The notes beneath the pieces were generated by a model. It did not search any database, was not told the DNA's origin, and was given only the letters and a program-made list of their open reading frames with translations. From Polytrichum commune (Eukaryota > Streptophyta > Polytrichopsida > Polytrichales > Polytrichaceae): a DNA stretch of 64,000 nt. Below are positions 1-64,000 of this stretch, piece after piece. The DNA lies in NCBI GenBank assembly GCA_950295325.1, contig OX485803.1, positions 77,763,554 through 77,827,553 on the forward strand. Reading direction: 5' to 3'. A program made the position numbers and the translations under genes. Position 1 is the stretch's first letter, and each line of letters begins with the position of its first letter.

Positions 1-657
1 ATCCGACAAAGCATCCAAGACCTAGTTGAGAACCTCTAAATACTTAGAAATTTGGCTATATGAACTAGGGGGTTGATTTAAATGTAGCCTTAGTGTGTCA
101 ATTACTTAGGTCTGAAATGTTGATTTTCTGGCTAATTGAGTAAGGGGGCTGACTTTAATGTGGCCTTAGTTAGGTCTTTATAATCCAAATTTCTGGCCAT
201 ATAGTTGATGGGTGAATGTTTGTGAGGTCTCAGGTTACGCCTAATGGGCATTGTCGGATCCGACAATGCATCCAAGACCAAGTTGAGAACCTCTAAAAAC
301 TTGGAAAGTTGGCTTAGTGTGGCCTTGAATGAGGTCTGAAAAATTGATTTTGTGGCTAACTCCACAAGTGAATTGACTTAAATGTGGCCTTAGTTAGGTC
401 TTTATAATCCAAATTTCTGGCCATATGGTTGAGGGGTGCATGTTTGTGAGGTCTCAGGTAAGGCCTATAGGGCATTGTCGGATCCCACAAAGCATCCAAG
501 ACCAAGTTGAGAACCTCTAAAAACTTGGAAAGTTGGCTTAGTGTGGCCTTGAATGAGGTCTGAAAAATTGATTTTGTGGCTAACTCCATAAGTGAATTGA
601 CTTAAATGTGGCCTTAGTTAGGTCTGTATAATCCAAATTTCTGGCCATATGGTTGAG
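1..657. repeat. 224-bp tandem repeat, array 1 (left part)
   Basis: Direct tandem copies: the same stretch recurs with a 224-bp offset (132-365 against 356-589). Each unit has a block with GTCGGATCCGAC, an 'accaagttgagaacctc' block and a 'ttctggccatatggttgag' block. Open frames in it are repeat artefacts. The array continues after the solo LTR at 663-2412. The same repeat recurs at 8216-9835 and 26960-29060. Confidence 0.93.
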
Positions 658-662
658 GGGTG

Positions 663-2412
663 TGTGAGCCCAAAAGGGTGCCCACATTTAGTCTTAGACC
701 CTTGAAACGTTAGTTGATGCACTTTGAAGTAGCATGTTACTTCACAAAAATATAAAAAGAGTGAAATGTTAGTCTTAGAAGTACCATGTTGTAAGAGGCT
801 AGGATGTGAGTTGTTATTGTGTTTTTACCTTCGGAAGGATTTGAGTGAATGAGGATAGGTAAGGAGAACTTGGATTGAGTAGTTAGTGAGTAGGCTAGTA
901 CAAATGGATGGAGACAACCAAAGTGACTCAAGAGGCAAGTGCATTCGAATTGGGATGAATGGAGGATCACATGGAGCGCACAAGTGGACCACCTCATCAT
1001 GGCCACTTAATGGGGAAGGCCCAAAGAAGAATGCAAGGTGGAGGATAAGCAAATTCTCAAAGCACCAATCAAATCACGAGTTAAGCATCGTGGTTTGAAT
1101 TAAGTGGTGAGCGACGATTTGGGAAAGTAAGGGGAGAAAGTTATGGCGGCGGAAAGCGAAGGAGGCTAAGTTTGGGTTGAAGCATCCCAAGTTTGGTAAA
1201 GTGTGGTAGGTAGAAAGCCAAGGCTAGTTAAATGTTCGAATTAGGATCCTTGTTGATCATTTGAGGGAGGAAGGCTTAGAAGATAGGATTGGCGCCTACT
1301 AAGTAGGAGGAAATCTCAAGGGCTTATCGTGAGCCTTGAGGGTGCTCACCCCCTCAAGCTTACTATATAATCCCTCATTCTTCCATCACTCATCCTCTCT
1401 TTCCTTTGTGCTCCAAGGCACCCCACGAGTTATAAGTGTGGGTGTGGGAAGCCTTATTGGAGCACATGTGTGTGCTTAGTTTTTAGTTTGAGAGCCAAGG
1501 CTTGTTAGCCTTGAAGAGGGCTTGACCTCTTGGTAGAGTTAGTGTTGACGTGAAGGATTTTAAAGTTAATTCATGATTCCAATTTGTGGTACTTAAAGTT
1601 CATGTTTTGAATACACGTGGTTGCAAGTTCCATGTTTAAGAGTTGAGCACTTGATGTTGTGATGAGTGCAAAAATATACTTGTGTGGATTAGTTAGTCTT
1701 AGTGAAGTTAGGAAATTCTCTCTCCCCCTCTCCTCTCTAGGATTTTAGGATTTTAGGATTAGAGAAGAATTGTGTGATTAGAAAGGGGTTGTTAGTAGAA
1801 TTAGGGAAATTAGGTAGGAAGATTAGTTAAGGGCTTGAATAATTAGTGAGGTAGTTGGGGATTACAACTACAAAGTTGTGGGTTCATGAAGGAGCTGGGT
1901 TTATGAAGGAGCTGGGTTTGTTTAGTTAGAAAGTAAAGAGCTGGGTTTATGAAGGACCTGGGTTTGTTTAGTTAGAAGCTAAGGAGCTGGGTTTATGAAG
2001 GAGCTAGGTTTATGTAATTAGAAAGTAAAGAGATGGGTTCATGAAGGAGCTTAGTAGATAGCCTACCTAATTAGCTCATAGACAAGTAGTTAGTTACATT
2101 ATGCTAGTTAGTGTTATGTGTGGCTTTCACAAGTAAATGTATTTGAGATTGACTATAGAGAATAGTGTTTTTTTTAACACTTGCATCCTCTCTTTAAAAA
2201 TAAACCACGTGCACAACTTAATGGAGAATGTGGAGCACTCTCGCGATGGCAAGACAAAGGAAGCAAAGACCAAAGTTAAATCCAAGACCACTTGAAGGGT
2301 GAACCTTGCACTATGGACTCATCCAAGTCCAAATCCAATACCGCGGAGGAATGTGAGCCCAAACCCACTACTCGGACTACGGACGCTTAAGGGTGGGGGG
2401 TTTGGCCTCACA
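663..2412 (+). mobile_element. Solo LTR, family TGTGAGCCC...CCTCACA (copy 1)
   Basis: A 1,750-bp unit begins TGTGAGCCCAAA and ends GGCCTCACA. It is flanked by the 5-bp duplication GGGTG (658-662 and 2413-2417), which falls inside a tandem-repeat unit whose uninterrupted form reads GAGGGGTGCATG. No internal region or second LTR is present, so this is a solo LTR left by recombination. A TATATAA box lies near 1363. Near 1870-2055 there is a short internal repeat built on 'aaggagctgggtttatg'. Homologous solo LTRs lie at 45265-46650 and, inverted, at 49069-50853. Confidence 0.93.
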
Positions 2413-2417
2413 GGGTG

Positions 2418-3250
2418 CATGTTTGTGAGGTCTCAGGTGAAGCCTATAGGGCATTGTCGGATCCGACAAAGCATCCAAGACCAAGTTGAGAACCTCTAAA
2501 TACTTAGAAATTTAGCTTAGTGTGGCCTTGAATGAGGTCCGAAAAATTGATTCTGTGGCTAACTCCATAAGCGAGTTGACTTAAATGTGGGCTTGGTTAG
2601 GTACTAAGTATTCAAATTTCTGGCCATATAGTTGAGGGTGCTTGTTTGTGAGGTCTCAGGTAAGGCCTTAAGGGCATTGTCGGATCCGACAAAGGATCCG
2701 ACAACAACCTCAGAACCTTTAATGTAGCCTTAATGTGGCCATTAATGAGGTCTGAAATGTTGATTTTGTGGGTAACTTTGTAAGCCACTGAGTTTAATAT
2801 GGCCTTAGTTAGTTCTTAGAGATACAAATTTCTGGCCATATGGTTGAGGGTGCATGTTTGTGAGGTCTCAGGTTACGCCTAATGGGCATTGTCGGATCCG
2901 ACAAAGCATCCAAGACCAATTTGAGAACCTCTTAAAATTTAGAAATTTGGCTATATGAACTAGGGGGCGTCTGAGATGAGGCATTAGTGTGTCCTAAGTG
3001 AGGCTCAAAATGTTGAGTTCGTGGCTAATTCTATAAGTGGGCTGACTGAAATGTGGGCATAGTTAGGTACTAACTATTCAAATTTCTGGCCATATGGTAT
3101 AGATGTCCATGTTTGTTTGGTCTTAGGTTAGGCTTTAAGGGCTATGTCGGATCCGACATTGCCTCTGAAACAGCTTTAAGAACCTCTAAAAGCGTATAAT
3201 TCTGGCTATCTGAACTAGGGGGTTGACTGTACTGTGGCGTGAATGAGGTT
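2418..3250. repeat. 224-bp tandem repeat, array 1 (right part)
   Basis: Continuation of array 1 after the solo LTR: about four diverged copies with the GTCGGATCCGAC core near 2456, 2681, 2892 and 3146. It ends about 100 bp before the first recognisable exon of the ParB/methyltransferase-like gene, so it is probably in its first intron or 5' flank. Confidence 0.9.
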
Positions 3251-3346
3251 TGATTTTTTAGGATTTTGGGGGGTTGATTGTAATGTGCCCTTAGTTGGGT
3301 TCATTTGAATGCTCCTCATTTTTTCAATAAATTGGTTGTGCGCAGA

Positions 3347-4729
3347 TCGTTGAGATGGATGCCGATCGTGAGTCTGTGGATGTTGGGGGTCGTATTGGCG
3401 CTGGGTCATCCTTTAGTGTTGAGGAGCATAGGGAGCAAGGGTCTCCCTTGTCATGTGATCAAAATACTGGGCTTACACCAAGTAGTAGCGAGGCGCCGAC
3501 ACCCGGGATGCCACTCTGCAGCTCACCTGCAGATTCGGATTTGGGTGTTCGTGCAATGGAATATCGAATTCGCCACAATTTAAAGAAAGATAGCTTTTCA
3601 GTTGTTGAGGCATGAGAATCCTACCGGTGGAAAAGTCCTCCATGAGAATCCCCCTGTGCAGGTTGATTCACATGCCATTGGTTCGCCCAACCCTCCGCAG
3701 CGACGTTACAAAGCTCATGTCGGCATTTCAATTTGGATACCGAGCTGGGTCAGCCACTTTTTATGTATCTACTACAAATGAGTCCGGAGATAATCGATTC
3801 ATTTCAGCGAAAGATAAGCGTGAATGGGGAGACCTATGGAATGCAGTTTGAGTCTCTTTTGCGCAAAGATAAGGATTTGATGAGCCTCAGTGGATGTATG
3901 TTCTTTGTGTATGATGGTAACCATCGTTTGTTAGCCTGGAAGGAGTGTATTGAAACAGATCACAAGGACGATGCACTCTGGTACGAGAAGCATGGTTGCC
4001 CAGAATGTGTCATCTTGGACACAACGGGTGGGCGTGGGGACGTCCTTAACACAATGCACGACATCAATAAGTAAGTATGATAATTTTTCATATCGTTGTT
4101 TCCTTCATTTTTTGATTTGCATTTAATGACATTTGTCTCTACCGCAACAGGGCTAACCAGACCGCGCACGTTAAAACTAGCCTCGTACACACTCTACACC
4201 GCATTCAAAAATACGGTTCGTATGATCTTAGCTACTACCAGCCCTTATTGACCGAGGAGCAATTCCAAGCGTGCAAGAGCAGAGGCCCCAAGAGCCCTTG
4301 GTACCCGCTGACCTAAGATCTTATGGTGTCCTTCATTTTCAATGTAAGTCACTCCAAATTTCTCAACCCTCTACTTCGCATTCATTACTCTTAGTCGTGA
4401 TCTAACAATTTAGAATATATGTTCAGCAAGAGATAGCCGATGCGGTAGATGAGGCTACCCAAATATACAAGGAGGAAGTGCCTCCAGAGGAGCAGTCGGG
4501 GAACGGGTTGGGTGAAGTATTGGACGCTGTGATAAAGAAGACGACTAAGGAACTTGGACACAAGTTCAACAAGCAACAATCAATCGCAAACCCGGCCCTT
4601 GGAAAAGACATCCTGGAGGAGGTTATTTCCTTCTCACCAACCTTCGGAATTATACCTTCGGTATTGCTCGCATTCATTTCAGCATGTGAACCCTTTGAGT
4701 GGTCCACCACTCTGCGGGATCACTTTTAG
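3347..4729 (+). pseudogene. ParB-like module exons of the split gene
   Basis: The first exon seems to begin after the acceptor 'gtgcgcag' at 3346; an ATG at 3355 opens a Ser/Pro-rich leader of about 86 codons. Its frame closes at 3613-3615, while a neighbouring frame stays open to about 3740 and the first frame becomes meaningful again (GQPLFMYLL) by 3733, so a frameshift or missed intron lies between. From 3733 to 4070 the peptide carries FFVYDGNHRLLAW and, 40 residues on, HDINK. The intron 4071-4150 (GTAAGT...CAACAG) splits a Lys codon, and 4151-4343 continues the domain, then an in-frame TAA at 4312-4314 breaks it. Intron 4344-4426 joins 4427-4729 in phase; that exon is acidic and helical and ends in a stop at 4727-4729, or splices out earlier at GTATTG (4661). 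DGxHR is the signature of ParB-like folds; function here is unknown. Confidence 0.6.
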
Positions 4730-7589
4730 TTAGAATGTTAGCATTAAAAGTTAGAATTGATAGGAAATTTAGGAAAAATTAGTTCATTTAGCATTTAGCC
4801 TAGAAGAAGGAAGGTCAAAATGAAACTAAGTAGTGCTAGAAGATAGCAAAGTAGAAAAAATGTGCTAGCTAGTAAAAACAACTAGCTAAGCAAATATTAG
4901 TAGATGCTAGCTATTAAGCAAATGTTAGTAAATGCTAGCTAAGCAAGTGTTAGTTTATTAGTTAGTGTGAGGCACACAAGACTATTGGAGGTGTTTTACG
5001 TAAGAAGATAAAATCGGCGTGAAGAATTTTGAAGACAAAAAAGAAAGAGAGCAAGGGGGATACTTGCCCACTTGCCCCCTTGCCAACTCGATGGCGGAAA
5101 AATTAGAAAGATTTCTAAAGGTTTTTTGTCGGAGCCACCTCGGCGAGAGGGTGGCAACCTCAACCGGGAAAACCCCCGAGCCAAAATTTCGGGAAAGGGT
5201 TTGAAAAATGGATCCGGTGGAGGAGGGGTCCAGCCCTTTTGTGAGAGGGTTTAAAAACCCCTCCTTCCACCTTGTAGCTCTCTCTCTTTCTCTAGTTTTT
5301 GGGCGAAGCCCTGCTTCAATGTAGTTAGGAAAAAATCCTTTAGCATGTATTCTCAATGGTCTAAAAGAAAGGCTTGAGAACCTCCTCTACTCTCTCTCTC
5401 CTAGTTAGGTTGTGTGTTTATTAACACACCAACAAAATTATTCCTTCTTTTGTAGAGGTAGGTTGGATGGTAGAGTTTTGAGTAGAGGCATTATAGACCT
5501 CATCTGCCAATGCCCTGAAGGCTTAGTTCAAAAGCTAGAACAAGATACTTATCATTTTTCTCTTAGAGAGATTTCATATAGCTATCCATAGCCGTTTCCC
5601 ATTTGTGATTTGGTTGAGATGACAATTAGTTATGGATTTTCAAAGATGGAGTAGAAAAAACTGGGTGGTCTTGTGGGTAGCGGCTGCTGGATCAGACCTG
5701 CGAGCCCAATAGGAATTTTAATTCCAAGAAATTATATTTTTCCCAAGTAGAACTTTTGTGTAGCTTTCCAAAATGGCTTAGAACATTTGATTTGAGCATG
5801 ATTTGAATTAGATATGAATTGTGCAAGATGGGACACATAGTTTGAGAACTTTGGTTGACTGCTGCATTACAGAGGACCTGCTGGGTTCACTTCGGCTTAC
5901 CTTTCTAATCACATATTTTTATCAAATACATCTTTTTAATATCTCTCCAGGGTCATATAGAACGTTTGATTTGACTAAGATTTGAATTAGATATGAATTG
6001 TTGAAGGCGAGATACATAGTTTAAGCCTTCTTGATTGACTGCTGTGTTACAAGGAGTCCGCTGAATTTCTATTAGCTTAACCTGCTGATGTCATAATTTT
6101 TCTAGTTAGAGCTTGTTCATAGCTTTCCAATGGTATAAGGAAAGCCTAGATCCAAGTAGTAAGGAATGTGCTATGAATTTTTGAAGTTAGAAGGTAGATA
6201 GGTGGGTTGGAAGGGTCGGTTGAATCGACCTCACACTTCCAACCCTCATAACTTTTGCATTTCTTATCCGATTAGAGTGATTTTTAGATCATTGGAAAGA
6301 TAATTTGGTGCACTAAGTATAAAAATTATGCTTAGGATTAAATTACAGGGCAGAATAACACTTTATATTTTAATTGTTAACTAAGGTACGCTTACTACCA
6401 AACTAGTTACAAAGAAGGAGGCAAGGTCGACGCTCGGAAAGTGGAGCAAGGAAGGAGGTAGCGGCTCGGCCTACATCAAGCCCAAATCAACCGAGGAAAA
6501 TTGAGGTAAATTAACTAACCTTAAGCCTTCCATTTAGGATTGGAGGGAGCACGGCTAAGGTACGCATCTCTAAACCCACTCACCTATCTCGTAAGGTCAA
6601 GTGGCTTGACCACTTGACCGCCAAGGGAGTACCCAATTCCATTGTTTTCGGGGCCCTTGGTATGTTTTGTGGTAGTAGCTTCATTTATTAGCAAGTTTCG
6701 TGTGTGGTAAGTCGGATTAATCACCGACACGACCACTCTGAATGTTGTTGGTGGAAAGGTGGGGTTAATGACCCGCGAATCCACTATTATGTTGTTGGTC
6801 CCATAGATTGGGAGTAATGGCCCCAATTTATGAAGATTGCGCAACAGGTTGAACCTACAGGTCGCCCGTCACCCTGGTCCCATTGAGTTGCATTTCGTGG
6901 TCTATCCAGTGTAAACACATTTAACAATCAAAACATACAAAATAAATCGTAAACCCTTGTTGGCAAGAGACCCGAGGTAAGGGGTGATGCCTAATATGTT
7001 AATGTAGTAAGTTAGGACGTGCAAACAAAAGTAAGTAATTAAGAAGGAATTTGTGTGAAGGGTGGGACTTAGGCCAAGTTCCCCCGCTTAGAAAACTAAA
7101 TAGAACTAAATAAAGAAATAGGAAGAATTGAATGGTCCATCAAATTGTCGTTATTCCGTTCGTTGAGTTAGGGTGGTATGAGTCACACCCGGTTGGGTGT
7201 ATCAGAACCATCCCAATTCACAAATTAGGATTGCCTTGGTTTCAAGGCTGGTGCGTCTGCGCGTAGAATAGGTTGTAGGTTAAGGTTAGAACTAGATATG
7301 AAATTGGTTAGTGGAGTTTAAAGCCACACTAGTAAAAAACTAAGGCCTAACCTCCGGAGGTACTACGACGCATATTTAATCTCCCTTAAAAATCTAACTA
7401 CTCACGTTATACACCTATCATCCGGGTTCGGCTTGGGCGCCTGCAAATGCAGGCCACCTTCACCGAAGGGCTTGTGTGATATTTTTAGGCTCCCTCGAAA
7501 GGGGGTGGCCCAAAAGTACCACACAGCACTTTCTCGTAAATTCATGATTAAATTTACTCCGCCTTCTTTTTTGATGACATTTGTTTCAG
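4730..7589. other. Long intron or inserted repeat DNA without a recognisable gene
   Basis: About 2.9 kb between the last ParB-module exon and the exon at 7590. It is AT-rich with short repeats of 'gctagc/ttagt' at 4860-4960 and pyrimidine-rich TCTCTC stretches at 5278-5292 and 5388-5400. Composition resembles LTR DNA, but I found no TG...CA pair with a matching target duplication, so no element is called. The short open frames here have no recognisable domain. Confidence 0.5.
5770..6125. repeat. Two imperfect direct repeats of about 178 bp
   Basis: The phrase 'gatttgaattagatatgaattg' begins near 5801 and again near 5978, followed in both by 'acatagttt', 'gactgctg' and a 'cctgctg/ccgctga' segment. 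A weaker third copy may start near 6110 ('agctttccaatgg'). No coding potential seen. Confidence 0.7.
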
Positions 7590-8122
7590 GTTACTAGGCA
7601 TTATAGCGCCCACCATTCTAAGAAGATTGAGATGACATTGGAGAAATTGCAACTCATTGCCACAGCTGCTGTGGAGCCAGAGTATAAAGTCCGTTGGCTA
7701 AAGTGGTGGAACAGTGAAAATTTCAATCGTGAAGCTATCCGGTTCCCCAAAAGTCCTGCAAGCGAGGACACCTTGAAACCTTGGCTCAATAAAACAACGT
7801 TCTGGGCAGGGGTACGTCTATCCTCCTTATCCTTACTTACCAATCAACTCTTCATTTTATGCCGATTCTTATCTTGGCCTTGAAATTATCCACAGCTTGA
7901 GGATGCAGTGGTCAAGGAGTTACCTGATATACTTCACGCATTGGGTGGGCTTGACGGAGATGTCGAAGTTGATTCATTGCCGGACTACTTGGAGAAGTGG
8001 CGGATCTGCCTTTGGGATAAGGCGTTCATAGGTCACTTTTCAGGTTCAGATATCTACGGAAAGGGGACGTGGTGGAAGGATGTCAAAGGCTCTGACAACA
8101 TTGTCAAGCGCTTAATTTTTCG
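7590..8122 (+). pseudogene. Middle exons of the split gene (linker between ParB-like and methyltransferase-like modules)
   Basis: Exon 7590-7811 follows the acceptor TTGTTTCAG and ends at GGG|GTACGT; it is exactly 74 codons. Intron 7812-7895 ends TTATCCACAG. Exon 7896-8122 continues in frame and stops two bases into an Arg codon at CG|GTACGT. That codon is completed by the first base of the exon at 9921. The peptide is rich in Trp and charged residues (for example KVRWLKWW and YGKGTWWKD) and matches no domain I recognise. There are no stops in these two exons, unlike the 5' module. The intron after 8122 is filled by tandem-repeat array 2. Confidence 0.65.
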
Positions 8123-8215
8123 GTACGTTAGTTGAGACATCATTTGTTCTCCTCATTTATTTAAAACCATTTAATCTATCCCTTTTAGAGCTCGTCGTGA
8201 GGTAGTTGGCGACTA

Positions 8216-9835
8216 AGATGTAGCTTACTAAAGGTACTAAGTATACAAATTTCTGTCCATATGGTTGAGGGGTGCATGTTTGTGAGGTCTCAGGTTGGGC
8301 CTAAAGGGCATTGTCGGATCTGATAAACCATCCGAGACCAACTTCAGAACCTATAAAAACTTGGAAATTTGGCTATATGAATTAGTGGGTTGACTTAAAT
8401 GTAGCCTTAGTGTGGCCATTAATGAGGTCTGCAATATTGATTTTGTGGCTAACTGAGTAAGGGGCAGCCTCAAATGTGGCAGTAGTTAGTTCTTGGGAAT
8501 CCAAAATTCTTGCCATATTGTTCAGGGGTGCATGTTTGTGAGGTCTCCGGATGGGCCTAAAGGGCATTGTCGGATCCGACAATGCATCCAAGACCAAGTT
8601 GAGAACCTCTGAAAAACTTAGAAAGTTGGCTATATGAACTAGTTGGTTGACTGAAATGTGGCATTCAATTATGCTCAAAATATTGATTTTGTGGCTAACT
8701 GAGTAAGGAACTGAGTTTTATGTGACCTTGGTTATGTCTTTCATGAGGCTCAAAGTTTTAATTTTGTGGCTAACTGAGTAAGGGGCAGCCTGAAATGTGG
8801 CAGTAGTTAGTTCTTGGGAATCCAAATTTCTGGCCATATTGTTGAGGGGTGCATGTTTGTGAGTTCTCAGGTTGGGCCTAAAGGGCATTGTCGGATCCGA
8901 CAAAGCATCCAAGACCAAGTTGAGAACCTCTAAAAACTTAGAAAGTTGGCTTAGTGTGGCCTTGAATGAGGTCTGAAAAATTGATTTTGTGGCTAACTCC
9001 ATAAGTGAGTTGACTTATATGTGGGCTAAGTTAGGTCCTAAGTATTCAAATTTCTGGCCACATGGTTGAGGGGTGCATGTTTGTGAGGTCTCAGGTAAGG
9101 CCTAAAGGGCATTGTCGGATCCGATAAAGCATCCGAGACCAACTTCAGAACCTTTAGAAACTTAGAAATTTGGCTATATTAACTAGTGGGTTGATTGAAA
9201 TGTGGCCTTATTTGGTTCTTGAATTAGGCTCACAATGTTGATTTTGTGGCTATCTGTGTTAGGGGTTGTCTGAAATGTGGCCTTTGTTAGGCCTTCAATT
9301 AGGCTCCAAGTGTTGATTCTGTGGCTAACTAAGTAAGGTGCTGACTGTAATATTGCTTTAGTTAGTTCTTGAATTAGGCTCACAGTGTTGATTTTGTGGC
9401 TATCTGAATAAGGGGCTGACTGAAATGTGGCCTTAGTTAGGTCTTCTATGAGGCTCAAAGTTTTGATTTTGTGTCTACCTGAGTAAGGGGCAGACTGAAA
9501 TGAGGCATTAGTTAGTTCTTAGGGATTCAAATTTCTGGCCATATGGTTGAGGGGTGCATGTTTGTGAGGTCTCAGGTTGGGCCTACAGGGCATTGTCGGA
9601 TCCGATAAACCATCTGAGACCAACTTCAGAACCTATAAAAACTTAGAAATTTGGCTATATTAACTAGTGTGTTGACTGAAATGTGGCCTTCATGTGGCCT
9701 TTAGGTAGGCTCAAATTGTTGATTTTGTGGCTTACTGAGTAACGGGGCAGAATGAAATGTGGCTTACTTAAGTACTAAGTATTTAAATTTCTGGCCATAT
9801 CATTTAGAGGTCCTAGTTTGCGAGGTCTGAGTGAG
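8216..9835. repeat. Tandem repeat array 2 (inside an intron of the split gene)
   Basis: Same family as array 1. Blocks with GTCGGATC(C/T)GA occur near 8311, 8571, 8889, 9114 and 9595. Between 9180 and 9500 a shorter submotif of about 75 bp ('ttgattttgtggctaactgagtaagg') is repeated. The array sits between donor 8123 and acceptor 9920 of the split gene. Confidence 0.92.
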
Positions 9836-9840
9836 GTGTG

Positions 9841-9880
9841 AGGAAGTCTCAATCGCTTAATCTTTCGATACGTAAGTTCT
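9841..9880 (+). repeat. Partial duplicate of the upstream exon 3' end
   Basis: The bases 'cgcttaatctttcgatacgtaagtt' at 9851-9876 closely match the exon end and donor at 8109-8132 ('cgcttaatttttcggtacgttagtt'). The array-2 repeat is thus flanked on both sides by copies of the same exon/intron boundary, with a strong alternative donor GTAAGT at 9870. Confidence 0.65.
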
Positions 9881-9920
9881 TTTATAAGTTGTTGATTGGC
9901 CTCACTCCTTGGTTGTGAAG

Positions 9921-9981
9921 GTACATCAAGCATGAGCTTTTCAAGAAGAAGGCTTTGAAGAAGCTCCCTCCATTTCTAGAC
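9921..9981 (+). pseudogene. Exon of the split gene, left of the Ty3 insertion
   Basis: Follows acceptor TTGTGAAG. One base completes the Arg codon of exon 7896-8122, then 20 codons, Lys-rich (FKKKALKKL), run to GAC at 9981. The last five bases, TAGAC, are the target-site duplication of the Ty3 element. The reading frame continues without loss at 25752, on the far side of the element. Confidence 0.8.
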
Positions 9982-12069
9982 TGTTGAAGACATTAACAAC
10001 AAGCAAGTATAGGAGCATTGAATCTAGATCTACAACGGAAACAAACAAAGGAAAGAGGATGAAGAACACCGGAATCCCAAAGAACGGTCGAAAAATGCAC
10101 TTCGGAGGTGAAGCAACCTCGTCCACGGTAATAGGGTCACTGCCACGGTTTTACACACATTACGCGCGGTTATAGGTCTCATTACCCACGGCAATGGGTA
10201 CCCAGTGGCTTAACAAAGGAAAACTTAGAATTTAGGAAGGAGGACTATTATATAAGGATGAAAGGACTTATGTAAGAGGTATATAGGATTATTAGGAAGT
10301 ATGTATTACATTCTATTAGCATAATATATGTAGGATTTGGAGGATAAAGGATTATCCGAAGAAGTATGGTTAGGGAATATATTAGTATGTAAGATTTTGA
10401 AGAGACATGATTATGGAAAATATAGCATTTTGAGAAAGCATGATTATGATAAGAAGTTTAGATTCTTATGATACAAAAACGTTATGAAGACATTAAAGAA
10501 TATATGGGACTAGGATGCAATTTACAAGGAAGATCTAAATACCAATCAACGGTATTGAATCAATCAATCACAAGGAATTGATTGGATTCTCAAAGAGGAA
10601 TTATAAAACAACGAAGATATAGTGGAATCTTAGATATAGGAACATTAAGGTGATGAAACGGTTATAACCGTTTAGGATAAATAGCATCTACCTATATTGA
10701 GGATATTTAAGTATCTAGGAAAGTGGGAGTTAACAACCACTCTTAATGTAGATTTTGGATTAGGAAGAGAAGACTATATAAGGGAAGCAAATTAGGAGAC
10801 TATTACCTCATTTTATACACAACGAAGTTATCTTAAATTTGAGTGTCAAGAATCACTTGAAGCTTTTGTAACTCTCCTCTCGAGGAACCTTTGCAATACA
10901 CTTATCTTTTCTATAAATGCGTGTGACCTTTCTACCTCTCTCTCAAATTATCTTACAAAGTTTGTCAAGCGGTACTTGGAACTTGAGTGATTGAGCAACC
11001 GAGAGTAGAGTAGATTGAGTAGACTCTTTTGAGAAAGAACTCAAAAGATAGTGCGAGGGTGAGAACAAAGCGCTCAAGACAAATTGGAGAATCAATGGGA
11101 CTTTGAGAGAGATTGAATTGAGAAAGCGATTGTTAAACTTGAGTGAAAGAAACAAGATTATCTCTCAAAGCGGAACTTATCATTGATCTCCTCAAAAGGG
11201 AATTAAAATTATTCATGTGATTAATTGATTGAAGAAATATATGCATGTTATGATTTGAGCAAAATTACTTAACTCCTTCAAAAGAGGAGGAGCTTATTAT
11301 TATAAACTACATAATCGACTTATACATATTATACTACATATTGATTGATTGAACTTATGATTGACAAGAATGATGAAGACATTAATTCACGTCAAAGTTT
11401 GAATACATATGAAGGAAGTAATATTGATATAATATAATCCACTTACTACAATTGTTATTGAACCTCTTTCTTTCACAATATTTTGTGAGTTGTTGGATGT
11501 CATTAACAATTGAAGAAGAGTTCTTCTCTCTTGAGCAAAACTCAAGAGAGTTACAATTATACTTGTTATTAAAGCACTTTGAAGATCAACGTGACATTGC
11601 AAAACAATTAATGAAGTATGCATAAACTTATAACTACTATAAGTATAATAGTCAAGTTACAATATTATAAGTAGTAACACTTGAGCTTAAAAAGGAAGAT
11701 TCAAAGATATTATATGTTCTTCATTATAAAATTATTATCATTGATATGATTGATGTTATGAACTACAAAACTTAAGGATTCAAACAACATATTGAAACTA
11801 TATGTTATTGTTACACCTCTTGAAGCTTTCTTAAATCTAAAGGTTCTTATTGTCAATGATGCCTTACATTGAAAATAAGAACTAAGATAATGAGATTGTG
11901 TTCACTCCGATAATATATTCATATCATAAGGAGAAGAGAGGGATTATTAATTTGAGACCGAACATATTAATGAGGCACGGCAGTTCTCAAGCGAATATAA
12001 ATTTACGTGATGTCTCACCGTGAGTCTTCTTGAGCTAAATTGCAAGGGAACGACCCACGGCGTCCATCA
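9982..12069 (+). repeat. 5' LTR of the Ty3 element
   Basis: 2,088 bp, begins TGTTGAAGAC and ends GGCGTCCATCA. Identical in length to the 3' LTR, and the short open frames at 10943-11155 and 11387-11623 recur unchanged in the 3' LTR. Confidence 0.96.
10774..10782 (+). promoter_or_regulatory. Probable LTR TATA box
   Basis: TATATAAGG in an otherwise purine-rich stretch about 790 bp into the 5' LTR; transcription of the element would start some 30 bp downstream. The same motif occurs at the equivalent place in the 3' LTR (near 24451-24459). Confidence 0.55.
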
Positions 12070-12072
12070 TTT

Positions 12073-12090
12073 TGGCGACCATGCTGGGGA
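12073..12090 (+). other. Primer binding site of the Ty3 element
   Basis: TGGCGACCATGCTGGGGA begins three bases after the 5' LTR end. It has the TGG start and length of a tRNA 3'-end complement; I cannot name the tRNA with confidence. Confidence 0.65.
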
Positions 12091-12306
12091 TTCTTGCCAT
12101 TAATGTGTTTCGGTAATTTAAATGTGAAGGGGTGATTTAATGTGTCTCGGTGTTTTAAGTGTGAAAAGGACGAAAGCGGAGGTTCTTGGCGAATGCGTTA
12201 ACTAAGCACGTGGAGAATTACGCCAAGAAGAGCGGATAACCGTAACGTCATATCTACCAAATGGAAACTTAACACGATTCGGAGATAATGCGCCTTACTA
12301 GTAAGA

Positions 12307-12937
12307 ATGTCAAATGAGAAGAGACATACGGAAGACGACCGAGAAATACGTGATACGTTGAATGAATTAAACTTCATCACTTTTTGCGAGGCGATACTCA
12401 AGGAGACCGAAACTCAAGAGAAATTCTATCAAGTGGAGATTGAGGAATCCCTACTTTACAAATTGTGGCACACAACGGAAGAAATTTCAAATGAGCAACA
12501 AATCCAATTGGAACATTAAACCAAAAGAAACTAGAGCAAACAACAAAGAGGAACTAGTATCAAATTGGCCATGGGAATATCCAAACTACATCAAAGAATC
12601 TAACAAAGAAGGAGAATGGACTAGCACCAACCGATTTCTCGGATTAATTGTATGCATGAACCGAGTCTACATTAATCAAGCGTGGAGAAATTTTGAAGAA
12701 AGACGGATTAGTTTCACATACCGATCGGAGTTTGAGAAAAGAATCAAAGACTTACCCGAAGAATTACAAGCCATCATATTTTCAAAAGTGTGGAACAAAG
12801 GCAAGGATACATTGTGGGAATGCATGCCGGGAACGACAAAACAAAGTGGGTACCATTATAATCTAGAAGGGTTCTTTTACGACCTATACTACACACGAGT
12901 AATGGTACCGGCTACAATCAATGATTCCTTGGTTTGA
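12307..12937 (+). pseudogene. ORF1 copy A of the Ty3 element (before gag)
   Basis: Two overlapping frames: ATG at 12307 to 12519, then a second frame 12440-12937 (165 codons). The second encodes a motif chain WPWEYP, FTYRSEFE(K/R)RI, LPEELQA, IFSKVWN and GYHY that is repeated in the next ORF. Tat/Ogre elements have an uncharacterised ORF1 between the 5' LTR and gag, and this is in that position. The frame change suggests decay or a programmed frameshift; function unknown. Confidence 0.6.
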
Positions 12938-13538
12938 AAATATCCATTGCCGCGATAACTTACGAGAAAGATTAGAAGAAGGATCCGAGGAGAAGCATTT
13001 AATCGGACCACTTGAAGCCTCACATGTCGAAAGATCGATTTTGAGAAAAATTGAGAGATCGAACGTGAAAGGAGTATACGTGATTGAAGACACTATAGAA
13101 GATATTGACACCAAAGGAACCGAGAGTCATTGGCCTTGGGAATACCCAAAGTTTAGTGAAGACGAAAAGGTACTAACTCAATATGAAGGAGTAAAGAGGT
13201 TCCATGACTTGATGTGGAACATGCACAAAGTTTACAAAACAAAAGCAACCAAGAACTTTATCAAGAAACGAATTGGATTTACTTATCGATCGGAGTTTGA
13301 GAGGAGAATCTACGAACTACCGGAAGAACTACAAGCAAAGATATTCTCAAAGGTGTGGAATCACGGGAGAATTGGAATCGGAAAGCGGGCGAAAGGCGCC
13401 ACAAGTCATAGAGGGTACCACTACCCGCAAGAGGGACTATTATACAACTTGTACTTCGAAAGGGTGATGATAAAACTTTACAACGGACTAGAGAGGTTGG
13501 AAAATAGTGAGCGAGGGTTGATCAATTTTAACGAGTGA
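12921..13538 (+). CDS. ORF1 copy B of the Ty3 element (duplicate of copy A)
   Basis: A 205-codon frame beginning inside the end of copy A. After a charged N-terminal segment of about 65 residues it repeats the copy A signature in the same order: WPWEYP, FTYRSEFERRI, LPEELQAKIFSKVWN and GYHYPQEG. It has no zinc finger, signal peptide or membrane segment. Because the two copies share the domain but sit in different frames, the pair most likely arose by tandem duplication within the leader. Role unknown; ORF1 products of related elements are also uncharacterised. Confidence 0.6.
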   Translation: MIPWFENIHCRDNLRERLEEGSEEKHLIGPLEASHVERSILRKIERSNVKGVYVIEDTIEDIDTKGTESHWPWEYPKFSEDEKVLTQYEGVKRFHDLMWNMHKVYKTKATKNFIKKRIGFTYRSEFERRIYELPEELQAKIFSKVWNHGRIGIGKRAKGATSHRGYHYPQEGLLYNLYFERVMIKLYNGLERLENSERGLINFNE

Positions 13539-13577
13539 AAATTTTAAGAATAGATTGGGGAAAAAGAGGAACATTTT

Positions 13578-13855
13578 ATTGAGTCAAGAAACGATAGCGT
13601 GTCCTAAGAGTTGTACTAGCGAAAGGATGAGATAGATACACATAATTGAAGCCGGGAGGGCCGATTAGGGGTGATCTTGGGTCATGCTAAGTAGCGTTAA
13701 CGTACGACAAAGAGGAAGAGAAAATTAAATTGAGTGTTTCCTAAGAACCGTACTAGCGAAAGGATGAATATAGGTGCACATAGTTGAAGCCGGGAGGGCC
13801 AACTAGGGTGATCTAAGATCATGCTAAGTAGTGTTAATGTACGACGAAGAGGAAG
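13578..13855 (+). repeat. Tandem duplication of the gag leader
   Basis: Two copies of about 130-140 bp, 13578-13719 and 13730-13855. Both contain 'actagcgaaaggatga', 'gttgaagccgggaggg' (with variants) and 'catgctaagtag', and both end 'aagaggaag'. The second copy contains the gag start. Confidence 0.8.
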
Positions 13856-16800
13856 ACACTAGGGAACGAAGCCGTTCGCCGCCATCTAGGAGAGAGGCCG
13901 AGGCCGAACGTAGACATATTAACCGTATGCAACATGGAGTAAACCCCAATAGTGAAGAAGGAAGAGCCGAGAGGCAAAGAAAAGAGAGAGCGGAACGATA
14001 CGAGAGACGAGAGAGGCAAAGAGCCGCAGGTCTTGAAGTATCTAGATCACCATCCCCACCACTAACAAATGATAATCTAGACCGACCATCACCTTACGAA
14101 TACGAAAACATAAATAGAGAAGATCAAGGAGACACCGTTACTCCATTAGGGACATTTGAAACATACACTAGAGAGGGAACACCCCGGAATATTAATTTCG
14201 ATCAAGATACACAAGAAAGCATAGTAGAGAACGAAAATTCAACAACTCAAAGTGAGGAACCAACATCAAGACAAGTCAACCAAACATTTGAAGAATTTTT
14301 GCAACAAGTAAGGGCTAGTGAACAAAGATTTGACTATAGGGTACCGATTAATAGCACAACAAGATCCGGTACAACGTCATTAGGGACGAATATTGGAAGT
14401 TCCGGAGGAGGAAGAGGAAGTGGAACTATAGCCATGTCGGGAGGAGCACCACCCCCGCCTAGAAGAGGGAAGATACCTCTTCCCACATACAAAGGAAAAG
14501 AGGATCCGGACACTTACATACAAGAGTATGTCAATATATGTCATGCCAATCAAGAAGGAACCGATGCGGAGAAACTAAGATTGTTTCCGGTGACTCTTAA
14601 GAAAAAGGCACTAGAATGGTACACCCAATTTCCCGCGAATCACTTTTTGAATTGGAACGATTTAAAGACAACTTTTATCCAAAGATTCCGATCAACCAAA
14701 TCGGAAGGGGAGATCATCAACAACTTGTCACACGTAAAGCAAAAGAAAGATGAATCGGTGGAAGAATTCTATGAACGAGTAATGGTAGCGGCTGCAAAGA
14801 TTCAACCCGCGCCGGGAGAACAAATTAGAAAAACTTGGTTCATAAATGGACTAAGGAAAGAGTACGAAAAGTACGTGAACATTTTACCAAGTGATACCTT
14901 GGAGGAAGCATTAGCTTCGGCACGAAAGATTGAGATGAGCAAAACGAAAAGGGAAAGAATGAGAGAAGACGAATCAAGTGGAGATTCAAGTAGCGATTCC
15001 GACGGAGAAGCACGGAGAAAGAAGAAAAAGGGAAAGGCTAAGAAAGCCGATATTACTAAGGATGATTTAAAGGCTCTTAAACGAGAGATAGAGGAACTGG
15101 CAATCGGTACTCGGAAGTTTAGAACAGGAGTCACTTGCCAGAAATGCCGGAACGAAGGTCATTATTCGAATGAATGCCAATTAAAGAATTGCACAAATTG
15201 CAATAGTACTACCCACAATACAAATGAATGTGTTTATGATGGACGAAGGAGAGAAAGGAGATATGGAGTGAATCAAGTACAACCACAATTCAACAACAAC
15301 CGGAGAAGGGTGGGAGCCGAACCTCCGAGATTTAGAGATGAAGATAGACCGCGGTTCGGGGAGAATCGGCGAGATATGAGATACCCCTATCAAGGGAGAG
15401 ATAAGCAAAGGGATGAAGAATACCCCTATCACGGGCAGGAATACCGAAGAGGAGATCGGTACCCGTATGACAATTACCGGAGGGAAGCGACATACCCCTA
15501 CCGAAGCCAATACTACCCAAGGGAAGAAACATACCCCTTTACAGGCGGCCCTAGAGGACCTATTAATCACGGGAGATTGGAATACCCAAGGGATGTGATG
15601 GACAACAATGGCCAAAAAGCCGCGCCGAGAATCGGGTACACTGGCCTACCGCGACGGGAAGGCAACGCCGACGAGTGCTATTATTGTCATCAACCGGGTC
15701 ATAGAAAGCCGGAGTGCTCATTGTTTAGGAAACATCAAGATGAAGCGAATGATTACGCGAAGAAGCCCATGGTGGCGGCAAATGTAGTGACACCAAGTGT
15801 GTGTGTGATGACAAGAGCCCAAAGAGCGGCGAAAGAAAACTCTAAGGAAGAGAGTGAATTGGAAGATGAAGAAGATGATAGAAAGAGCGAAGACTCGGAG
15901 AATAGTGATAGTGATGATGAAAAGGATACTATAAAGGTTATGGATGAAGAAAGCGAAGAGCTTAGTGAGAATGAGAATGAGCCAAAGAATAGGCGAAAAG
16001 AACACGAGTCACAAGTGTTGCGGGATGCACCGGAGGACTCGGAGTGGAAGAAGAAGCGGGAGATACACCGCCAAGTAACGAATGAGATCAAGGAGATCCA
16101 ACGGGAAGCGGGCGAAGATCTTTTAGAGCCAGAAGATCTGGCCCCAAAGTACCGAAAATCCGCTAAGGGAGAAGCGATGAAAGAAGAACCCCGGACGAGG
16201 GTAGGACAAATTATTCGAAAAGTACTAGATTCAACTCAAGCAAATATCACAATAGGGCAACTCTTGGAGATAGCCCCTTATTGCAAAAGAAGGGTAATGG
16301 AAGCAATTTACATGAACGGGCGAGATGAGAGGGAAGTCCCTCAAACATATCTCGTAGCCACAAAAGATTTCGATGAAGAAATGCCGATGATCACAGTATG
16401 GACTAAGAATCGACGAATACCAAATGTGTTATTAGATGGAGGATCAGGAGTAAACATTATTACGGACACTTTAATGAGGAAACTAGGAATAGAGAAACAA
16501 CTTGAAGTGGCACCATTCACAATCAAGATGGCGGATCAACGGAAAGTAACGCCACTTGGAATCATCAAGAATTTGAAAATCAATATTGGAGGGTTAACTT
16601 TTAAGATTACCGTGACGGTAATTAAGATGGAGAATCAAGAGAATAGCTACTCAATGTTACTCGGACGGCCATGGCTTAAGCAAGCACGTGCCAAACACGA
16701 TTGGGGAAAGAGTCAACTAATTTTATATCAAAATGGAATAGATGTATGTATTGGTACAAATCGAAGACCGAAGCTTCCGGATTCATCAAGACCAATCAAC

Positions 16801-18969
16801 ATTGAAGGTTTTGATTGGGAAGCCGGATTGACCGATGAAGAGGAACAAGTAGTTTATCAAGCTTATCCAAGCTTACACCACATAGCCGATGTGGAGCTAG
16901 ATGGATTGAAGCAATTATATGAAACCGATTGCAATATGGTTATGACAAGCGTCGATGGAGAAAAGATGAAGAATATCAACAAAAAGGGGACTAAAACAAA
17001 GGCCAAGAAAGAAGAAAGGCAAGTCCCTAAACTCAAAGAAGGAACTCCAAAACAAAAAGAAGACATGGGAGAGAAACCAGTCTATCCACCTCACTTTTAT
17101 GAGATGAAGGAAGGAGAACAAACGATAGACCGAACACCGGCATCCGAAGCGGTGAAAGGGAAGACAATCGCCGGATGGACCATCGAAGATGAAGATATGA
17201 TAAAAGAAATTAACTTGGGAACAACGGAGGATCCCAAAATGGTACGAATAGGAAAGGAACTTGACCCGACCTATGAAAACCAAGTAATTGAGATATTAAG
17301 GGATTACAAGGATGTATTCGCATGGACGTATGAAGATATGAAAGGGATACCACCTCACATTTGTGAACATAAGATAGAGCTCAAACCAAATACCAAGCCG
17401 ATCAAGCAAAGTAGATATCGAATGAATCCGAACTATGCGGCGAAGGTGAAAGAGGAGATCGACAAATTGCTCAAGGCCGGATTCATCTACCCGGTAGATA
17501 GAGCGGAATGGCTCTCACCAATAGTGATAGTACCAAAGAAAAATGGGAAGTTAAGAGTATGCGTAGATTATCGGAAACTCAACGGAGCAACAAAATCCGA
17601 TCCATTTCCATTACCATTTACGGAAGAGATCCTTGAGACGGTAGCCGGACACGAAATGTTATCGCTACTAGACGGGTTTAGTGGCTACAATCAAGTAAGG
17701 GTAGCACCGGAGGATCAACCGAAAACTTGTTTTATTACGGAGTGGGGAGCTTATGCTACTAGAGTGATGTCATTTGGACTTATGAGTGCGCCATCTACTT
17801 TCCAAAGGGAAGTAATGACGATTTTCGCGGAGTTTCTAAATGATTTTATGAAAGTATTTTTGGACGATTTTAGTATATATGGGACAAAGGCGGATCATAT
17901 CAAACACCTTAAACTTTGTCTTCAACGATGTAGAGAGTGTGGATTAAGTCTTAATCCGGAGAAGTGCATGATTTGCATGACCTCGGGAAGATTACTCGGT
18001 CACGTAGTTTGCAAAGAGGGACTTTTGATAGATCCCAAAAAAATCTCCGTGATACAAAACTTACCACCACCAACAAATGTCAAGAGTTTACGAGCATTCT
18101 TAGGCTCGGTAACATACCATAGGAGATTCATATGGATGTTTGCACAAATTACGAGACCTCTTTATGCTCTCCTCAAAAAGGATGAAGCATTTGAATGGAC
18201 GACAAATTGCCAACAAACATTTGAACTAGTCAAGAGACTTCTAACTACGACACCAATACTAATGGCTCCAAATTGGTCAATGGAATTCCATGTCCATTGT
18301 GATGCATCAAACATAGCCATTGGAGCGGTACTAGCGCAAAAGGTGAATGGAAATATTGACTCACCTATATATTACGCAAGCCGATTACTAAATCAAGCGG
18401 AGAAAAATTATAGTACAACGGAACGCGAAGCATTAGCAATGGTATATTCGGTAAACAAATTCCGACATTACCTTTTGGCGAATCATTTCGTGTTTTACGT
18501 GGATCATCAAGCATTGTTATACTTGATAAATAGACCGATAATCTCGGGGAGAATCGCAAGATGGATGCTTCTTCTACAAGAATACGATTTTAAGATTGTG
18601 TATATGCCTGGGAGACGACACGTGATGGCGGATCACCTCTCAAGAATCGATAATGGAGAACCACCCACCAGAGTAAACGATCAACTACCAGATGCCAACT
18701 TATTTTGTATGGAGGTACTAGAAGAAGAAGATGATTACATGGAAGAAAATGGACAATCAAGTGAAGAAAATGAACAAGGAAAGGAAAATGTGACACCATG
18801 TCTTGAATGGTACATGGTATATACTCAACCAACGGAGGATTGGAGGAAACCATTCAAAGAATATCTCAAACATGGAAGATTGTTGACAATAGGTACAACG
18901 GAAGAAGAACAAACACGCATAAGAAGAGCGAGTGAACCTTACATGATGGATGGCGAAAAATTAATATGA
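13837..18969 (+). CDS. Gag-Pol polyprotein of the Ty3 element (Gag, protease, RT, RNase H)
   Basis: First ATG at 13837; about 1,710 codons to TGA at 18967-18969. Residue numbers are approximate. A charged N terminus (1-200) is followed by a retrotransposon Gag domain (about 210-370, LEWYTQF and TFIQRFRS). CCHC knuckles CQKCRNEGHYSNEC (about 436) and CTNCNSTTHNTNEC (about 452) are separated by a YPY-rich repeat from a third, CYYCHQPGHRKPEC (about 615). The protease has LLDGGSGVNII (about 867). RT shows RVCVDYRKLNG (about 1240) and the catalytic FLDDFS (about 1340). RNase H shows HCDASNIAIGAV (about 1488), TEREALAMVYS and DHQALLYL. All key RT and RNase H residues appear intact. After the TGA the same frame stays open to 20208, so Pol may extend by readthrough or have lost one codon. 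Confidence 0.93.
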   Translation: MYDEEEDTRERSRSPPSRREAEAERRHINRMQHGVNPNSEEGRAERQRKERAERYERRERQRAAGLEVSRSPSPPLTNDNLDRPSPYEYENINREDQGDTVTPLGTFETYTREGTPRNINFDQDTQESIVENENSTTQSEEPTSRQVNQTFEEFLQQVRASEQRFDYRVPINSTTRSGTTSLGTNIGSSGGGRGSGTIAMSGGAPPPPRRGKIPLPTYKGKEDPDTYIQEYVNICHANQEGTDAEKLRLFPVTLKKKALEWYTQFPANHFLNWNDLKTTFIQRFRSTKSEGEIINNLSHVKQKKDESVEEFYERVMVAAAKIQPAPGEQIRKTWFINGLRKEYEKYVNILPSDTLEEALASARKIEMSKTKRERMREDESSGDSSSDSDGEARRKKKKGKAKKADITKDDLKALKREIEELAIGTRKFRTGVTCQKCRNEGHYSNECQLKNCTNCNSTTHNTNECVYDGRRRERRYGVNQVQPQFNNNRRRVGAEPPRFRDEDRPRFGENRRDMRYPYQGRDKQRDEEYPYHGQEYRRGDRYPYDNYRREATYPYRSQYYPREETYPFTGGPRGPINHGRLEYPRDVMDNNGQKAAPRIGYTGLPRREGNADECYYCHQPGHRKPECSLFRKHQDEANDYAKKPMVAANVVTPSVCVMTRAQRAAKENSKEESELEDEEDDRKSEDSENSDSDDEKDTIKVMDEESEELSENENEPKNRRKEHESQVLRDAPEDSEWKKKREIHRQVTNEIKEIQREAGEDLLEPEDLAPKYRKSAKGEAMKEEPRTRVGQIIRKVLDSTQANITIGQLLEIAPYCKRRVMEAIYMNGRDEREVPQTYLVATKDFDEEMPMITVWTKNRRIPNVLLDGGSGVNIITDTLMRKLGIEKQLEVAPFTIKMADQRKVTPLGIIKNLKINIGGLTFKITVTVIKMENQENSYSMLLGRPWLKQARAKHDWGKSQLILYQNGIDVCIGTNRRPKLPDSSRPINIEGFDWEAGLTDEEEQVVYQAYPSLHHIADVELDGLKQLYETDCNMVMTSVDGEKMKNINKKGTKTKAKKEERQVPKLKEGTPKQKEDMGEKPVYPPHFYEMKEGEQTIDRTPASEAVKGKTIAGWTIEDEDMIKEINLGTTEDPKMVRIGKELDPTYENQVIEILRDYKDVFAWTYEDMKGIPPHICEHKIELKPNTKPIKQSRYRMNPNYAAKVKEEIDKLLKAGFIYPVDRAEWLSPIVIVPKKNGKLRVCVDYRKLNGATKSDPFPLPFTEEILETVAGHEMLSLLDGFSGYNQVRVAPEDQPKTCFITEWGAYATRVMSFGLMSAPSTFQREVMTIFAEFLNDFMKVFLDDFSIYGTKADHIKHLKLCLQRCRECGLSLNPEKCMICMTSGRLLGHVVCKEGLLIDPKKISVIQNLPPPTNVKSLRAFLGSVTYHRRFIWMFAQITRPLYALLKKDEAFEWTTNCQQTFELVKRLLTTTPILMAPNWSMEFHVHCDASNIAIGAVLAQKVNGNIDSPIYYASRLLNQAEKNYSTTEREALAMVYSVNKFRHYLLANHFVFYVDHQALLYLINRPIISGRIARWMLLLQEYDFKIVYMPGRRHVMADHLSRIDNGEPPTRVNDQLPDANLFCMEVLEEEDDYMEENGQSSEENEQGKENVTPCLEWYMVYTQPTEDWRKPFKEYLKHGRLLTIGTTEEEQTRIRRASEPYMMDGEKLI
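15371..15545 (+). repeat. YPY-rich peptide repeat within Gag
   Basis: Imperfect repeats of 'gaatacccctatc' coding for YPY followed by basic and acidic residues (YPYQG, YPYHG, YPYDN, YPYRS, YPFTG). They lie between the second and third zinc knuckles and form a probably disordered, RNA-binding linker. Confidence 0.75.
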
Positions 18970-20211
18970 ATTTCTCCTAGTGGAGAATCAAAAACATGCA
19001 TAGAGGGACAAATTATTGAGGAAATCATTTCAGAAGCACATGAACAAGAAGGGCAACATCAAACGTTTGAAGACACATGGTTCACCATACTAAGCGGACC
19101 ATATTGGTGGCCAACAAGAAAAAGAGACGTAGCGAGTTATTGCGGAGATTGTCCGGTTTGTTTACAACAAAATGAAGGAATAGTACATGAACAAGAAAAC
19201 GACACTTTGATATTAGATTCAAACACGGACGAAGAATCAACCACGGAAGAAAATCAAGCAACAAATTGGAGAACACCTTACTTGGAGTACTTGAGAAATG
19301 GACAAGTACGTGGAGAAAATATTTCAAATGAAAAACAACTTCAATGGGCAAACAAATGCAAGCGGTTCGTTCTGGATAGAGGAACTTTGATAAGATTACT
19401 ACCCAACGGAGATACACGAATATGCGTTACACGAAGTCGAGGAGGAAAGCTAATAGCGGCAACACACAACGGAAAGGGAAAGCATTTAACCTTACCAATG
19501 ACTAAACAATTAATATTCTTTAGTCCTTATTGGCGGCCAACAATTGACGAGGACATCAAATATCATGCGGAATACGAATGTGAAGAATGCATGTTACAAC
19601 TCGATGAGAAGCAAGAAGAGATGAATTTAAAAGGTAAACAAACGACTACATCAAAGGAGATCTCACCATCGGATTGGAGAAAACCTTACGTCGAATACTT
19701 ATCATTCGGAGAAGTAACTAGCAACGATTTGACCGGAGAAGAGAAGGAACGGATTGCGAATAGAAGCCAATTCTTCGCCATCATAGATGGCAAACTAATG
19801 AGACAATTTGTTGCCAACGAGATACCAAAGGAATGCATATCGGAGAATCGGATACAAAGACTCTTAAAGGAACTTCATGAAAAACATCAAACATGTGAAG
19901 AAATGATAAGGGAAGCGTCACAAGGACCATATTGGTGGCCTACGATGACTCGCGACATTCAAAGTTTTATCAAACAAAACAAACAAGGAAATGGTACTTC
20001 AACAATGCGACAAAAGAATGGTTCAACCAAAATAGATTGGAGAGTACCAATAATGGAATGTTTGAACAATGGAAAAACCGTGAATCAAAATCTATTGGAA
20101 GAGGAAAATGGAACATACTTTACGGAGAAAGGAGAATTACGTATATTCTACAAGGGGCAAAGAGTGGTAAGAAGATATTTACCGTACAAACAAAAAATCA
20201 AAATTTTTTAG
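18970..20211 (+). pseudogene. Integrase region with repeated HHCC zinc-binding modules, no catalytic core
   Basis: Same frame as Gag-Pol, open from 18970 to TAG at 20209-20211. Three modules follow one another, each starting with a WR(K/T)P(Y/F)xEYL segment and ending near a YWWPT or YWRPT signature. Module 1 (from 18838, across the TGA) has HEQEGQH...CGDC. Module 2 (about 19264-19600) has HNGKGKH...CEEC. Module 3 (about 19671-19980) keeps HEKH and YWWPT but lacks the Cys pair. A fourth partial module begins with DWRVPIMECL at 20035. In a normal Ty3 integrase one HHCC module precedes a DDE core. Here I see no core before the GPY/F-like domain that follows. Integration in cis is therefore unlikely. 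Confidence 0.75.
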
Positions 20212-20952
20212 CAACAAAGATGGATGGGACCCTACACCATTACAAAGGTTCATGATGACAACACCGTTCAAATCGAAAACAAATATCAAAAGGACCTTGG
20301 ACGATGGAGATCTAGTAATTTTTTACTATATGATTGGGTTAACCCCAATCAAGTCATTACACTTGACCAAAAGGAAATGGAAGTATCAACACCACTACAT
20401 TACGAAGAGATGCACCACAAAATGTTGGAATGCTACTCTATACAACCAAGGAGAAAAGGAACTTTAAATGAGGAAGTTACCGACGACGTAAAAGTTACAA
20501 AAATTGGGAAAATATGTACTCAATTTTTAACAGAAAGTGATCATTTCAAAAAGAGTGCACCACACCTATATTTATCGAAGAATTCATACACGAGCACACC
20601 ATCTGATTATGATACAACAATCAAGGACAACACATATGACAAGTACAACGTACTTTCAAAGCCAAAGACGGCAACCATGTTAACCACTAAGTGGTTACGA
20701 CACATGTGGGGCATTTGGAACTTAATTTGCATGAGATGTACAATTCAAAATTGGAACTTACATCCAGGCAATTCATCCATCCAATCCGCAATTATTAATT
20801 TTTCAAGGGTACATTCAAGAATTACGAATGAGAATATTAAAGGGAATTATTTCACAAATCAAACACCAAGAGAAAAGCTTCAACCACAATTGGAAGAACT
20901 TCAAAAGATCAAACCAAGAATTTCAAAGTTATTATCAAAATTCCATGCTTAA
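20212..20952 (+). pseudogene. Integrase C-terminal (GPY/F-like) domain and tail
   Basis: Continues the Gag-Pol frame after the TAG at 20209. WMGPYTITKVHDDNTVQ at about 20221-20271 is a clear GPY/F module, the chromatin/DNA-binding end of Ty3 integrases. It is followed by a charged tail of about 200 residues with no recognised domain, ending at TAA 20950-20952. The stop before it has the context TAG CAA. Whether this part is ever translated is unknown. Confidence 0.7.
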
Positions 20953-23642
20953 GTCCAATTTGATTTTTATTGGAGAGGTCCGCACAAGGCAGACCTCAAC
21001 AAAGGCAAGAACACTACACAAGGCAACGTTCTCTTTAATGTTTACCTGTACAAAGGATACCACAAGTCAGAATGAATCACCACGAGAAGAAATTACAATA
21101 GAAGGGCACAATGATTGGGGAGAACCGGCAGTTTGTTACAAATGAACCGGTTGAAGTTCACGACTACATGAAAATTACTCACCGTTTTAGAGGAATTTAT
21201 AGAATATACCCCAAATTAATAAAGGAAAACTGGAGGATGTCAACATGTAACCAGTTGGACTTGCAAGCACTAGGATCTCAACCGGCTATGCCCAAACATC
21301 TTCCCAATCAAGGGAAGGGCATAAAGGAAATACCTTTTATCATCCCATAAGTAAGAGGATGAAATATCTTGTCAAATATTATGGGGTCAAGAAGCTTACC
21401 TGGACCAACCAGCTGGAACCGCCAGCAAATCTCAAGAAGAGTAACCGAACCAACCAACTACATCATTACTAGGACTGAGCTAAGCAAGCCAGAAACAGAA
21501 TCACATACGCTATTTAAGGGGGAACTAAACAGTTTTAGTCCTCTTTTCCACTTAATCAAAGTGAAGGTCAAGAAAGGTCTGCCTTGTTGAAAGAACCCTG
21601 TGTTATAGTCGGAGAATGATAGAAGCCTTCTTCAGCTTAGCAACTGCGCCAAATTACCAATAGCTCTCAGATCACTTAGTTTAGTCTGTGGCACTTTCCA
21701 AGCACATAACAGATTTGCTTTCATAAACTTCGAATATTTGGGTGATCAGCTGATAGTTAAGGATGATTCTAAAATAGAGGCTGGCATTCTAATGCCTTCA
21801 GAATTAATAGAGATAGTAGCCCTCAAAAAGAGGAAAATAGAATCAGAAACGGCGAGTCATCGAAGGAAGGGCCATCTGCTTTGATCGCCATAGCCGAACC
21901 AGTAGATACAGTCGGCACAAGCACAAACATCGTTCGCATAAATGGGACTTGTGGCAATGGAACTTACAAGAATATAAAGCTACTACACTCAAGAAAATCA
22001 GAAATTTGAGACCTGGATCGCCCAAACAACTCGCAAAAGGGAGAATCAGACTCAAGGCGAGACTCTCACACAACCGCATTGTCAAGCCAAATTCTTACAA
22101 AAGACAAAGGAAGACTTGCAACTTCAGGTTCAACAATCGACCAAACAATTGAAGATTGCATCGGAGAATTACCAGAAGCTCACTGAAACAACTCAACTTA
22201 GAGAAATGAGCTCCCAGAAGGAGCAAAACCTGCAACAACTTTTGAAATTGAAAATTCAAAATACACAGATTGGAGCAGGAGCTCAAAGAAATGAGCATTC
22301 AAAAAGAGCAGCTTAGCAACAATTAAGGTCTTTACAGAACCAGCAAGTGAGCGAATTAGCAGAGAAACCACCCAACAAAAAGAGAATAATTGCGCATCAA
22401 TTGGAACACACAAAAGGCAACTCGTCCAATGAAAGAAAAGAAAAGAAAAGAAAAGGAAAAACCACAGATCATAGTTCCTCCAGGGGAAGCAACAATGGAA
22501 GAGAATATGTTTATAAGCACACATGGAATTGGTACATCAGATCTGAACACAGCAGCATTACAAGACAATCATTTGAAATTTAGTCAACCAAGCCAACTTT
22601 TGAAAGAATGGATTATGGGTGTTCAACTAACAGCACCGAATGAGAGCAGGCATTCGTCATAAATTTAAAAGGGACTCCCAGTACACAAACTGAAATTTCA
22701 GTTTTGAAAATACAAATATAGACTTTGAGTGTCAAATATGCCGCAGAAGAAACACAAGTCACCTTCGACAAATCTTAGGTACTCCAGCGAGAGATCCACC
22801 CTCGAAAGCCCAACTCACCCAAAAGTCGAAGCTTTCGACATGTCGCTTCGAAGAGATCCCGATTGCAGACATTCCACAATTCGGAACAAGAGCAGAAGCA
22901 AAGAGGAACTTGTTACAGATTGTGCAATCATCCAGCTGGAGCCTAAATCCAGCACCTTAGACAACTCGGCCAAACTATCGCAGCTCTTAGACTTTAAATC
23001 TGAACTTCAAACCCTACAAGCTAACTACGCCATCGCCGATGAGAAGCATTCCCGGGCCAGCACATCCGCTCAAGCTTAGTTACATGACCTGCAACAAAGG
23101 AACAGATCACAGCCAAGGCATTAGCACTTGCGGCCGAAAAGCAAAGGAGATCTAAGACTACAACTCGAACATATGCAGACTACTTACGCCATATCAGAGG
23201 AGAAAAATCGCCAGACCACCGAAGATGCTCAACTCCAAAGACAAGAGCTTCTACACAAATACACCCTCCTGCAGACTCAGTATGCTGCGACAGAAGAACA
23301 AGCTCGCCACACAGCCGAAACTACCAAGGCCCAGATTGAAGACTATTCTTTCAGATATCAAGGACATGAGCATCCAGAAGCAACCGCTAGTCGAAAAGCT
23401 AGCAATCCTAGAGGAACAACACAAGCAAGAGATGGTTGAGAGAAACCGAATTGAGAAGGAACTTCAGACAAAAATTTAAGGAGATGACAGAATATTGCAC
23501 ACATCAGAAAGAGTCACTCAAAGGTACTCTTCAACAACTTCAACACATTAGGGCAGCAATGCTCACACTCAAGGACCAAACTTACAATCATATCCAGGGA
23601 CTATGAAAATCCCTAAAAGATCTTGAGGGCAAGATCTAACCC
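20953..23642 (+). other. Decayed 3' internal region of the Ty3 element with coiled-coil repeats
   Basis: Between the integrase tail and the polypurine tract there are only short frames. From about 22100 they are rich in Gln, Glu and Leu. From 22980 to 23345 a peptide motif of the form LQxxYAxxEEKxR (LQANYAIADEK, MQTTYAISEEK, LQTQYAATEEQ) recurs about every 30-50 residues across frames and stops, so it is the ruin of a coiled-coil ORF. An A/G-rich stretch lies at 22431-22463. Confidence 0.6.
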
Positions 23643-23658
23643 TGGGGAGGGGGTAAAA
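23643..23658 (+). other. Polypurine tract of the Ty3 element
   Basis: TGGGGAGGGGGTAAAA directly precedes the 3' LTR at 23659, the expected site for plus-strand priming. Confidence 0.85.
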
Positions 23659-25746
23659 TGTTGAAGACATTAACAACAAGCAAGTATAGGAGCATTGAAT
23701 CTAGATCTACAACGGAAACAAACAAAGGAAAGAGGATGAAGAACACCGGAATCCCAAAGAACGGTCGAAAAATGCACTTCGGAGGTGAAGCAACCTCGTC
23801 CACGGTAATAGGGTCACTGCCACGGTTTTACACACATTACGCGCGGTTATAGGTCTCATTACCCACGGCAATGGGTACCCAGTGGCTTAACAAAGGAAAA
23901 CTTAGAATTTAGGAAGGAGGACTATTATATAAGGATGAAAGGACTTATGTAAGAGGTATATAGGATTATTAGGAAGTATGTATTACATTCTATTAGCATA
24001 ATATATGTAGGATTTGGAGGATAAAGGATTATCCGAAGAAGTATGGTTAGGGAATATATTAGTATGTAAGATTTTGAAGAGACATGATTATGGAAAATAT
24101 AGCATTTTGAGAAAGCATGATTATGATAAGAAGTTTAGATTCTTATGATACAAAAACGTTATGAAGACATTAAAGAATATATGGGACTAGGATGCAATTT
24201 ACAAGGAAGATCTAAATACCAATCAACGGTATTGAATCAATCAATCACAAGGAATTGATTGGATTCTCAAAGAGGAATTATAAAACAACGAAGATATAGT
24301 GGAATCTTAGATATAGGAACATTAAGGTGATGAAACGGTTATAACCGTTTAGGATAAATAGCATCTACCTATATTGAGGATATTTAAGTATCTAGGAAAG
24401 TGGGAGTTAACAACCACTCTTAATGTAGATTTTGGATTAGGAAGAGAAGACTATATAAGGGAAGCAAATTAGGAGACTATTACCTCATTTTATACACAAC
24501 GAAGTTATCTTAAATTTGAGTGTCAAGAATCACTTGAAGCTTTTGTAACTCTCCTCTCGAGGAACCTTTGCAATACACTTATCTTTTCTATAAATGCGTG
24601 TGACCTTTCTACCTCTCTCTCAAATTATCTTACAAAGTTTGTCAAGCGGTACTTGGAACTTGAGTGATTGAGCAACCGAGAGTAGAGTAGATTGAGTAGA
24701 CTCTTTTGAGAAAGAACTCAAAAGATAGTGCGAGGGTGAGAACAAAGCGCTCAAGACAAATTGGAGAATCAATGGGACTTTGAGAGAGATTGAATTGAGA
24801 AAGCGATTGTTAAACTTGAGTGAAAGAAACAAGATTATCTCTCAAAGCGGAACTTATCATTGATCTCCTCAAAAGGGAATTAAAATTATTCATGTGATTA
24901 ATTGATTGAAGAAATATATGCATGTTATGATTTGAGCAAAATTACTTAACTCCTTCAAAAGAGGAGGAGCTTATTATTATAAACTACATAATCGACTTAT
25001 ACATATTATACTACATATTGATTGATTGAACTTATGATTGACAAGAATGATGAAGACATTAATTCACGTCAAAGTTTGAATACATATGAAGGAAGTAATA
25101 TTGATATAATATAATCCACTTACTACAATTGTTATTGAACCTCTTTCTTTCACAATATTTTGTGAGTTGTTGGATGTCATTAACAATTGAAGAAGAGTTC
25201 TTCTCTCTTGAGCAAAACTCAAGAGAGTTACAATTATACTTGTTATTAAAGCACTTTGAAGATCAACGTGACATTGCAAAACAATTAATGAAGTATGCAT
25301 AAACTTATAACTACTATAAGTATAATAGTCAAGTTACAATATTATAAGTAGTAACACTTGAGCTTAAAAAGGAAGATTCAAAGATATTATATGTTCTTCA
25401 TTATAAAATTATTATCATTGATATGATTGATGTTATGAACTACAAAACTTAAGGATTCAAACAACATATTGAAACTATATGTTATTGTTACACCTCTTGA
25501 AGCTTTCTTAAATCTAAAGGTTCTTATTGTCAATGATGCCTTACATTGAAAATAAGAACTAAGATAATGAGATTGTGTTCACTCCGATAATATATTCATA
25601 TCATAAGGAGAAGAGAGGGATTATTAATTTGAGACCGAACATATTAATGAGGCACGGCAGTTCTCAAGCGAATATAAATTTACGTGATGTCTCACCGTGA
25701 GTCTTCTTGAGCTAAATTGCAAGGGAACGACCCACGGCGTCCATCA
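23659..25746 (+). repeat. 3' LTR of the Ty3 element
   Basis: 2,088 bp, TGTTGAAGAC...GGCGTCCATCA, followed by the target duplication TAGAC (25747-25751). I found no mismatch with the 5' LTR where compared. Confidence 0.96.
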
Positions 25747-25751
25747 TAGAC

Positions 25752-26943
25752 GCATGGTCAGATTCCTCTTCACCCACCTTCGTTTTTTCCCCGGCTCAAA
25801 AACGCAACTTTTCCCTCCCGCATCTCCGCGAGTGTTGCTGGTACTTGGAATGTAAGAAGACGTGGCAACTGGATGAGGAGGCGGACTTGAAGATTCGCCT
25901 CTCCGGTGGAGAGCCGAACCTGCCTCCTGCTCAAAGCGATGAGGTTGTTCTTCTAGAGAGTGAGCTTCAGGAGGTGGATGAGGTTGTTGCGACTCTCGAT
26001 GAGCCCAACATTCAGAAGTCCAAGAGGAGGAAGCGTGCGACTCAAGACGAGTCATCACTCAAGAAGCGCGCGAGGAAGCTCAAGCCTGTGGAGGATGATC
26101 CCCCTCCCCCTGCTTCACCTGAGGCGGCAGTTGCATCCACTGCAACTCTAAGTGAATTACCTATTCTATCCAGGCCGCCTCCTCCGCCCATTCTTTCATC
26201 TGTTAGGCGTCCTCCCGTTGTTTCAGAATTCATGTTGAATTCCTCCATTGTTCATCAACGTCGTCATTTTCATGAGATTTCAAACTTCATTCTTTCTCTT
26301 CCACCCTCCCATCCCAAGAGAGCTCTAGGTGTTGCGAGGTCAGATGTGGGCATGGCTGATCTTGTCATTGCCGACATCCCGGAGAACCTGCCTGTACCTA
26401 ATGTCTCCCATCCTTCCTATAGTGTACCTTCGTGGAATGCATTGGATAGCGATTTTCTAGGTGAGCTCTTTGATTTTGCGGATGAGATCCTGCATGACGA
26501 TGGAGCTCTCCTCCTCTTTCATCCTGATGACAATGGTGACTTTAGGGAAAGCATTGAAGACCACTTTGCTGCTTTTGGGTTCACGATCTTCAAGGAGTGG
26601 CTGGGAGTCAACCGTCTTCGCCTATCTTCAGCTAAGCATAAGGACAAGACCACCAACTTCTTCCAGGTTGTACTACTTGTTCGTGCCACCAAAACAATTG
26701 GATCCGACCTTGATAAGCGGCCGCGGCACTCGTCATTTCGGGTTCGCGATGCCAATGAGCTCAAGGCTCTTGGCATTGAGCTCGACATGGATGATGCGAT
26801 CATGAATTATACCGCAACTCCTCTCATGGACGGCTCCAAAGCTTGGCGTGGTCCCCATGAGAAAGATATTGCTTTCATGTCCTCCTTGATAATGGCCACT
26901 ACGGACATTGGACAGGTTGTGGTGGACGTTAATGCGGGCGTTG
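25752..26943 (+). pseudogene. Methyltransferase-like exon of the split gene, right of the Ty3 insertion
   Basis: Continues the frame of 9921-9981 after one TSD copy. 397 codons plus one base, no stop, ending G|GTATGT. The N-terminal third is low complexity: a basic KSKRRKR / KKRARKLK stretch (possible nuclear signal) and a Pro-rich segment PPPPASP. From about 26340 it becomes a Rossmann-like methyltransferase half: DLVIADIPEN (motif IV position), then an acidic helix and DDGALLLFHPDD, then EWLGVNRL. After a spacer, PHEKDIAFMSSLI and VVVDVNAG lead into motif I. This order (IV before I) is that of beta-class N4-cytosine/N6-adenine DNA methylases. The usual PP(Y/W) after the Asp is replaced by IPE, so catalysis is uncertain. 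Confidence 0.72.
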
Positions 26944-26959
26944 GTATGTCCTAATTCCT

Positions 26960-29060
26960 AGTTGAGAACCTCTAAAAACTTAGAAATTTGGCTATATGAA
27001 CTAGTTGGTTGACTTAAATCTGGCCTTAGATGTTAGAGGTCTGAAATGTTGAATTTGTGGCTCACTGAGTAAGGGGCTGACTCTGATGTGGCTTAGTAAG
27101 GTCTTTAATGAGGCTCAAAGTGTTGATTTTGTGGCTAACTGAGTAAGGGGGCTGTCTGAAATGAGGCATTAGGTAGTTCTTAGGGGTTCAAATTTCTGGC
27201 CATATGGTTGAGGGGTGCATGTTTGTGAGGTCTCAGGTTAGGCGTAAATGGCATTGTCGGATCCGACAATGCATCCAAGTCCAAGTTGAGAACCTCTAAA
27301 AACTTAGAAATTTGGCTATATGAACTAGTGGGTTGACTGAAATGTGGCCTTAGTTAGTTCTTGAATGATGTCTGAGATGTTGATTTTATGGCTAACTGAG
27401 TAAGGGGGCTGACTTAAATATGGCTTACTTAGCTCTTCAATAAGGCTCAAAGTGTTGATTTTGTGGCTAACTGAGTAAGGGGGCTGACTTAAATGTGGCT
27501 TAGTTAGGTCTTCAATTAGGCTCAAAGTGTTGTTTTTCTGGCTAACTGAGTAAGGGGCAGACTGAAATGTGGCCTTAGTTAGTTCTTAGGGATTCTTATT
27601 TCTGGCCATATGGTTTAGGAGTGCATGTTTTTGAGGTCTCAGGTTAGGCCTAAAGGGCATAGTCGGATCCGATAAAGCATCCGAGACCAACTTCAGAACC
27701 TCTAACAACTTAGAAATTTGTCTATATGAACTAGTGGGTTCACTGATATGTGGCCTTCGTTAGGTCTTTAATGAGGCTCAAAGTTTTGATTTTTTGTCTA
27801 ACTGAGTAAGGGGCTGACTGAAATGTGGCCTTAGTTAGTTCTTTGGGATCCTAATTTCTGGCCATATGGTTTAGGAGTGCATGTTTGTGAGGTCTCAGGT
27901 TAGGCCTTAAGGGCATAGTCGGATCCGATAAAGCATCCCAGACCAAGTTCAGAACCTCTAACAACTTAGAAATTTGTCTATATGAACTAGTGGATTGACT
28001 GAAATGTGGCCTTAATGTGGCCTTCAATTAGGCTCAAAATGTTGATTGTGTGGCTAACTGTGTAAGGGGCTGACTGGAATGTGGCTTAGTTAGGTCTTTA
28101 ATGAGGCTCAAATTGTTGATTTTGTGGCTAACTGAGTAAGGGGCTGACTGAAATGTGGCCTTACTTGGTTCTTGAATTAGGCTCACAGTGTTGATTTTGT
28201 GGCTATCTGTGTTAGGGGCTGACTGAAATGTGGCCTTAGTTAGGCCTTCAATTAGGCTCAAAATGTTGATTTTGTGGCTAACAGAGTAAGGGGCTGACTG
28301 GAATATGGCTTAGTTAGGTCTTTAATGAGGCTCAAATTGTTGATTTTGTGGCTAACTGAGTAAGGGGCTGACTGAAATGTGGCCTTAGTTGGTTCTTGAA
28401 TTAGGCTCACAGTGTTGATTTTGTGGCTATCTGTGTTAGGGGCTGACTGAAATGTAGCCTTAGTTAGGCCTTCAATTAGGCTCGCAATGTTGATTTTGTG
28501 GCTATTTGTGTAAGGGGCTGACTTTGATGTGGCTTAGTTAGGTCTTTAATGAGGCTCAAAGTGTTGATTTTGTGGCTAACTGAGTAAGGGGGCTGACTTA
28601 AATGTGGCTTAGTTAGGTCTTGAATTAGGCTCAAAGTGTTCATTTTGTGGCTAACTAAATAAGGGGGCAGACTGAAATGTGACCTTAGTTAGGCCTTGAA
28701 TGAGGTCTGATGGGTTGATTTTGTGGGTAACTGAGGAAGGGGGCTGACTTAAATGTAGCCTTAGTTAGGTCTTGAATTAGGCTCAAAGTGTTGATTTTGT
28801 GGCTAACTGAGTAAGGGGGATGTCTGAAATGTGGCCTTAGTAAGGCCTTGAATGAGGTCTGATGGGTTGATTTTGTGGGTAACTGAGTAAGGGGGCTGAC
28901 TTACATGTGGCTTAGTTAGGTCTTGAATTAGGCTCAAAGTGTTGATTTTGTGGCTAACTGAGTAATGGGGCTGTCTGAAATGTGGCCTTAGTTAGGCCTT
29001 GAATGAGGTCTGAAATGTTGATTTTGTGGGTAATTGAGTAAGGGGGTTGACTGAAATGTG
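26960..29060. repeat. Tandem repeat array 3 (inside the motif I intron of the split gene)
   Basis: Fills the intron 26944-29076. The left part has 224-bp-type units with the GTCGGATCCGA core near 27258, 27663 and 27918. From about 28020 to 29050 it consists of more than a dozen copies of the 74-78-bp subunit ('ttgattttgtggctaactgagtaagggg'). Both unit types occur in arrays 1 and 2. Confidence 0.93.
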
Positions 29061-29076
29061 GCTTACTCCGCAACAG

Positions 29077-29661
29077 GGACTTGTATCCATGCATGCAGGC
29101 AGCTTGGGCGCCATGTCGTTGCTCTTGAGGAGGACGAGGACACCTTCAACCGTGTCCTTAAGCCACTCAAGAGTGTTCAGCCTGCAGTGAAGGCTTCATC
29201 CATTGTTGTTGCTCCCACGCAGGCTACACAAGGCACGCAGAAGAGGCAGCCGGCCTTGAAGCGATCGAGGCCAGAGCCCTCACAGTAAGTGAGTATGATG
29301 ACCTTCTTCGCTTATTTTCCTTGTCCATTCGGCTTTTACACTTTCCATCCTCTTTCTTACAATTTTCGTGTTTTTTTTTAGACTTGGCGTTGGTGCGGAT
29401 GTGTTGGGTACTCCCACCATGGGTTTCACATTGCCTATCTATGCCCATGATATGGCGATGGTACTAGCGGCACAACCTTCTCCTACCGAAGCTAGTACTC
29501 CGTCTCCGGGTTATGACCCCCGTGCCTTAGACTTCTTCGACCTTTCCGCGGAGGTGGATAATGAGTGCCATAGCTTAGATTCCACTTCAGATGAGGGCGG
29601 CCATGAGGGTAGTATCTTTGGAAGTAGGGAATCTAGTAGTGACGACCTCATTGTTGAGTGA
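29077..29661 (+). pseudogene. Last exons of the split gene (methyltransferase motif I and acidic tail)
   Basis: Acceptor CCGCAACAG. The first two bases complete a Gly codon, giving DVNAGVGTCIHACRQLGRHVV across the junction, a motif I followed by an ALEED segment with the expected acidic residues at the end of the next strand. Exon 29077-29284 ends with two bases of a Gln codon at CA|GTAAGT. Intron 29285-29381 ends in a T-run plus TAG. Exon 29382-29661 completes the codon and runs 93 codons to TGA. The tail is acidic and Ser-rich. An alternative donor at 29289 would leave a TAA in frame, so the GTAAGT donor is preferred. Confidence 0.75.
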
Positions 29662-30057
29662 TTTTGGGTTTGATTGATTTGTTGGTTTGATTTATCGGTA
29701 TATGGATTTATAAAGTGTGGTGTGGATTTCAATATTCCAATTATGTCATTGAATGCATCTTTTCGTTGTTCCCGCATTGCATTCTTCATTTTTGATCACC
29801 ATCTATAATGTTCACCCTCAAATGTTCACCATCTATAAATGTTGAGCAATATACAAATCTTAACATGTCCTAACTATAATCAATTGTGAAGAGTAATTCT
29901 GAGAGAATACCATACACAAAATTGCAAACCCAATCAAAACTTTATTCAATATCAAGTTTACAAATCATGTGTGAATTATGAATGTACTTCAGTCGTTAAC
30001 ATTTATAGATTCAACTTTACAAATAAGGGAACACCATTTTGTTAACAATTAACAAAA

Positions 30058-30195
30058 TGAGGGCGGCCATGAGGGTAGTATCTTTGGAAGTAGGGAATCT
30101 AGTAGTGACGACCTCATGGTTGAGTGATTTTGGGTTTGATTGATTGGTATTTGGATTTATAAAGTGTGGTGTGGTTTTCAATATTCCAATTATCA
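30058..30195 (+). repeat. Duplicate of the split gene's 3' end
   Basis: Repeats 29572-29744 (the last coding bases, stop codon and start of the 3' flank) about 490 bp downstream, with a short deletion ('gatttgttggttt' lost) and few mismatches. It has no upstream coding sequence of its own. Confidence 0.85.
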
Positions 30196-30243
30196 AAAAT
30201 GATATGAGGTGCACACCTATATTACACAATGGTCTACATTGAT

Positions 30244-30605
30244 GTTGATGACGTGGAGGAGGAAGACATTCATGATGTTGTCAGTGTGGAGGAAGCCTTG
30301 GGGGTAGAGGAAGGCATACAGGTTGAGAACCTGGCAGGCGTAATTACTATCCTTGGTGATAGTGATGCAGATGAAGAAGGCAATCTTGATGATAATGGTT
30401 CTGGCTTGGTATTTGGTTTCCGGGGATGAGGTTGAGGTTGAGGTTGATGACGTGGAGGAGGAAGACATTGATGATGTTGTCAGTGTGGAGGAAGCCTTGG
30501 GGGTAGAGGAAGGCATACAGGTTGAGAACCTGCCAGCCGTAATTACTATCCTTGGTGATAGTGATGCAGATGAAGAAGGCAATCTTGATGATAATGGTTC
30601 TGGAT
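30244..30605 (+). repeat. Two acidic-coding direct repeats of about 163 bp, offset 199 bp
   Basis: 30244-30406 and 30443-30605 are nearly identical. In frame they code for Asp/Glu-rich peptide (VDDVEEEDI, SVEEALGVEEG, GDSDADEEGNLDD). The downstream copy lies in an open frame 30353-30637. This may be a recently duplicated coding fragment, but no complete gene can be assigned. Confidence 0.7.
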
Positions 30606-30899
30606 TCTATTATCGTTTTCATACATTTTTTCAATGATTTCTTGCGATCTTAGGCAGATGCTGGGTTGAATAAATGGTAAAGTACACTGCCAATGTTTGC
30701 TAATCCAGGTGGTATCTTAGATATCTGTTTTGAATTTTTTAGAATTCAGTTTATTGGTCATAAGGTTGTATTTGTGTTTGTTTGGGTAGGCTAGGTGTTT
30801 AGTTTTATTTGCAGACTCGTCGGTAGGAGAATATGTGCCAGTTGTGGGCATTTGCGAATGGGATTTATCATCCGTCTAGCCCCCTCCAAAAACAAGTCA
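30606..30899. other. Unannotated spacer
   Basis: About 290 bp of AT-rich sequence between the acidic repeats and the first LTR; no gene or repeat recognised. Confidence 0.5.
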
Positions 30900-31123
30900 T
30901 GTCGCAACCCTTGCTAGGTCCCTTAATAATCTTGCGAATTTTCGTTTCTAGCAAAGGTTACGAGCGCTAACCCTTCACATTCCGCCATGCTAATGGATAT
31001 CCTCTTACCCCGGACCAATAGTTCATAGGAGGTAACCAACCCTCCTACTTTGCTTTCGGGACTCACCCCTTAATCGGTAACCCATTTCCCCAATGTGGAC
31101 TTCCATCCATGGAAGTCCAATCC

Positions 31124-32096
31124 TGTCGCAACCCTTGCTAACCCCCTTAGCAATCTTGCCAATTTTCAATTCTAGCAAAGGTTACGAGCGCTAACCATTC
31201 GCATTCCGCCATGCTAATGGTTAGCTCCTCCTACCCCGGACCTTATAGTTCATAGGAGGGAACCAACCCTCCTACTTTGCTTTAGGGACTCACCCCTTAA
31301 TCGGTAACCCATTCCTAGATGTGGACTTCCATCCATGGAAGTCCAATCCCATGTTGATCATCGCGTTGCCGGAGCAACACTACAACAACCCGAACCATAC
31401 TAGGCAACTATGGCCTCACATTGGGCCAATGCCCATGGAGGCCGTGCCGTTCGGCCTCGGGTGGGTGAGGCCACACCACCTCACCCATATAAGCCTCTAG
31501 GACTTCACGCGGGGCCCCTACCCCACCGTCAACCAACCTCTTGTCTCTCTACCAAGAGTTGGGGCCAAGTGGACATTTTCCTTTAGCTGCTGGGCCTAGA
31601 ACCCCCCCAGCAGCTTCAGACCATCATAACTTCCTTGTATGATGTCTGATCAGAACAACCAACCACTCCATCCTCATCTACGCTTCACGTAGATGCCGAT
31701 GGACTCCTCACTTGCCCCATTCGGGCAAGTCTTGAGGAAGTTATGCCTGTTTGAACCTTGGCAGTCCCGGGAATCACTCCCAGGCACTGCTGTACCAGGG
31801 CGCTGTCCTGGGACAGCGCCCCACTCAAATGGCCATAACTCCTAGCTCACACCTCCGATTGAGGTGTTCTTGAGCTTTCTAGAATCACCACGCCATGAGC
31901 TACGCATAACTCATGGCCTTACCCTTGTGCCTCCTAATCTTCGTGGGTGGGAGGCGTTCCCAACGCCCGGGGCCCTCACCCACACTAGGATCACTTGGGC
32001 CCTCTCACCAACGGCGCCACAAGTCCCGGGTGTCACTCCGGGGTCCCCCTTGTGCCCATGGTGTTTCGGGCACTCCTCATGGAGAGGTGCGCGACA
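31124..32096 (-). repeat. 3' LTR of nested copy 1
   Basis: 973 bp, same length as its partner at 37406-38378. Open frames in it (for example 31864-32202) are LTR sequence and recur in every LTR copy. Confidence 0.95.
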
Positions 32097-32110
32097 CTCA
32101 CCCCCACCAA
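32097..32110 (-). other. Polypurine tract of copy 1
   Basis: On the minus strand TTTGGTGGGGGTGAG directly precedes the 3' LTR. The equivalent stretch is at 39131-39145 in copy 2. Confidence 0.75.
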
Positions 32111-33340
32111 ACGGAGTCGATGCCCTCATCGACTATACTCGTAGTCGGCACACCAATTCTCAAGTTGCCATCCTCTATGGTGCGGCATTGTGTTTACCTT
32201 AGGGCGCGACCCCCACAATGCATCTTCAAATTTGGCATAGTCCCAAAGGTGTCGTTCCTAGGTGGTCCGTTAGCGACCTTGGATCTCTCCTCCAAGGACC
32301 TAACCTACACTAGACCCACCTACTTTGGGACTCACTTGGGTTGCCCCTCCTTTGGGGCCTCCCCCGTTAGGCTCCACTAGCCTAACGTGACACATCTAGG
32401 CGAGACCTCAACGCTTCCACTAAGTTGTCTCGGTTGCAACTCCGAGATGGCTTTCCATTGTTAATCCACGCCTCGATCGCACGGGGGTGATGCCAAGTCC
32501 CGCCCGACTCGGTTCCCACTTTGCTCTTTCGAGACATGGGTTCATGACTCCCATGCGCCAACTCTCGTTAGCTCGCGGGTAGCACTTTTATGAGCACGCG
32601 CCATCACCTTGTCCCCGCCCGGACAAGCCCACGGCTAAGAAGTTTTTTGGTTTTATCCAAGGCCCCTCCTAGCCATGGCCCCAATTACTCGGCTTACCCA
32701 ACCTAGTTTGGCATATCTATTCCCCCTCTTCCACTAACCAAGCACAAGTACAAGACTAGGACCTCATCTCGTACTTTTCTCTTTGCACCACTAAAGTTTG
32801 GACTTTATTCCCTCAACCCAAAGAACAAGTTCATGTTGTGGAGCAATTAGCCTCGAAGCTAAGTGTGCTACCAGCGTCTCTCCCCCACTAAAGGAGATTG
32901 ATGTCCTCATCAATGCCTACGCTTCATTTTATTGGAATGTCTAGCCTTAGTTTCTTCAAAGTGCTTTACCAATTCCTTGGCGTTCATCATGTCTCTTGCC
33001 GCTACCCAAACGGCTTCTTTCTCATGGTATCCTCACCATTTCACCAAGTACTCCTTTGTACATTTTCTTTCATTTTCACTTGGGCTTCCTACACTTGAGG
33101 ATGCCCTCTTCCCTCATGTTCCAAATGACCTCCACAAGGTCGGGACGTGGCCTAATCACTTGCTTGTGATCGGGCCACAAGGTGTCGTCCTAAAATGACT
33201 TTCGTAATGAGACATGAAATGTCGGATGCACTTTGATGTCCGGCGGTAATTCCAACTTATACATGTCCTTGAACACTTGTTCCACAATGGAAAACGAAGC
33301 TCCAATTTTGGACATGAACTTTTGGAGCGAGGCCTTCCGG

Positions 33341-34436
33341 CTAAGTGAAGTTGTTCACATTCAACAACACCTTTTGGCCCACCTCATTCTCCACTTCGCG
33401 TCTTCCGGCATTTACTAGCACTCCGTAGCACCTTCGGGCTTTCTCCACCAACAACTTGGTCATCTCCAAGACTTGTTTACCATCCTTGGCCAAGTCCTCA
33501 CCATCTTGGTTAAACTCTAGTGTTGAATGTGCCCCCTTGAGAGCTAGGTTAATAGGTTGGAGCGCATCCACTCCATAAGCCACCACCAAAGACCACCCCT
33601 TGGTAGCCAAGTGCGTGGCTACATTGCAATTACACTCCGCTCGACCCACATAGTCCGCCCAATCTCCTTGGTCCGCCCCCACCAAGTTCCTCAAGTATTG
33701 CTTCAAGTCTCCATTCACACGCTTTGTTTTCCCATCCATTTGGGAATACACGGCCGTGCTAAACCTTAGTTTCAATACAACCTCTTTAGAGAAATGCATT
33801 GAAAATGCATTGAAAATGCACTTGTGAACTTTGGATCTTGATCCCACACAATCACTCTTGGCAACCCGTGGTGCCTCAACCATCCTTTGAGAAAAGGCTA
33901 TGCGGTCTCCAACGCGGTGGCGGTTCCCACAATCGGCACCATGTGTGCCAACTTGGCAAACCACTCTACCATCAACAAGATGGCATCATACCCATGTGAC
34001 TCCGGCAAACTTGTGATCAAGTCCATGCACATACCATGCCATGGCGCCGACGGGATAGGCAACGGTTGCAAGAAACCGCCTTGCTTTTGATAAGAGGCTC
34101 GGTTCACTTTGCACTTTGATTCAAGCCTTCACAAAGTGGGCTATATCTTCCTTTATGCACCGCCAATGGTACCTCCATGACACCATTCTATGGCGGTTTT
34201 TTTCTTTCTCCTCTAAGGCCGGCAATAGGACTATCAAATTCCTCCTTCAAAACCGATAGCCTCAACTTGCCTTGTGGCACATACACCCAACTTTGCTTGC
34301 ACTTGAACAATCCGTCCACCAACTTAACCTCTTTGAGCACCTTGCTCTTGCGAAGTTCACCTAAAAGTTTTTGTGCTTTTGGGGTAGTTAATTTACCCCT
34401 CTCGTATCTTGCATCACAAGTTTCCTTCGCCGGCAC
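33341..34436 (-). pseudogene. Integrase remnant of copy 1
   Basis: Read on the minus strand in fragments. 34436-34188 holds an HHCC-neighbourhood piece (YVPQGKLRLSVLKEEFDSP). 34107-33898 holds the start of the core (PWHGMCMDLITSLPESHGYD) with the first Asp. 33964-33341 holds the rest (LRFSTAVYSQMDGKTKRVNG, then YLRNLVGADQGDWADYVGRAE). The order is that of a Ty3 integrase, but frames change between pieces and the Cys pair of the zinc module was not found. It is not functional. Confidence 0.8.
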
Positions 34437-34804
34437 ACATTAGCCACAAGGTTTGGATGGTTCTCATTGCTTGGAACTCATCCGGTCTACTTCGCGCATC
34501 CGGCACCACATTTCCACGGTCCGGTTTGTGGATCAAATCCACCTTCATAAGCGCCAAACTATCATGCCAACGCAATGACTTGGCGCTTACTTGCGCTTGA
34601 ATGTCAAAATTCTTTTAGGACACATTGTCCATGTAGACCTTTGCTTTGTGCGACCCCAAATAGTGTCGCCACATCTTCAAGCAATGCACTACGACAAAGA
34701 AGTTCTTTGTCATGACTTGGTTGTCTTCTTTGACAACCATCGAGCTTCATGCTCCCATATGCAATGGCCATCCATCTTACATCAAGAATCCGCCATTGGC
34801 AAAG

Positions 34805-35860
34805 TTAATCAACCCCGTATGCACCTCAAAAGGTTTGTCAAGCTCCGCGAACTTGAGCACGGGCGTCTAAGAACACTTGCTCTCAAGCTCCCTAAAGACT
34901 TGGTGGCAAGGCTCATCCCACTCTTGGGATAGTCATTTCTTCCACAAGTCGGATAAGGTCGGATAACCATCAAGCTTAACGCTCTCATATGCAATGGCCA
35001 TCCATCTTACATTAACCATCCGCCAATGGCAAAGTCACTCGCCACCCCGTATTCACCTCAAAAGGTTTGTCAAACTCCGCGAACTTGAACACGGGTGGCA
35101 AAGACAACTTTGTATTAAGCTCCCCAAAGACTTTGGGGGCAAGGCTCATCCCACTCTTAAGATAGCCATTTCTTTCACAAGTCGCACAAGGTTTGACAAC
35201 CTTTAAGCTTAATGCTCCCATATGCAATGGGCATCCATCTTGGATCAACATCCGCCAATGGTAAAGTCACTCGCCCCCGTATGCATCTCAAAAGGTTTGT
35301 CAAATTTCGCAAACTTGAGCACGGGCGGCGAAGAGAGCTTGCTCTTAAGCTCCTTAAAGACTTGGTAACAAGGCTCATCCCACTCTTGGGATAGCCATTT
35401 CTTGCACAAGTTGGACAAGGTCGGACAACCATCGAGCTTCATGCTCTTATATGCAAAGGGCATCCATTTTGCCTCAACATCCGCCAATGCTAAAGTCACT
35501 TGCCCCCGTATGCACCTCAAAGGTTTGTCAAACTCCACGAACTTGAGCACGGGTGGCGAAGAGAACTTGGTCTTAAGCTCCCCAAAAGGCTTGGTGGCAA
35601 GGCTCATCCCACTCTTGGGATAACCATTTCTTGCACAAGCCGTACAAGGTTCGACAACCATGGAGCTTAATGCTCCCATAAGCAATGGTCATCCATCTTG
35701 GACCAACATCCGCCGATGGTAAAGTCCTTCGCTTCCATGTGCATCTCAAAATGCTTGTGAAAGCTCGGGAACTTAACCACATCTTGTGAAGGAAACTTGC
35801 TCTTGAGCTCCCCAAAGGCTTGGTGACAAGGCTCATCCCACTCTTGGGATAGCCATTTTT
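34805..35860 (-). repeat. 230-bp tandem repeat within the RT/RNase H remnant of copy 1
   Basis: The segment 'aaggtttgtca' recurs at about 34830, 35061, 35291 and 35521, and a diverged fifth copy at about 35748 (spacing 228-231 bp). On the minus strand each codes in one frame for EWDEPCHQAFGELKSK, PPVLKFAEFDKPFE and DFTIGGC, which is the RT connection segment and the start of RNase H with the catalytic Asp replaced. The outer copy 2 has only about two units (41840-42180). Confidence 0.9.
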
Positions 35861-36350
35861 CCAACAAGTTGACTAAGGTCCTAGCAACCTTAGAAACACC
35901 TCGAATGAAGTGGTGGTAGTAGTTGGCTAGGCCAACAAATGACCTTAGCCCTTCTCTTGAGTCAAGGGCCAATTCTCCTCTTGGATTGCCTTGACATTTG
36001 TCATGTTCATCCACCAACTTCCTTTGTCATCACATACCTCAAGAATTCAATCTCTCGTTGAGCAAGTTTTTTTTTTTTTTTTTTTTTTTTTCCACTCGTT
36101 GGCGGTAACATTTTGGACAACACATTGGTGAATACATCCTTGTACCTCACCAACATCCCACCAATGTGGTTTTGGGGAGGCCTATCTTTCCTAGCCTCCC
36201 CATGAGTTCCTTGGAGTTGCTCCAATTGAACCACGACCATTATAATTATGTTTTTCCGTTTATTCATTTGGTCCATTAAGACCAAATTCGAGTTGGTTCC
36301 TCCTACCATAGGAGTCCTTGTCAATTTGTAGTGCAATTCTTTGCCATCAA
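35861..36350 (-). pseudogene. RT edges of copy 1 with the RT core deleted
   Basis: 36336-36007 gives YKDVFTN and LSKMLPP (the usual entry to RT). It then runs into a poly-A stretch on the minus strand (T-run 36066-36090), after which EIEFLRYVMTKE and, from 36017, LRSFVGLANYYHHFI (the usual exit from RT) follow at once. The palm with its (F/Y)xDD site is missing. The same gap with a T-run is present in copy 2 at 42553-42580. Confidence 0.82.
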
Positions 36351-37391
36351 GACATCACAAATGCACCGCAAGCTCACCGGCTTGCACCTCACATCTATCA
36401 TGTGAGTTCCAAAGAAGGCAGCCTTCACAATGACATGCATTTCATCTATTTCACATGGTGTGAAATTTTGACAAAAATCCAATGTCCCACATTGAAAAGT
36501 TACATGCATCGCGGCCTCCTTTGTTTCATGCGGTTCGCCCTTTCCAAACCGCACCTTGGTGGGCTTGCCCGCTCTATCAATCGGCAAGCCCCAACTCCCT
36601 TGCGAGTTTTGGGCTTAAGAAGGAATGGTAGCCTCTTTATCAACCCATGAGACATTTGTCCCATTCATTTGAGCCTCAAAGTACAAAAGACTTGGCCTCG
36701 GCTTGAGGCTACTAGCCTTGGCCACAATGCCATCGTCTTACATTCGGTCCGCGGCATAAGTATTATTTGGCGTGGTACCTATCTCCCCTCAACGTCCATT
36801 GTTGTAAGGCACCACCAAATTTCTTATTGGGGTCATCGGCCTTAATGCTCGTTGCAATTTTGATGATCCCCGCCACAACCTCAATAAACTTTTGGAAATT
36901 TGAACTTGGTATTCACCACCCGCTTTTGAAACCCCACCTAAAACGATGTACTTCTTAGAAAACTCGTTCATCTAAGATGCACAATTCATTTGGGTGTGAA
37001 ATTCGCGCATATACGCCTTAAGAGGCCCGCACGCCTCATTTCCACCAAATTCATTCCAACATCATCAATATCTTCCAAGCATTTCGAATTGGAATTTCAA
37101 TCCAACATTAATGCCCTCCAAGGTTTTGGGTGCATTCGGTATTCTAGGCCCCAAATGCTTTTTTGAGGTGTGCGGGAGCCCTTTCAAAGGACTCCACCAA
37201 TTTCCTTACCGAATCCACCATCATGCCCACCATTGTCATTAGAACCAATGGTATGGTCAAATTCCCTTTACACATGATCTTTGTTCCAATTTGAGCCTCA
37301 CAACCTTTTGGAAACCCCGGGCTAACCATAATAACCCTCACGTTTGATAGCCATGTCTCCCTCAAAGTGCTAGCTCAAATATTGGAACCCT
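36351..37391 (-). pseudogene. Gag and protease remnants of copy 1
   Basis: Minus-strand fragments with many stops. Near 36600-36680 a peptide with LYFEAQMNGTNVSWVDKEAT aligns by pattern with the retropepsin entry 'VNG..V.ALVDTGAT', with DTG changed to DKE. 36587-36321 continues with CEIDEMHVIVKAAF. Upstream towards the primer binding site no Gag motif or zinc knuckle could be recognised. Confidence 0.5.
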
Positions 37392-37403
37392 GCTCTGATA
37401 CCA
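37392..37403 (-). other. Primer binding site of copy 1 (initiator tRNA-Met type)
   Basis: TGGTATCAGAGC on the minus strand, two bases from the 5' LTR. This is the standard complement of the plant initiator tRNA-Met 3' end. Confidence 0.93.
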
Positions 37404-37405
37404 AG

Positions 37406-38378
37406 TGTCGCAACCCTTGCTAACCCCCTTAGCAATCTTGCCAATTTTCAATTCTAGCAAAGGTTACGAGCGCTAACCATTCGCATTCCGCCATGCTAAT
37501 GGTTAGCTCCTCCTACCCCGGACCTTATAGTTCATAGGAGGGAACCAACCCTCCTACTTTGCTTTAGGGACTCACCCCTTAATCGGTAACCCATTCCTAG
37601 ATGTGGACTTCCATCCATGGAAGTCCAATCCCATGTTGATCATCGCGTTGCCGGAGCAACACTACAACAACCCGAACCATACTAGGCAACTATGGCCTCA
37701 CATTGGGCCAATGCCCATGGAGGCCGTGCCGTTCGGCCTCGGGTGGGTGAGGCCACACCACCTCACCCATATAAGCCTCTAGGACTTCACGCGGGGCCCC
37801 TACCCCACCGTCAACCAACCTCTTGTCTCTCTACCAAGAGTTGGGGCCAAGTGGACATTTTCCTTTAGCTGCTGGGCCTAGAACCCCCCCAGCAGCTTCA
37901 GACCATCATAACTTCCTTGTATGATGTCTGATCAGAACAACCAACCACTCCATCCTCATCTACGCTTCACGTAGATGCCGATGGACTCCTCACTTGCCCC
38001 ATTCGGGCAAGTCTTGAGGAAGTTATGCCTGTTTGAACCTTGGCAGTCCCGGGAATCACTCCCAGGCACTGCTGTACCAGGGCGCTGTCCTGGGACAGCG
38101 CCCCACTCAAATGGCCATAACTCCTAGCTCACACCTCCGATTGAGGTGTTCTTGAGCTTTCTAGAATCACCACGCCATGAGCTACGCATAACTCATGGCC
38201 TTACCCTTGTGCCTCCTAATCTTCGTGGGTGGGAGGCGTTCCCAACGCCTGGGGCCCTCACCCACACTAGGATCACTTGGGCCCTCTCACCAACGGCGCC
38301 ACAAGTCCCGGGTGTCACTCCGGGGTCCCCCTTGTGCCCATGGTGTTTCGGGCACTCCTCATGGAGAGGTGCGCGACA
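37406..38378 (-). repeat. 5' LTR of nested copy 1
   Basis: 973 bp, followed on the plus strand by the TSD AATCC (38379-38383), after which the interrupted LTR of copy 2 resumes. Confidence 0.95.
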
Positions 38379-38383
38379 AATCC

Positions 38384-39130
38384 TATGTTGATCATCGCGT
38401 TGCCGGAGCAACACTACAACAACCCGAAGCATACTAGGCAACTATGGCCTCACAATAGGCCAAAGCCCATGGAGGCCTTGCCGTTCGGCCTCGGGTGGGT
38501 GAGGCCACACCACCTCACCCATATAAACCTCTAGGACTTCACGCGGGGCCCCTACCCCACCGTCAACCAACCTCTTGTCTCTCTACCAAGAGTTGGGGCC
38601 AAGTGGACATTTTCCCTTAGCTGCTGGGCCTAGAACCCCCCCAGCAGCTTCAGACCATCATAACTTCCTTGTATGATGTCTGATCATAACAACCAACCAC
38701 TCCATCTTCATCTACGCTTCACGTAGATGCCGATGGACTCCTCACTTGCCCCATTCGGGCAAGTCTTGAGGAAGTTATGCCTGTTTGAACCTTGGCAGTC
38801 CCGGGAATCACTCCCAGGCACTGCTGTACCAGGGCGCTGTCCCGGGACAGCACCCCACTCAAATGGCCATAACTCCTAGCTCACACCTCCGATTGAGGTG
38901 ATCTTGAGCATTCTAGAATCACCACGCCATGAGCTACGCATAGCTCATGGCCTCACCCTCATGCCTCCTAGTCTTTGTGGGTGGGAGGCGTTCCCAACGC
39001 CTGGGGCCCTCACCCACACTAGGATCACCTGGGCCCTCTCACCAATGGCGCCACAAGTCCCGGGTGTCACTCCGGGGTCCCCCTTGTGCCCATGGTGTTT
39101 CGGGCACTCCTCATGGAGAGATGCGCCACA
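38384..39130 (-). repeat. Second part of the interrupted 3' LTR of outer copy 2
   Basis: Continues 30900-31123 after the nested insertion and ends ATGCGCCACA at 39130. The two parts together make about 971 bp. Confidence 0.92.
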
Positions 39131-40406
39131 CTCACCCCCACCAAACGGAGTCGATGCCCTCATCGACTATTCTCGTAGTCGGCACACCAATTCTCAAGTT
39201 GCCATCCTCTATGGTGCAGCATTGTGTTTACCTTAGGGCGCGACCCCCACAATGCATCTTCAAATTTGGCGTAGTCCCAAAGGTGTCGTTCCTAGGTGGT
39301 CCGTTAGCGACCTTGGATCTCTCATCCAAAGACCTAACCTATACTAGACCCACCTACTTTGGGACTCACTTGGGTTGCCCCTCCTTTGGGGCCTCCCCCG
39401 TTAGGCTCCACTAGCCTAACGTGACACATCTAGGCGAGACCTCAACGCTTCCACTAAGTTGTCTCGGTTGCAACTCCGAGATGGTTTTCCATTGTTAATC
39501 CACGCCTCGATCGCACGGGGGTGCTGCCAAGTCCCGCCCGACTCGGTTCCCACTTTGCTCTTTCGAGACATGGGTTCATGACTCCCATGCGCCAACTCTC
39601 GTTAGCTCGCGGGTAGCACTTTTATGAGCACGCGCCATCACCTTGTCCCCGCCCGGACAAGCCCACAACTAAGAAGTTTCTTGGTTTTATCCAAGGCCCC
39701 TCCAAGCCATGGCCCCCAATTACTCGGCTTACCCAACCTAGTTTGGCATATCTATTCCCCCTCTTCCATTAACCAAGCACAAGTACAAGACTAGGACCTC
39801 ATCTCATACTTTTCTCTTTGCACCACTAAAATTTGGACTTCATTCCCTCAAGCCAAAGAACAAGTTCATGTTGTGGAGCAATTAACCTCGAAGCTAAGTA
39901 TGCTACTAGCGTCTCTCCCCCACTAAAGGAGATTGATGTCCTCATCAATGCCTACGCTTCATTTTATTGGAATCCTTAGCCTTAGTTTCTTCAAAGTGCT
40001 TCACCAATTCATTGGTGTTCACCATGTCTCTTGCCGCCACCCAAGCGGTTTCTTTCTCATGGTATCCTCACCATTTCACCAAGTACTCCTTTGTACATTT
40101 TCTTTCATTTTCACTTGGGCTTCCTACACTTGAGGATGCCCTCCTACCTCATGTTCCAAATGACCTCCACAAGGTCGGGACGTGGCCTAATCACTTGCTT
40201 GTGTTCGGGCCACAAGGTGTCGTCCTAAAATGACTTTCGTAATGAGACATTAAATGTCGGATGCACTTTGATCTCCAGCGGTAATTCCAACTTATACATG
40301 TCCTTGAACACTTGTTCTACAATGGAAAACGAAGCTCCAATTTTGGACATGAACTTTTGGAGTAAGGCCTTTGGACAAGGTGAAGTTGTCCACATTCAAC
40401 AACACC

Positions 40407-41363
40407 TTATTGGCCCACCTCATACTCCACATCGCGTCTTCTGGCATTGATTTGCACTCCGTAGCACCTTCGGGCTTTCTCCACCAACAACTTGGTCATC
40501 TCCAAGACTTGTTTACCATCCTTGGCCAAGTCCTCATCATCTTGGTTGAACTCTAGTGTTGAATGTGCCCCCTCGAGAGCTAGGTTAATAGGTTGGAGCG
40601 CATCCACTCCATAAGCCACCACGAAAGACCACCCCTTGGTAGCCAAATGCGTGGCTACATTGCAATTACACTCCGCTCGACCCACATAGTCCGCCCAATC
40701 TCCTTGGTCCGCCCCCACCAAGTTCCTCAAGTATTGCTTCAAGACTCCATTCACATGCTCCGCTTTCCCATTCATTTGGGAATGCAAGGCCGTGCTAAAC
40801 CTTAGTTTCATTCCGACCTCCTTAGAGAAATGCATTGAAAATGCACTTGTGAACTTTGGATCTTGATCCCACACAATCACTCTTGGCAACCCGTGGTGCC
40901 TCAATCATCATTTGAGAAAAGGCTATGCGGTCTCCAACGCGGTGGCGGTTTCCACAATCGGCACCATGTGTGCCAACTTGGCAAACCGCTCTACCATCAA
41001 GAAGATGGCATCATACCCATGTGACTCCGGCAAACTTGTGATCAAGTCCATGCACATACTATGCCATGGCGCCGACGGGATAGGCAACGGTTGCAAGAAA
41101 TCGCCTTGCTTTTGGTAAGAGGCTCGGTTCACTTGGCACTTTATTCACGCCTTCACAAAGTGGGTTATATCCTACTTTATGCACCGCCAACAGTACCTTT
41201 TTGACACCATTCTATGGTGGTTTTCTTTTTCTCCTCTATGGCCGGCAATAGGACTATCATATTCATCTTTCAAAACCGATAGCCTCAACTTGCCTTGTGG
41301 CACATACACCCAACTTTGCTTGCACTTGAACAATCCGTCCACCAACTTAGCCTCTTTAAGCAC
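40407..41363 (-). pseudogene. Integrase remnant of outer copy 2
   Basis: Same layout as in copy 1. 41363-41172 has the zinc-module neighbourhood (YVPQGKLRLSVLKDEYDSP, AGHRG). 41132-40923 has MCMDLITSLPESHGYDAI. 40904-40407 is the best-preserved stretch (165 codons: GLPRVIVWDQDPKFTS with the second Asp, STALHSQMNGKAEHVNGVL, then WADYVGRAECNCN). Slightly less decayed than copy 1, but still in separate frames. Confidence 0.82.
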
Positions 41364-41839
41364 CTTGCTCTTGCGAAGCTCACCTAAAAGTTTTTGTGCT
41401 TCGGGGTAGTTAATTTACCCCTCCCGTATCTTGCATCACAAGTTTCCTTCGCCGGCACACATTAGCCACAAGGTTTGGATGGTTCTCATTGCTTGGAACT
41501 CTTCCGGTCTACTTCGCGCATCCGGCACCACATTTCCATTGTCCGGTTTGTGGATCAAATCCACCTTCATAAGCACCAAACTATCATGCCACCGCAATGA
41601 CTTGGCGCTCACTTGCGCTTGAATGTCAAAATTCTTTTAGGACACATTGTCCATATAGACCTTTGCTTTGTGCGACCCCAAATAGTGTCGCCACATCTTC
41701 AAGCAATGTACTACGGCAAAGAAGTTCTTTGTCATGAGTTGGTTGTCTTCTTTGACAACCATCGAGCTTCATGCTCCCATATGCAATGGCCATCCAATTA
41801 CACATAATCCACCATTGGCAAAGTCACTCACCCCCGTAT

Positions 41840-42757
41840 GCACCTCAAAAGGTTTGTCAAGCTCCACGAACTTGAGCACGGGCGTCTAAGAACACTTGCT
41901 CTCAAGCTCCCCAAAAACTTGGTGGCAAGGCTCATCCCACTGTTGGGATAGCTAATTCTTGCATAAGTTGGACAAGGTCGGACAACCATCGAGCTTCATG
42001 CTCTTATATGCCATGGCCATCCATTTTGCCTCAACATCCACCAATGCTAAAATCACTCGCCCCCGTATGCACCTCAAAAGGTTTGTCAAAGTCCGCGAAC
42101 TTAAGCACGGGCGGCGAAGTGAACTTGTTTTTAAGCCCCCCAAAGGCTTGGTGACAAGGCTCATCCCACTCTTGGGATAGCCATTTTCCTCAATAAGTTG
42201 AATAAGGTCCTAGCAACCTTAGAAAACTCTCGAATGAAGTTGTGGTACTAATTGGTTAGGCCAACAAATGACCTAAGCCCTTTTGAATCAAGGGCCAATT
42301 CTCCTTTTGGATTGCCTTGACATTCTTCATGTTCGTCCACCAACTTCCTTTGTCACCACATATCTCAAGAACTCAATCTCTCGTTGAGCAAAGTTATTTT
42401 TCACTCCTTGGCGGTAATTTTTTTGGGCAACACATTGGTGAATACATCTTTGTATCTCATCAACATCACACCAATGTTGTTTGGGGGAGGCCCATCTTTC
42501 CTAGCCTCCCCATACGTTCCTTGGAGTTGCTCCAATTGAACCACGACCATTATGTTTTTTTTTTTTTTTTTTTTTTTTTTCATTCGGTCCATTAAGACCA
42601 AATTCAACTTAGGTCCTCCTACCATAGGAGTCATTGTTAATTTGAACTTCAATTCTTTGCCATTATGACACATCATAATGCACCGCAAACACACCGGCTT
42701 GCACCTCACATCTATCATGTGAGTTTCCAAGAAGGCGGCCTTCACAATGACATGCAT
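41840..42757 (-). pseudogene. RT/RNase H edges of outer copy 2 with the same RT core deletion
   Basis: Two 230-bp units at about 41840-42180. Then traces of the RT exit at 42185-42400 and the RT entry 42757-42401 (YKDVFTNVLPKK). A T-run of about 28 bases lies at 42553-42580. No (F/Y)xDD site is present. Confidence 0.78.
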
Positions 42758-43702
42758 TTAATTTATTTCACTTGGTGTGAAATTTTGACAAAAATCCAAT
42801 GTCCCACGTTGAAAGGTTACATGTATCGCGGCCTCCTTTGTCTCATGCGGATCGCCCTTTCCAAACCGCACCTTGGTGGGCTTGCCCGCTCTACTAATCG
42901 GCAAGCCCCAACTTCCTTATGAGTTTTGGGCTCAAGAAGAAGTGGTAGCCTCTTTATCAATACATGAGACATTTCTCCCATTCATTTGAGCCTCAAGGTA
43001 CAAAAGACTTGGCCTCGGCTTAAGGCTACTAGCCTTGGCCACAATGCCATCGTCTTACATTCGGTTCACGGCACAAGTATTATTTGGCGGGGTACCTATC
43101 TCCCTTCAACGTCCATTGTTGTAACGCACCGCCAAATTGCTTAATGGGGTCATCGGCCTTGATGCTCATGGCAATTTTGATGATCCCCGCCACAACCTCA
43201 ATAAACTTTGGAAATTTGAACTTGGTATTCACCACCCGCTTTTGAAACCCACCTAAAACGATGCATTTCTTAGAAAGCTCGTTCAACTAAGATGTACAAT
43301 TCATTTGGGTGTGAAATGCGTGCATATACGCCTTAAGAGGCCTGGACGCCTCATTTCCACCAAATTCATTCCAACATCAATACCTTCCAAGCATTTGGAA
43401 TTGGAATTTCAATCCAACATTAATGCCCTCCAAGGTTTTGGGTGCTTTCGGTATTCTAGGCCCCAAATGTTTTTTGAGGTTTGGGGGAGTCCTTTTCAAA
43501 GCACTCCTCCATTTTCCTTACCAAATCCACCCTCATGCCCACCATTGTCATTAGAACCAATGGTATGGTCAAATTCCACTTGCACATGATCCTTGTTCCA
43601 ATTTGAGCCTCACAACCTTTTGGAAACCCCGGGCTCACCATCATAACCCGCATTTTGATAGCCATGTTTCCCTCAAAGTACGAGCTCAAAACTTGGAACC
43701 CT

Positions 43703-43714
43703 GCTCTGATACCA
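43703..43714 (-). other. Primer binding site of outer copy 2 (initiator tRNA-Met type)
   Basis: TGGTATCAGAGC on the minus strand, two bases from the 5' LTR at 43717. Confidence 0.92.
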
Positions 43715-43716
43715 AA

Positions 43717-44673
43717 TGTCGCAACCCTTGCTAGGTCCCTTAATAATCTTGCGAATTTTCGTTTCTAGCAAAGGTTACGAGCGCTAACCCTTCACATTCC
43801 GCCATGCTAATGGATATCCTCTTACCCCGGACCAATAGTTCATAGGAGGTAACCAACCCTCCTACTTTGCTTTCGGGACTCACCCCTTAATCGGTAACCC
43901 ATTTCCCCAATGTGGACTTCCATCCATGGAAGTCCAATCCTATGTTGATCATCGCGTTGCCGGAGCAACACTACAACAACCCGAAGCATACTAGGCAACT
44001 ATGGCCTCACAATAGGCCAAAGCCCATGGAGGCCTTGCCGTTCGGCCTCGGGTGGGTGAGGCCACACCACCTCACCCATATAAGCCTCTAGGACTTCACG
44101 CGGGGCCCCTACCCCACCGTCAACCAACCTCTTGTCTCTCTACCAAGAGTTGGGGCCAAGTGGACATTTTCCCTTAGCTGCTGGGCCTAGAACCCCCCCA
44201 GCAGCTTCAGACCATCATAACTTCCTTGTATGATGTCTGATCATAACAACCAACCACTCCATCTTCATCTACGCTTCACGTAGATGCCGATGGACTCCTC
44301 ACTTGCCCCATTCGGGCAAGTCTTGAGGAAGTTATGCCTGTTTGAACCTTGGCAGTCCCGGGAATCACTCCCAGGCACTGCTGTACCAGGGCGCTGTCCC
44401 GGGACAGCACCCCACTCAAATGGCCATAACTCCTAGCTCACACCTCCGATTGAGGTGATCTTGAGCATTCTAGAATCACCACGCCATGAGCTACGCATAG
44501 CTCATGGCCTCACCCTCATGCCTCCTAGTCTTTGTGGGTGGGAGGCGTTCCCAACGCCCGGGGCCCTCACCCACACTAGGATCACTTGGGCCCTCTCACC
44601 AATGGCGCCACAAGTCCTGGGTGTCACTCCGGGGTCCCCCTTGTGCCCATGGTGTTTCGGGCACTCCTCATGG
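43717..44673 (-). repeat. 5' LTR of outer copy 2, outer end truncated
   Basis: About 957 bp aligned to the other LTRs from TGTCGCAACCC to CTCCTCATGG. The last 15 or so bases are replaced by unrelated AT-rich sequence. Confidence 0.88.
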
Positions 44674-45259
44674 GGCACTCATAAGAAAGCCAAATTCTAA
44701 TTTTTAAGGAATCCTAAACTTAAAGACAATCATGAGCACTGATTTTGGGCTCATAACGTGCGCTTAGGACCTATTTGTTGGGGGGTGTTATTTACCATGT
44801 GAAATTTTTTATAAGGTATGGTATTTTTCAAAATAAAGGTAAATGCTTGAATTTTAATACACCCTATCATTAATTATAAATTTTGGGGATGTCATTTACT
44901 TATGCTGCATTTTTTTCCTTATACCCCAAGTAACCAATTTTTTGGACTATATCCCATTTTTTCTTTCTTGGAGCCCAATTGTTGTCCATTTTTTCTTACA
45001 CCCCATTTTTTTGGTTTTGTAAATGACATTTTTTTTCATGAAGGATATTTCTCTTCTTACAACCATGAATTGTGAAGCTCAACCACGATGCTAAAGTCAC
45101 ATAAACCACATCAAAACATGAACTCACATGAACTCCACATTGGATATGTTGGTTCAATAACGTTCAAGCCAGCTAGCCTTTAAAGTCATCCATCCAAGCT
45201 TTTTCAACTGAAAAAATTACCTCTTCTCATCTACTAGCACAGATCCTACCCTAGACCCG
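44674..45259. other. AT-rich spacer without a gene
   Basis: Runs of T and A; 'tatttgttggggggtgttatttacc' at 44770 faintly resembles the reverse complement of 58880-58912. No ORF or element boundary could be supported. Confidence 0.5.
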
Positions 45260-45264
45260 CTACC

Positions 45265-46650
45265 TGTGAGCCCAAAATGGTGCCCACATGTGGTGATTAA
45301 GTCTTCGAAACCAATTTTAGTGTGACTTTGATGTGCTATGATTATTCACAAAACATAAAAAGAGTGAAGTGTGGTATGGATTTAAGTTTAGGCATTGGAA
45401 TGTGTTGTGTAGTAATTTCAAGGTTTAACTTCAATAAGAGGATGCCTTGATTAGGTGAGTGGGGGGTGAGGTGAAGCAAGGTGAGCTCCGCGAGTTAAAT
45501 GCCCACTTTTGGATCCACCTTGGTAGTTTGGGAAGAAGGAAGCTTGGTGGATGGGGATTAGTCCCTACTTTGGAGGAGAGGGTTAAAGGATTGTGATTGG
45601 AGGTGCCAATCCTCTCACCCTATCCTCACCTCTTTCCCCCTCTCTCCCTCTCTCCCTCTTTGCTACTTAAGGTGTTTTTTCTCTCATTTCTCTCTCTCTT
45701 CATCAAGCGCTCTCAAGGGAGCAAGCTCTTAAAAGCTTGAGCTACGCGTGTAGGACATTAGTTTTTAGTGAATTTAATTAGTTAAGTTCTCTCTCTCAAT
45801 TCCTCTCAAGTGGAGTGAGCTCTTAGAGCTTGAGACAACATGTGGGGATTAGGTAGTTATTTAGTGGAATTAGTGGGTTAGATTAATTCATTAGTAAAGG
45901 ATCGAAAACAAAGACTTAGGGAAATGCTCGATTAGCGGCTAGGGAAGACTGTATCAGGAGGCAGCTGGTTAGCTGTGGTTGTAATTGCATTGGAGGCAGC
46001 TGGTTAGCTGTGGCCGGGACTGTATCAAGAGGCAACTGGTTAACTGCGGCTGCGACTGCATCGGAGGCAGCTGGTTAGCTGTGGTTGCGACTGCATTGGA
46101 GGCAGCTGGATGGCTGTGGCCGGGACTGTATTTTGGGTAGCTGGTTAGCTGCGGCTGAGACTGATTAGTTTATATTATTACATTAGTTTATAGACTATAT
46201 TAGACTATATTAGTTTATAGATAAGTAGTTGGCCACATTAGGTTAGGTGGAGGCACGTGTGGGTTTCATAAGTAATTGCACTTAGGATTGATTATGGGAA
46301 ATAGCGTTTTTTAACGCTTGTATCCTCTCTATTAAATAAATCAAGTGCACAAGTAATGGAGAAGGTGGAGGACTTCCGCGAGGGGAAGACAAAGGAGGTT
46401 GGGTCAAAGTATGCAAGGGGAAAATCATTGAGGGCATGTGCGGCTAAAGCCGCGGGTTGGACTCTTGAGAAAGCCAACTCTAGCACAAGCCAAGAGGCCA
46501 ACATTAATAAAGTACAATGAGTGAGACAATGCATGTTCATTTAAACATGAAAATCACCTTGCATATGGTTCCATGTTGTGATAGATAAATGTGATTCTCA
46601 AAGTCATCACCCGGACTAGGACGCTTAAGGGTGGTGGATTTGGTCTCACA
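45265..46650 (+). mobile_element. Solo LTR, family TGTGAGCCC...CTCACA (copy 2)
   Basis: 1,386 bp, starts TGTGAGCCCAAAATGG and ends GGTCTCACA, TSD CTACC at 45260-45264 and 46651-46655. Same family as 663-2412 and 49069-50853. Its inner part (45950-46165) holds a minisatellite of about 36 bp ('ggcagctggttagctgtgg', about six copies). Confidence 0.94.
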
Positions 46651-47122
46651 CTACCCCTAGTAATTGTTTTCACGCTAGTTCACATGTACTGACTAGATAA
46701 AATAATCCATTATATGTGATGGTATATTACATGTAAACATGTTTCATTATGTTAAAACCCCCTATATGATATGTACATTTTTTGCAAAATTTATCTACAA
46801 TGAATATATTACACCTTATTTTTTATCGCACATTGTTTCTACGATTTTTGCCAGTGACCGCCCTGAGTGTCGCGGCCCGCATTTTCTTAAAATCTTAAGA
46901 AACCTTGTTTTAAGTTTAAAGAATAAGTTTGAGCAAGGAAAACATAATAAGTAGAGTACTTTATAGGCAAATTATTAGGTTAGCTATTTAGAATTGAGAA
47001 GAAAAACTAAAATCCTTAAAGTAGTTTAAAATATCAAATTGAATTAGTATTAGGAATTCCGTTTCGACTCGGAAACCTTAGAGCGGAGCGGACTGCACAG
47101 GTGACGGCGGGCCGCAACCACC

Positions 47123-49001
47123 ATGGCAACCCAAACACGGAAGAGGATCACGGACAAGCCGCTAGCCCTCCGCAAGGTGTACGTGGTCACACCCACTAGT
47201 CGAGAGGAGAGCAATAAGTTGGAGGCAGACTTGAGGCGCATGGGCTGCCTCGGATTATGGGAAAAATCTTGGAGAGTACGCTGCGAGGAGATGGTTAGGG
47301 AATTAGTCACTGGGGAGGTGGACCACGTTTACGCTTCCACCATCCGGGGCCGACCGGATAGGTGGAATGCGGAATTGTGGAATCGGGTTTACAGGTTCCA
47401 GCAGGGAGGGGAAGGTATGGCCACTAAGAGAGATGATTGTACCAAGGACAAATTCTCCCAGAGGTTGGATCCCAAGTATGGTTACTTTGTGAAGGATTGT
47501 AAAGACGAGAGAGAAATGAGGATGTTAGCTTTTCTAGTGCCTATCTTTAGCCCAGAGAAGCCCTATAACATCACTCTTACCATTGCCACCACCTTACTTC
47601 TTGCATATTCCGAGAAGAAGGTGGTGGATTGGGGAAGCATCATTGAAGAGTTAGTGCACAAGTTGGCAATTAACACTAAGCGCAGCCAACCTTCCTACAT
47701 TGGGTTTTTCCTCTTCCACCTTTACGTACACGAAAACCTACTCACGGACGAAGAGGAAACCCAATGCACATCGCATCAGTTCATGCGGGAACTTCAGACT
47801 ACCGACTCGGAGCCGAAGATGGGCCATGAGGGTTCGAAGGAGGAAGATGTGGTGGAGTTGAGCAACGAAGAGCGGCCCGTGACCAAGAAGCGGAATCTAA
47901 TGTTGGGGAATCGTGCGACGCGGACCAGGTCCGCCACCAAGCCGGTAGGAGGTGTAACCTTCACCTTCCCCTTGGAGGACAATCCGGTGGACTCTATTAT
48001 TCGCGACTTGGAGGGAATACGGTCCCGGATTGCGGAATATGAGTTGCAAATGCAACAAGTAGAGGAATTGGTGGGCAACCCTCCGCGGGAGCGTTTGGTT
48101 GCCGCAATACAGGAGGCCATCCAAGATCTGCGCCGGATGCGGGAGCTGGAGCGTAAGGTGGACCACCTTATGGCGGAAAAGGGGAAGACCGCGGAACGAG
48201 TACGGAAGTTGGAGGCAAAGCGAGAGAAGCTCCTTAAGCAGGCAAAGGATACCACCCTCACGGTACAAAATGTGAGTGATATGGTGGAAATCCCGGGGAA
48301 TGTGTGGTGGAAAGCCAAGATGTTCGACGCCGAATTGAAGAATGCGGGCCACGTTTCCGGGTCGAAGATGGTTACCTTCATCATGGATCAATGGAGTAAG
48401 ATGGACGCATCTTTGAAAGCAATGAAAGCCCTCATTGCTAGCTGCACGGAGTTGTTTCCCGTCGTAGTTGAATCATCAGAGGAAAGGGAGTCCTCATCGG
48501 GTTACTCCGACTTGACCCCTCATGATATGGTGGAAATTCAGGGTGCCGCGGTAAGAGGTGGAAACCAACATGCGGAAGAGGTGGACCAGGTAGAGGACAT
48601 CACGGCGATCACGGCCCTGCTGGTTCCACCATTGAGGTGTTCATTCCTTATGCCACCCCAGTTTCCGCCGCGGTTGGAGAAGAAACCTTGGGTGATTATC
48701 ACGTGGCCGAGGTTTCAACACCGAGCCTTGCCACGGACTTCCAAGTGGTTGCCCGGGATCCGCCGCCACTTGCAATTCTTGCTCCGGGATTTCCGCCGGA
48801 CAACAACTGTCCGCACCACTGGCACCGGATGCGGCGGAACCGGTGGACCGCGTGGGAGCAATTCCCGGACCCGATGGACGCGAGGTGTCAGTGCCACCAC
48901 CATGTGCTCCATCTTTGGCAACGGACAGAGTGGACCGCCGCGAGGAGCGGAAGCACAATAAGAAGGAAGCCAAGTTGAAGAAGCGGAAGGATAAGGAGTA
49001 G
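47123..49001 (+). pseudogene. Plant-retrotransposon accessory-type protein, coiled coil, frameshifted C terminus
   Basis: ATG at 47123; a frame of 612 codons runs to 48961. Residues 1-130 are basic and mixed. Residues about 130-230 (YGYFVKDCKDEREMRML, FLVPIFSPEKPYN, KKVVDWGSIIEELVHK, FFLFHLYVHENLLT) resemble by pattern the putative plant transposon proteins found in Ty3 elements. Residues about 290-400 form a long charged coiled coil. After about codon 495 the composition becomes Arg/Trp/Pro-rich. Two neighbouring frames then look more protein-like: 48622-48800 (VFIPYATPVSAAVGEETLG) and a third ending KKEAKLKKRKDKE at TAG 48999-49001. Two frameshifts therefore probably hide the real C terminus. 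Function unknown. Confidence 0.55.
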
Positions 49002-49068
49002 ATTTTAGTTAGGATTCCATTTCTGGATTGTTTGGGCAAGTAGTTAGGTGGCCCCGGGTTGTGCGCCT

Positions 49069-50853
49069 TGTGAGGCCAAACCCACCACCCTTAAGCGTCC
49101 TAATCCGGGTGATGGTCTTGAGAATCACATGTAGTGTATGTAGCATGAAAATCTATTTCTTCACATCCTTAAGCATTCATGTCATTGTGAATCACTTTGT
49201 TTATTAGAAGTAGCCTCTTGGCTCGTGGTCGCGTTGGCTTTTTTTAGGGTCCAACCGGCGGCCTTGGCAACACAAGTTCTCAAGGATATTCCCTTTTGGC
49301 CTTTGATCACCCTTTCCTGCACATTGCCCTTGCTAAATATTCCCCTTTATCCATTTTTTATAAGTGATCGATTTTTACCAAAAAGGATGTAAGTGTTGAA
49401 AAAACATTTCCTCAATGGTTAATCATTATTACAATTGCCTTTAAGGCCACACGTGATTCTAATTAGACTAATGCCTTAACTACTTGACTTGCACTACCAA
49501 ATCTAAACACCTAATGTAATAGTTTCTAAAAATACTAATGTATGGTTAATTAGAACCAGCCTTGACTAGTTTCTCGAGTTCACACAATGTGGTTAGGCTC
49601 CCCTAATAACCAGCTTAATGCCTTCACATCAGTCCCTCTTCGGGCAGCCTCAAGGCTTAGCCTTCCCGGACCCCCAGTCCAGCAGCTTCAGGCTTAGCCT
49701 TGTCGAAGTCAAAGTCCAGCAGCTTCAAGGCTGAGCCTTATCGAACCCCCAGCCCAACAGCTTCAGGTTAGCCTTACCGAACCCACAGTCCAGCAGCCTC
49801 GAGGCTTAACCTTCCCGGACCCCCAGTCCAGCAGCTTCAAGGCTTAGCCTTACCGAACCCACAGTCCAGCAGCCTCGAGGCTTAACCTTCCCGGACCCCC
49901 AGTCCAGCAGCTTCAAGGCTTAGCCTTACCGAACCCACAGTCCAGCAGCCTCGAGGCTTAACCTTCCCGGACCCCCAGTCCAGCAGCTTCAAGGCTGAAC
50001 CTTATCGAATCCACAGTCTAGCAGCTTCAGGCTTAGCCTTGTCGAAGTCACAGTCCAGCAGCCTCAAGGCTTAGCCTTAACTCAATCAAGCCAAACTAAA
50101 TTCACTCTAAGCACCTAATCACCTAATCACCTAATTGCTCAAAGGTCCACATGCGAGCCTTTTTAGTTATACACTTAGATGTAGCCCCCTCAAGATGTTT
50201 AGTCGGACAATTGATAATTCTTTTCTTCTTCGACTTATAAGCTAACTAATTACCTAATATCATCAACTAATCCACACACGTGGCCACAAGCTCTAAGAGC
50301 TCACCTCTCTTGAGATGACTTAAGAGGGAGATCTTAACTAATTAACTCCACTAAAACTACTAACCTACACACTTGGCCCAAACTCTTTAAGAGCTTGCTC
50401 CCTTGAGAGCGCTTGATGGAGAGAGTGGAAAATGAGAGAGAAAACACCTTAAGTAGCAAAGAGGGAGAGAGAGGGAGAGGGAGAGAAAGGTGAGGATAGG
50501 GTGAGAGGATTAGTACCTCCAATCACAATCCCTTAACCTTCACCTTCAAAGTAGGGACTAATCCCCTTCCACCAAGCTTCCTTCTTCCTAAACTACCAAG
50601 GTGGATCCAAAAGTGGGCATTTAACCCGCGGAGCTCACTTTGCTTCACCTTACTCCCTACTCACATTATCAAGGCATACTCTTATTGAATTCATCCTTGA
50701 AATAATCACACAACACATTCTAAAGCCTAAACTTAAATCCATACCACACTTCACTATTTTTATGTTTTGTGAATAATCATAACACATCAAAGTCAAACTA
50801 AAATTGGTTTCGAAGAGTTAATCACCACATGTGGGCACCATTTTGGGCTCACA
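49069..50853 (-). mobile_element. Solo LTR, same family as 663-2412, inverted and nested (copy 3)
   Basis: Plus-strand ends TGTGAGGCCAAACCC and TTTTGGGCTCACA, 1,785 bp, TSD CGCCT at 49064-49068 and 50854-50858. It is the reverse orientation of copies 1 and 2. It lies 67 bp downstream of the stop of the 47123 ORF. Confidence 0.94.
49650..50080. repeat. 38-bp minisatellite inside solo LTR copy 3
   Basis: About eleven units of 'cagtccagcagcttcaagg...' alternating between a 'cccggacccc' and a 'taccgaaccca' ending, which makes a 76-bp higher-order dimer. The site corresponds to the different minisatellites of the other two solo LTRs. Confidence 0.88.
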
Positions 50854-50858
50854 CGCCT

Positions 50859-52477
50859 CGTCATTTTCTTTGTTGGAGTTTTGACCTCTCCATGAGGTGG
50901 ATTGTCAGGACTGCCACGTGGCCCGCGATTTCCAGCATGGAAACCATGGCATGTGGATGTTAGTTTGGTTTTTAAAGGGAGAACACTTCGGTGTTTCTCT
51001 CATCATTTTGCAATGCAAACGTTTTTTTGTTCAATTTAGACCTTATGCTTTACTCCACCTTCGGTTGGAGTTGAGTCTTAAGTCCATGTGTAATGCAAGT
51101 GGTCCTTCCTTCCTCTACTTGAGATTTCCGAGTTTTCCGCCATTCCCTATCATTCTGTAAGTTGGTTAGGTTAGTCTTCCGTGATAGGACAGGGGGACGG
51201 TAACACCCCGAAGTGCGTGTGGTTGAAACGCCGCTGTGTGAGCAGGTGATGGGCGGAGGAATCTTAAGCGCGGAAAGGAAGAAAGGATTGGCCGAGCAAG
51301 GGGAAAGAACCCCACCGTGGGGTTGTTGGACAAGAGAAGTTCCACACACACGGTAGGTTCTTTCCCACTTACTCCGTCCAACTAGGGACTGACAATGAGT
51401 AGCAGTGGATAAACCTGTCCAATAGTAGGGGGAGAGTTCTGGTTTACGCCTTCCGTTTGCCGTGACCTGGAGGTGGATCACACCGATCAGCAGTAACGGA
51501 TTGGTCTAGAACACTCATGCACCTGTCGCGACTGGCGCTTGGTTTCCACCGCGGATGATAGGCGTGGTAGCCCCATCCCTATGTTAGCCCCGCCATCACG
51601 GAAATCAACAGACCTTAGGTCCTCTTTTGTGTGACCTGTGGAACAGCACAAGCTACCCATTGTGAGGATAGGAGCGAAGATGTTGTGTTTCCACCTTTCT
51701 CGAGGGAGGATTCGGTTTCCGCGTGTGGTATAGTGGAAACTGTGCCATCACGGAAACCGGGTCAAGCTGGTTTTGTAGACCCAAAACTTCCTCCACCTTT
51801 CCCCCCGTCAAAGGGGGTGGCATGTGTCGGATACTTGAGTGGGACACCTTCTCGAGGGAGGGCTGCCCCCATCCTAACACTAGTCTAAGGGAGTAGTAGT
51901 TAGAAGGAGGAAGTGGAGATAGGGAGATAACCCTAAAAAATCAACCCAAAGGGTGAAATCCTGATGAACAACACCAAGTCTCTCTGAGCATTCTAGCCTA
52001 AAACACTAGAATTATTGTCCTTGGGACACGGTCGAAAATCTAGCGGATAGTGGAAATACAGGTCAGATCCGCTACTTCTATCGCGGAAACCTTATCCCGG
52101 AAGTCATGATCCGTAATAAGGAATCTTAGAATGGGGTGTATATAGTTGTTATATTATGGATTCGGGACGCTGAGTCCATTGTGGTTACTACTCTAAGGTG
52201 GGAGCTTGTCCATATTTTGTGTTGTGTTCCCTACCTCGGTCCACTACCGGAAAGGCGGAAATATCCGTGCCATACTTTTCGTAATATCCTGGATTTCTTA
52301 ATCCGATTTGTGTTGTCTTAGTTTCTTGTGTTTCTTGTGTGTGTGTTAGTGAAAGATTTCCTTCCTCTGTGTTGTGAACGACCGCAGGTTCTTCGTGGGA
52401 ACGAACTTGGCGCGGATGTGACGTTTTACGCGTTTATCAGGTTAATTTAATGAATACGTCACCACCGTGCTACGACA
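50859..52477 (+). other. Non-coding right part of the 46868-52477 element
   Basis: Continuation after the nested solo LTR. Short open frames (for example 51050-51481 minus) have no recognised domain. GC-richer than the flanks. Confidence 0.55.
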
Positions 52478-52482
52478 CTGAG

Positions 52483-53606
52483 AGTTGGGGTTGGATTCCG
52501 ATTAGACTAGGATTGAATTCCAAATAGGTTAGAAACAATAGTGTCATGACACACGTCCCAATTTTGAGTGCTAAAGTGAGGAGGGGTGAGGAGGTAATTG
52601 TACCCTCAAGGCTCTCTTAAGGTTTATGTTTTAGAGGAGTTTTTTTCATCCTTACTTCTACCTTATACCCCCCCCCCATTGTTCACATGCATTCATCCAT
52701 GACTTAGTATATTATCACATATGTCATCTCTTATGTCTTTGTCAAGGAGAAGTGATTTAAGAGCATATATACCAAAAGTGCATAAATTTTTTATCTCTTG
52801 TACAAAAGTGAGGCCATGTATGTAGGATTATCAAAATTCATGTATATATACATGATACTAGTAAGTGGTTCATCATTTTATTGGGTTTGGAGTTTAGGGT
52901 TTAGGTTTGGCCCAACCAAGAGAAAGAAGAGTTTCTTGGTCCATATTTGCAATATATGCCGCAACTATTTGAAAATGCGACGCGGTTTGAGAATTTGATT
53001 CGTAATATTTTGCAATACATGATGCAAATACACATTCATTGAGCGCTATTAACTTTTAAATGCCTAGGTGAACACAAAGTGTTTGATTTTTGGTCAAAGG
53101 GGTCAAACCTTCAATTTCCAAATCTCTATTGGAGACACTCTTTTCACAAGATGTTTAAGTTAGGTTACGATGCATTTCTGGATCATTGGGATTGAGAAAA
53201 AAACCTAATTTGTAGATTCTACATCATTGAGAAAATTGAATTTGAGTGCCCAAAATACAAACCAAATTCTAGAGATGCTTCAATCATGTGCCTCTTGGAA
53301 CCCTTCCTTTGCAACTACTCACCTACTAGTTGATAAATATTATATAAACCACAAAAGAACATTTAGTAGATGAAATTTTATGCTTATAGTATATTATTTT
53401 CAATATTATCTATTTTACATGCAAAAAACCATAACCAAATGAAATACCGTCCAATCATGTTGAAATTTTGGTTTTAACTTCAATATACACTTGTCCCATT
53501 ATGGAGGATTTTACTTTACAATTCACACTCCTTCAAGTAAACAAAAAATATTTTTATGAAGTGCGCTGACTTTTTGGAAATAGGCTCATGCATTTAGGGG
53601 TTGAAC
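52483..53606. other. AT-rich spacer without a gene
   Basis: Only short frames and homopolymer runs (C-run near 52669-52678). No repeat or gene recognised. Confidence 0.55.
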
Positions 53607-53914
53607 TTAGGCCCTTGCCACATTAGGGGCATGGTTTAGGGGGTCACATGCTAGGTTTAGGGCCTAGCCTCGCTAGGCTAGGGAGGCTTCCGGTCGCTGC
53701 CGCTGACAGACTGGCGGTCGGGAGGGTGCAGGGCCGGGAAACTTCTCGGAAGCCAGGTTTTAGGAGCCTGCAGGTCACAAAGGCCAGAGAGCTCATAATA
53801 GAGCCCGGGTTCCAGTAGAAGTCTTTTCCATTCAGTCTGCTGCTGCTCTCAGCTGATCCTTCCCAGCTCCTCATTATCAGCTGCATCCAGCCTCAGAGAG
53901 CAGAGTTTTTGAAG

Positions 53915-55322
53915 ATGGATCCCGACGTGCACGAGCTGATAATTTTGCTCCTCTTTCAATTTTCATTGTTCATTTCTTTGGAGTGTATGTCTAGAGATGA
54001 GGAGGTCATTCTCACGTGGTAGTGGCAACAAATGTATTGCATGACATTAACACAAGCTGCAATGAATCTCGTTCGCGGGAGACGGCCACGGAAGTTGTGG
54101 GCACACGAAAGAGGTTTGCATACACCTGGTTTCTTCGATCAAAATCTCTTGGGCTCATTTAATGCAAGGGAATTCAAAGGTCGCATGCGTATGAACGTCT
54201 CTACATTTGAATATTTATGCAGCACTCTCGCACCCGATTTGCATAGAGAAGATACGCGCTTGCGGCTAGCCATTCCAGTCCAAGTGAAGGTTGCGGTTTC
54301 GATTTTAAGATTGGCCTCAGGTAATTCCATGCAATGCATTGCGGATTTGTACCGGATTGGGCTCTCATCTAGTCAGTTGGTTGTCTTTCAATTTTGTTCT
54401 GCCGTAAAAAACTCATTTGTTAAGGAAATTTATCAAATGGCCTACACCTGCCATTATGGAGAGATATACACAGGAGTTTCAAGAGCTGCACCAGATTCCC
54501 TACGTCGTTGGGGCGGTCGATGGCTCCCACATACCCATCGTGGCTCCAAGGCTGCACGTTGCCGATTACTACAACCGCAAGGGTTTCCATTCAGTCCTGC
54601 TGCAGGGCGTAGTGTGCAGCAAATGTTTGTTCTGGGATTTTGACATAGGATGGGCAGGCTCGATGCACGATGCCAACCTTTGGGGGCGGACGGATATTGG
54701 ACAATATTGCGAGGCAGGCAAGCTATTCCTGTACGCATTTGTTGGTGATGTAGCATACTCATGACGACCATGGATGCTCGCTCCGTTCAAAGGCAACAAA
54801 GATGGGTTGTCGCGGGAGGAGTACCATTGGAACTATGTCCAAAGCTCTACACGCATGTGCATTGAGAGAGCATTTGGAATGCTTAAAGAAAGATGGCGAA
54901 TCCTCATGAAGAGATTGGATGTGCACTTGAAGAATATGCCTGATTTGGTTTCAACATGTTTGGTCCTGCATAACATGTGCATAATTTTTGGAGACTATTT
55001 TTGGAAAGAAGAGTGGATGCGGGAGGCAACCAATGAAGTGCGGAATGGGCTAGCAACCGCTAAAGTTCCTGGTACATCCATGCATAAACGACAAGTTGTT
55101 GCCAACTTGGTTTTGCACAGCTTAGCAGGCATAGACGACAACTCCCACGAAACATTGGAGAGCATGAAGCAAGAGGCGGCAAAAGAATTCGAGATCACAA
55201 TGGGCACAGGCGGCAAGACATTTAAAGAGCTATCCGCAAAAAGAAATGGCGTTGCAAGAAGTCTTTGGATGACAAAGACAAAAGCGTGTATTGCTCAAAC
55301 ATTCGTGTCCGACATTGATTGA
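53915..55322 (+). pseudogene. PIF/Harbinger (HARBI1-type, DDE_Tnp_4) transposase, broken
   Basis: ATG at 53915. The frame meets TAG at 54019-54021, runs on to about 54437, where a one-base deletion shifts it, and meets TGA at 54762-54764 before ending at 55322. The N-terminal part (MRMNVSTFEYLCSTL, then VSILRLASGNSMQCIADLY) is the helix-turn-helix region. First catalytic Asp: VVGAVDGSHIPI (near 54510). Second: VGDVAYS (near 54745). Catalytic Glu: RMCIERAFGMLKERWRIL (near 54860). All three DDE positions are therefore preserved despite the breaks. The C terminus (from about 55020) is charged and poorly conserved. This family cuts and pastes at TWA targets, in agreement with the TTA duplication. 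Confidence 0.9.
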
Positions 55323-55345
55323 AAACAAATCTACTTATAGTTTTT

Positions 55346-57013
55346 CTACCAATGCCTGGATTGTTTGTTGCATACTAATGAATAAGACATCTTTCTGTTA
55401 TCACTCTCCTTCAAAGTTTCCATGAGCATCTTGCTACTCTCTCTAATCTCACCAATACAACGTTCTAAAAAAAATTCATCATTGCGTTTGACCTCCGAAG
55501 ATTTTGATGTGCTCTCATCGCTTTTGCGGTCCAGGGGGGGTGTTCGAAGTGTTTGTGCTCTTCGGGTCATCCGGGTTCGTCGCACTCGCATGCGCATGTG
55601 AAACAACATGTGCCTTGTCCAATATGAACTCGTCCACTAGTTGGTACCAACGGCACTTCTTTGACTGGTCCGATCCCGACCTCAGATTCATGGACTTGTC
55701 TTCTTTGTAGTCGTTGTAGATGGTACTCCATTTCTTCTTACAAGCCTCGCTATCCTTCGTGAAATCTGGACAAAGGGAGAGAAGCTTTGTGTGCAATCGT
55801 GACCAGTTGTCTACACCTGCACATCGTTACAACGCGCACATCAAAATCAATTTGGAAGAGTATATGTCGCACGCGATTTGACCAAAAAGAAATGAACCCA
55901 AAACATTGAATGACTAATGCACAAATTATTATTATTGAAAAGACATTGAAACAGGAGGCCAATCATCGTGATGTCGATAGCAAAAAAAAAACAAAAAAAA
56001 CAGAGTCTGCAGAAAAGAGTTGCAGAAATCTGCTGGCAGCAGACTGCATACTGCACCAGTGGCCGACTACACCAAAAAAATTTGAGACCATAAGTGTTTC
56101 AGGACACAACTGCTGACTGCAGACTGCAGACTGCAGCAATGGCCGACTACAGGAAATTTTTTGAGAACAGACTGGTTTCAGGGCACGAGTGCGGACTGCA
56201 GACTGCAGTAGTGGCCTCAGCAGAAAAAAAATTTCGAGAACCTCCTGGATTCCTAAACCAGCAGTTGTTTGCAGACTGCAGACAGGTGAACTGCAGCCGA
56301 GTCTGAGCTGGAACCCGACAGCAGCAGGCTGCTTTCGGTAGAATCTGCAGTTATATTGGACTTGAAGCAGGTTGCAAGAGGATGGCCAAAAAAACTAGGC
56401 AAGAAATGAAAACATGAACCTAGTCATACACAAACAATCAAAAAAGGAAAAAAGGAAAAAAGAGCAAAAAAAGAAGGAAAAACTAAACCAACAATAACCA
56501 AAAAAAAGATAGAGAAAACGAAAGAGTTTTACCTTGCTTTGGAGGGGCGCTGAAATGGTTTTGCATCTCTCCCCGTAATGAAATTAGTTGAATCACCCAA
56601 TGGTCCTTCCAAAGGTTGGCATTCTTGGAGACATCCACATCGTCTTTGGCGTCGTCCAATTCGATAACTTCCGATTTTTTGCGAGGAACTCTCCGTTTGT
56701 TCTTTGGCGTAGTGTGGTCCGTGACGGATTCTTGAGCACCTCGCTTTTGGGATCCTTCTGTGAGATCGATTGTGGCATTAGGAGCGGCGTGGGCAGGTGC
56801 AGTAAACCCCAACCCTGTAATCGGAGGTACGAAGGAATGCGGATAAAAAAATGGTATTTGATTGCCTGGTCTCCCATAACCTTGATAAATTGTCGCGGGA
56901 GGAAAGGAAGGATGGTGTGCACGGAATTCACTGCCCGCAAGGAAAGGAATCCCATCCGGTGCGGCAGTCGGATTCACAGCAGGTGCGGAACGCGGAGGCC
57001 CTTGAGGTTCCAT
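55346..57013 (-). pseudogene. Myb/SANT-like (trihelix) accessory gene of the Harbinger element, two exons, frameshifted
   Basis: Exon 1 is 57013-56533: ATG at 57013 (MEPQGPPRS), Pro-rich N terminus, then a basic KNKRRVPRKK segment (possible nuclear signal) and NLWKDHWVIQLISLRGEMQ, the first part of a trihelix domain. Donor G|GTAAAAC; acceptor GTGCAG at 55817. The intron is 55817-56532, and the Gly codon is split in phase. Exon 2 (from 55816) gives NWSRLHTKLLSLCPDF and CKKKWSTIYNDYKED, the rest of the domain. A run of seven G (55534-55540) then shifts the frame. The other frame continues to a stop at 55346 with a helical tail (ERCIGEIRESSKMLME). In Harbinger elements this protein binds the TIRs and brings the transposase to the nucleus. 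A plain one-base slip or a sequencing error at the homopolymer could explain the break. Confidence 0.85.
56020..56345. repeat. CTGCAGA-rich simple repeats in the Myb-like gene intron
   Basis: Many clustered copies of 'gactgcagactgcag' and 'ctgctg' with three related blocks of about 70 bp ('ggccgactacaccaaaaaaatttgaga' and variants at about 56060, 56140 and 56213). Confidence 0.7.
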
Positions 57014-57610
57014 GGAAAGCTGCACCCCAAAACAAAAACAATTTGTGACAATTGGAAGAGTGCCTCGCATGTAGGACCAAGAAAAAGAGAGAAAGGAAAA
57101 AAAAAAAAAAAAAAAACCCCACCAAAACCCACCTGAACACACCAAAACCAAAACTGTAGAGGAAAAACCCAAACAAAAAAAATAAAATCGGAGGGGGGTA
57201 CCTTACCTTCTGCAACCTCGGAGGGAGCAGCGTGGCCGGAGTATGCAGACGGGATGCAGGCAGGTGGGGTCGCTGGGATGGGAGTTGGGATGCGATGCAG
57301 GTTGGGGAGGCAGGTCGGTGGAGCGAGCTGAGGATGGAGTGTAGGTAGGAGCGAAGGAGGAGCGGAGCGAGGAAGGAACGTCGGAGTCTGCACAGGGCGA
57401 GGACCGGGGAAACCATCCCACAGGGCCCACATTGCCCGCAAATTTGGCGACTTCCAGCCTCTTCCCCCAGGCACTCTTGGGCACTGGTCCTGCCGGCCAC
57501 GTCAGCTTCCCGCCACGTCCCTCTGCCCCTAGTGTGGTTAGCACCGGGTCTCCTCCACCAATCAACAGGCCGGGTTCGCCTTGCCTGCCCCTAATGGGGT
57601 ACGGGCCTTA

Positions 57611-58275
57611 CTTGCTAGTTCATTATGCATTCTTTGCTATGAAGTTTAATATTATGATACCTCAAAATTGGACACTTTCTGGTCCAAAAAATAGTATCAC
57701 ACACATGGGATTGCGCTCGAGTATCTAGAGGTTGTGTAATTGAGCATTTTTATAAATATATGAAGTAATACAACATGGGTTGAGTAGCTTCTACCAAACC
57801 TTATACTTCTACAGTGACATTGCCAATTGGTGTTGAATGCGGATGGTTGAGCATGCTCAGTAGAGGTCCTCCTTTGCAACTCATCTTCAGAAATTGTGTG
57901 ATGAAATTTACATGATCATAATATTACTCAGCTTATGAGTTATGTTCATGGGCCTTGCAATAGATCCGGGAATAAAACCTCCGGATGTCAAAATCCCAGG
58001 GTTTCAGTCTTTCAGACTAAATCTGAAGGGAGGCAGCTGAACACAACTCATCAATTGAGTCATGTTATGCAAAATGCTTCTCACAAGAAACAATACTATA
58101 ATGAGAAGAGAATGAGAATATGCCTATGTGTTATCATCTATTATAAATATATCTTAGTTGCCATGAAGTGCAACACAACATTCTGCAAAATCTACGGACT
58201 TGACTTTTTAGCACATTTTCAACTGCTACAAAATATTACTCCTTCTCAATACCAAATTTCCTCCCTTTGGGCAAC
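57611..58275. other. Spacer without a gene
   Basis: AT-rich; a frame 57935-58285 (116 codons) has no recognisable domain. Confidence 0.5.
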
Positions 58276-58278
58276 TAA

Positions 58279-58399
58279 GGGTTAGTTTCTATGTAGGCCG
58301 CTCACCCACCATATTTGAATGAAAATGTAGATTCAACTTGGTGGAATCTATAATTCCACTAGAATTTGGTGGGCAAGTGGCCTACATGGAAACTAACCC
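58279..58399. mobile_element. Tourist-like MITE, 121 bp
   Basis: Terminal inverted repeats GGGTTAGTTTC(T/C)ATGTAGG with further match through 'cccacca' (about 32 bp, few mismatches) and a TAA duplication at 58276-58278 and 58400-58402. A 3-bp TAA/TTA target and small size suit a Harbinger-mobilised MITE. The ends differ from those of the Harbinger element at 53610. Confidence 0.85.
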
Positions 58400-58458
58400 T
58401 AAGTGCACTTATTCTTGCATAGGGTTGTACAATTGTCCATTTTAAGCGCTTCTACACA

Positions 58459-58955
58459 CACGGGTAGATCACTTAGTGCATTTTAAAAACGACGTGCGGC
58501 ATAATATAGAGAGGATTAAAATCATTTGAAATAAAAATTATAAAGGAATTCCAAATAATGAAGGGGCCATTAAATGTAGACAATCCCATTATAAATAAGT
58601 TAGATGGACATAAAATGTGGGCCATTATTTTTTTGTAAAATTAATATAAGGGCTGAAGATAAGGATCCTAGAAGGTATGTTTAGTATGGTATGTAAATGG
58701 GTTTGGGACTCACGGGGATGGATGATAATTGGGATTTCCGTCTGTCCAAAATCACTTAAAAGGAATATAGAGTACAAAAAATTGCAGTGACTTGGACAAT
58801 ATAAGTAATGGAAGGGTGCAAACAAATGGGCCATTTTTGAAATTTAAGTAATTATGGGGAGGTTTTAATTCAACCCTTGAAGGTAAATAGCCCCAAAACA
58901 AATAACCCCCAGCCACACATGGTGCACAAAAATGCCTTAGAGTGATCTACCCGTG
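58459..58955. mobile_element. hAT-like non-autonomous TIR element, 497 bp
   Basis: Ends CACGGGTAGATCACT and AGTGATCTACCCGTG (15 bp perfect, then imperfect), 8-bp TSD TCTACACA at 58451-58458 and 58956-58963. An 8-bp duplication and ends starting with CA suit the hAT superfamily. No coding sequence. Confidence 0.83.
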
Positions 58956-58963
58956 TCTACACA

Positions 58964-60327
58964 CAAATAGAGGAAAATAGAAACAATTTTGTACAACAAA
59001 TACAAAACGAAACAAAGTGAAAATTGCTATACTAGAACTTTGTTTTAAGTAAATCTAGACTTCTTCATGAGTATGAGACATTATAAAATTCTATATGTGT
59101 ACTTCTATCAATTGACCCTTTGATAGAAAAGCCAACAACTAATCCTAGATGTGATGTAATCCTGCATCTCTTGTTGTAGCAAGCTTTAGTTGGATGCACA
59201 CTATGTTATTTGTGAAAAAATACACATCTAGAGGGAATATGTGACTATGTTGCTTCTTAAAGTATGTATAACTAGGTTTTTCATCATATTCTTATAGTTT
59301 TTCCCCCACAATAATTTTTTTATTATGTGCATGTCTCAATTGTGTAAAATGTACTCTCATATGCATTATTAATTTTGGACAAGTTTTTGGCCATATTTAA
59401 TTAAATCCTAGTTTTAAGTGAGTTGACTAGAAGGTTGATATTTGAGGATGACTAGTCCAATTGACCTCATTTGTTAGGTTGAATAGTCTAACTCTCTAAT
59501 CCTATCACACTACATTGGCTTGGTTGGTTGACTTTTGCCAACTTGTTTGAAAAAAAACAAAAAAAAAACAAAATAGAAAACAAGTATATTGTCAAAATAC
59601 TATAGAGGGCTCTCTCATCTAACACAAAATAATTATTTCCCCCTTAAAGTTTGCCAAATGTCATGCTCACATTTGCCACAACCCGTCACCCACTTATAAT
59701 ATCCCATATGGAAATTACATTCTGGCACATGTAGAGATGTAACATGAAACCTCTATGGTAGTCTCATAAACTTGGTCGACCGGTGAGAAAACTTCATTTT
59801 CTCCATTTTTATCTCATCACATCTTATAGTTATCCTGTCCAATGTGACTTCCTTGCAATTGCTCAAAATCTTTGATGTTACATGTTATGAAGGTTTGTAG
59901 ATACTCCTTAATATTGAAGTTATGTGATTATACTAATTGGGTGAGCACCTTGTGAGCACAGGTTGGGTGGTCAAGAATGCAACAATTTTATTGAATCAAT
60001 TGATTCCACCACTAGCCCACATGACATGAAAGGTCTCAAACCACCATAAATCAAGTCCGCAGCCACTTAAATCAAACACAAAGGAGCAACACTATGAAAT
60101 TATTGTAATCCATTTCAAATTTATCATATTTAGATTTTGGGCAATGTAACGGCTAGTACAACAGTCTTGTTTCACACACCACAACTTCCAACAAGACAAA
60201 AGAAATTATAAGAATGTGTTAGAAATGTTTAAATGGATGTCAATCTAACTGCTTGTAAAAAACCAAACTAGGTCCCCAAGTTACAATTCCCATATTATAT
60301 GTAGGGGACATCGGAGTAAAAGTGGCT
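58964..60327. other. AT-rich spacer without a gene
   Basis: No ORF, repeat or element boundary recognised. A-runs occur near 59552-59572. Confidence 0.55.
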
Positions 60328-60332
60328 TAGAG

Positions 60333-61297
60333 TGTCACGCACCTCTCCATGAGGAGTGCCCGAAACACCACGGGCACAAAGGGGACCCCGGAGTGACACC
60401 CGGGACTTGTGGCGCCGTTGGTGGGAGGGCCCAAGTGATTGTAGTGTGGGCGAGGACCCTGGGCGTTGGGAACGCCTCCCACCCACAGAGACTAGGAGGC
60501 ATGAGGGTAAGGCCATGAGCTATGCGTAGCTCATTGCAGGGTGATTCTAGAATGCTCAAGAACACCTCAATCGGAGGTGTGAGCTAGGAGTTATGAGAAT
60601 CTGAGTGGGGTGCTGTCCCGGGACAGCGCCCTGGTACAGCAGTGCCTGGGAGTGATTCCCGGGACTGCCAAGGTTCGAACAGGCACAACTTCCTCAATAC
60701 TTGCCTGAATGGGGCAAGTGAGGAGTCCATCGGCATCAACGTGAAGCGTAGATGAAGATGGAGTGGTTGCTTGTTTGCATCAGACATCATACAAGGAAGT
60801 TATGATGGTCTAAAGCTGCTAGGGGCTTATAGGCCCAGCAGCTAAGGGAAAATGTATACTTGGCCCCAACTCTTCATAGAGAGACAAGAGGTCTCTTGAC
60901 AGTGAGGTAGGGGCCCCGCATAGAGTCTTAGAGGCTTATATGGGTGAGGTGGTGTAGCCTCACCCACCCGAGGCCGAACGGCACGGCCTCCATGGGCATT
61001 GGCCCAATGTGAGGCCATAGTTGCCTAGTATGCTTCGGGTTGTTGTAGTGTTGCTCCAGCAATGCGATGATCAACATAAGATTGGACTTCCATGCATAGA
61101 AGTCCATATCTAAAGATTGGTTACTGATTAAGGGGGTGAGTCCCGAAAGCAAAGTAGGAGGGTTGGTTCCCCTCCTATGAACTATAAGGTCCAGGGTAGG
61201 AGGAGCTAACCATTAGCATGGTGGAATGTGAAGGGTTAGCGCTCGTAACCTTTGCTAGAAACAAAAATTGGCAAGGGGACTAGCAAGGGTTGCGACA
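60333..61297 (+). mobile_element. Solo LTR of the nested-element family, sense orientation
   Basis: 965 bp, TGTCACGCACC...GGGTTGCGACA, reverse complement of the LTRs at 31124 and 37406. TSD TAGAG at 60328-60332 and 61298-61302. Confidence 0.94.
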
Positions 61298-61302
61298 TAG
61301 AG

Positions 61303-62001
61303 GACGGCTTTTGTAAAAATTATATCAAATTATACAAAAATAAAATAACTTAAAAATTGAGTGAAGACCAAATTAAGCAAAATGAAATATAAAGAAAGTT
61401 GGGTTGCATATATATATATATATATGTATGCATGTATGTATATAAACTCCACAATGCATATAAAGAATTGAAACACCTATCTTTTAACTAATGCCTATGC
61501 TTAATTCTAAAATATCCACATGAGTAGTTGCCTCCAACTAAAATTAAAAATCATTGAATTTTTTAATTTATAATAGAATATATTTTAAATTATTTTAAAG
61601 CCCAAAAATTTGGGTGGTTTGACCTATGATACTTATATTTAAAAAACTATTGTTTTGAACATTGCTTTCAGAAGCTGACATGTTCTAACATTTATGAAAA
61701 CATCTTTGAATCAATTGGGATGAAACCTTGGTACATTTCCCAAATAAGCCCAATTCTTTTAGCCACTCCATATTCTGCTACAAATTGAAGTCTCTTATTT
61801 TATTAAATATCCTCCCTTGAGTGTCTACACTGATAGTTAAGTGCTTATTCTTTATATATGGCTACTTGCCTTTAATACCATAGGACTCGCTGGTAGAGCT
61901 ACATGTACTCAATTTTTGCAATGTCCAAAATTCATGATACATAAAGACTAGAGGCAATTAATATCTAGCTAGTTTGATTCTGTGCGTGCTGAATGAATAA
62001 A
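61303..62001. other. AT-rich 3' flank of the P450 gene, with a TA/TGTA microsatellite
   Basis: (TA)n followed by (TGTA/TGCA) steps at about 61410-61443. No ORF of note. Confidence 0.6.
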
Positions 62002-64000
62002 TCAAATGGAGCAATGGCGAGGAGTGGCAATTGCTCGCAACGGTGTTAATGGTGGCGAGACGTCCGCGATGGACACGCTCATGTCAATGTCCTCAGGCCT
62101 CATGCCACAGGGCGGCGTCCAAGCAAAGTGGTGCATGAGGTTGGCAACGACGAGGAACACAAGGGAGGTGCCGAGGTTGGCACCTGCGCAAGCACGCCGA
62201 CCAGCGCCAAAGGGGAAAATGCGCTTGTGCTCTGGATCAGTGAGATTGGATAGGTTGGAGCCCTCCCACCGCTCAGGGCGGAACACATGTGGATCCTCCC
62301 AAAATTTTGAGCTCATGCCGAACTCACCCACACCCACAAGCATGAGCGTGCCTGCAGGGATGTCATAGCCCTTCACTTTTGATGCTGCTAGGCTTAGACG
62401 CGGCACCCCAAATGCACCTGGTGGGTGGAGCCGGAAAACCTCCTTTAAGACACATTTGAGGTAGGGCAGATTTGGCAAGTCCGAGTCCCTCACCATCCGG
62501 GGGCCTCCACCTTCACTGCCAGTGCCCACCACGCTGTCAAGCTCCTTTTGAAGCTTTAGCTGCATCTCAGGGTTTTTCACGAGCTCTGCCATTGCCCACT
62601 CACACACGGAGACCGGCACATCTAGCCCGGACCACATCAAAATCTGCAAAAGCCACAATGATCAGTCGACAGATGCTTAGTACTGCAAGCAACTTCGTGG
62701 GGTCATCTACAATGCTGTAACATTTGTTTGATAATATTATACAATTGTCCAAAGTTTCTTGTGACAAACCTTGTCACAAAGTGGCGCAAGGGTTCGCCAT
62801 GGTCCTTGAAATAGTCTGTAGGCCCGATGTAAGGTAGATGGGTCTTCAGTGGCTCGTTTTCTTTATTGGACCCCTATATTTGATTGTTATGTAGTTCGGT
62901 GTGGATCAAAGAGCAAACATTATAAAGACATGTTTAATAAAGATTGGATTGCGTCTTCAAACATTAATAATTGCTCTACACTCAACAATGAACATAATTG
63001 GGAGGACCTTTGGATACATCATCTTGACGCGAATGCACGATTAAGCTGCAGATTCCTAAATCAATTGCTAATGGATTGTAATGTAGGGTGCGCTTACGAG
63101 AATGACAGCCTTGATAGTGACATCGTCGATATGCTTCTCCCCATCTAAGCCAGGCAACTCTTGCAGCACGTCCACAAAATCCATGTCTTTCTTCCGACTC
63201 TCCGGAGCTTGGGACCCGGCCATCATCGTCCGCGCCGCCCGGTGCTCATCGATGATCGCTTGAACTTTGGCGTCAAGCTTGGCATGAATCTGCAGGCCAA
63301 TCGAGACACATCTATAAATTAAAGCCGCATAAGATAGAACTCTGGCTATAAAATGTACATCATTGACACAAATTTTGTACGGAATAGGCACCAGATTTTC
63401 CCTGGACTTCTTTAATTACTTCGAGTCTGCAGAATCTTTACAAAATCGTAATGTGATGTATTGTTTTCCACGTTTTGCGTCACTTCAAGATGAACTAGTG
63501 TACAGCTGTTAGTATATGACTATGTTATCATCAAAACTTTCATGTGTCAATATGTTTCGGTAACTTGTGCTGCAACTGATTCCTGCACTTCTTTGTTCGA
63601 CGACATTATTTAATCTTGAAGTGTACAGGAATCCACATACAGAAAGGGTCAATTGTACACATGAGTGATCACATAAATAGGAGAGCAACATTAAACCGAA
63701 GAGGAATCATTGAGATCCAAGGCGACTTATACATCCGAGAATTGATATGTCGATGTGTTTCGGGAACTTGCAGCTTACGCGTCATACCTTCTTGGCGTTC
63801 CTTAAATGGCCTTGCAAGTCGAGCGGCGCGAGCCACGGGATGAAGTCACTTATGTTAAAGACACCAAAGTAACGGAAACCGTCCATGAGCAGGCGCGTAA
63901 CCTCGGAATTGTTGTCGTCGACGTTGTGACCACCGCCGGCGGCGGCGTGGGAGGCATCATAATGTGTGCCAAAGTACTTCTTCCCGAGCATCATGCCCGT
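62002..64000 (-). CDS. Cytochrome P450, CYP71-clan-like, C-terminal half (5' end beyond the window)
   Basis: Membrane-anchored haem monooxygenase family, probably on the endoplasmic reticulum; substrate unknown. Three exons are visible on the minus strand: 64000-63788 (open at the window edge), 63289-63098 and 62643-62002. Donors are GTATGA and GTAAGC; acceptors are GCCTGCAG and TTTTGCAG, all in phase. Exon 1 has MLGKKYFG and FNISDFIPWLAPLDLQG, typical of A-type P450s. The I-helix is WSGLDVPVSVCEWAM, where the usual AGxDT has Val in place of Thr. Then come KEVFRLHPP (ExxR), FRPERW (PERF) and PFGAGRRACAG with the haem-ligand Cys. The end is ATPRHCSI then stop. Haem-site residues are intact and there are no stops. 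Two introns flanking the I-helix N-terminal side are more than the single intron common in A-type P450 genes. I cannot assign a CYP family. Confidence 0.9.

Follow-up and report, generated by a model that had tools for sequence, protein, structure and literature searches.

A two-module gene of the moss Polytrichum commune is the accessory gene of a dispersed two-gene DNA transposon family and adjoins palindromes that its protein may recognise

The analysed window, 64,000 nucleotides of Polytrichum commune contig OX485803.1 (positions 77,763,554 to 77,827,553), contains eight exons on one strand which, judged by comparison with a paralogue, are real and form one gene joining two modules; its conceptual splice product is 1097 aa long. 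The paralogue, L020 on contig C7, is free of the large insertions and carries eight exons in the same order over about 4 kb, and all eight match the window (60-98% identity, tblastn of the L020 exons). Exon joins were read by eye. The gene and its insertion are laid out as follows.

3355..4071, forward strand: exon 1, first module with DGNHRLLAW; 60% identity to L020, frame broken in the window copy
4152..4343, forward strand: exon 2; 98% identity to L020, in-frame stop in the window copy
4427..4621, forward strand: exon 3; 82% identity to L020, 3' border guessed
7590..7811, forward strand: exon 4; 88% identity to L020
7896..8123, forward strand: exon 5; 96% identity to L020
12000..25700, forward strand: Gypsy-like LTR retrotransposon inside the gene; borders approximate, frames named by eye
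25743..26945, forward strand: exon 6, basic and proline-rich linker followed by the methyltransferase-like domain with ADIPEN (place of motif IV), PHEKD and DVNAGVG (motif I); 88% identity to L020 over residues 18-413 of 413
29079..29285, forward strand: exon 7, last part of motif I plus the motif II region; 90% identity to L020
29380..29658, forward strand: exon 8, acidic tail up to the stop; 94% identity to L020

The motifs quoted in the original prediction (DGNHRLLAW, ADIPEN, PHEKD and DVNAGVGT) lie where it placed them, on a single strand, and the join that it considered weakest, from the exons before 4729 to those after 7590, holds: L020 keeps both modules together, and alignment with it gives one gene with the same exon order. 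Divergent subfamilies, too, have both modules on the same strand, at a spacing of 2.2-2.5 kb (match lists compared by eye). In tblastn with the L020 exon, the window lacked a match to the first 17 residues of exon 6. By its reading frames, the window copy is dead: exon 1 has a frame break, which explains its lowest identity to L020, exon 2 has an in-frame stop, and the retrotransposon, whose gag-pol-like frame occupies 13828-18969 and which is foreign to the DNA transposon described below, is inserted in the gene. Minisatellites surround the window exons.

The window gene is the second (accessory) gene of a dispersed two-gene DNA transposon family. Relatives that are intact span 15-16 kb, with short terminal inverted repeats and a transposase on the opposite strand, oriented divergently to the accessory gene; recent near-identical copies are present in the family. 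Target duplications of 10 bp flank all five copies in which both ends were read, and in two further copies (Y, and one at C4 30.5 Mb) one end each was found.

C7:11383094-11399475: element EA, 16,382 bp, target duplication AGGTCCAAGG
C6:22994013-23010178: element EB, target duplication ATGGTCACGC
C6 5.33 Mb: element with target duplication ACCTCTCAAC
C7 23.4 Mb: element with target duplication ATCAAAATAG; the identical stretch is 13 bp, of which 10 were picked to fit the other copies
C1:9648778-9663944: element X, target duplication TCTGTTACCT

Among the matches listed, a first-module exon within 60 kb of the transposase was divergent from it in 34 of 81 cases, convergent in 3 and on the same strand in 9, and the layout is unchanged in another deep branch, whose transposase is 43-55% identical. 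The gene had been described as captured, host or mobile: mobility stands, and instead of a single captured gene there is a repeat family whose accessory gene is linked to a transposase. That a host gene was captured once from a phage or bacterium and multiplied by tandem or segmental duplication is extremely improbable; the gene has introns and its methylase domain resembles phage enzymes, but copies are spread across all seven large contigs and, where read, come with element ends, target duplications and a transposase linked to them; the duplications around whole copies in five cases already tell against such a history.

Sola transposons have a 4-bp target duplication, which is not what we find here, with 10 bp. 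Mutator-like elements duplicate 8-11 bp (available part of PMC6446971) and, as here, have terminal inverted repeats; the family is assigned to this superfamily as a probable member because of its target duplications, ends and layout. For 80 of the 81 transposase rows, none of the best 150 of 271 candidates for PF10551 (MULE transposase) lies within 10 kb, and a SWIM zinc finger in the transposase stays below the cut-off (E 0.12 and 0.039). According to the available part of PMC12477816, ParB-plus-methylase transposon genes are already known from algae: Ectocarpus Sola1-1_Ec32 has an accessory gene with ParB-like and N4/N6 methyltransferase domains, and Iyer et al. 2011 and Petroll et al. 2025 are cited there for green and red algal transposons. 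Like the moss gene, the Ectocarpus gene encodes a two-domain protein of about 1100 aa (1104 there, 1097 here) on the strand opposite the transposase of a large DNA transposon; unlike it, the family described here belongs to a land plant, as MIR166 indicates, makes 10-bp target duplications and has a transposase whose Sola identity is doubtful. The same part of that paper mentions no acidic catalytic motif, palindromic sites or target site. Open-licence PMC literature yielded no Mutator-like ParB-methyltransferase gene from a moss, the ParB, bryophyte and transposon papers found there being unrelated.

The second module had been predicted to be of the beta class, and the PF01555 profile indeed matched all five spliced family members (28.7 bits for the first, cut-off 26.7) and the L057 exon (32.4 bits). 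It is also matched by a CcrM profile (E 4.3e-8) and, in hhalign, by the methylase halves of phage proteins (probability 96.7, E 3.5e-10); motif IV precedes motif I, and the SAM-binding G.G is present, its first glycine missing in the L023 copy. These profiles and motifs identify the module as a homologue of beta-class amino-methyltransferases (PF01555), and the accessory protein derives from a bacterial-type DNA methylase. Taken without exon 7, exon 6 matched no Pfam family in either the window copy or L020, and structure prediction of the window exon 6 without an alignment gave an uninformative pLDDT of 34; genome-wide, there were 158 methylase-module matches from the best 150 scored of 1333 candidates, which exceeds what chance would give.

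The catalytic motif of beta-class enzymes is (D/N/S)PP(Y/F/W). In this family motif IV departs from it: of 22 places read, 21 have D[IL]P[ED], whose acidic residue stands in the position of Y/F/W. This count leaves out the first-module-exon matches (..VPVDLPIP) in L025, L035, L039, L068 and L069 as well as the window, whose place is already counted as L004; L004-L011 scored best against a query that has E at motif IV and are not independent of that query. Because of this replacement, classical base methylation is doubtful. The single exception, L057, reads DIPY; its branch was considered as the carrier of a canonical motif and dropped, since six other copies of the branch read DIPD (L076, the seventh, leaves motif IV uncovered). 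The accessory gene is under purifying selection (dN/dS between EA-type and window-type copies 0.20-0.24 for the methylase exon and 0.07-0.13 for the first-module exon). This selection, the beta-class motif order and the largely kept SAM motif I would suit an active N4-cytosine or N6-adenine DNA methyltransferase marking its own element DNA, as the Ectocarpus authors propose for their protein (PMC12477816, available part), but such activity is unlikely given the acidic motif IV and a sole DIPY copy that differs from its six DIPD branch mates and has GNHP in its first module; judged by the motif, a working base methylase is doubtful.

The ParB homology claimed for the first module did not survive profile searches. 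PF02195 gave no match, no ParB match was found in Pfam, NCBIfam or PDB, and hhalign against phage ParB returned a probability of 0.1, with 15 of 200 column shuffles as good; the best hint towards ParB was phrog_1033 (E 0.17), and a ParBc_2 search had no match anywhere, controls included, and so carries no information. The ParB N-terminal domain has a GxxR motif, and GNHR occurs in 33 of 35 loci found with the pattern GN[HR] plus context (the exceptions being L057, GNHP, and L068, GNHC), an agreement at motif level only, as the search pattern itself selects such loci. The putative ParB label thus rests on the GNHR motif, profiles giving no confirmation; the genome-wide view of the first module covers the best 150 scored of 873 candidates. 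Phage fusions of ParB_N and N6_N4_Mtase (L001 on the small contig C12, L053 of a Desulfofustis phage and three more) share the module order and a homologous methylase half with the moss gene, but they are about 410-460 aa long against about 1100 aa, and phage-type L001 keeps DPPY and a recognisable ParB_N. No relatives of L001 were found in prokaryote genomes, and none of either module were confirmed on viral contigs.

A new feature is the presence of one of four palindromes (P1-P4) next to the accessory gene in five of six subfamilies. These palindromes sit between transposase and accessory gene and, in the window copy, also between exons.

252..3158, strandless: upstream palindromes TGTCGGATCCGACA, exact at 252, 2455, 2678, 2890 and 3145; one mismatch at 476
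8312..9607, strandless: palindromes 3' of exon 5, exact at 8568 and 8889; 1-2 mismatches at 8312, 9113 and 9594
27255..27930, strandless: palindromes in the interval between exons 6 and 7, exact at 27255; two mismatches at 27661 and 27917

The window thus holds 14 sites at up to two mismatches (0.09 expected), and the four palindromes number 658, 2171, 56 and 17 in the genome, their reversed controls 0. Every one of 200 shuffles falls short of the repeat units of EA, EB, X, L023 and L025, and 197 of 200 fall short of the doubled EB unit; what the 170-bp unit of EA has in common with the 5' repeats of the window is mainly 20-26 bp around the palindrome. Shuffles were often as good for other arrays: in the window, 63 of 200 for the 224-bp unit at 108-662 (TRF consensus), 36 for unit 406 at 27047-27843, 84 for unit 256 at 27487-28099, 189, 143 and 13 for units 75, 149 and 224 at 27996-29065, and 68 for unit 199 at 30239-30603; in the L024 subfamily, whose 94-bp array has no repeated palindrome, 32-92 of 200.

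In a cross-table of loci, each subfamily carries its own palindrome and none of the others. Within 12 kb of a first-module exon (150 exons) lie 45 of the 50 first-listed P1 places (5 of 6 clusters; 43 upstream) and 49 of the 50 first-listed P3 places (7 of 8 clusters; 49 upstream), against averages of 0.37 and 0.47 for random shifts; these counts are the same with 47 or all 150 exons. Thirteen of the 17 P4 sites are 6.1-7.1 kb upstream of a P4-branch methylase exon, and three of eight P4 clusters are unlinked. For P2, 2 of 50 listed sites (5 clusters) are near a listed first-module exon; two of the five clusters, picked by sites alone and checked by sequence, both adjoin a P2-type first-module exon (90 and 96% identical). 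The flanks read contain no gene at the C1 14.07 Mb P1 cluster, where a P2 core lies in the flank (L071), or at the C4 33.55 Mb P3 site.

The palindromes could instead serve the transposase or host factors, as binding or regulatory sites, the accessory protein doing something unrelated. They do lie between two divergent genes, and the P3 outlier at C4 33.549 Mb has an EA-like transposase (C4:33541078-33542673) at a distance of about 7 kb, the 4 kb read there yielding no P3-type gene. Yet the L024 transposase is 93% identical to that of EA while its first module is 40% identical and P1 sites are absent, and window-type elements, which have EA-like first modules, share P1 despite otherwise different repeat units, which makes this alternative distinctly unlikely.

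The reading we favour, and hold to be probable, is that of an accessory gene of a two-gene Mutator-like DNA transposon whose protein would bind its own palindromes in the manner of VANC. As far as the available part of PMC5735166 goes, VANC of the Arabidopsis VANDAL elements likewise diverges more than the transposase and has its target motifs in element-specific tandem repeats, introns included; it differs in having DUF1985/DUF287, for which there was no match in the exons scanned here, and in its motif, YAGTATTAC, which is not palindromic. The accessory protein may thus recognise its own element through repeated mirror-image sites, as a plant self/non-self tag. It would bind these palindromes, probably as a dimer, and mark solely copies of its own subfamily, and the mark would either free them from host silencing or control the transposase, like VANC for VANDAL. 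The methylase-derived domain would probably be a SAM-binding or DNA-contact scaffold, because an acidic residue takes the place of the catalytic aromatic one in almost all copies read. More tentatively, the system could be a parS-like eukaryotic self-recognition carried by transposons, with a ParB-fold clamp, a dead SAM-binding methylase domain and cassette-exchanged sites: the clamp would load on the palindromes and spread over that copy, the catalytically dead domain would report or block methylation, and accessory gene and sites would co-evolve and might move as a cassette between transposase lineages, each subfamily gaining a private address.

For most subfamilies a candidate target can now be read directly from the DNA, where the available part of the algal account names no target site, and the question of self-recognition or marking by ParB-plus-methylase proteins becomes testable. 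The finding also raises the question of why a methylase fold whose catalytic motif has an acidic residue was retained in evolution. If true, the proposed recognition would form a parallel to VANC anti-silencing that is independent of it and assembled from prokaryotic parts.

The methylase-type gene studied here is mobile, linked to a transposase-like gene, under selection and, in most subfamilies, accompanied by palindromic sites. Its genome best fits a land plant, since MIR166 narrowly passes its gathering score at one place (61 bits, threshold 60). Eight exons of one gene are matched in the window (G000:C1:77763554-77827553, in a genome of 408 Mb and 64 contigs, seven of them large, at 42-78 Mb each), in keeping with the original prediction of a single gene joining both modules, and the motifs quoted in that prediction are found in its sequence. 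In this dead copy, the frame of exon 1 is broken, exon 2 contains an in-frame stop, and a Gypsy-like element, named by eye from its reading frames, is inserted at approximately 12.0-25.7 kb. Behind the gene, at 29990-30124, the end of exon 8 is partly matched once more (54%). An 835-bp repeat, present at 31124-31957, 37406-38239, 43717-44548 and 60472-61297, is 88-92% identical to a stretch upstream of the gene within element EA.

The methylase module has at least 158 matches in the genome (150 scored of 1333 candidates) and the first module at least 150 places (150 scored of 873). Two copies of 16 kb from separate loci (94.6-99.7% identity over the three longest aligned pieces) are both bounded by short inverted repeats and differing 10-bp duplications, and such ends and duplications also occur in three further copies; for the copy at 23.4 Mb on C7, the stretch common to both flanks is 13 bp and the duplication was taken as 10. 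One end each was found for element Y and the copy at 30.5 Mb on C4. A transposase-like gene is divergent from the methylase-type gene in all five complete elements; genome-wide, among the matches listed, the first module lies within 60 kb of a scored transposase row divergently in 34 of 81 cases, on the same strand in 9 and convergently in 3. By inference, the family is Mutator-like, because the 10-bp duplications and terminal repeats fit such elements (TSD 8-11 bp in an extract of PMC6446971). The transposase gives a suggestive SWIM finger match at most and no match to the PF10551 profile. Inside element X, upstream of the ParB/methylase-type gene and on the same strand, protein-kinase-like reading frames occupy L057 100-1264 (C1:9657599-9658763; PF00069 E 1.3e-5, 25.2 bits, under the cut-off of 31.7), which could be a third gene or the N-terminal part of the ParB/methylase-type gene. 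Upstream of the gene, EA carries an AAGGAG hexamer run of ~45 units (9943-10210) and EB one of ~10.

Conceptual splicing of an intact copy yields 1097 aa. The predicted methylase-like nature of the second module is borne out: PF01555 is matched by 5/5 spliced members, CcrM at E 4.3e-8 and PHROG DNA methylases by 5/5 (best 2.6e-12), while exon 6 by itself matched no Pfam family; tblastn with an L024-type query reached 744 phage records at E up to 1. Aligned by hhalign with phage ParB-methylases, the methylase half scores a probability of 96.7 (E 3.5e-10); the same procedure finds nothing for the first module (probability 0.1), which keeps a GNHR motif at 33/35 loci and has no other assignment; profiles do not confirm its ParB-like label. 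At motif IV, the place of the catalytic DPPY-type motif, the residue is E at all 15 main-branch places (L004-L011, L020-L025, L069) and D at 6 of 7 readable second-branch places (L058, L075, L077-L080), with Y at L057, so that 21 of 22 places are acidic. A phage-type ParB_N and N6_N4_Mtase fusion with DPPY (L001 1468-2796) lies on the small contig C12 of the same assembly, which is probably bacterial. Between EA-type and window-type copies dN/dS is well below 1 (0.20-0.24 for the methylase exon and 0.07-0.13 for the first-module exon), and the protein is therefore selected in its altered form. Values are 0.08-0.31 within P2, 0.48 for X vs Y (17 changes) and 0.91 for L006 vs the dead window copy (4 changes); wider comparisons are saturated.

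A tandem array lies upstream of the gene in EA, EB, X and loci L023, L024 and L025, its unit length varying by subfamily (EA/EB 170 bp, L023 320, L025 127, X 104). The L024 array has no repeated palindrome; those in the EA/EB, L023, L025 and X units were not reached by shuffles.

Subfamily palindromes, with genome counts
P1, TGTCGGATCCGACA: 658 in the genome, reversed control 0
P2, GGCCTCGGATCCGAGGCC: 2171 in the genome, reversed control 0
P3, GTGGTCGGNNCCGACCAC: 56 in the genome, reversed control 0
P4, TTTGTGCGCNNGCGCACAAA: 17 in the genome, reversed control 0

P1, P2 and P3 have CGG[AG]TCCG in common, with different arms, and P4 differs. Across the 14 units of EA, conservation is 99.5% in the palindrome vs 93.4% outside. 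Each subfamily has only its own palindrome when loci are cross-tabulated, P1 being common to EA-type and window-type.

For P1-P3 the first 50 places listed were used (those of P1 and P2 all on C1), and clusters, not single sites, are the independent units. Sites near one of 150 first-module exons number 45/50 for P1 (5/6 clusters) and 49/50 for P3 (7/8 clusters); under random shifting the means are 0.37 and 0.47, with the clustering of sites letting individual shifts reach 38 and 24. The P2 figure (2/50 sites, 1/5 clusters) is a lower bound, as the exon list, the best 150 of 873, is ranked by window likeness and ends before many P2 types. P4 lies upstream of a P4-branch methylase exon at 13/17 sites (5/8 clusters). 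A P2-type gene adjoins both P2 clusters picked by sites alone (90 and 96%), one having a transposase on the other side too, and a further P2 site, C1:13839477, lies downstream of a methylase exon match at a distance of 1.7 kb. The 4-kb flanks of a P1 cluster picked by sites alone and of the P3 outlier hold neither gene nor transposase; a P2 core adjoins that P1 cluster.

L024 and EA have 93% identical transposases (dS 0.29 over 191 codons) and first modules of 40% identity. So large a difference within one element suggests that accessory gene and array may be exchanged as a cassette.

In the sections cited, the Ectocarpus paper (PMC12477816) describes in Sola1-1 a protein combining ParB-like and N4/N6 methylase parts, whose gene and that of the transposase occupy opposite strands, and cites green and red algal cases; a ParB-fold survey finds N6_N4 methylase fusions commoner in phages than in bacteria (PMC12704722, in part), and eukaryotes have captured such methylases in other cases too, among them bdelloid N4CMT and the 4mC enzyme of Marchantia (PMC8885841, in part). 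Among the matches listed from open-licence PMC literature, we found no report of a ParB/methylase gene in a land plant transposon or of palindromic sites. The mechanism we propose is closest to that of VANC. VANC motifs occur in introns as well as in variable tandem repeats located upstream of VANA, and VANC accompanies a more conserved transposase (portions of PMC5735166). The accessory protein would bind its palindrome as a dimer, with recognition presumably private to each subfamily, and this binding may affect silencing or transposase expression.
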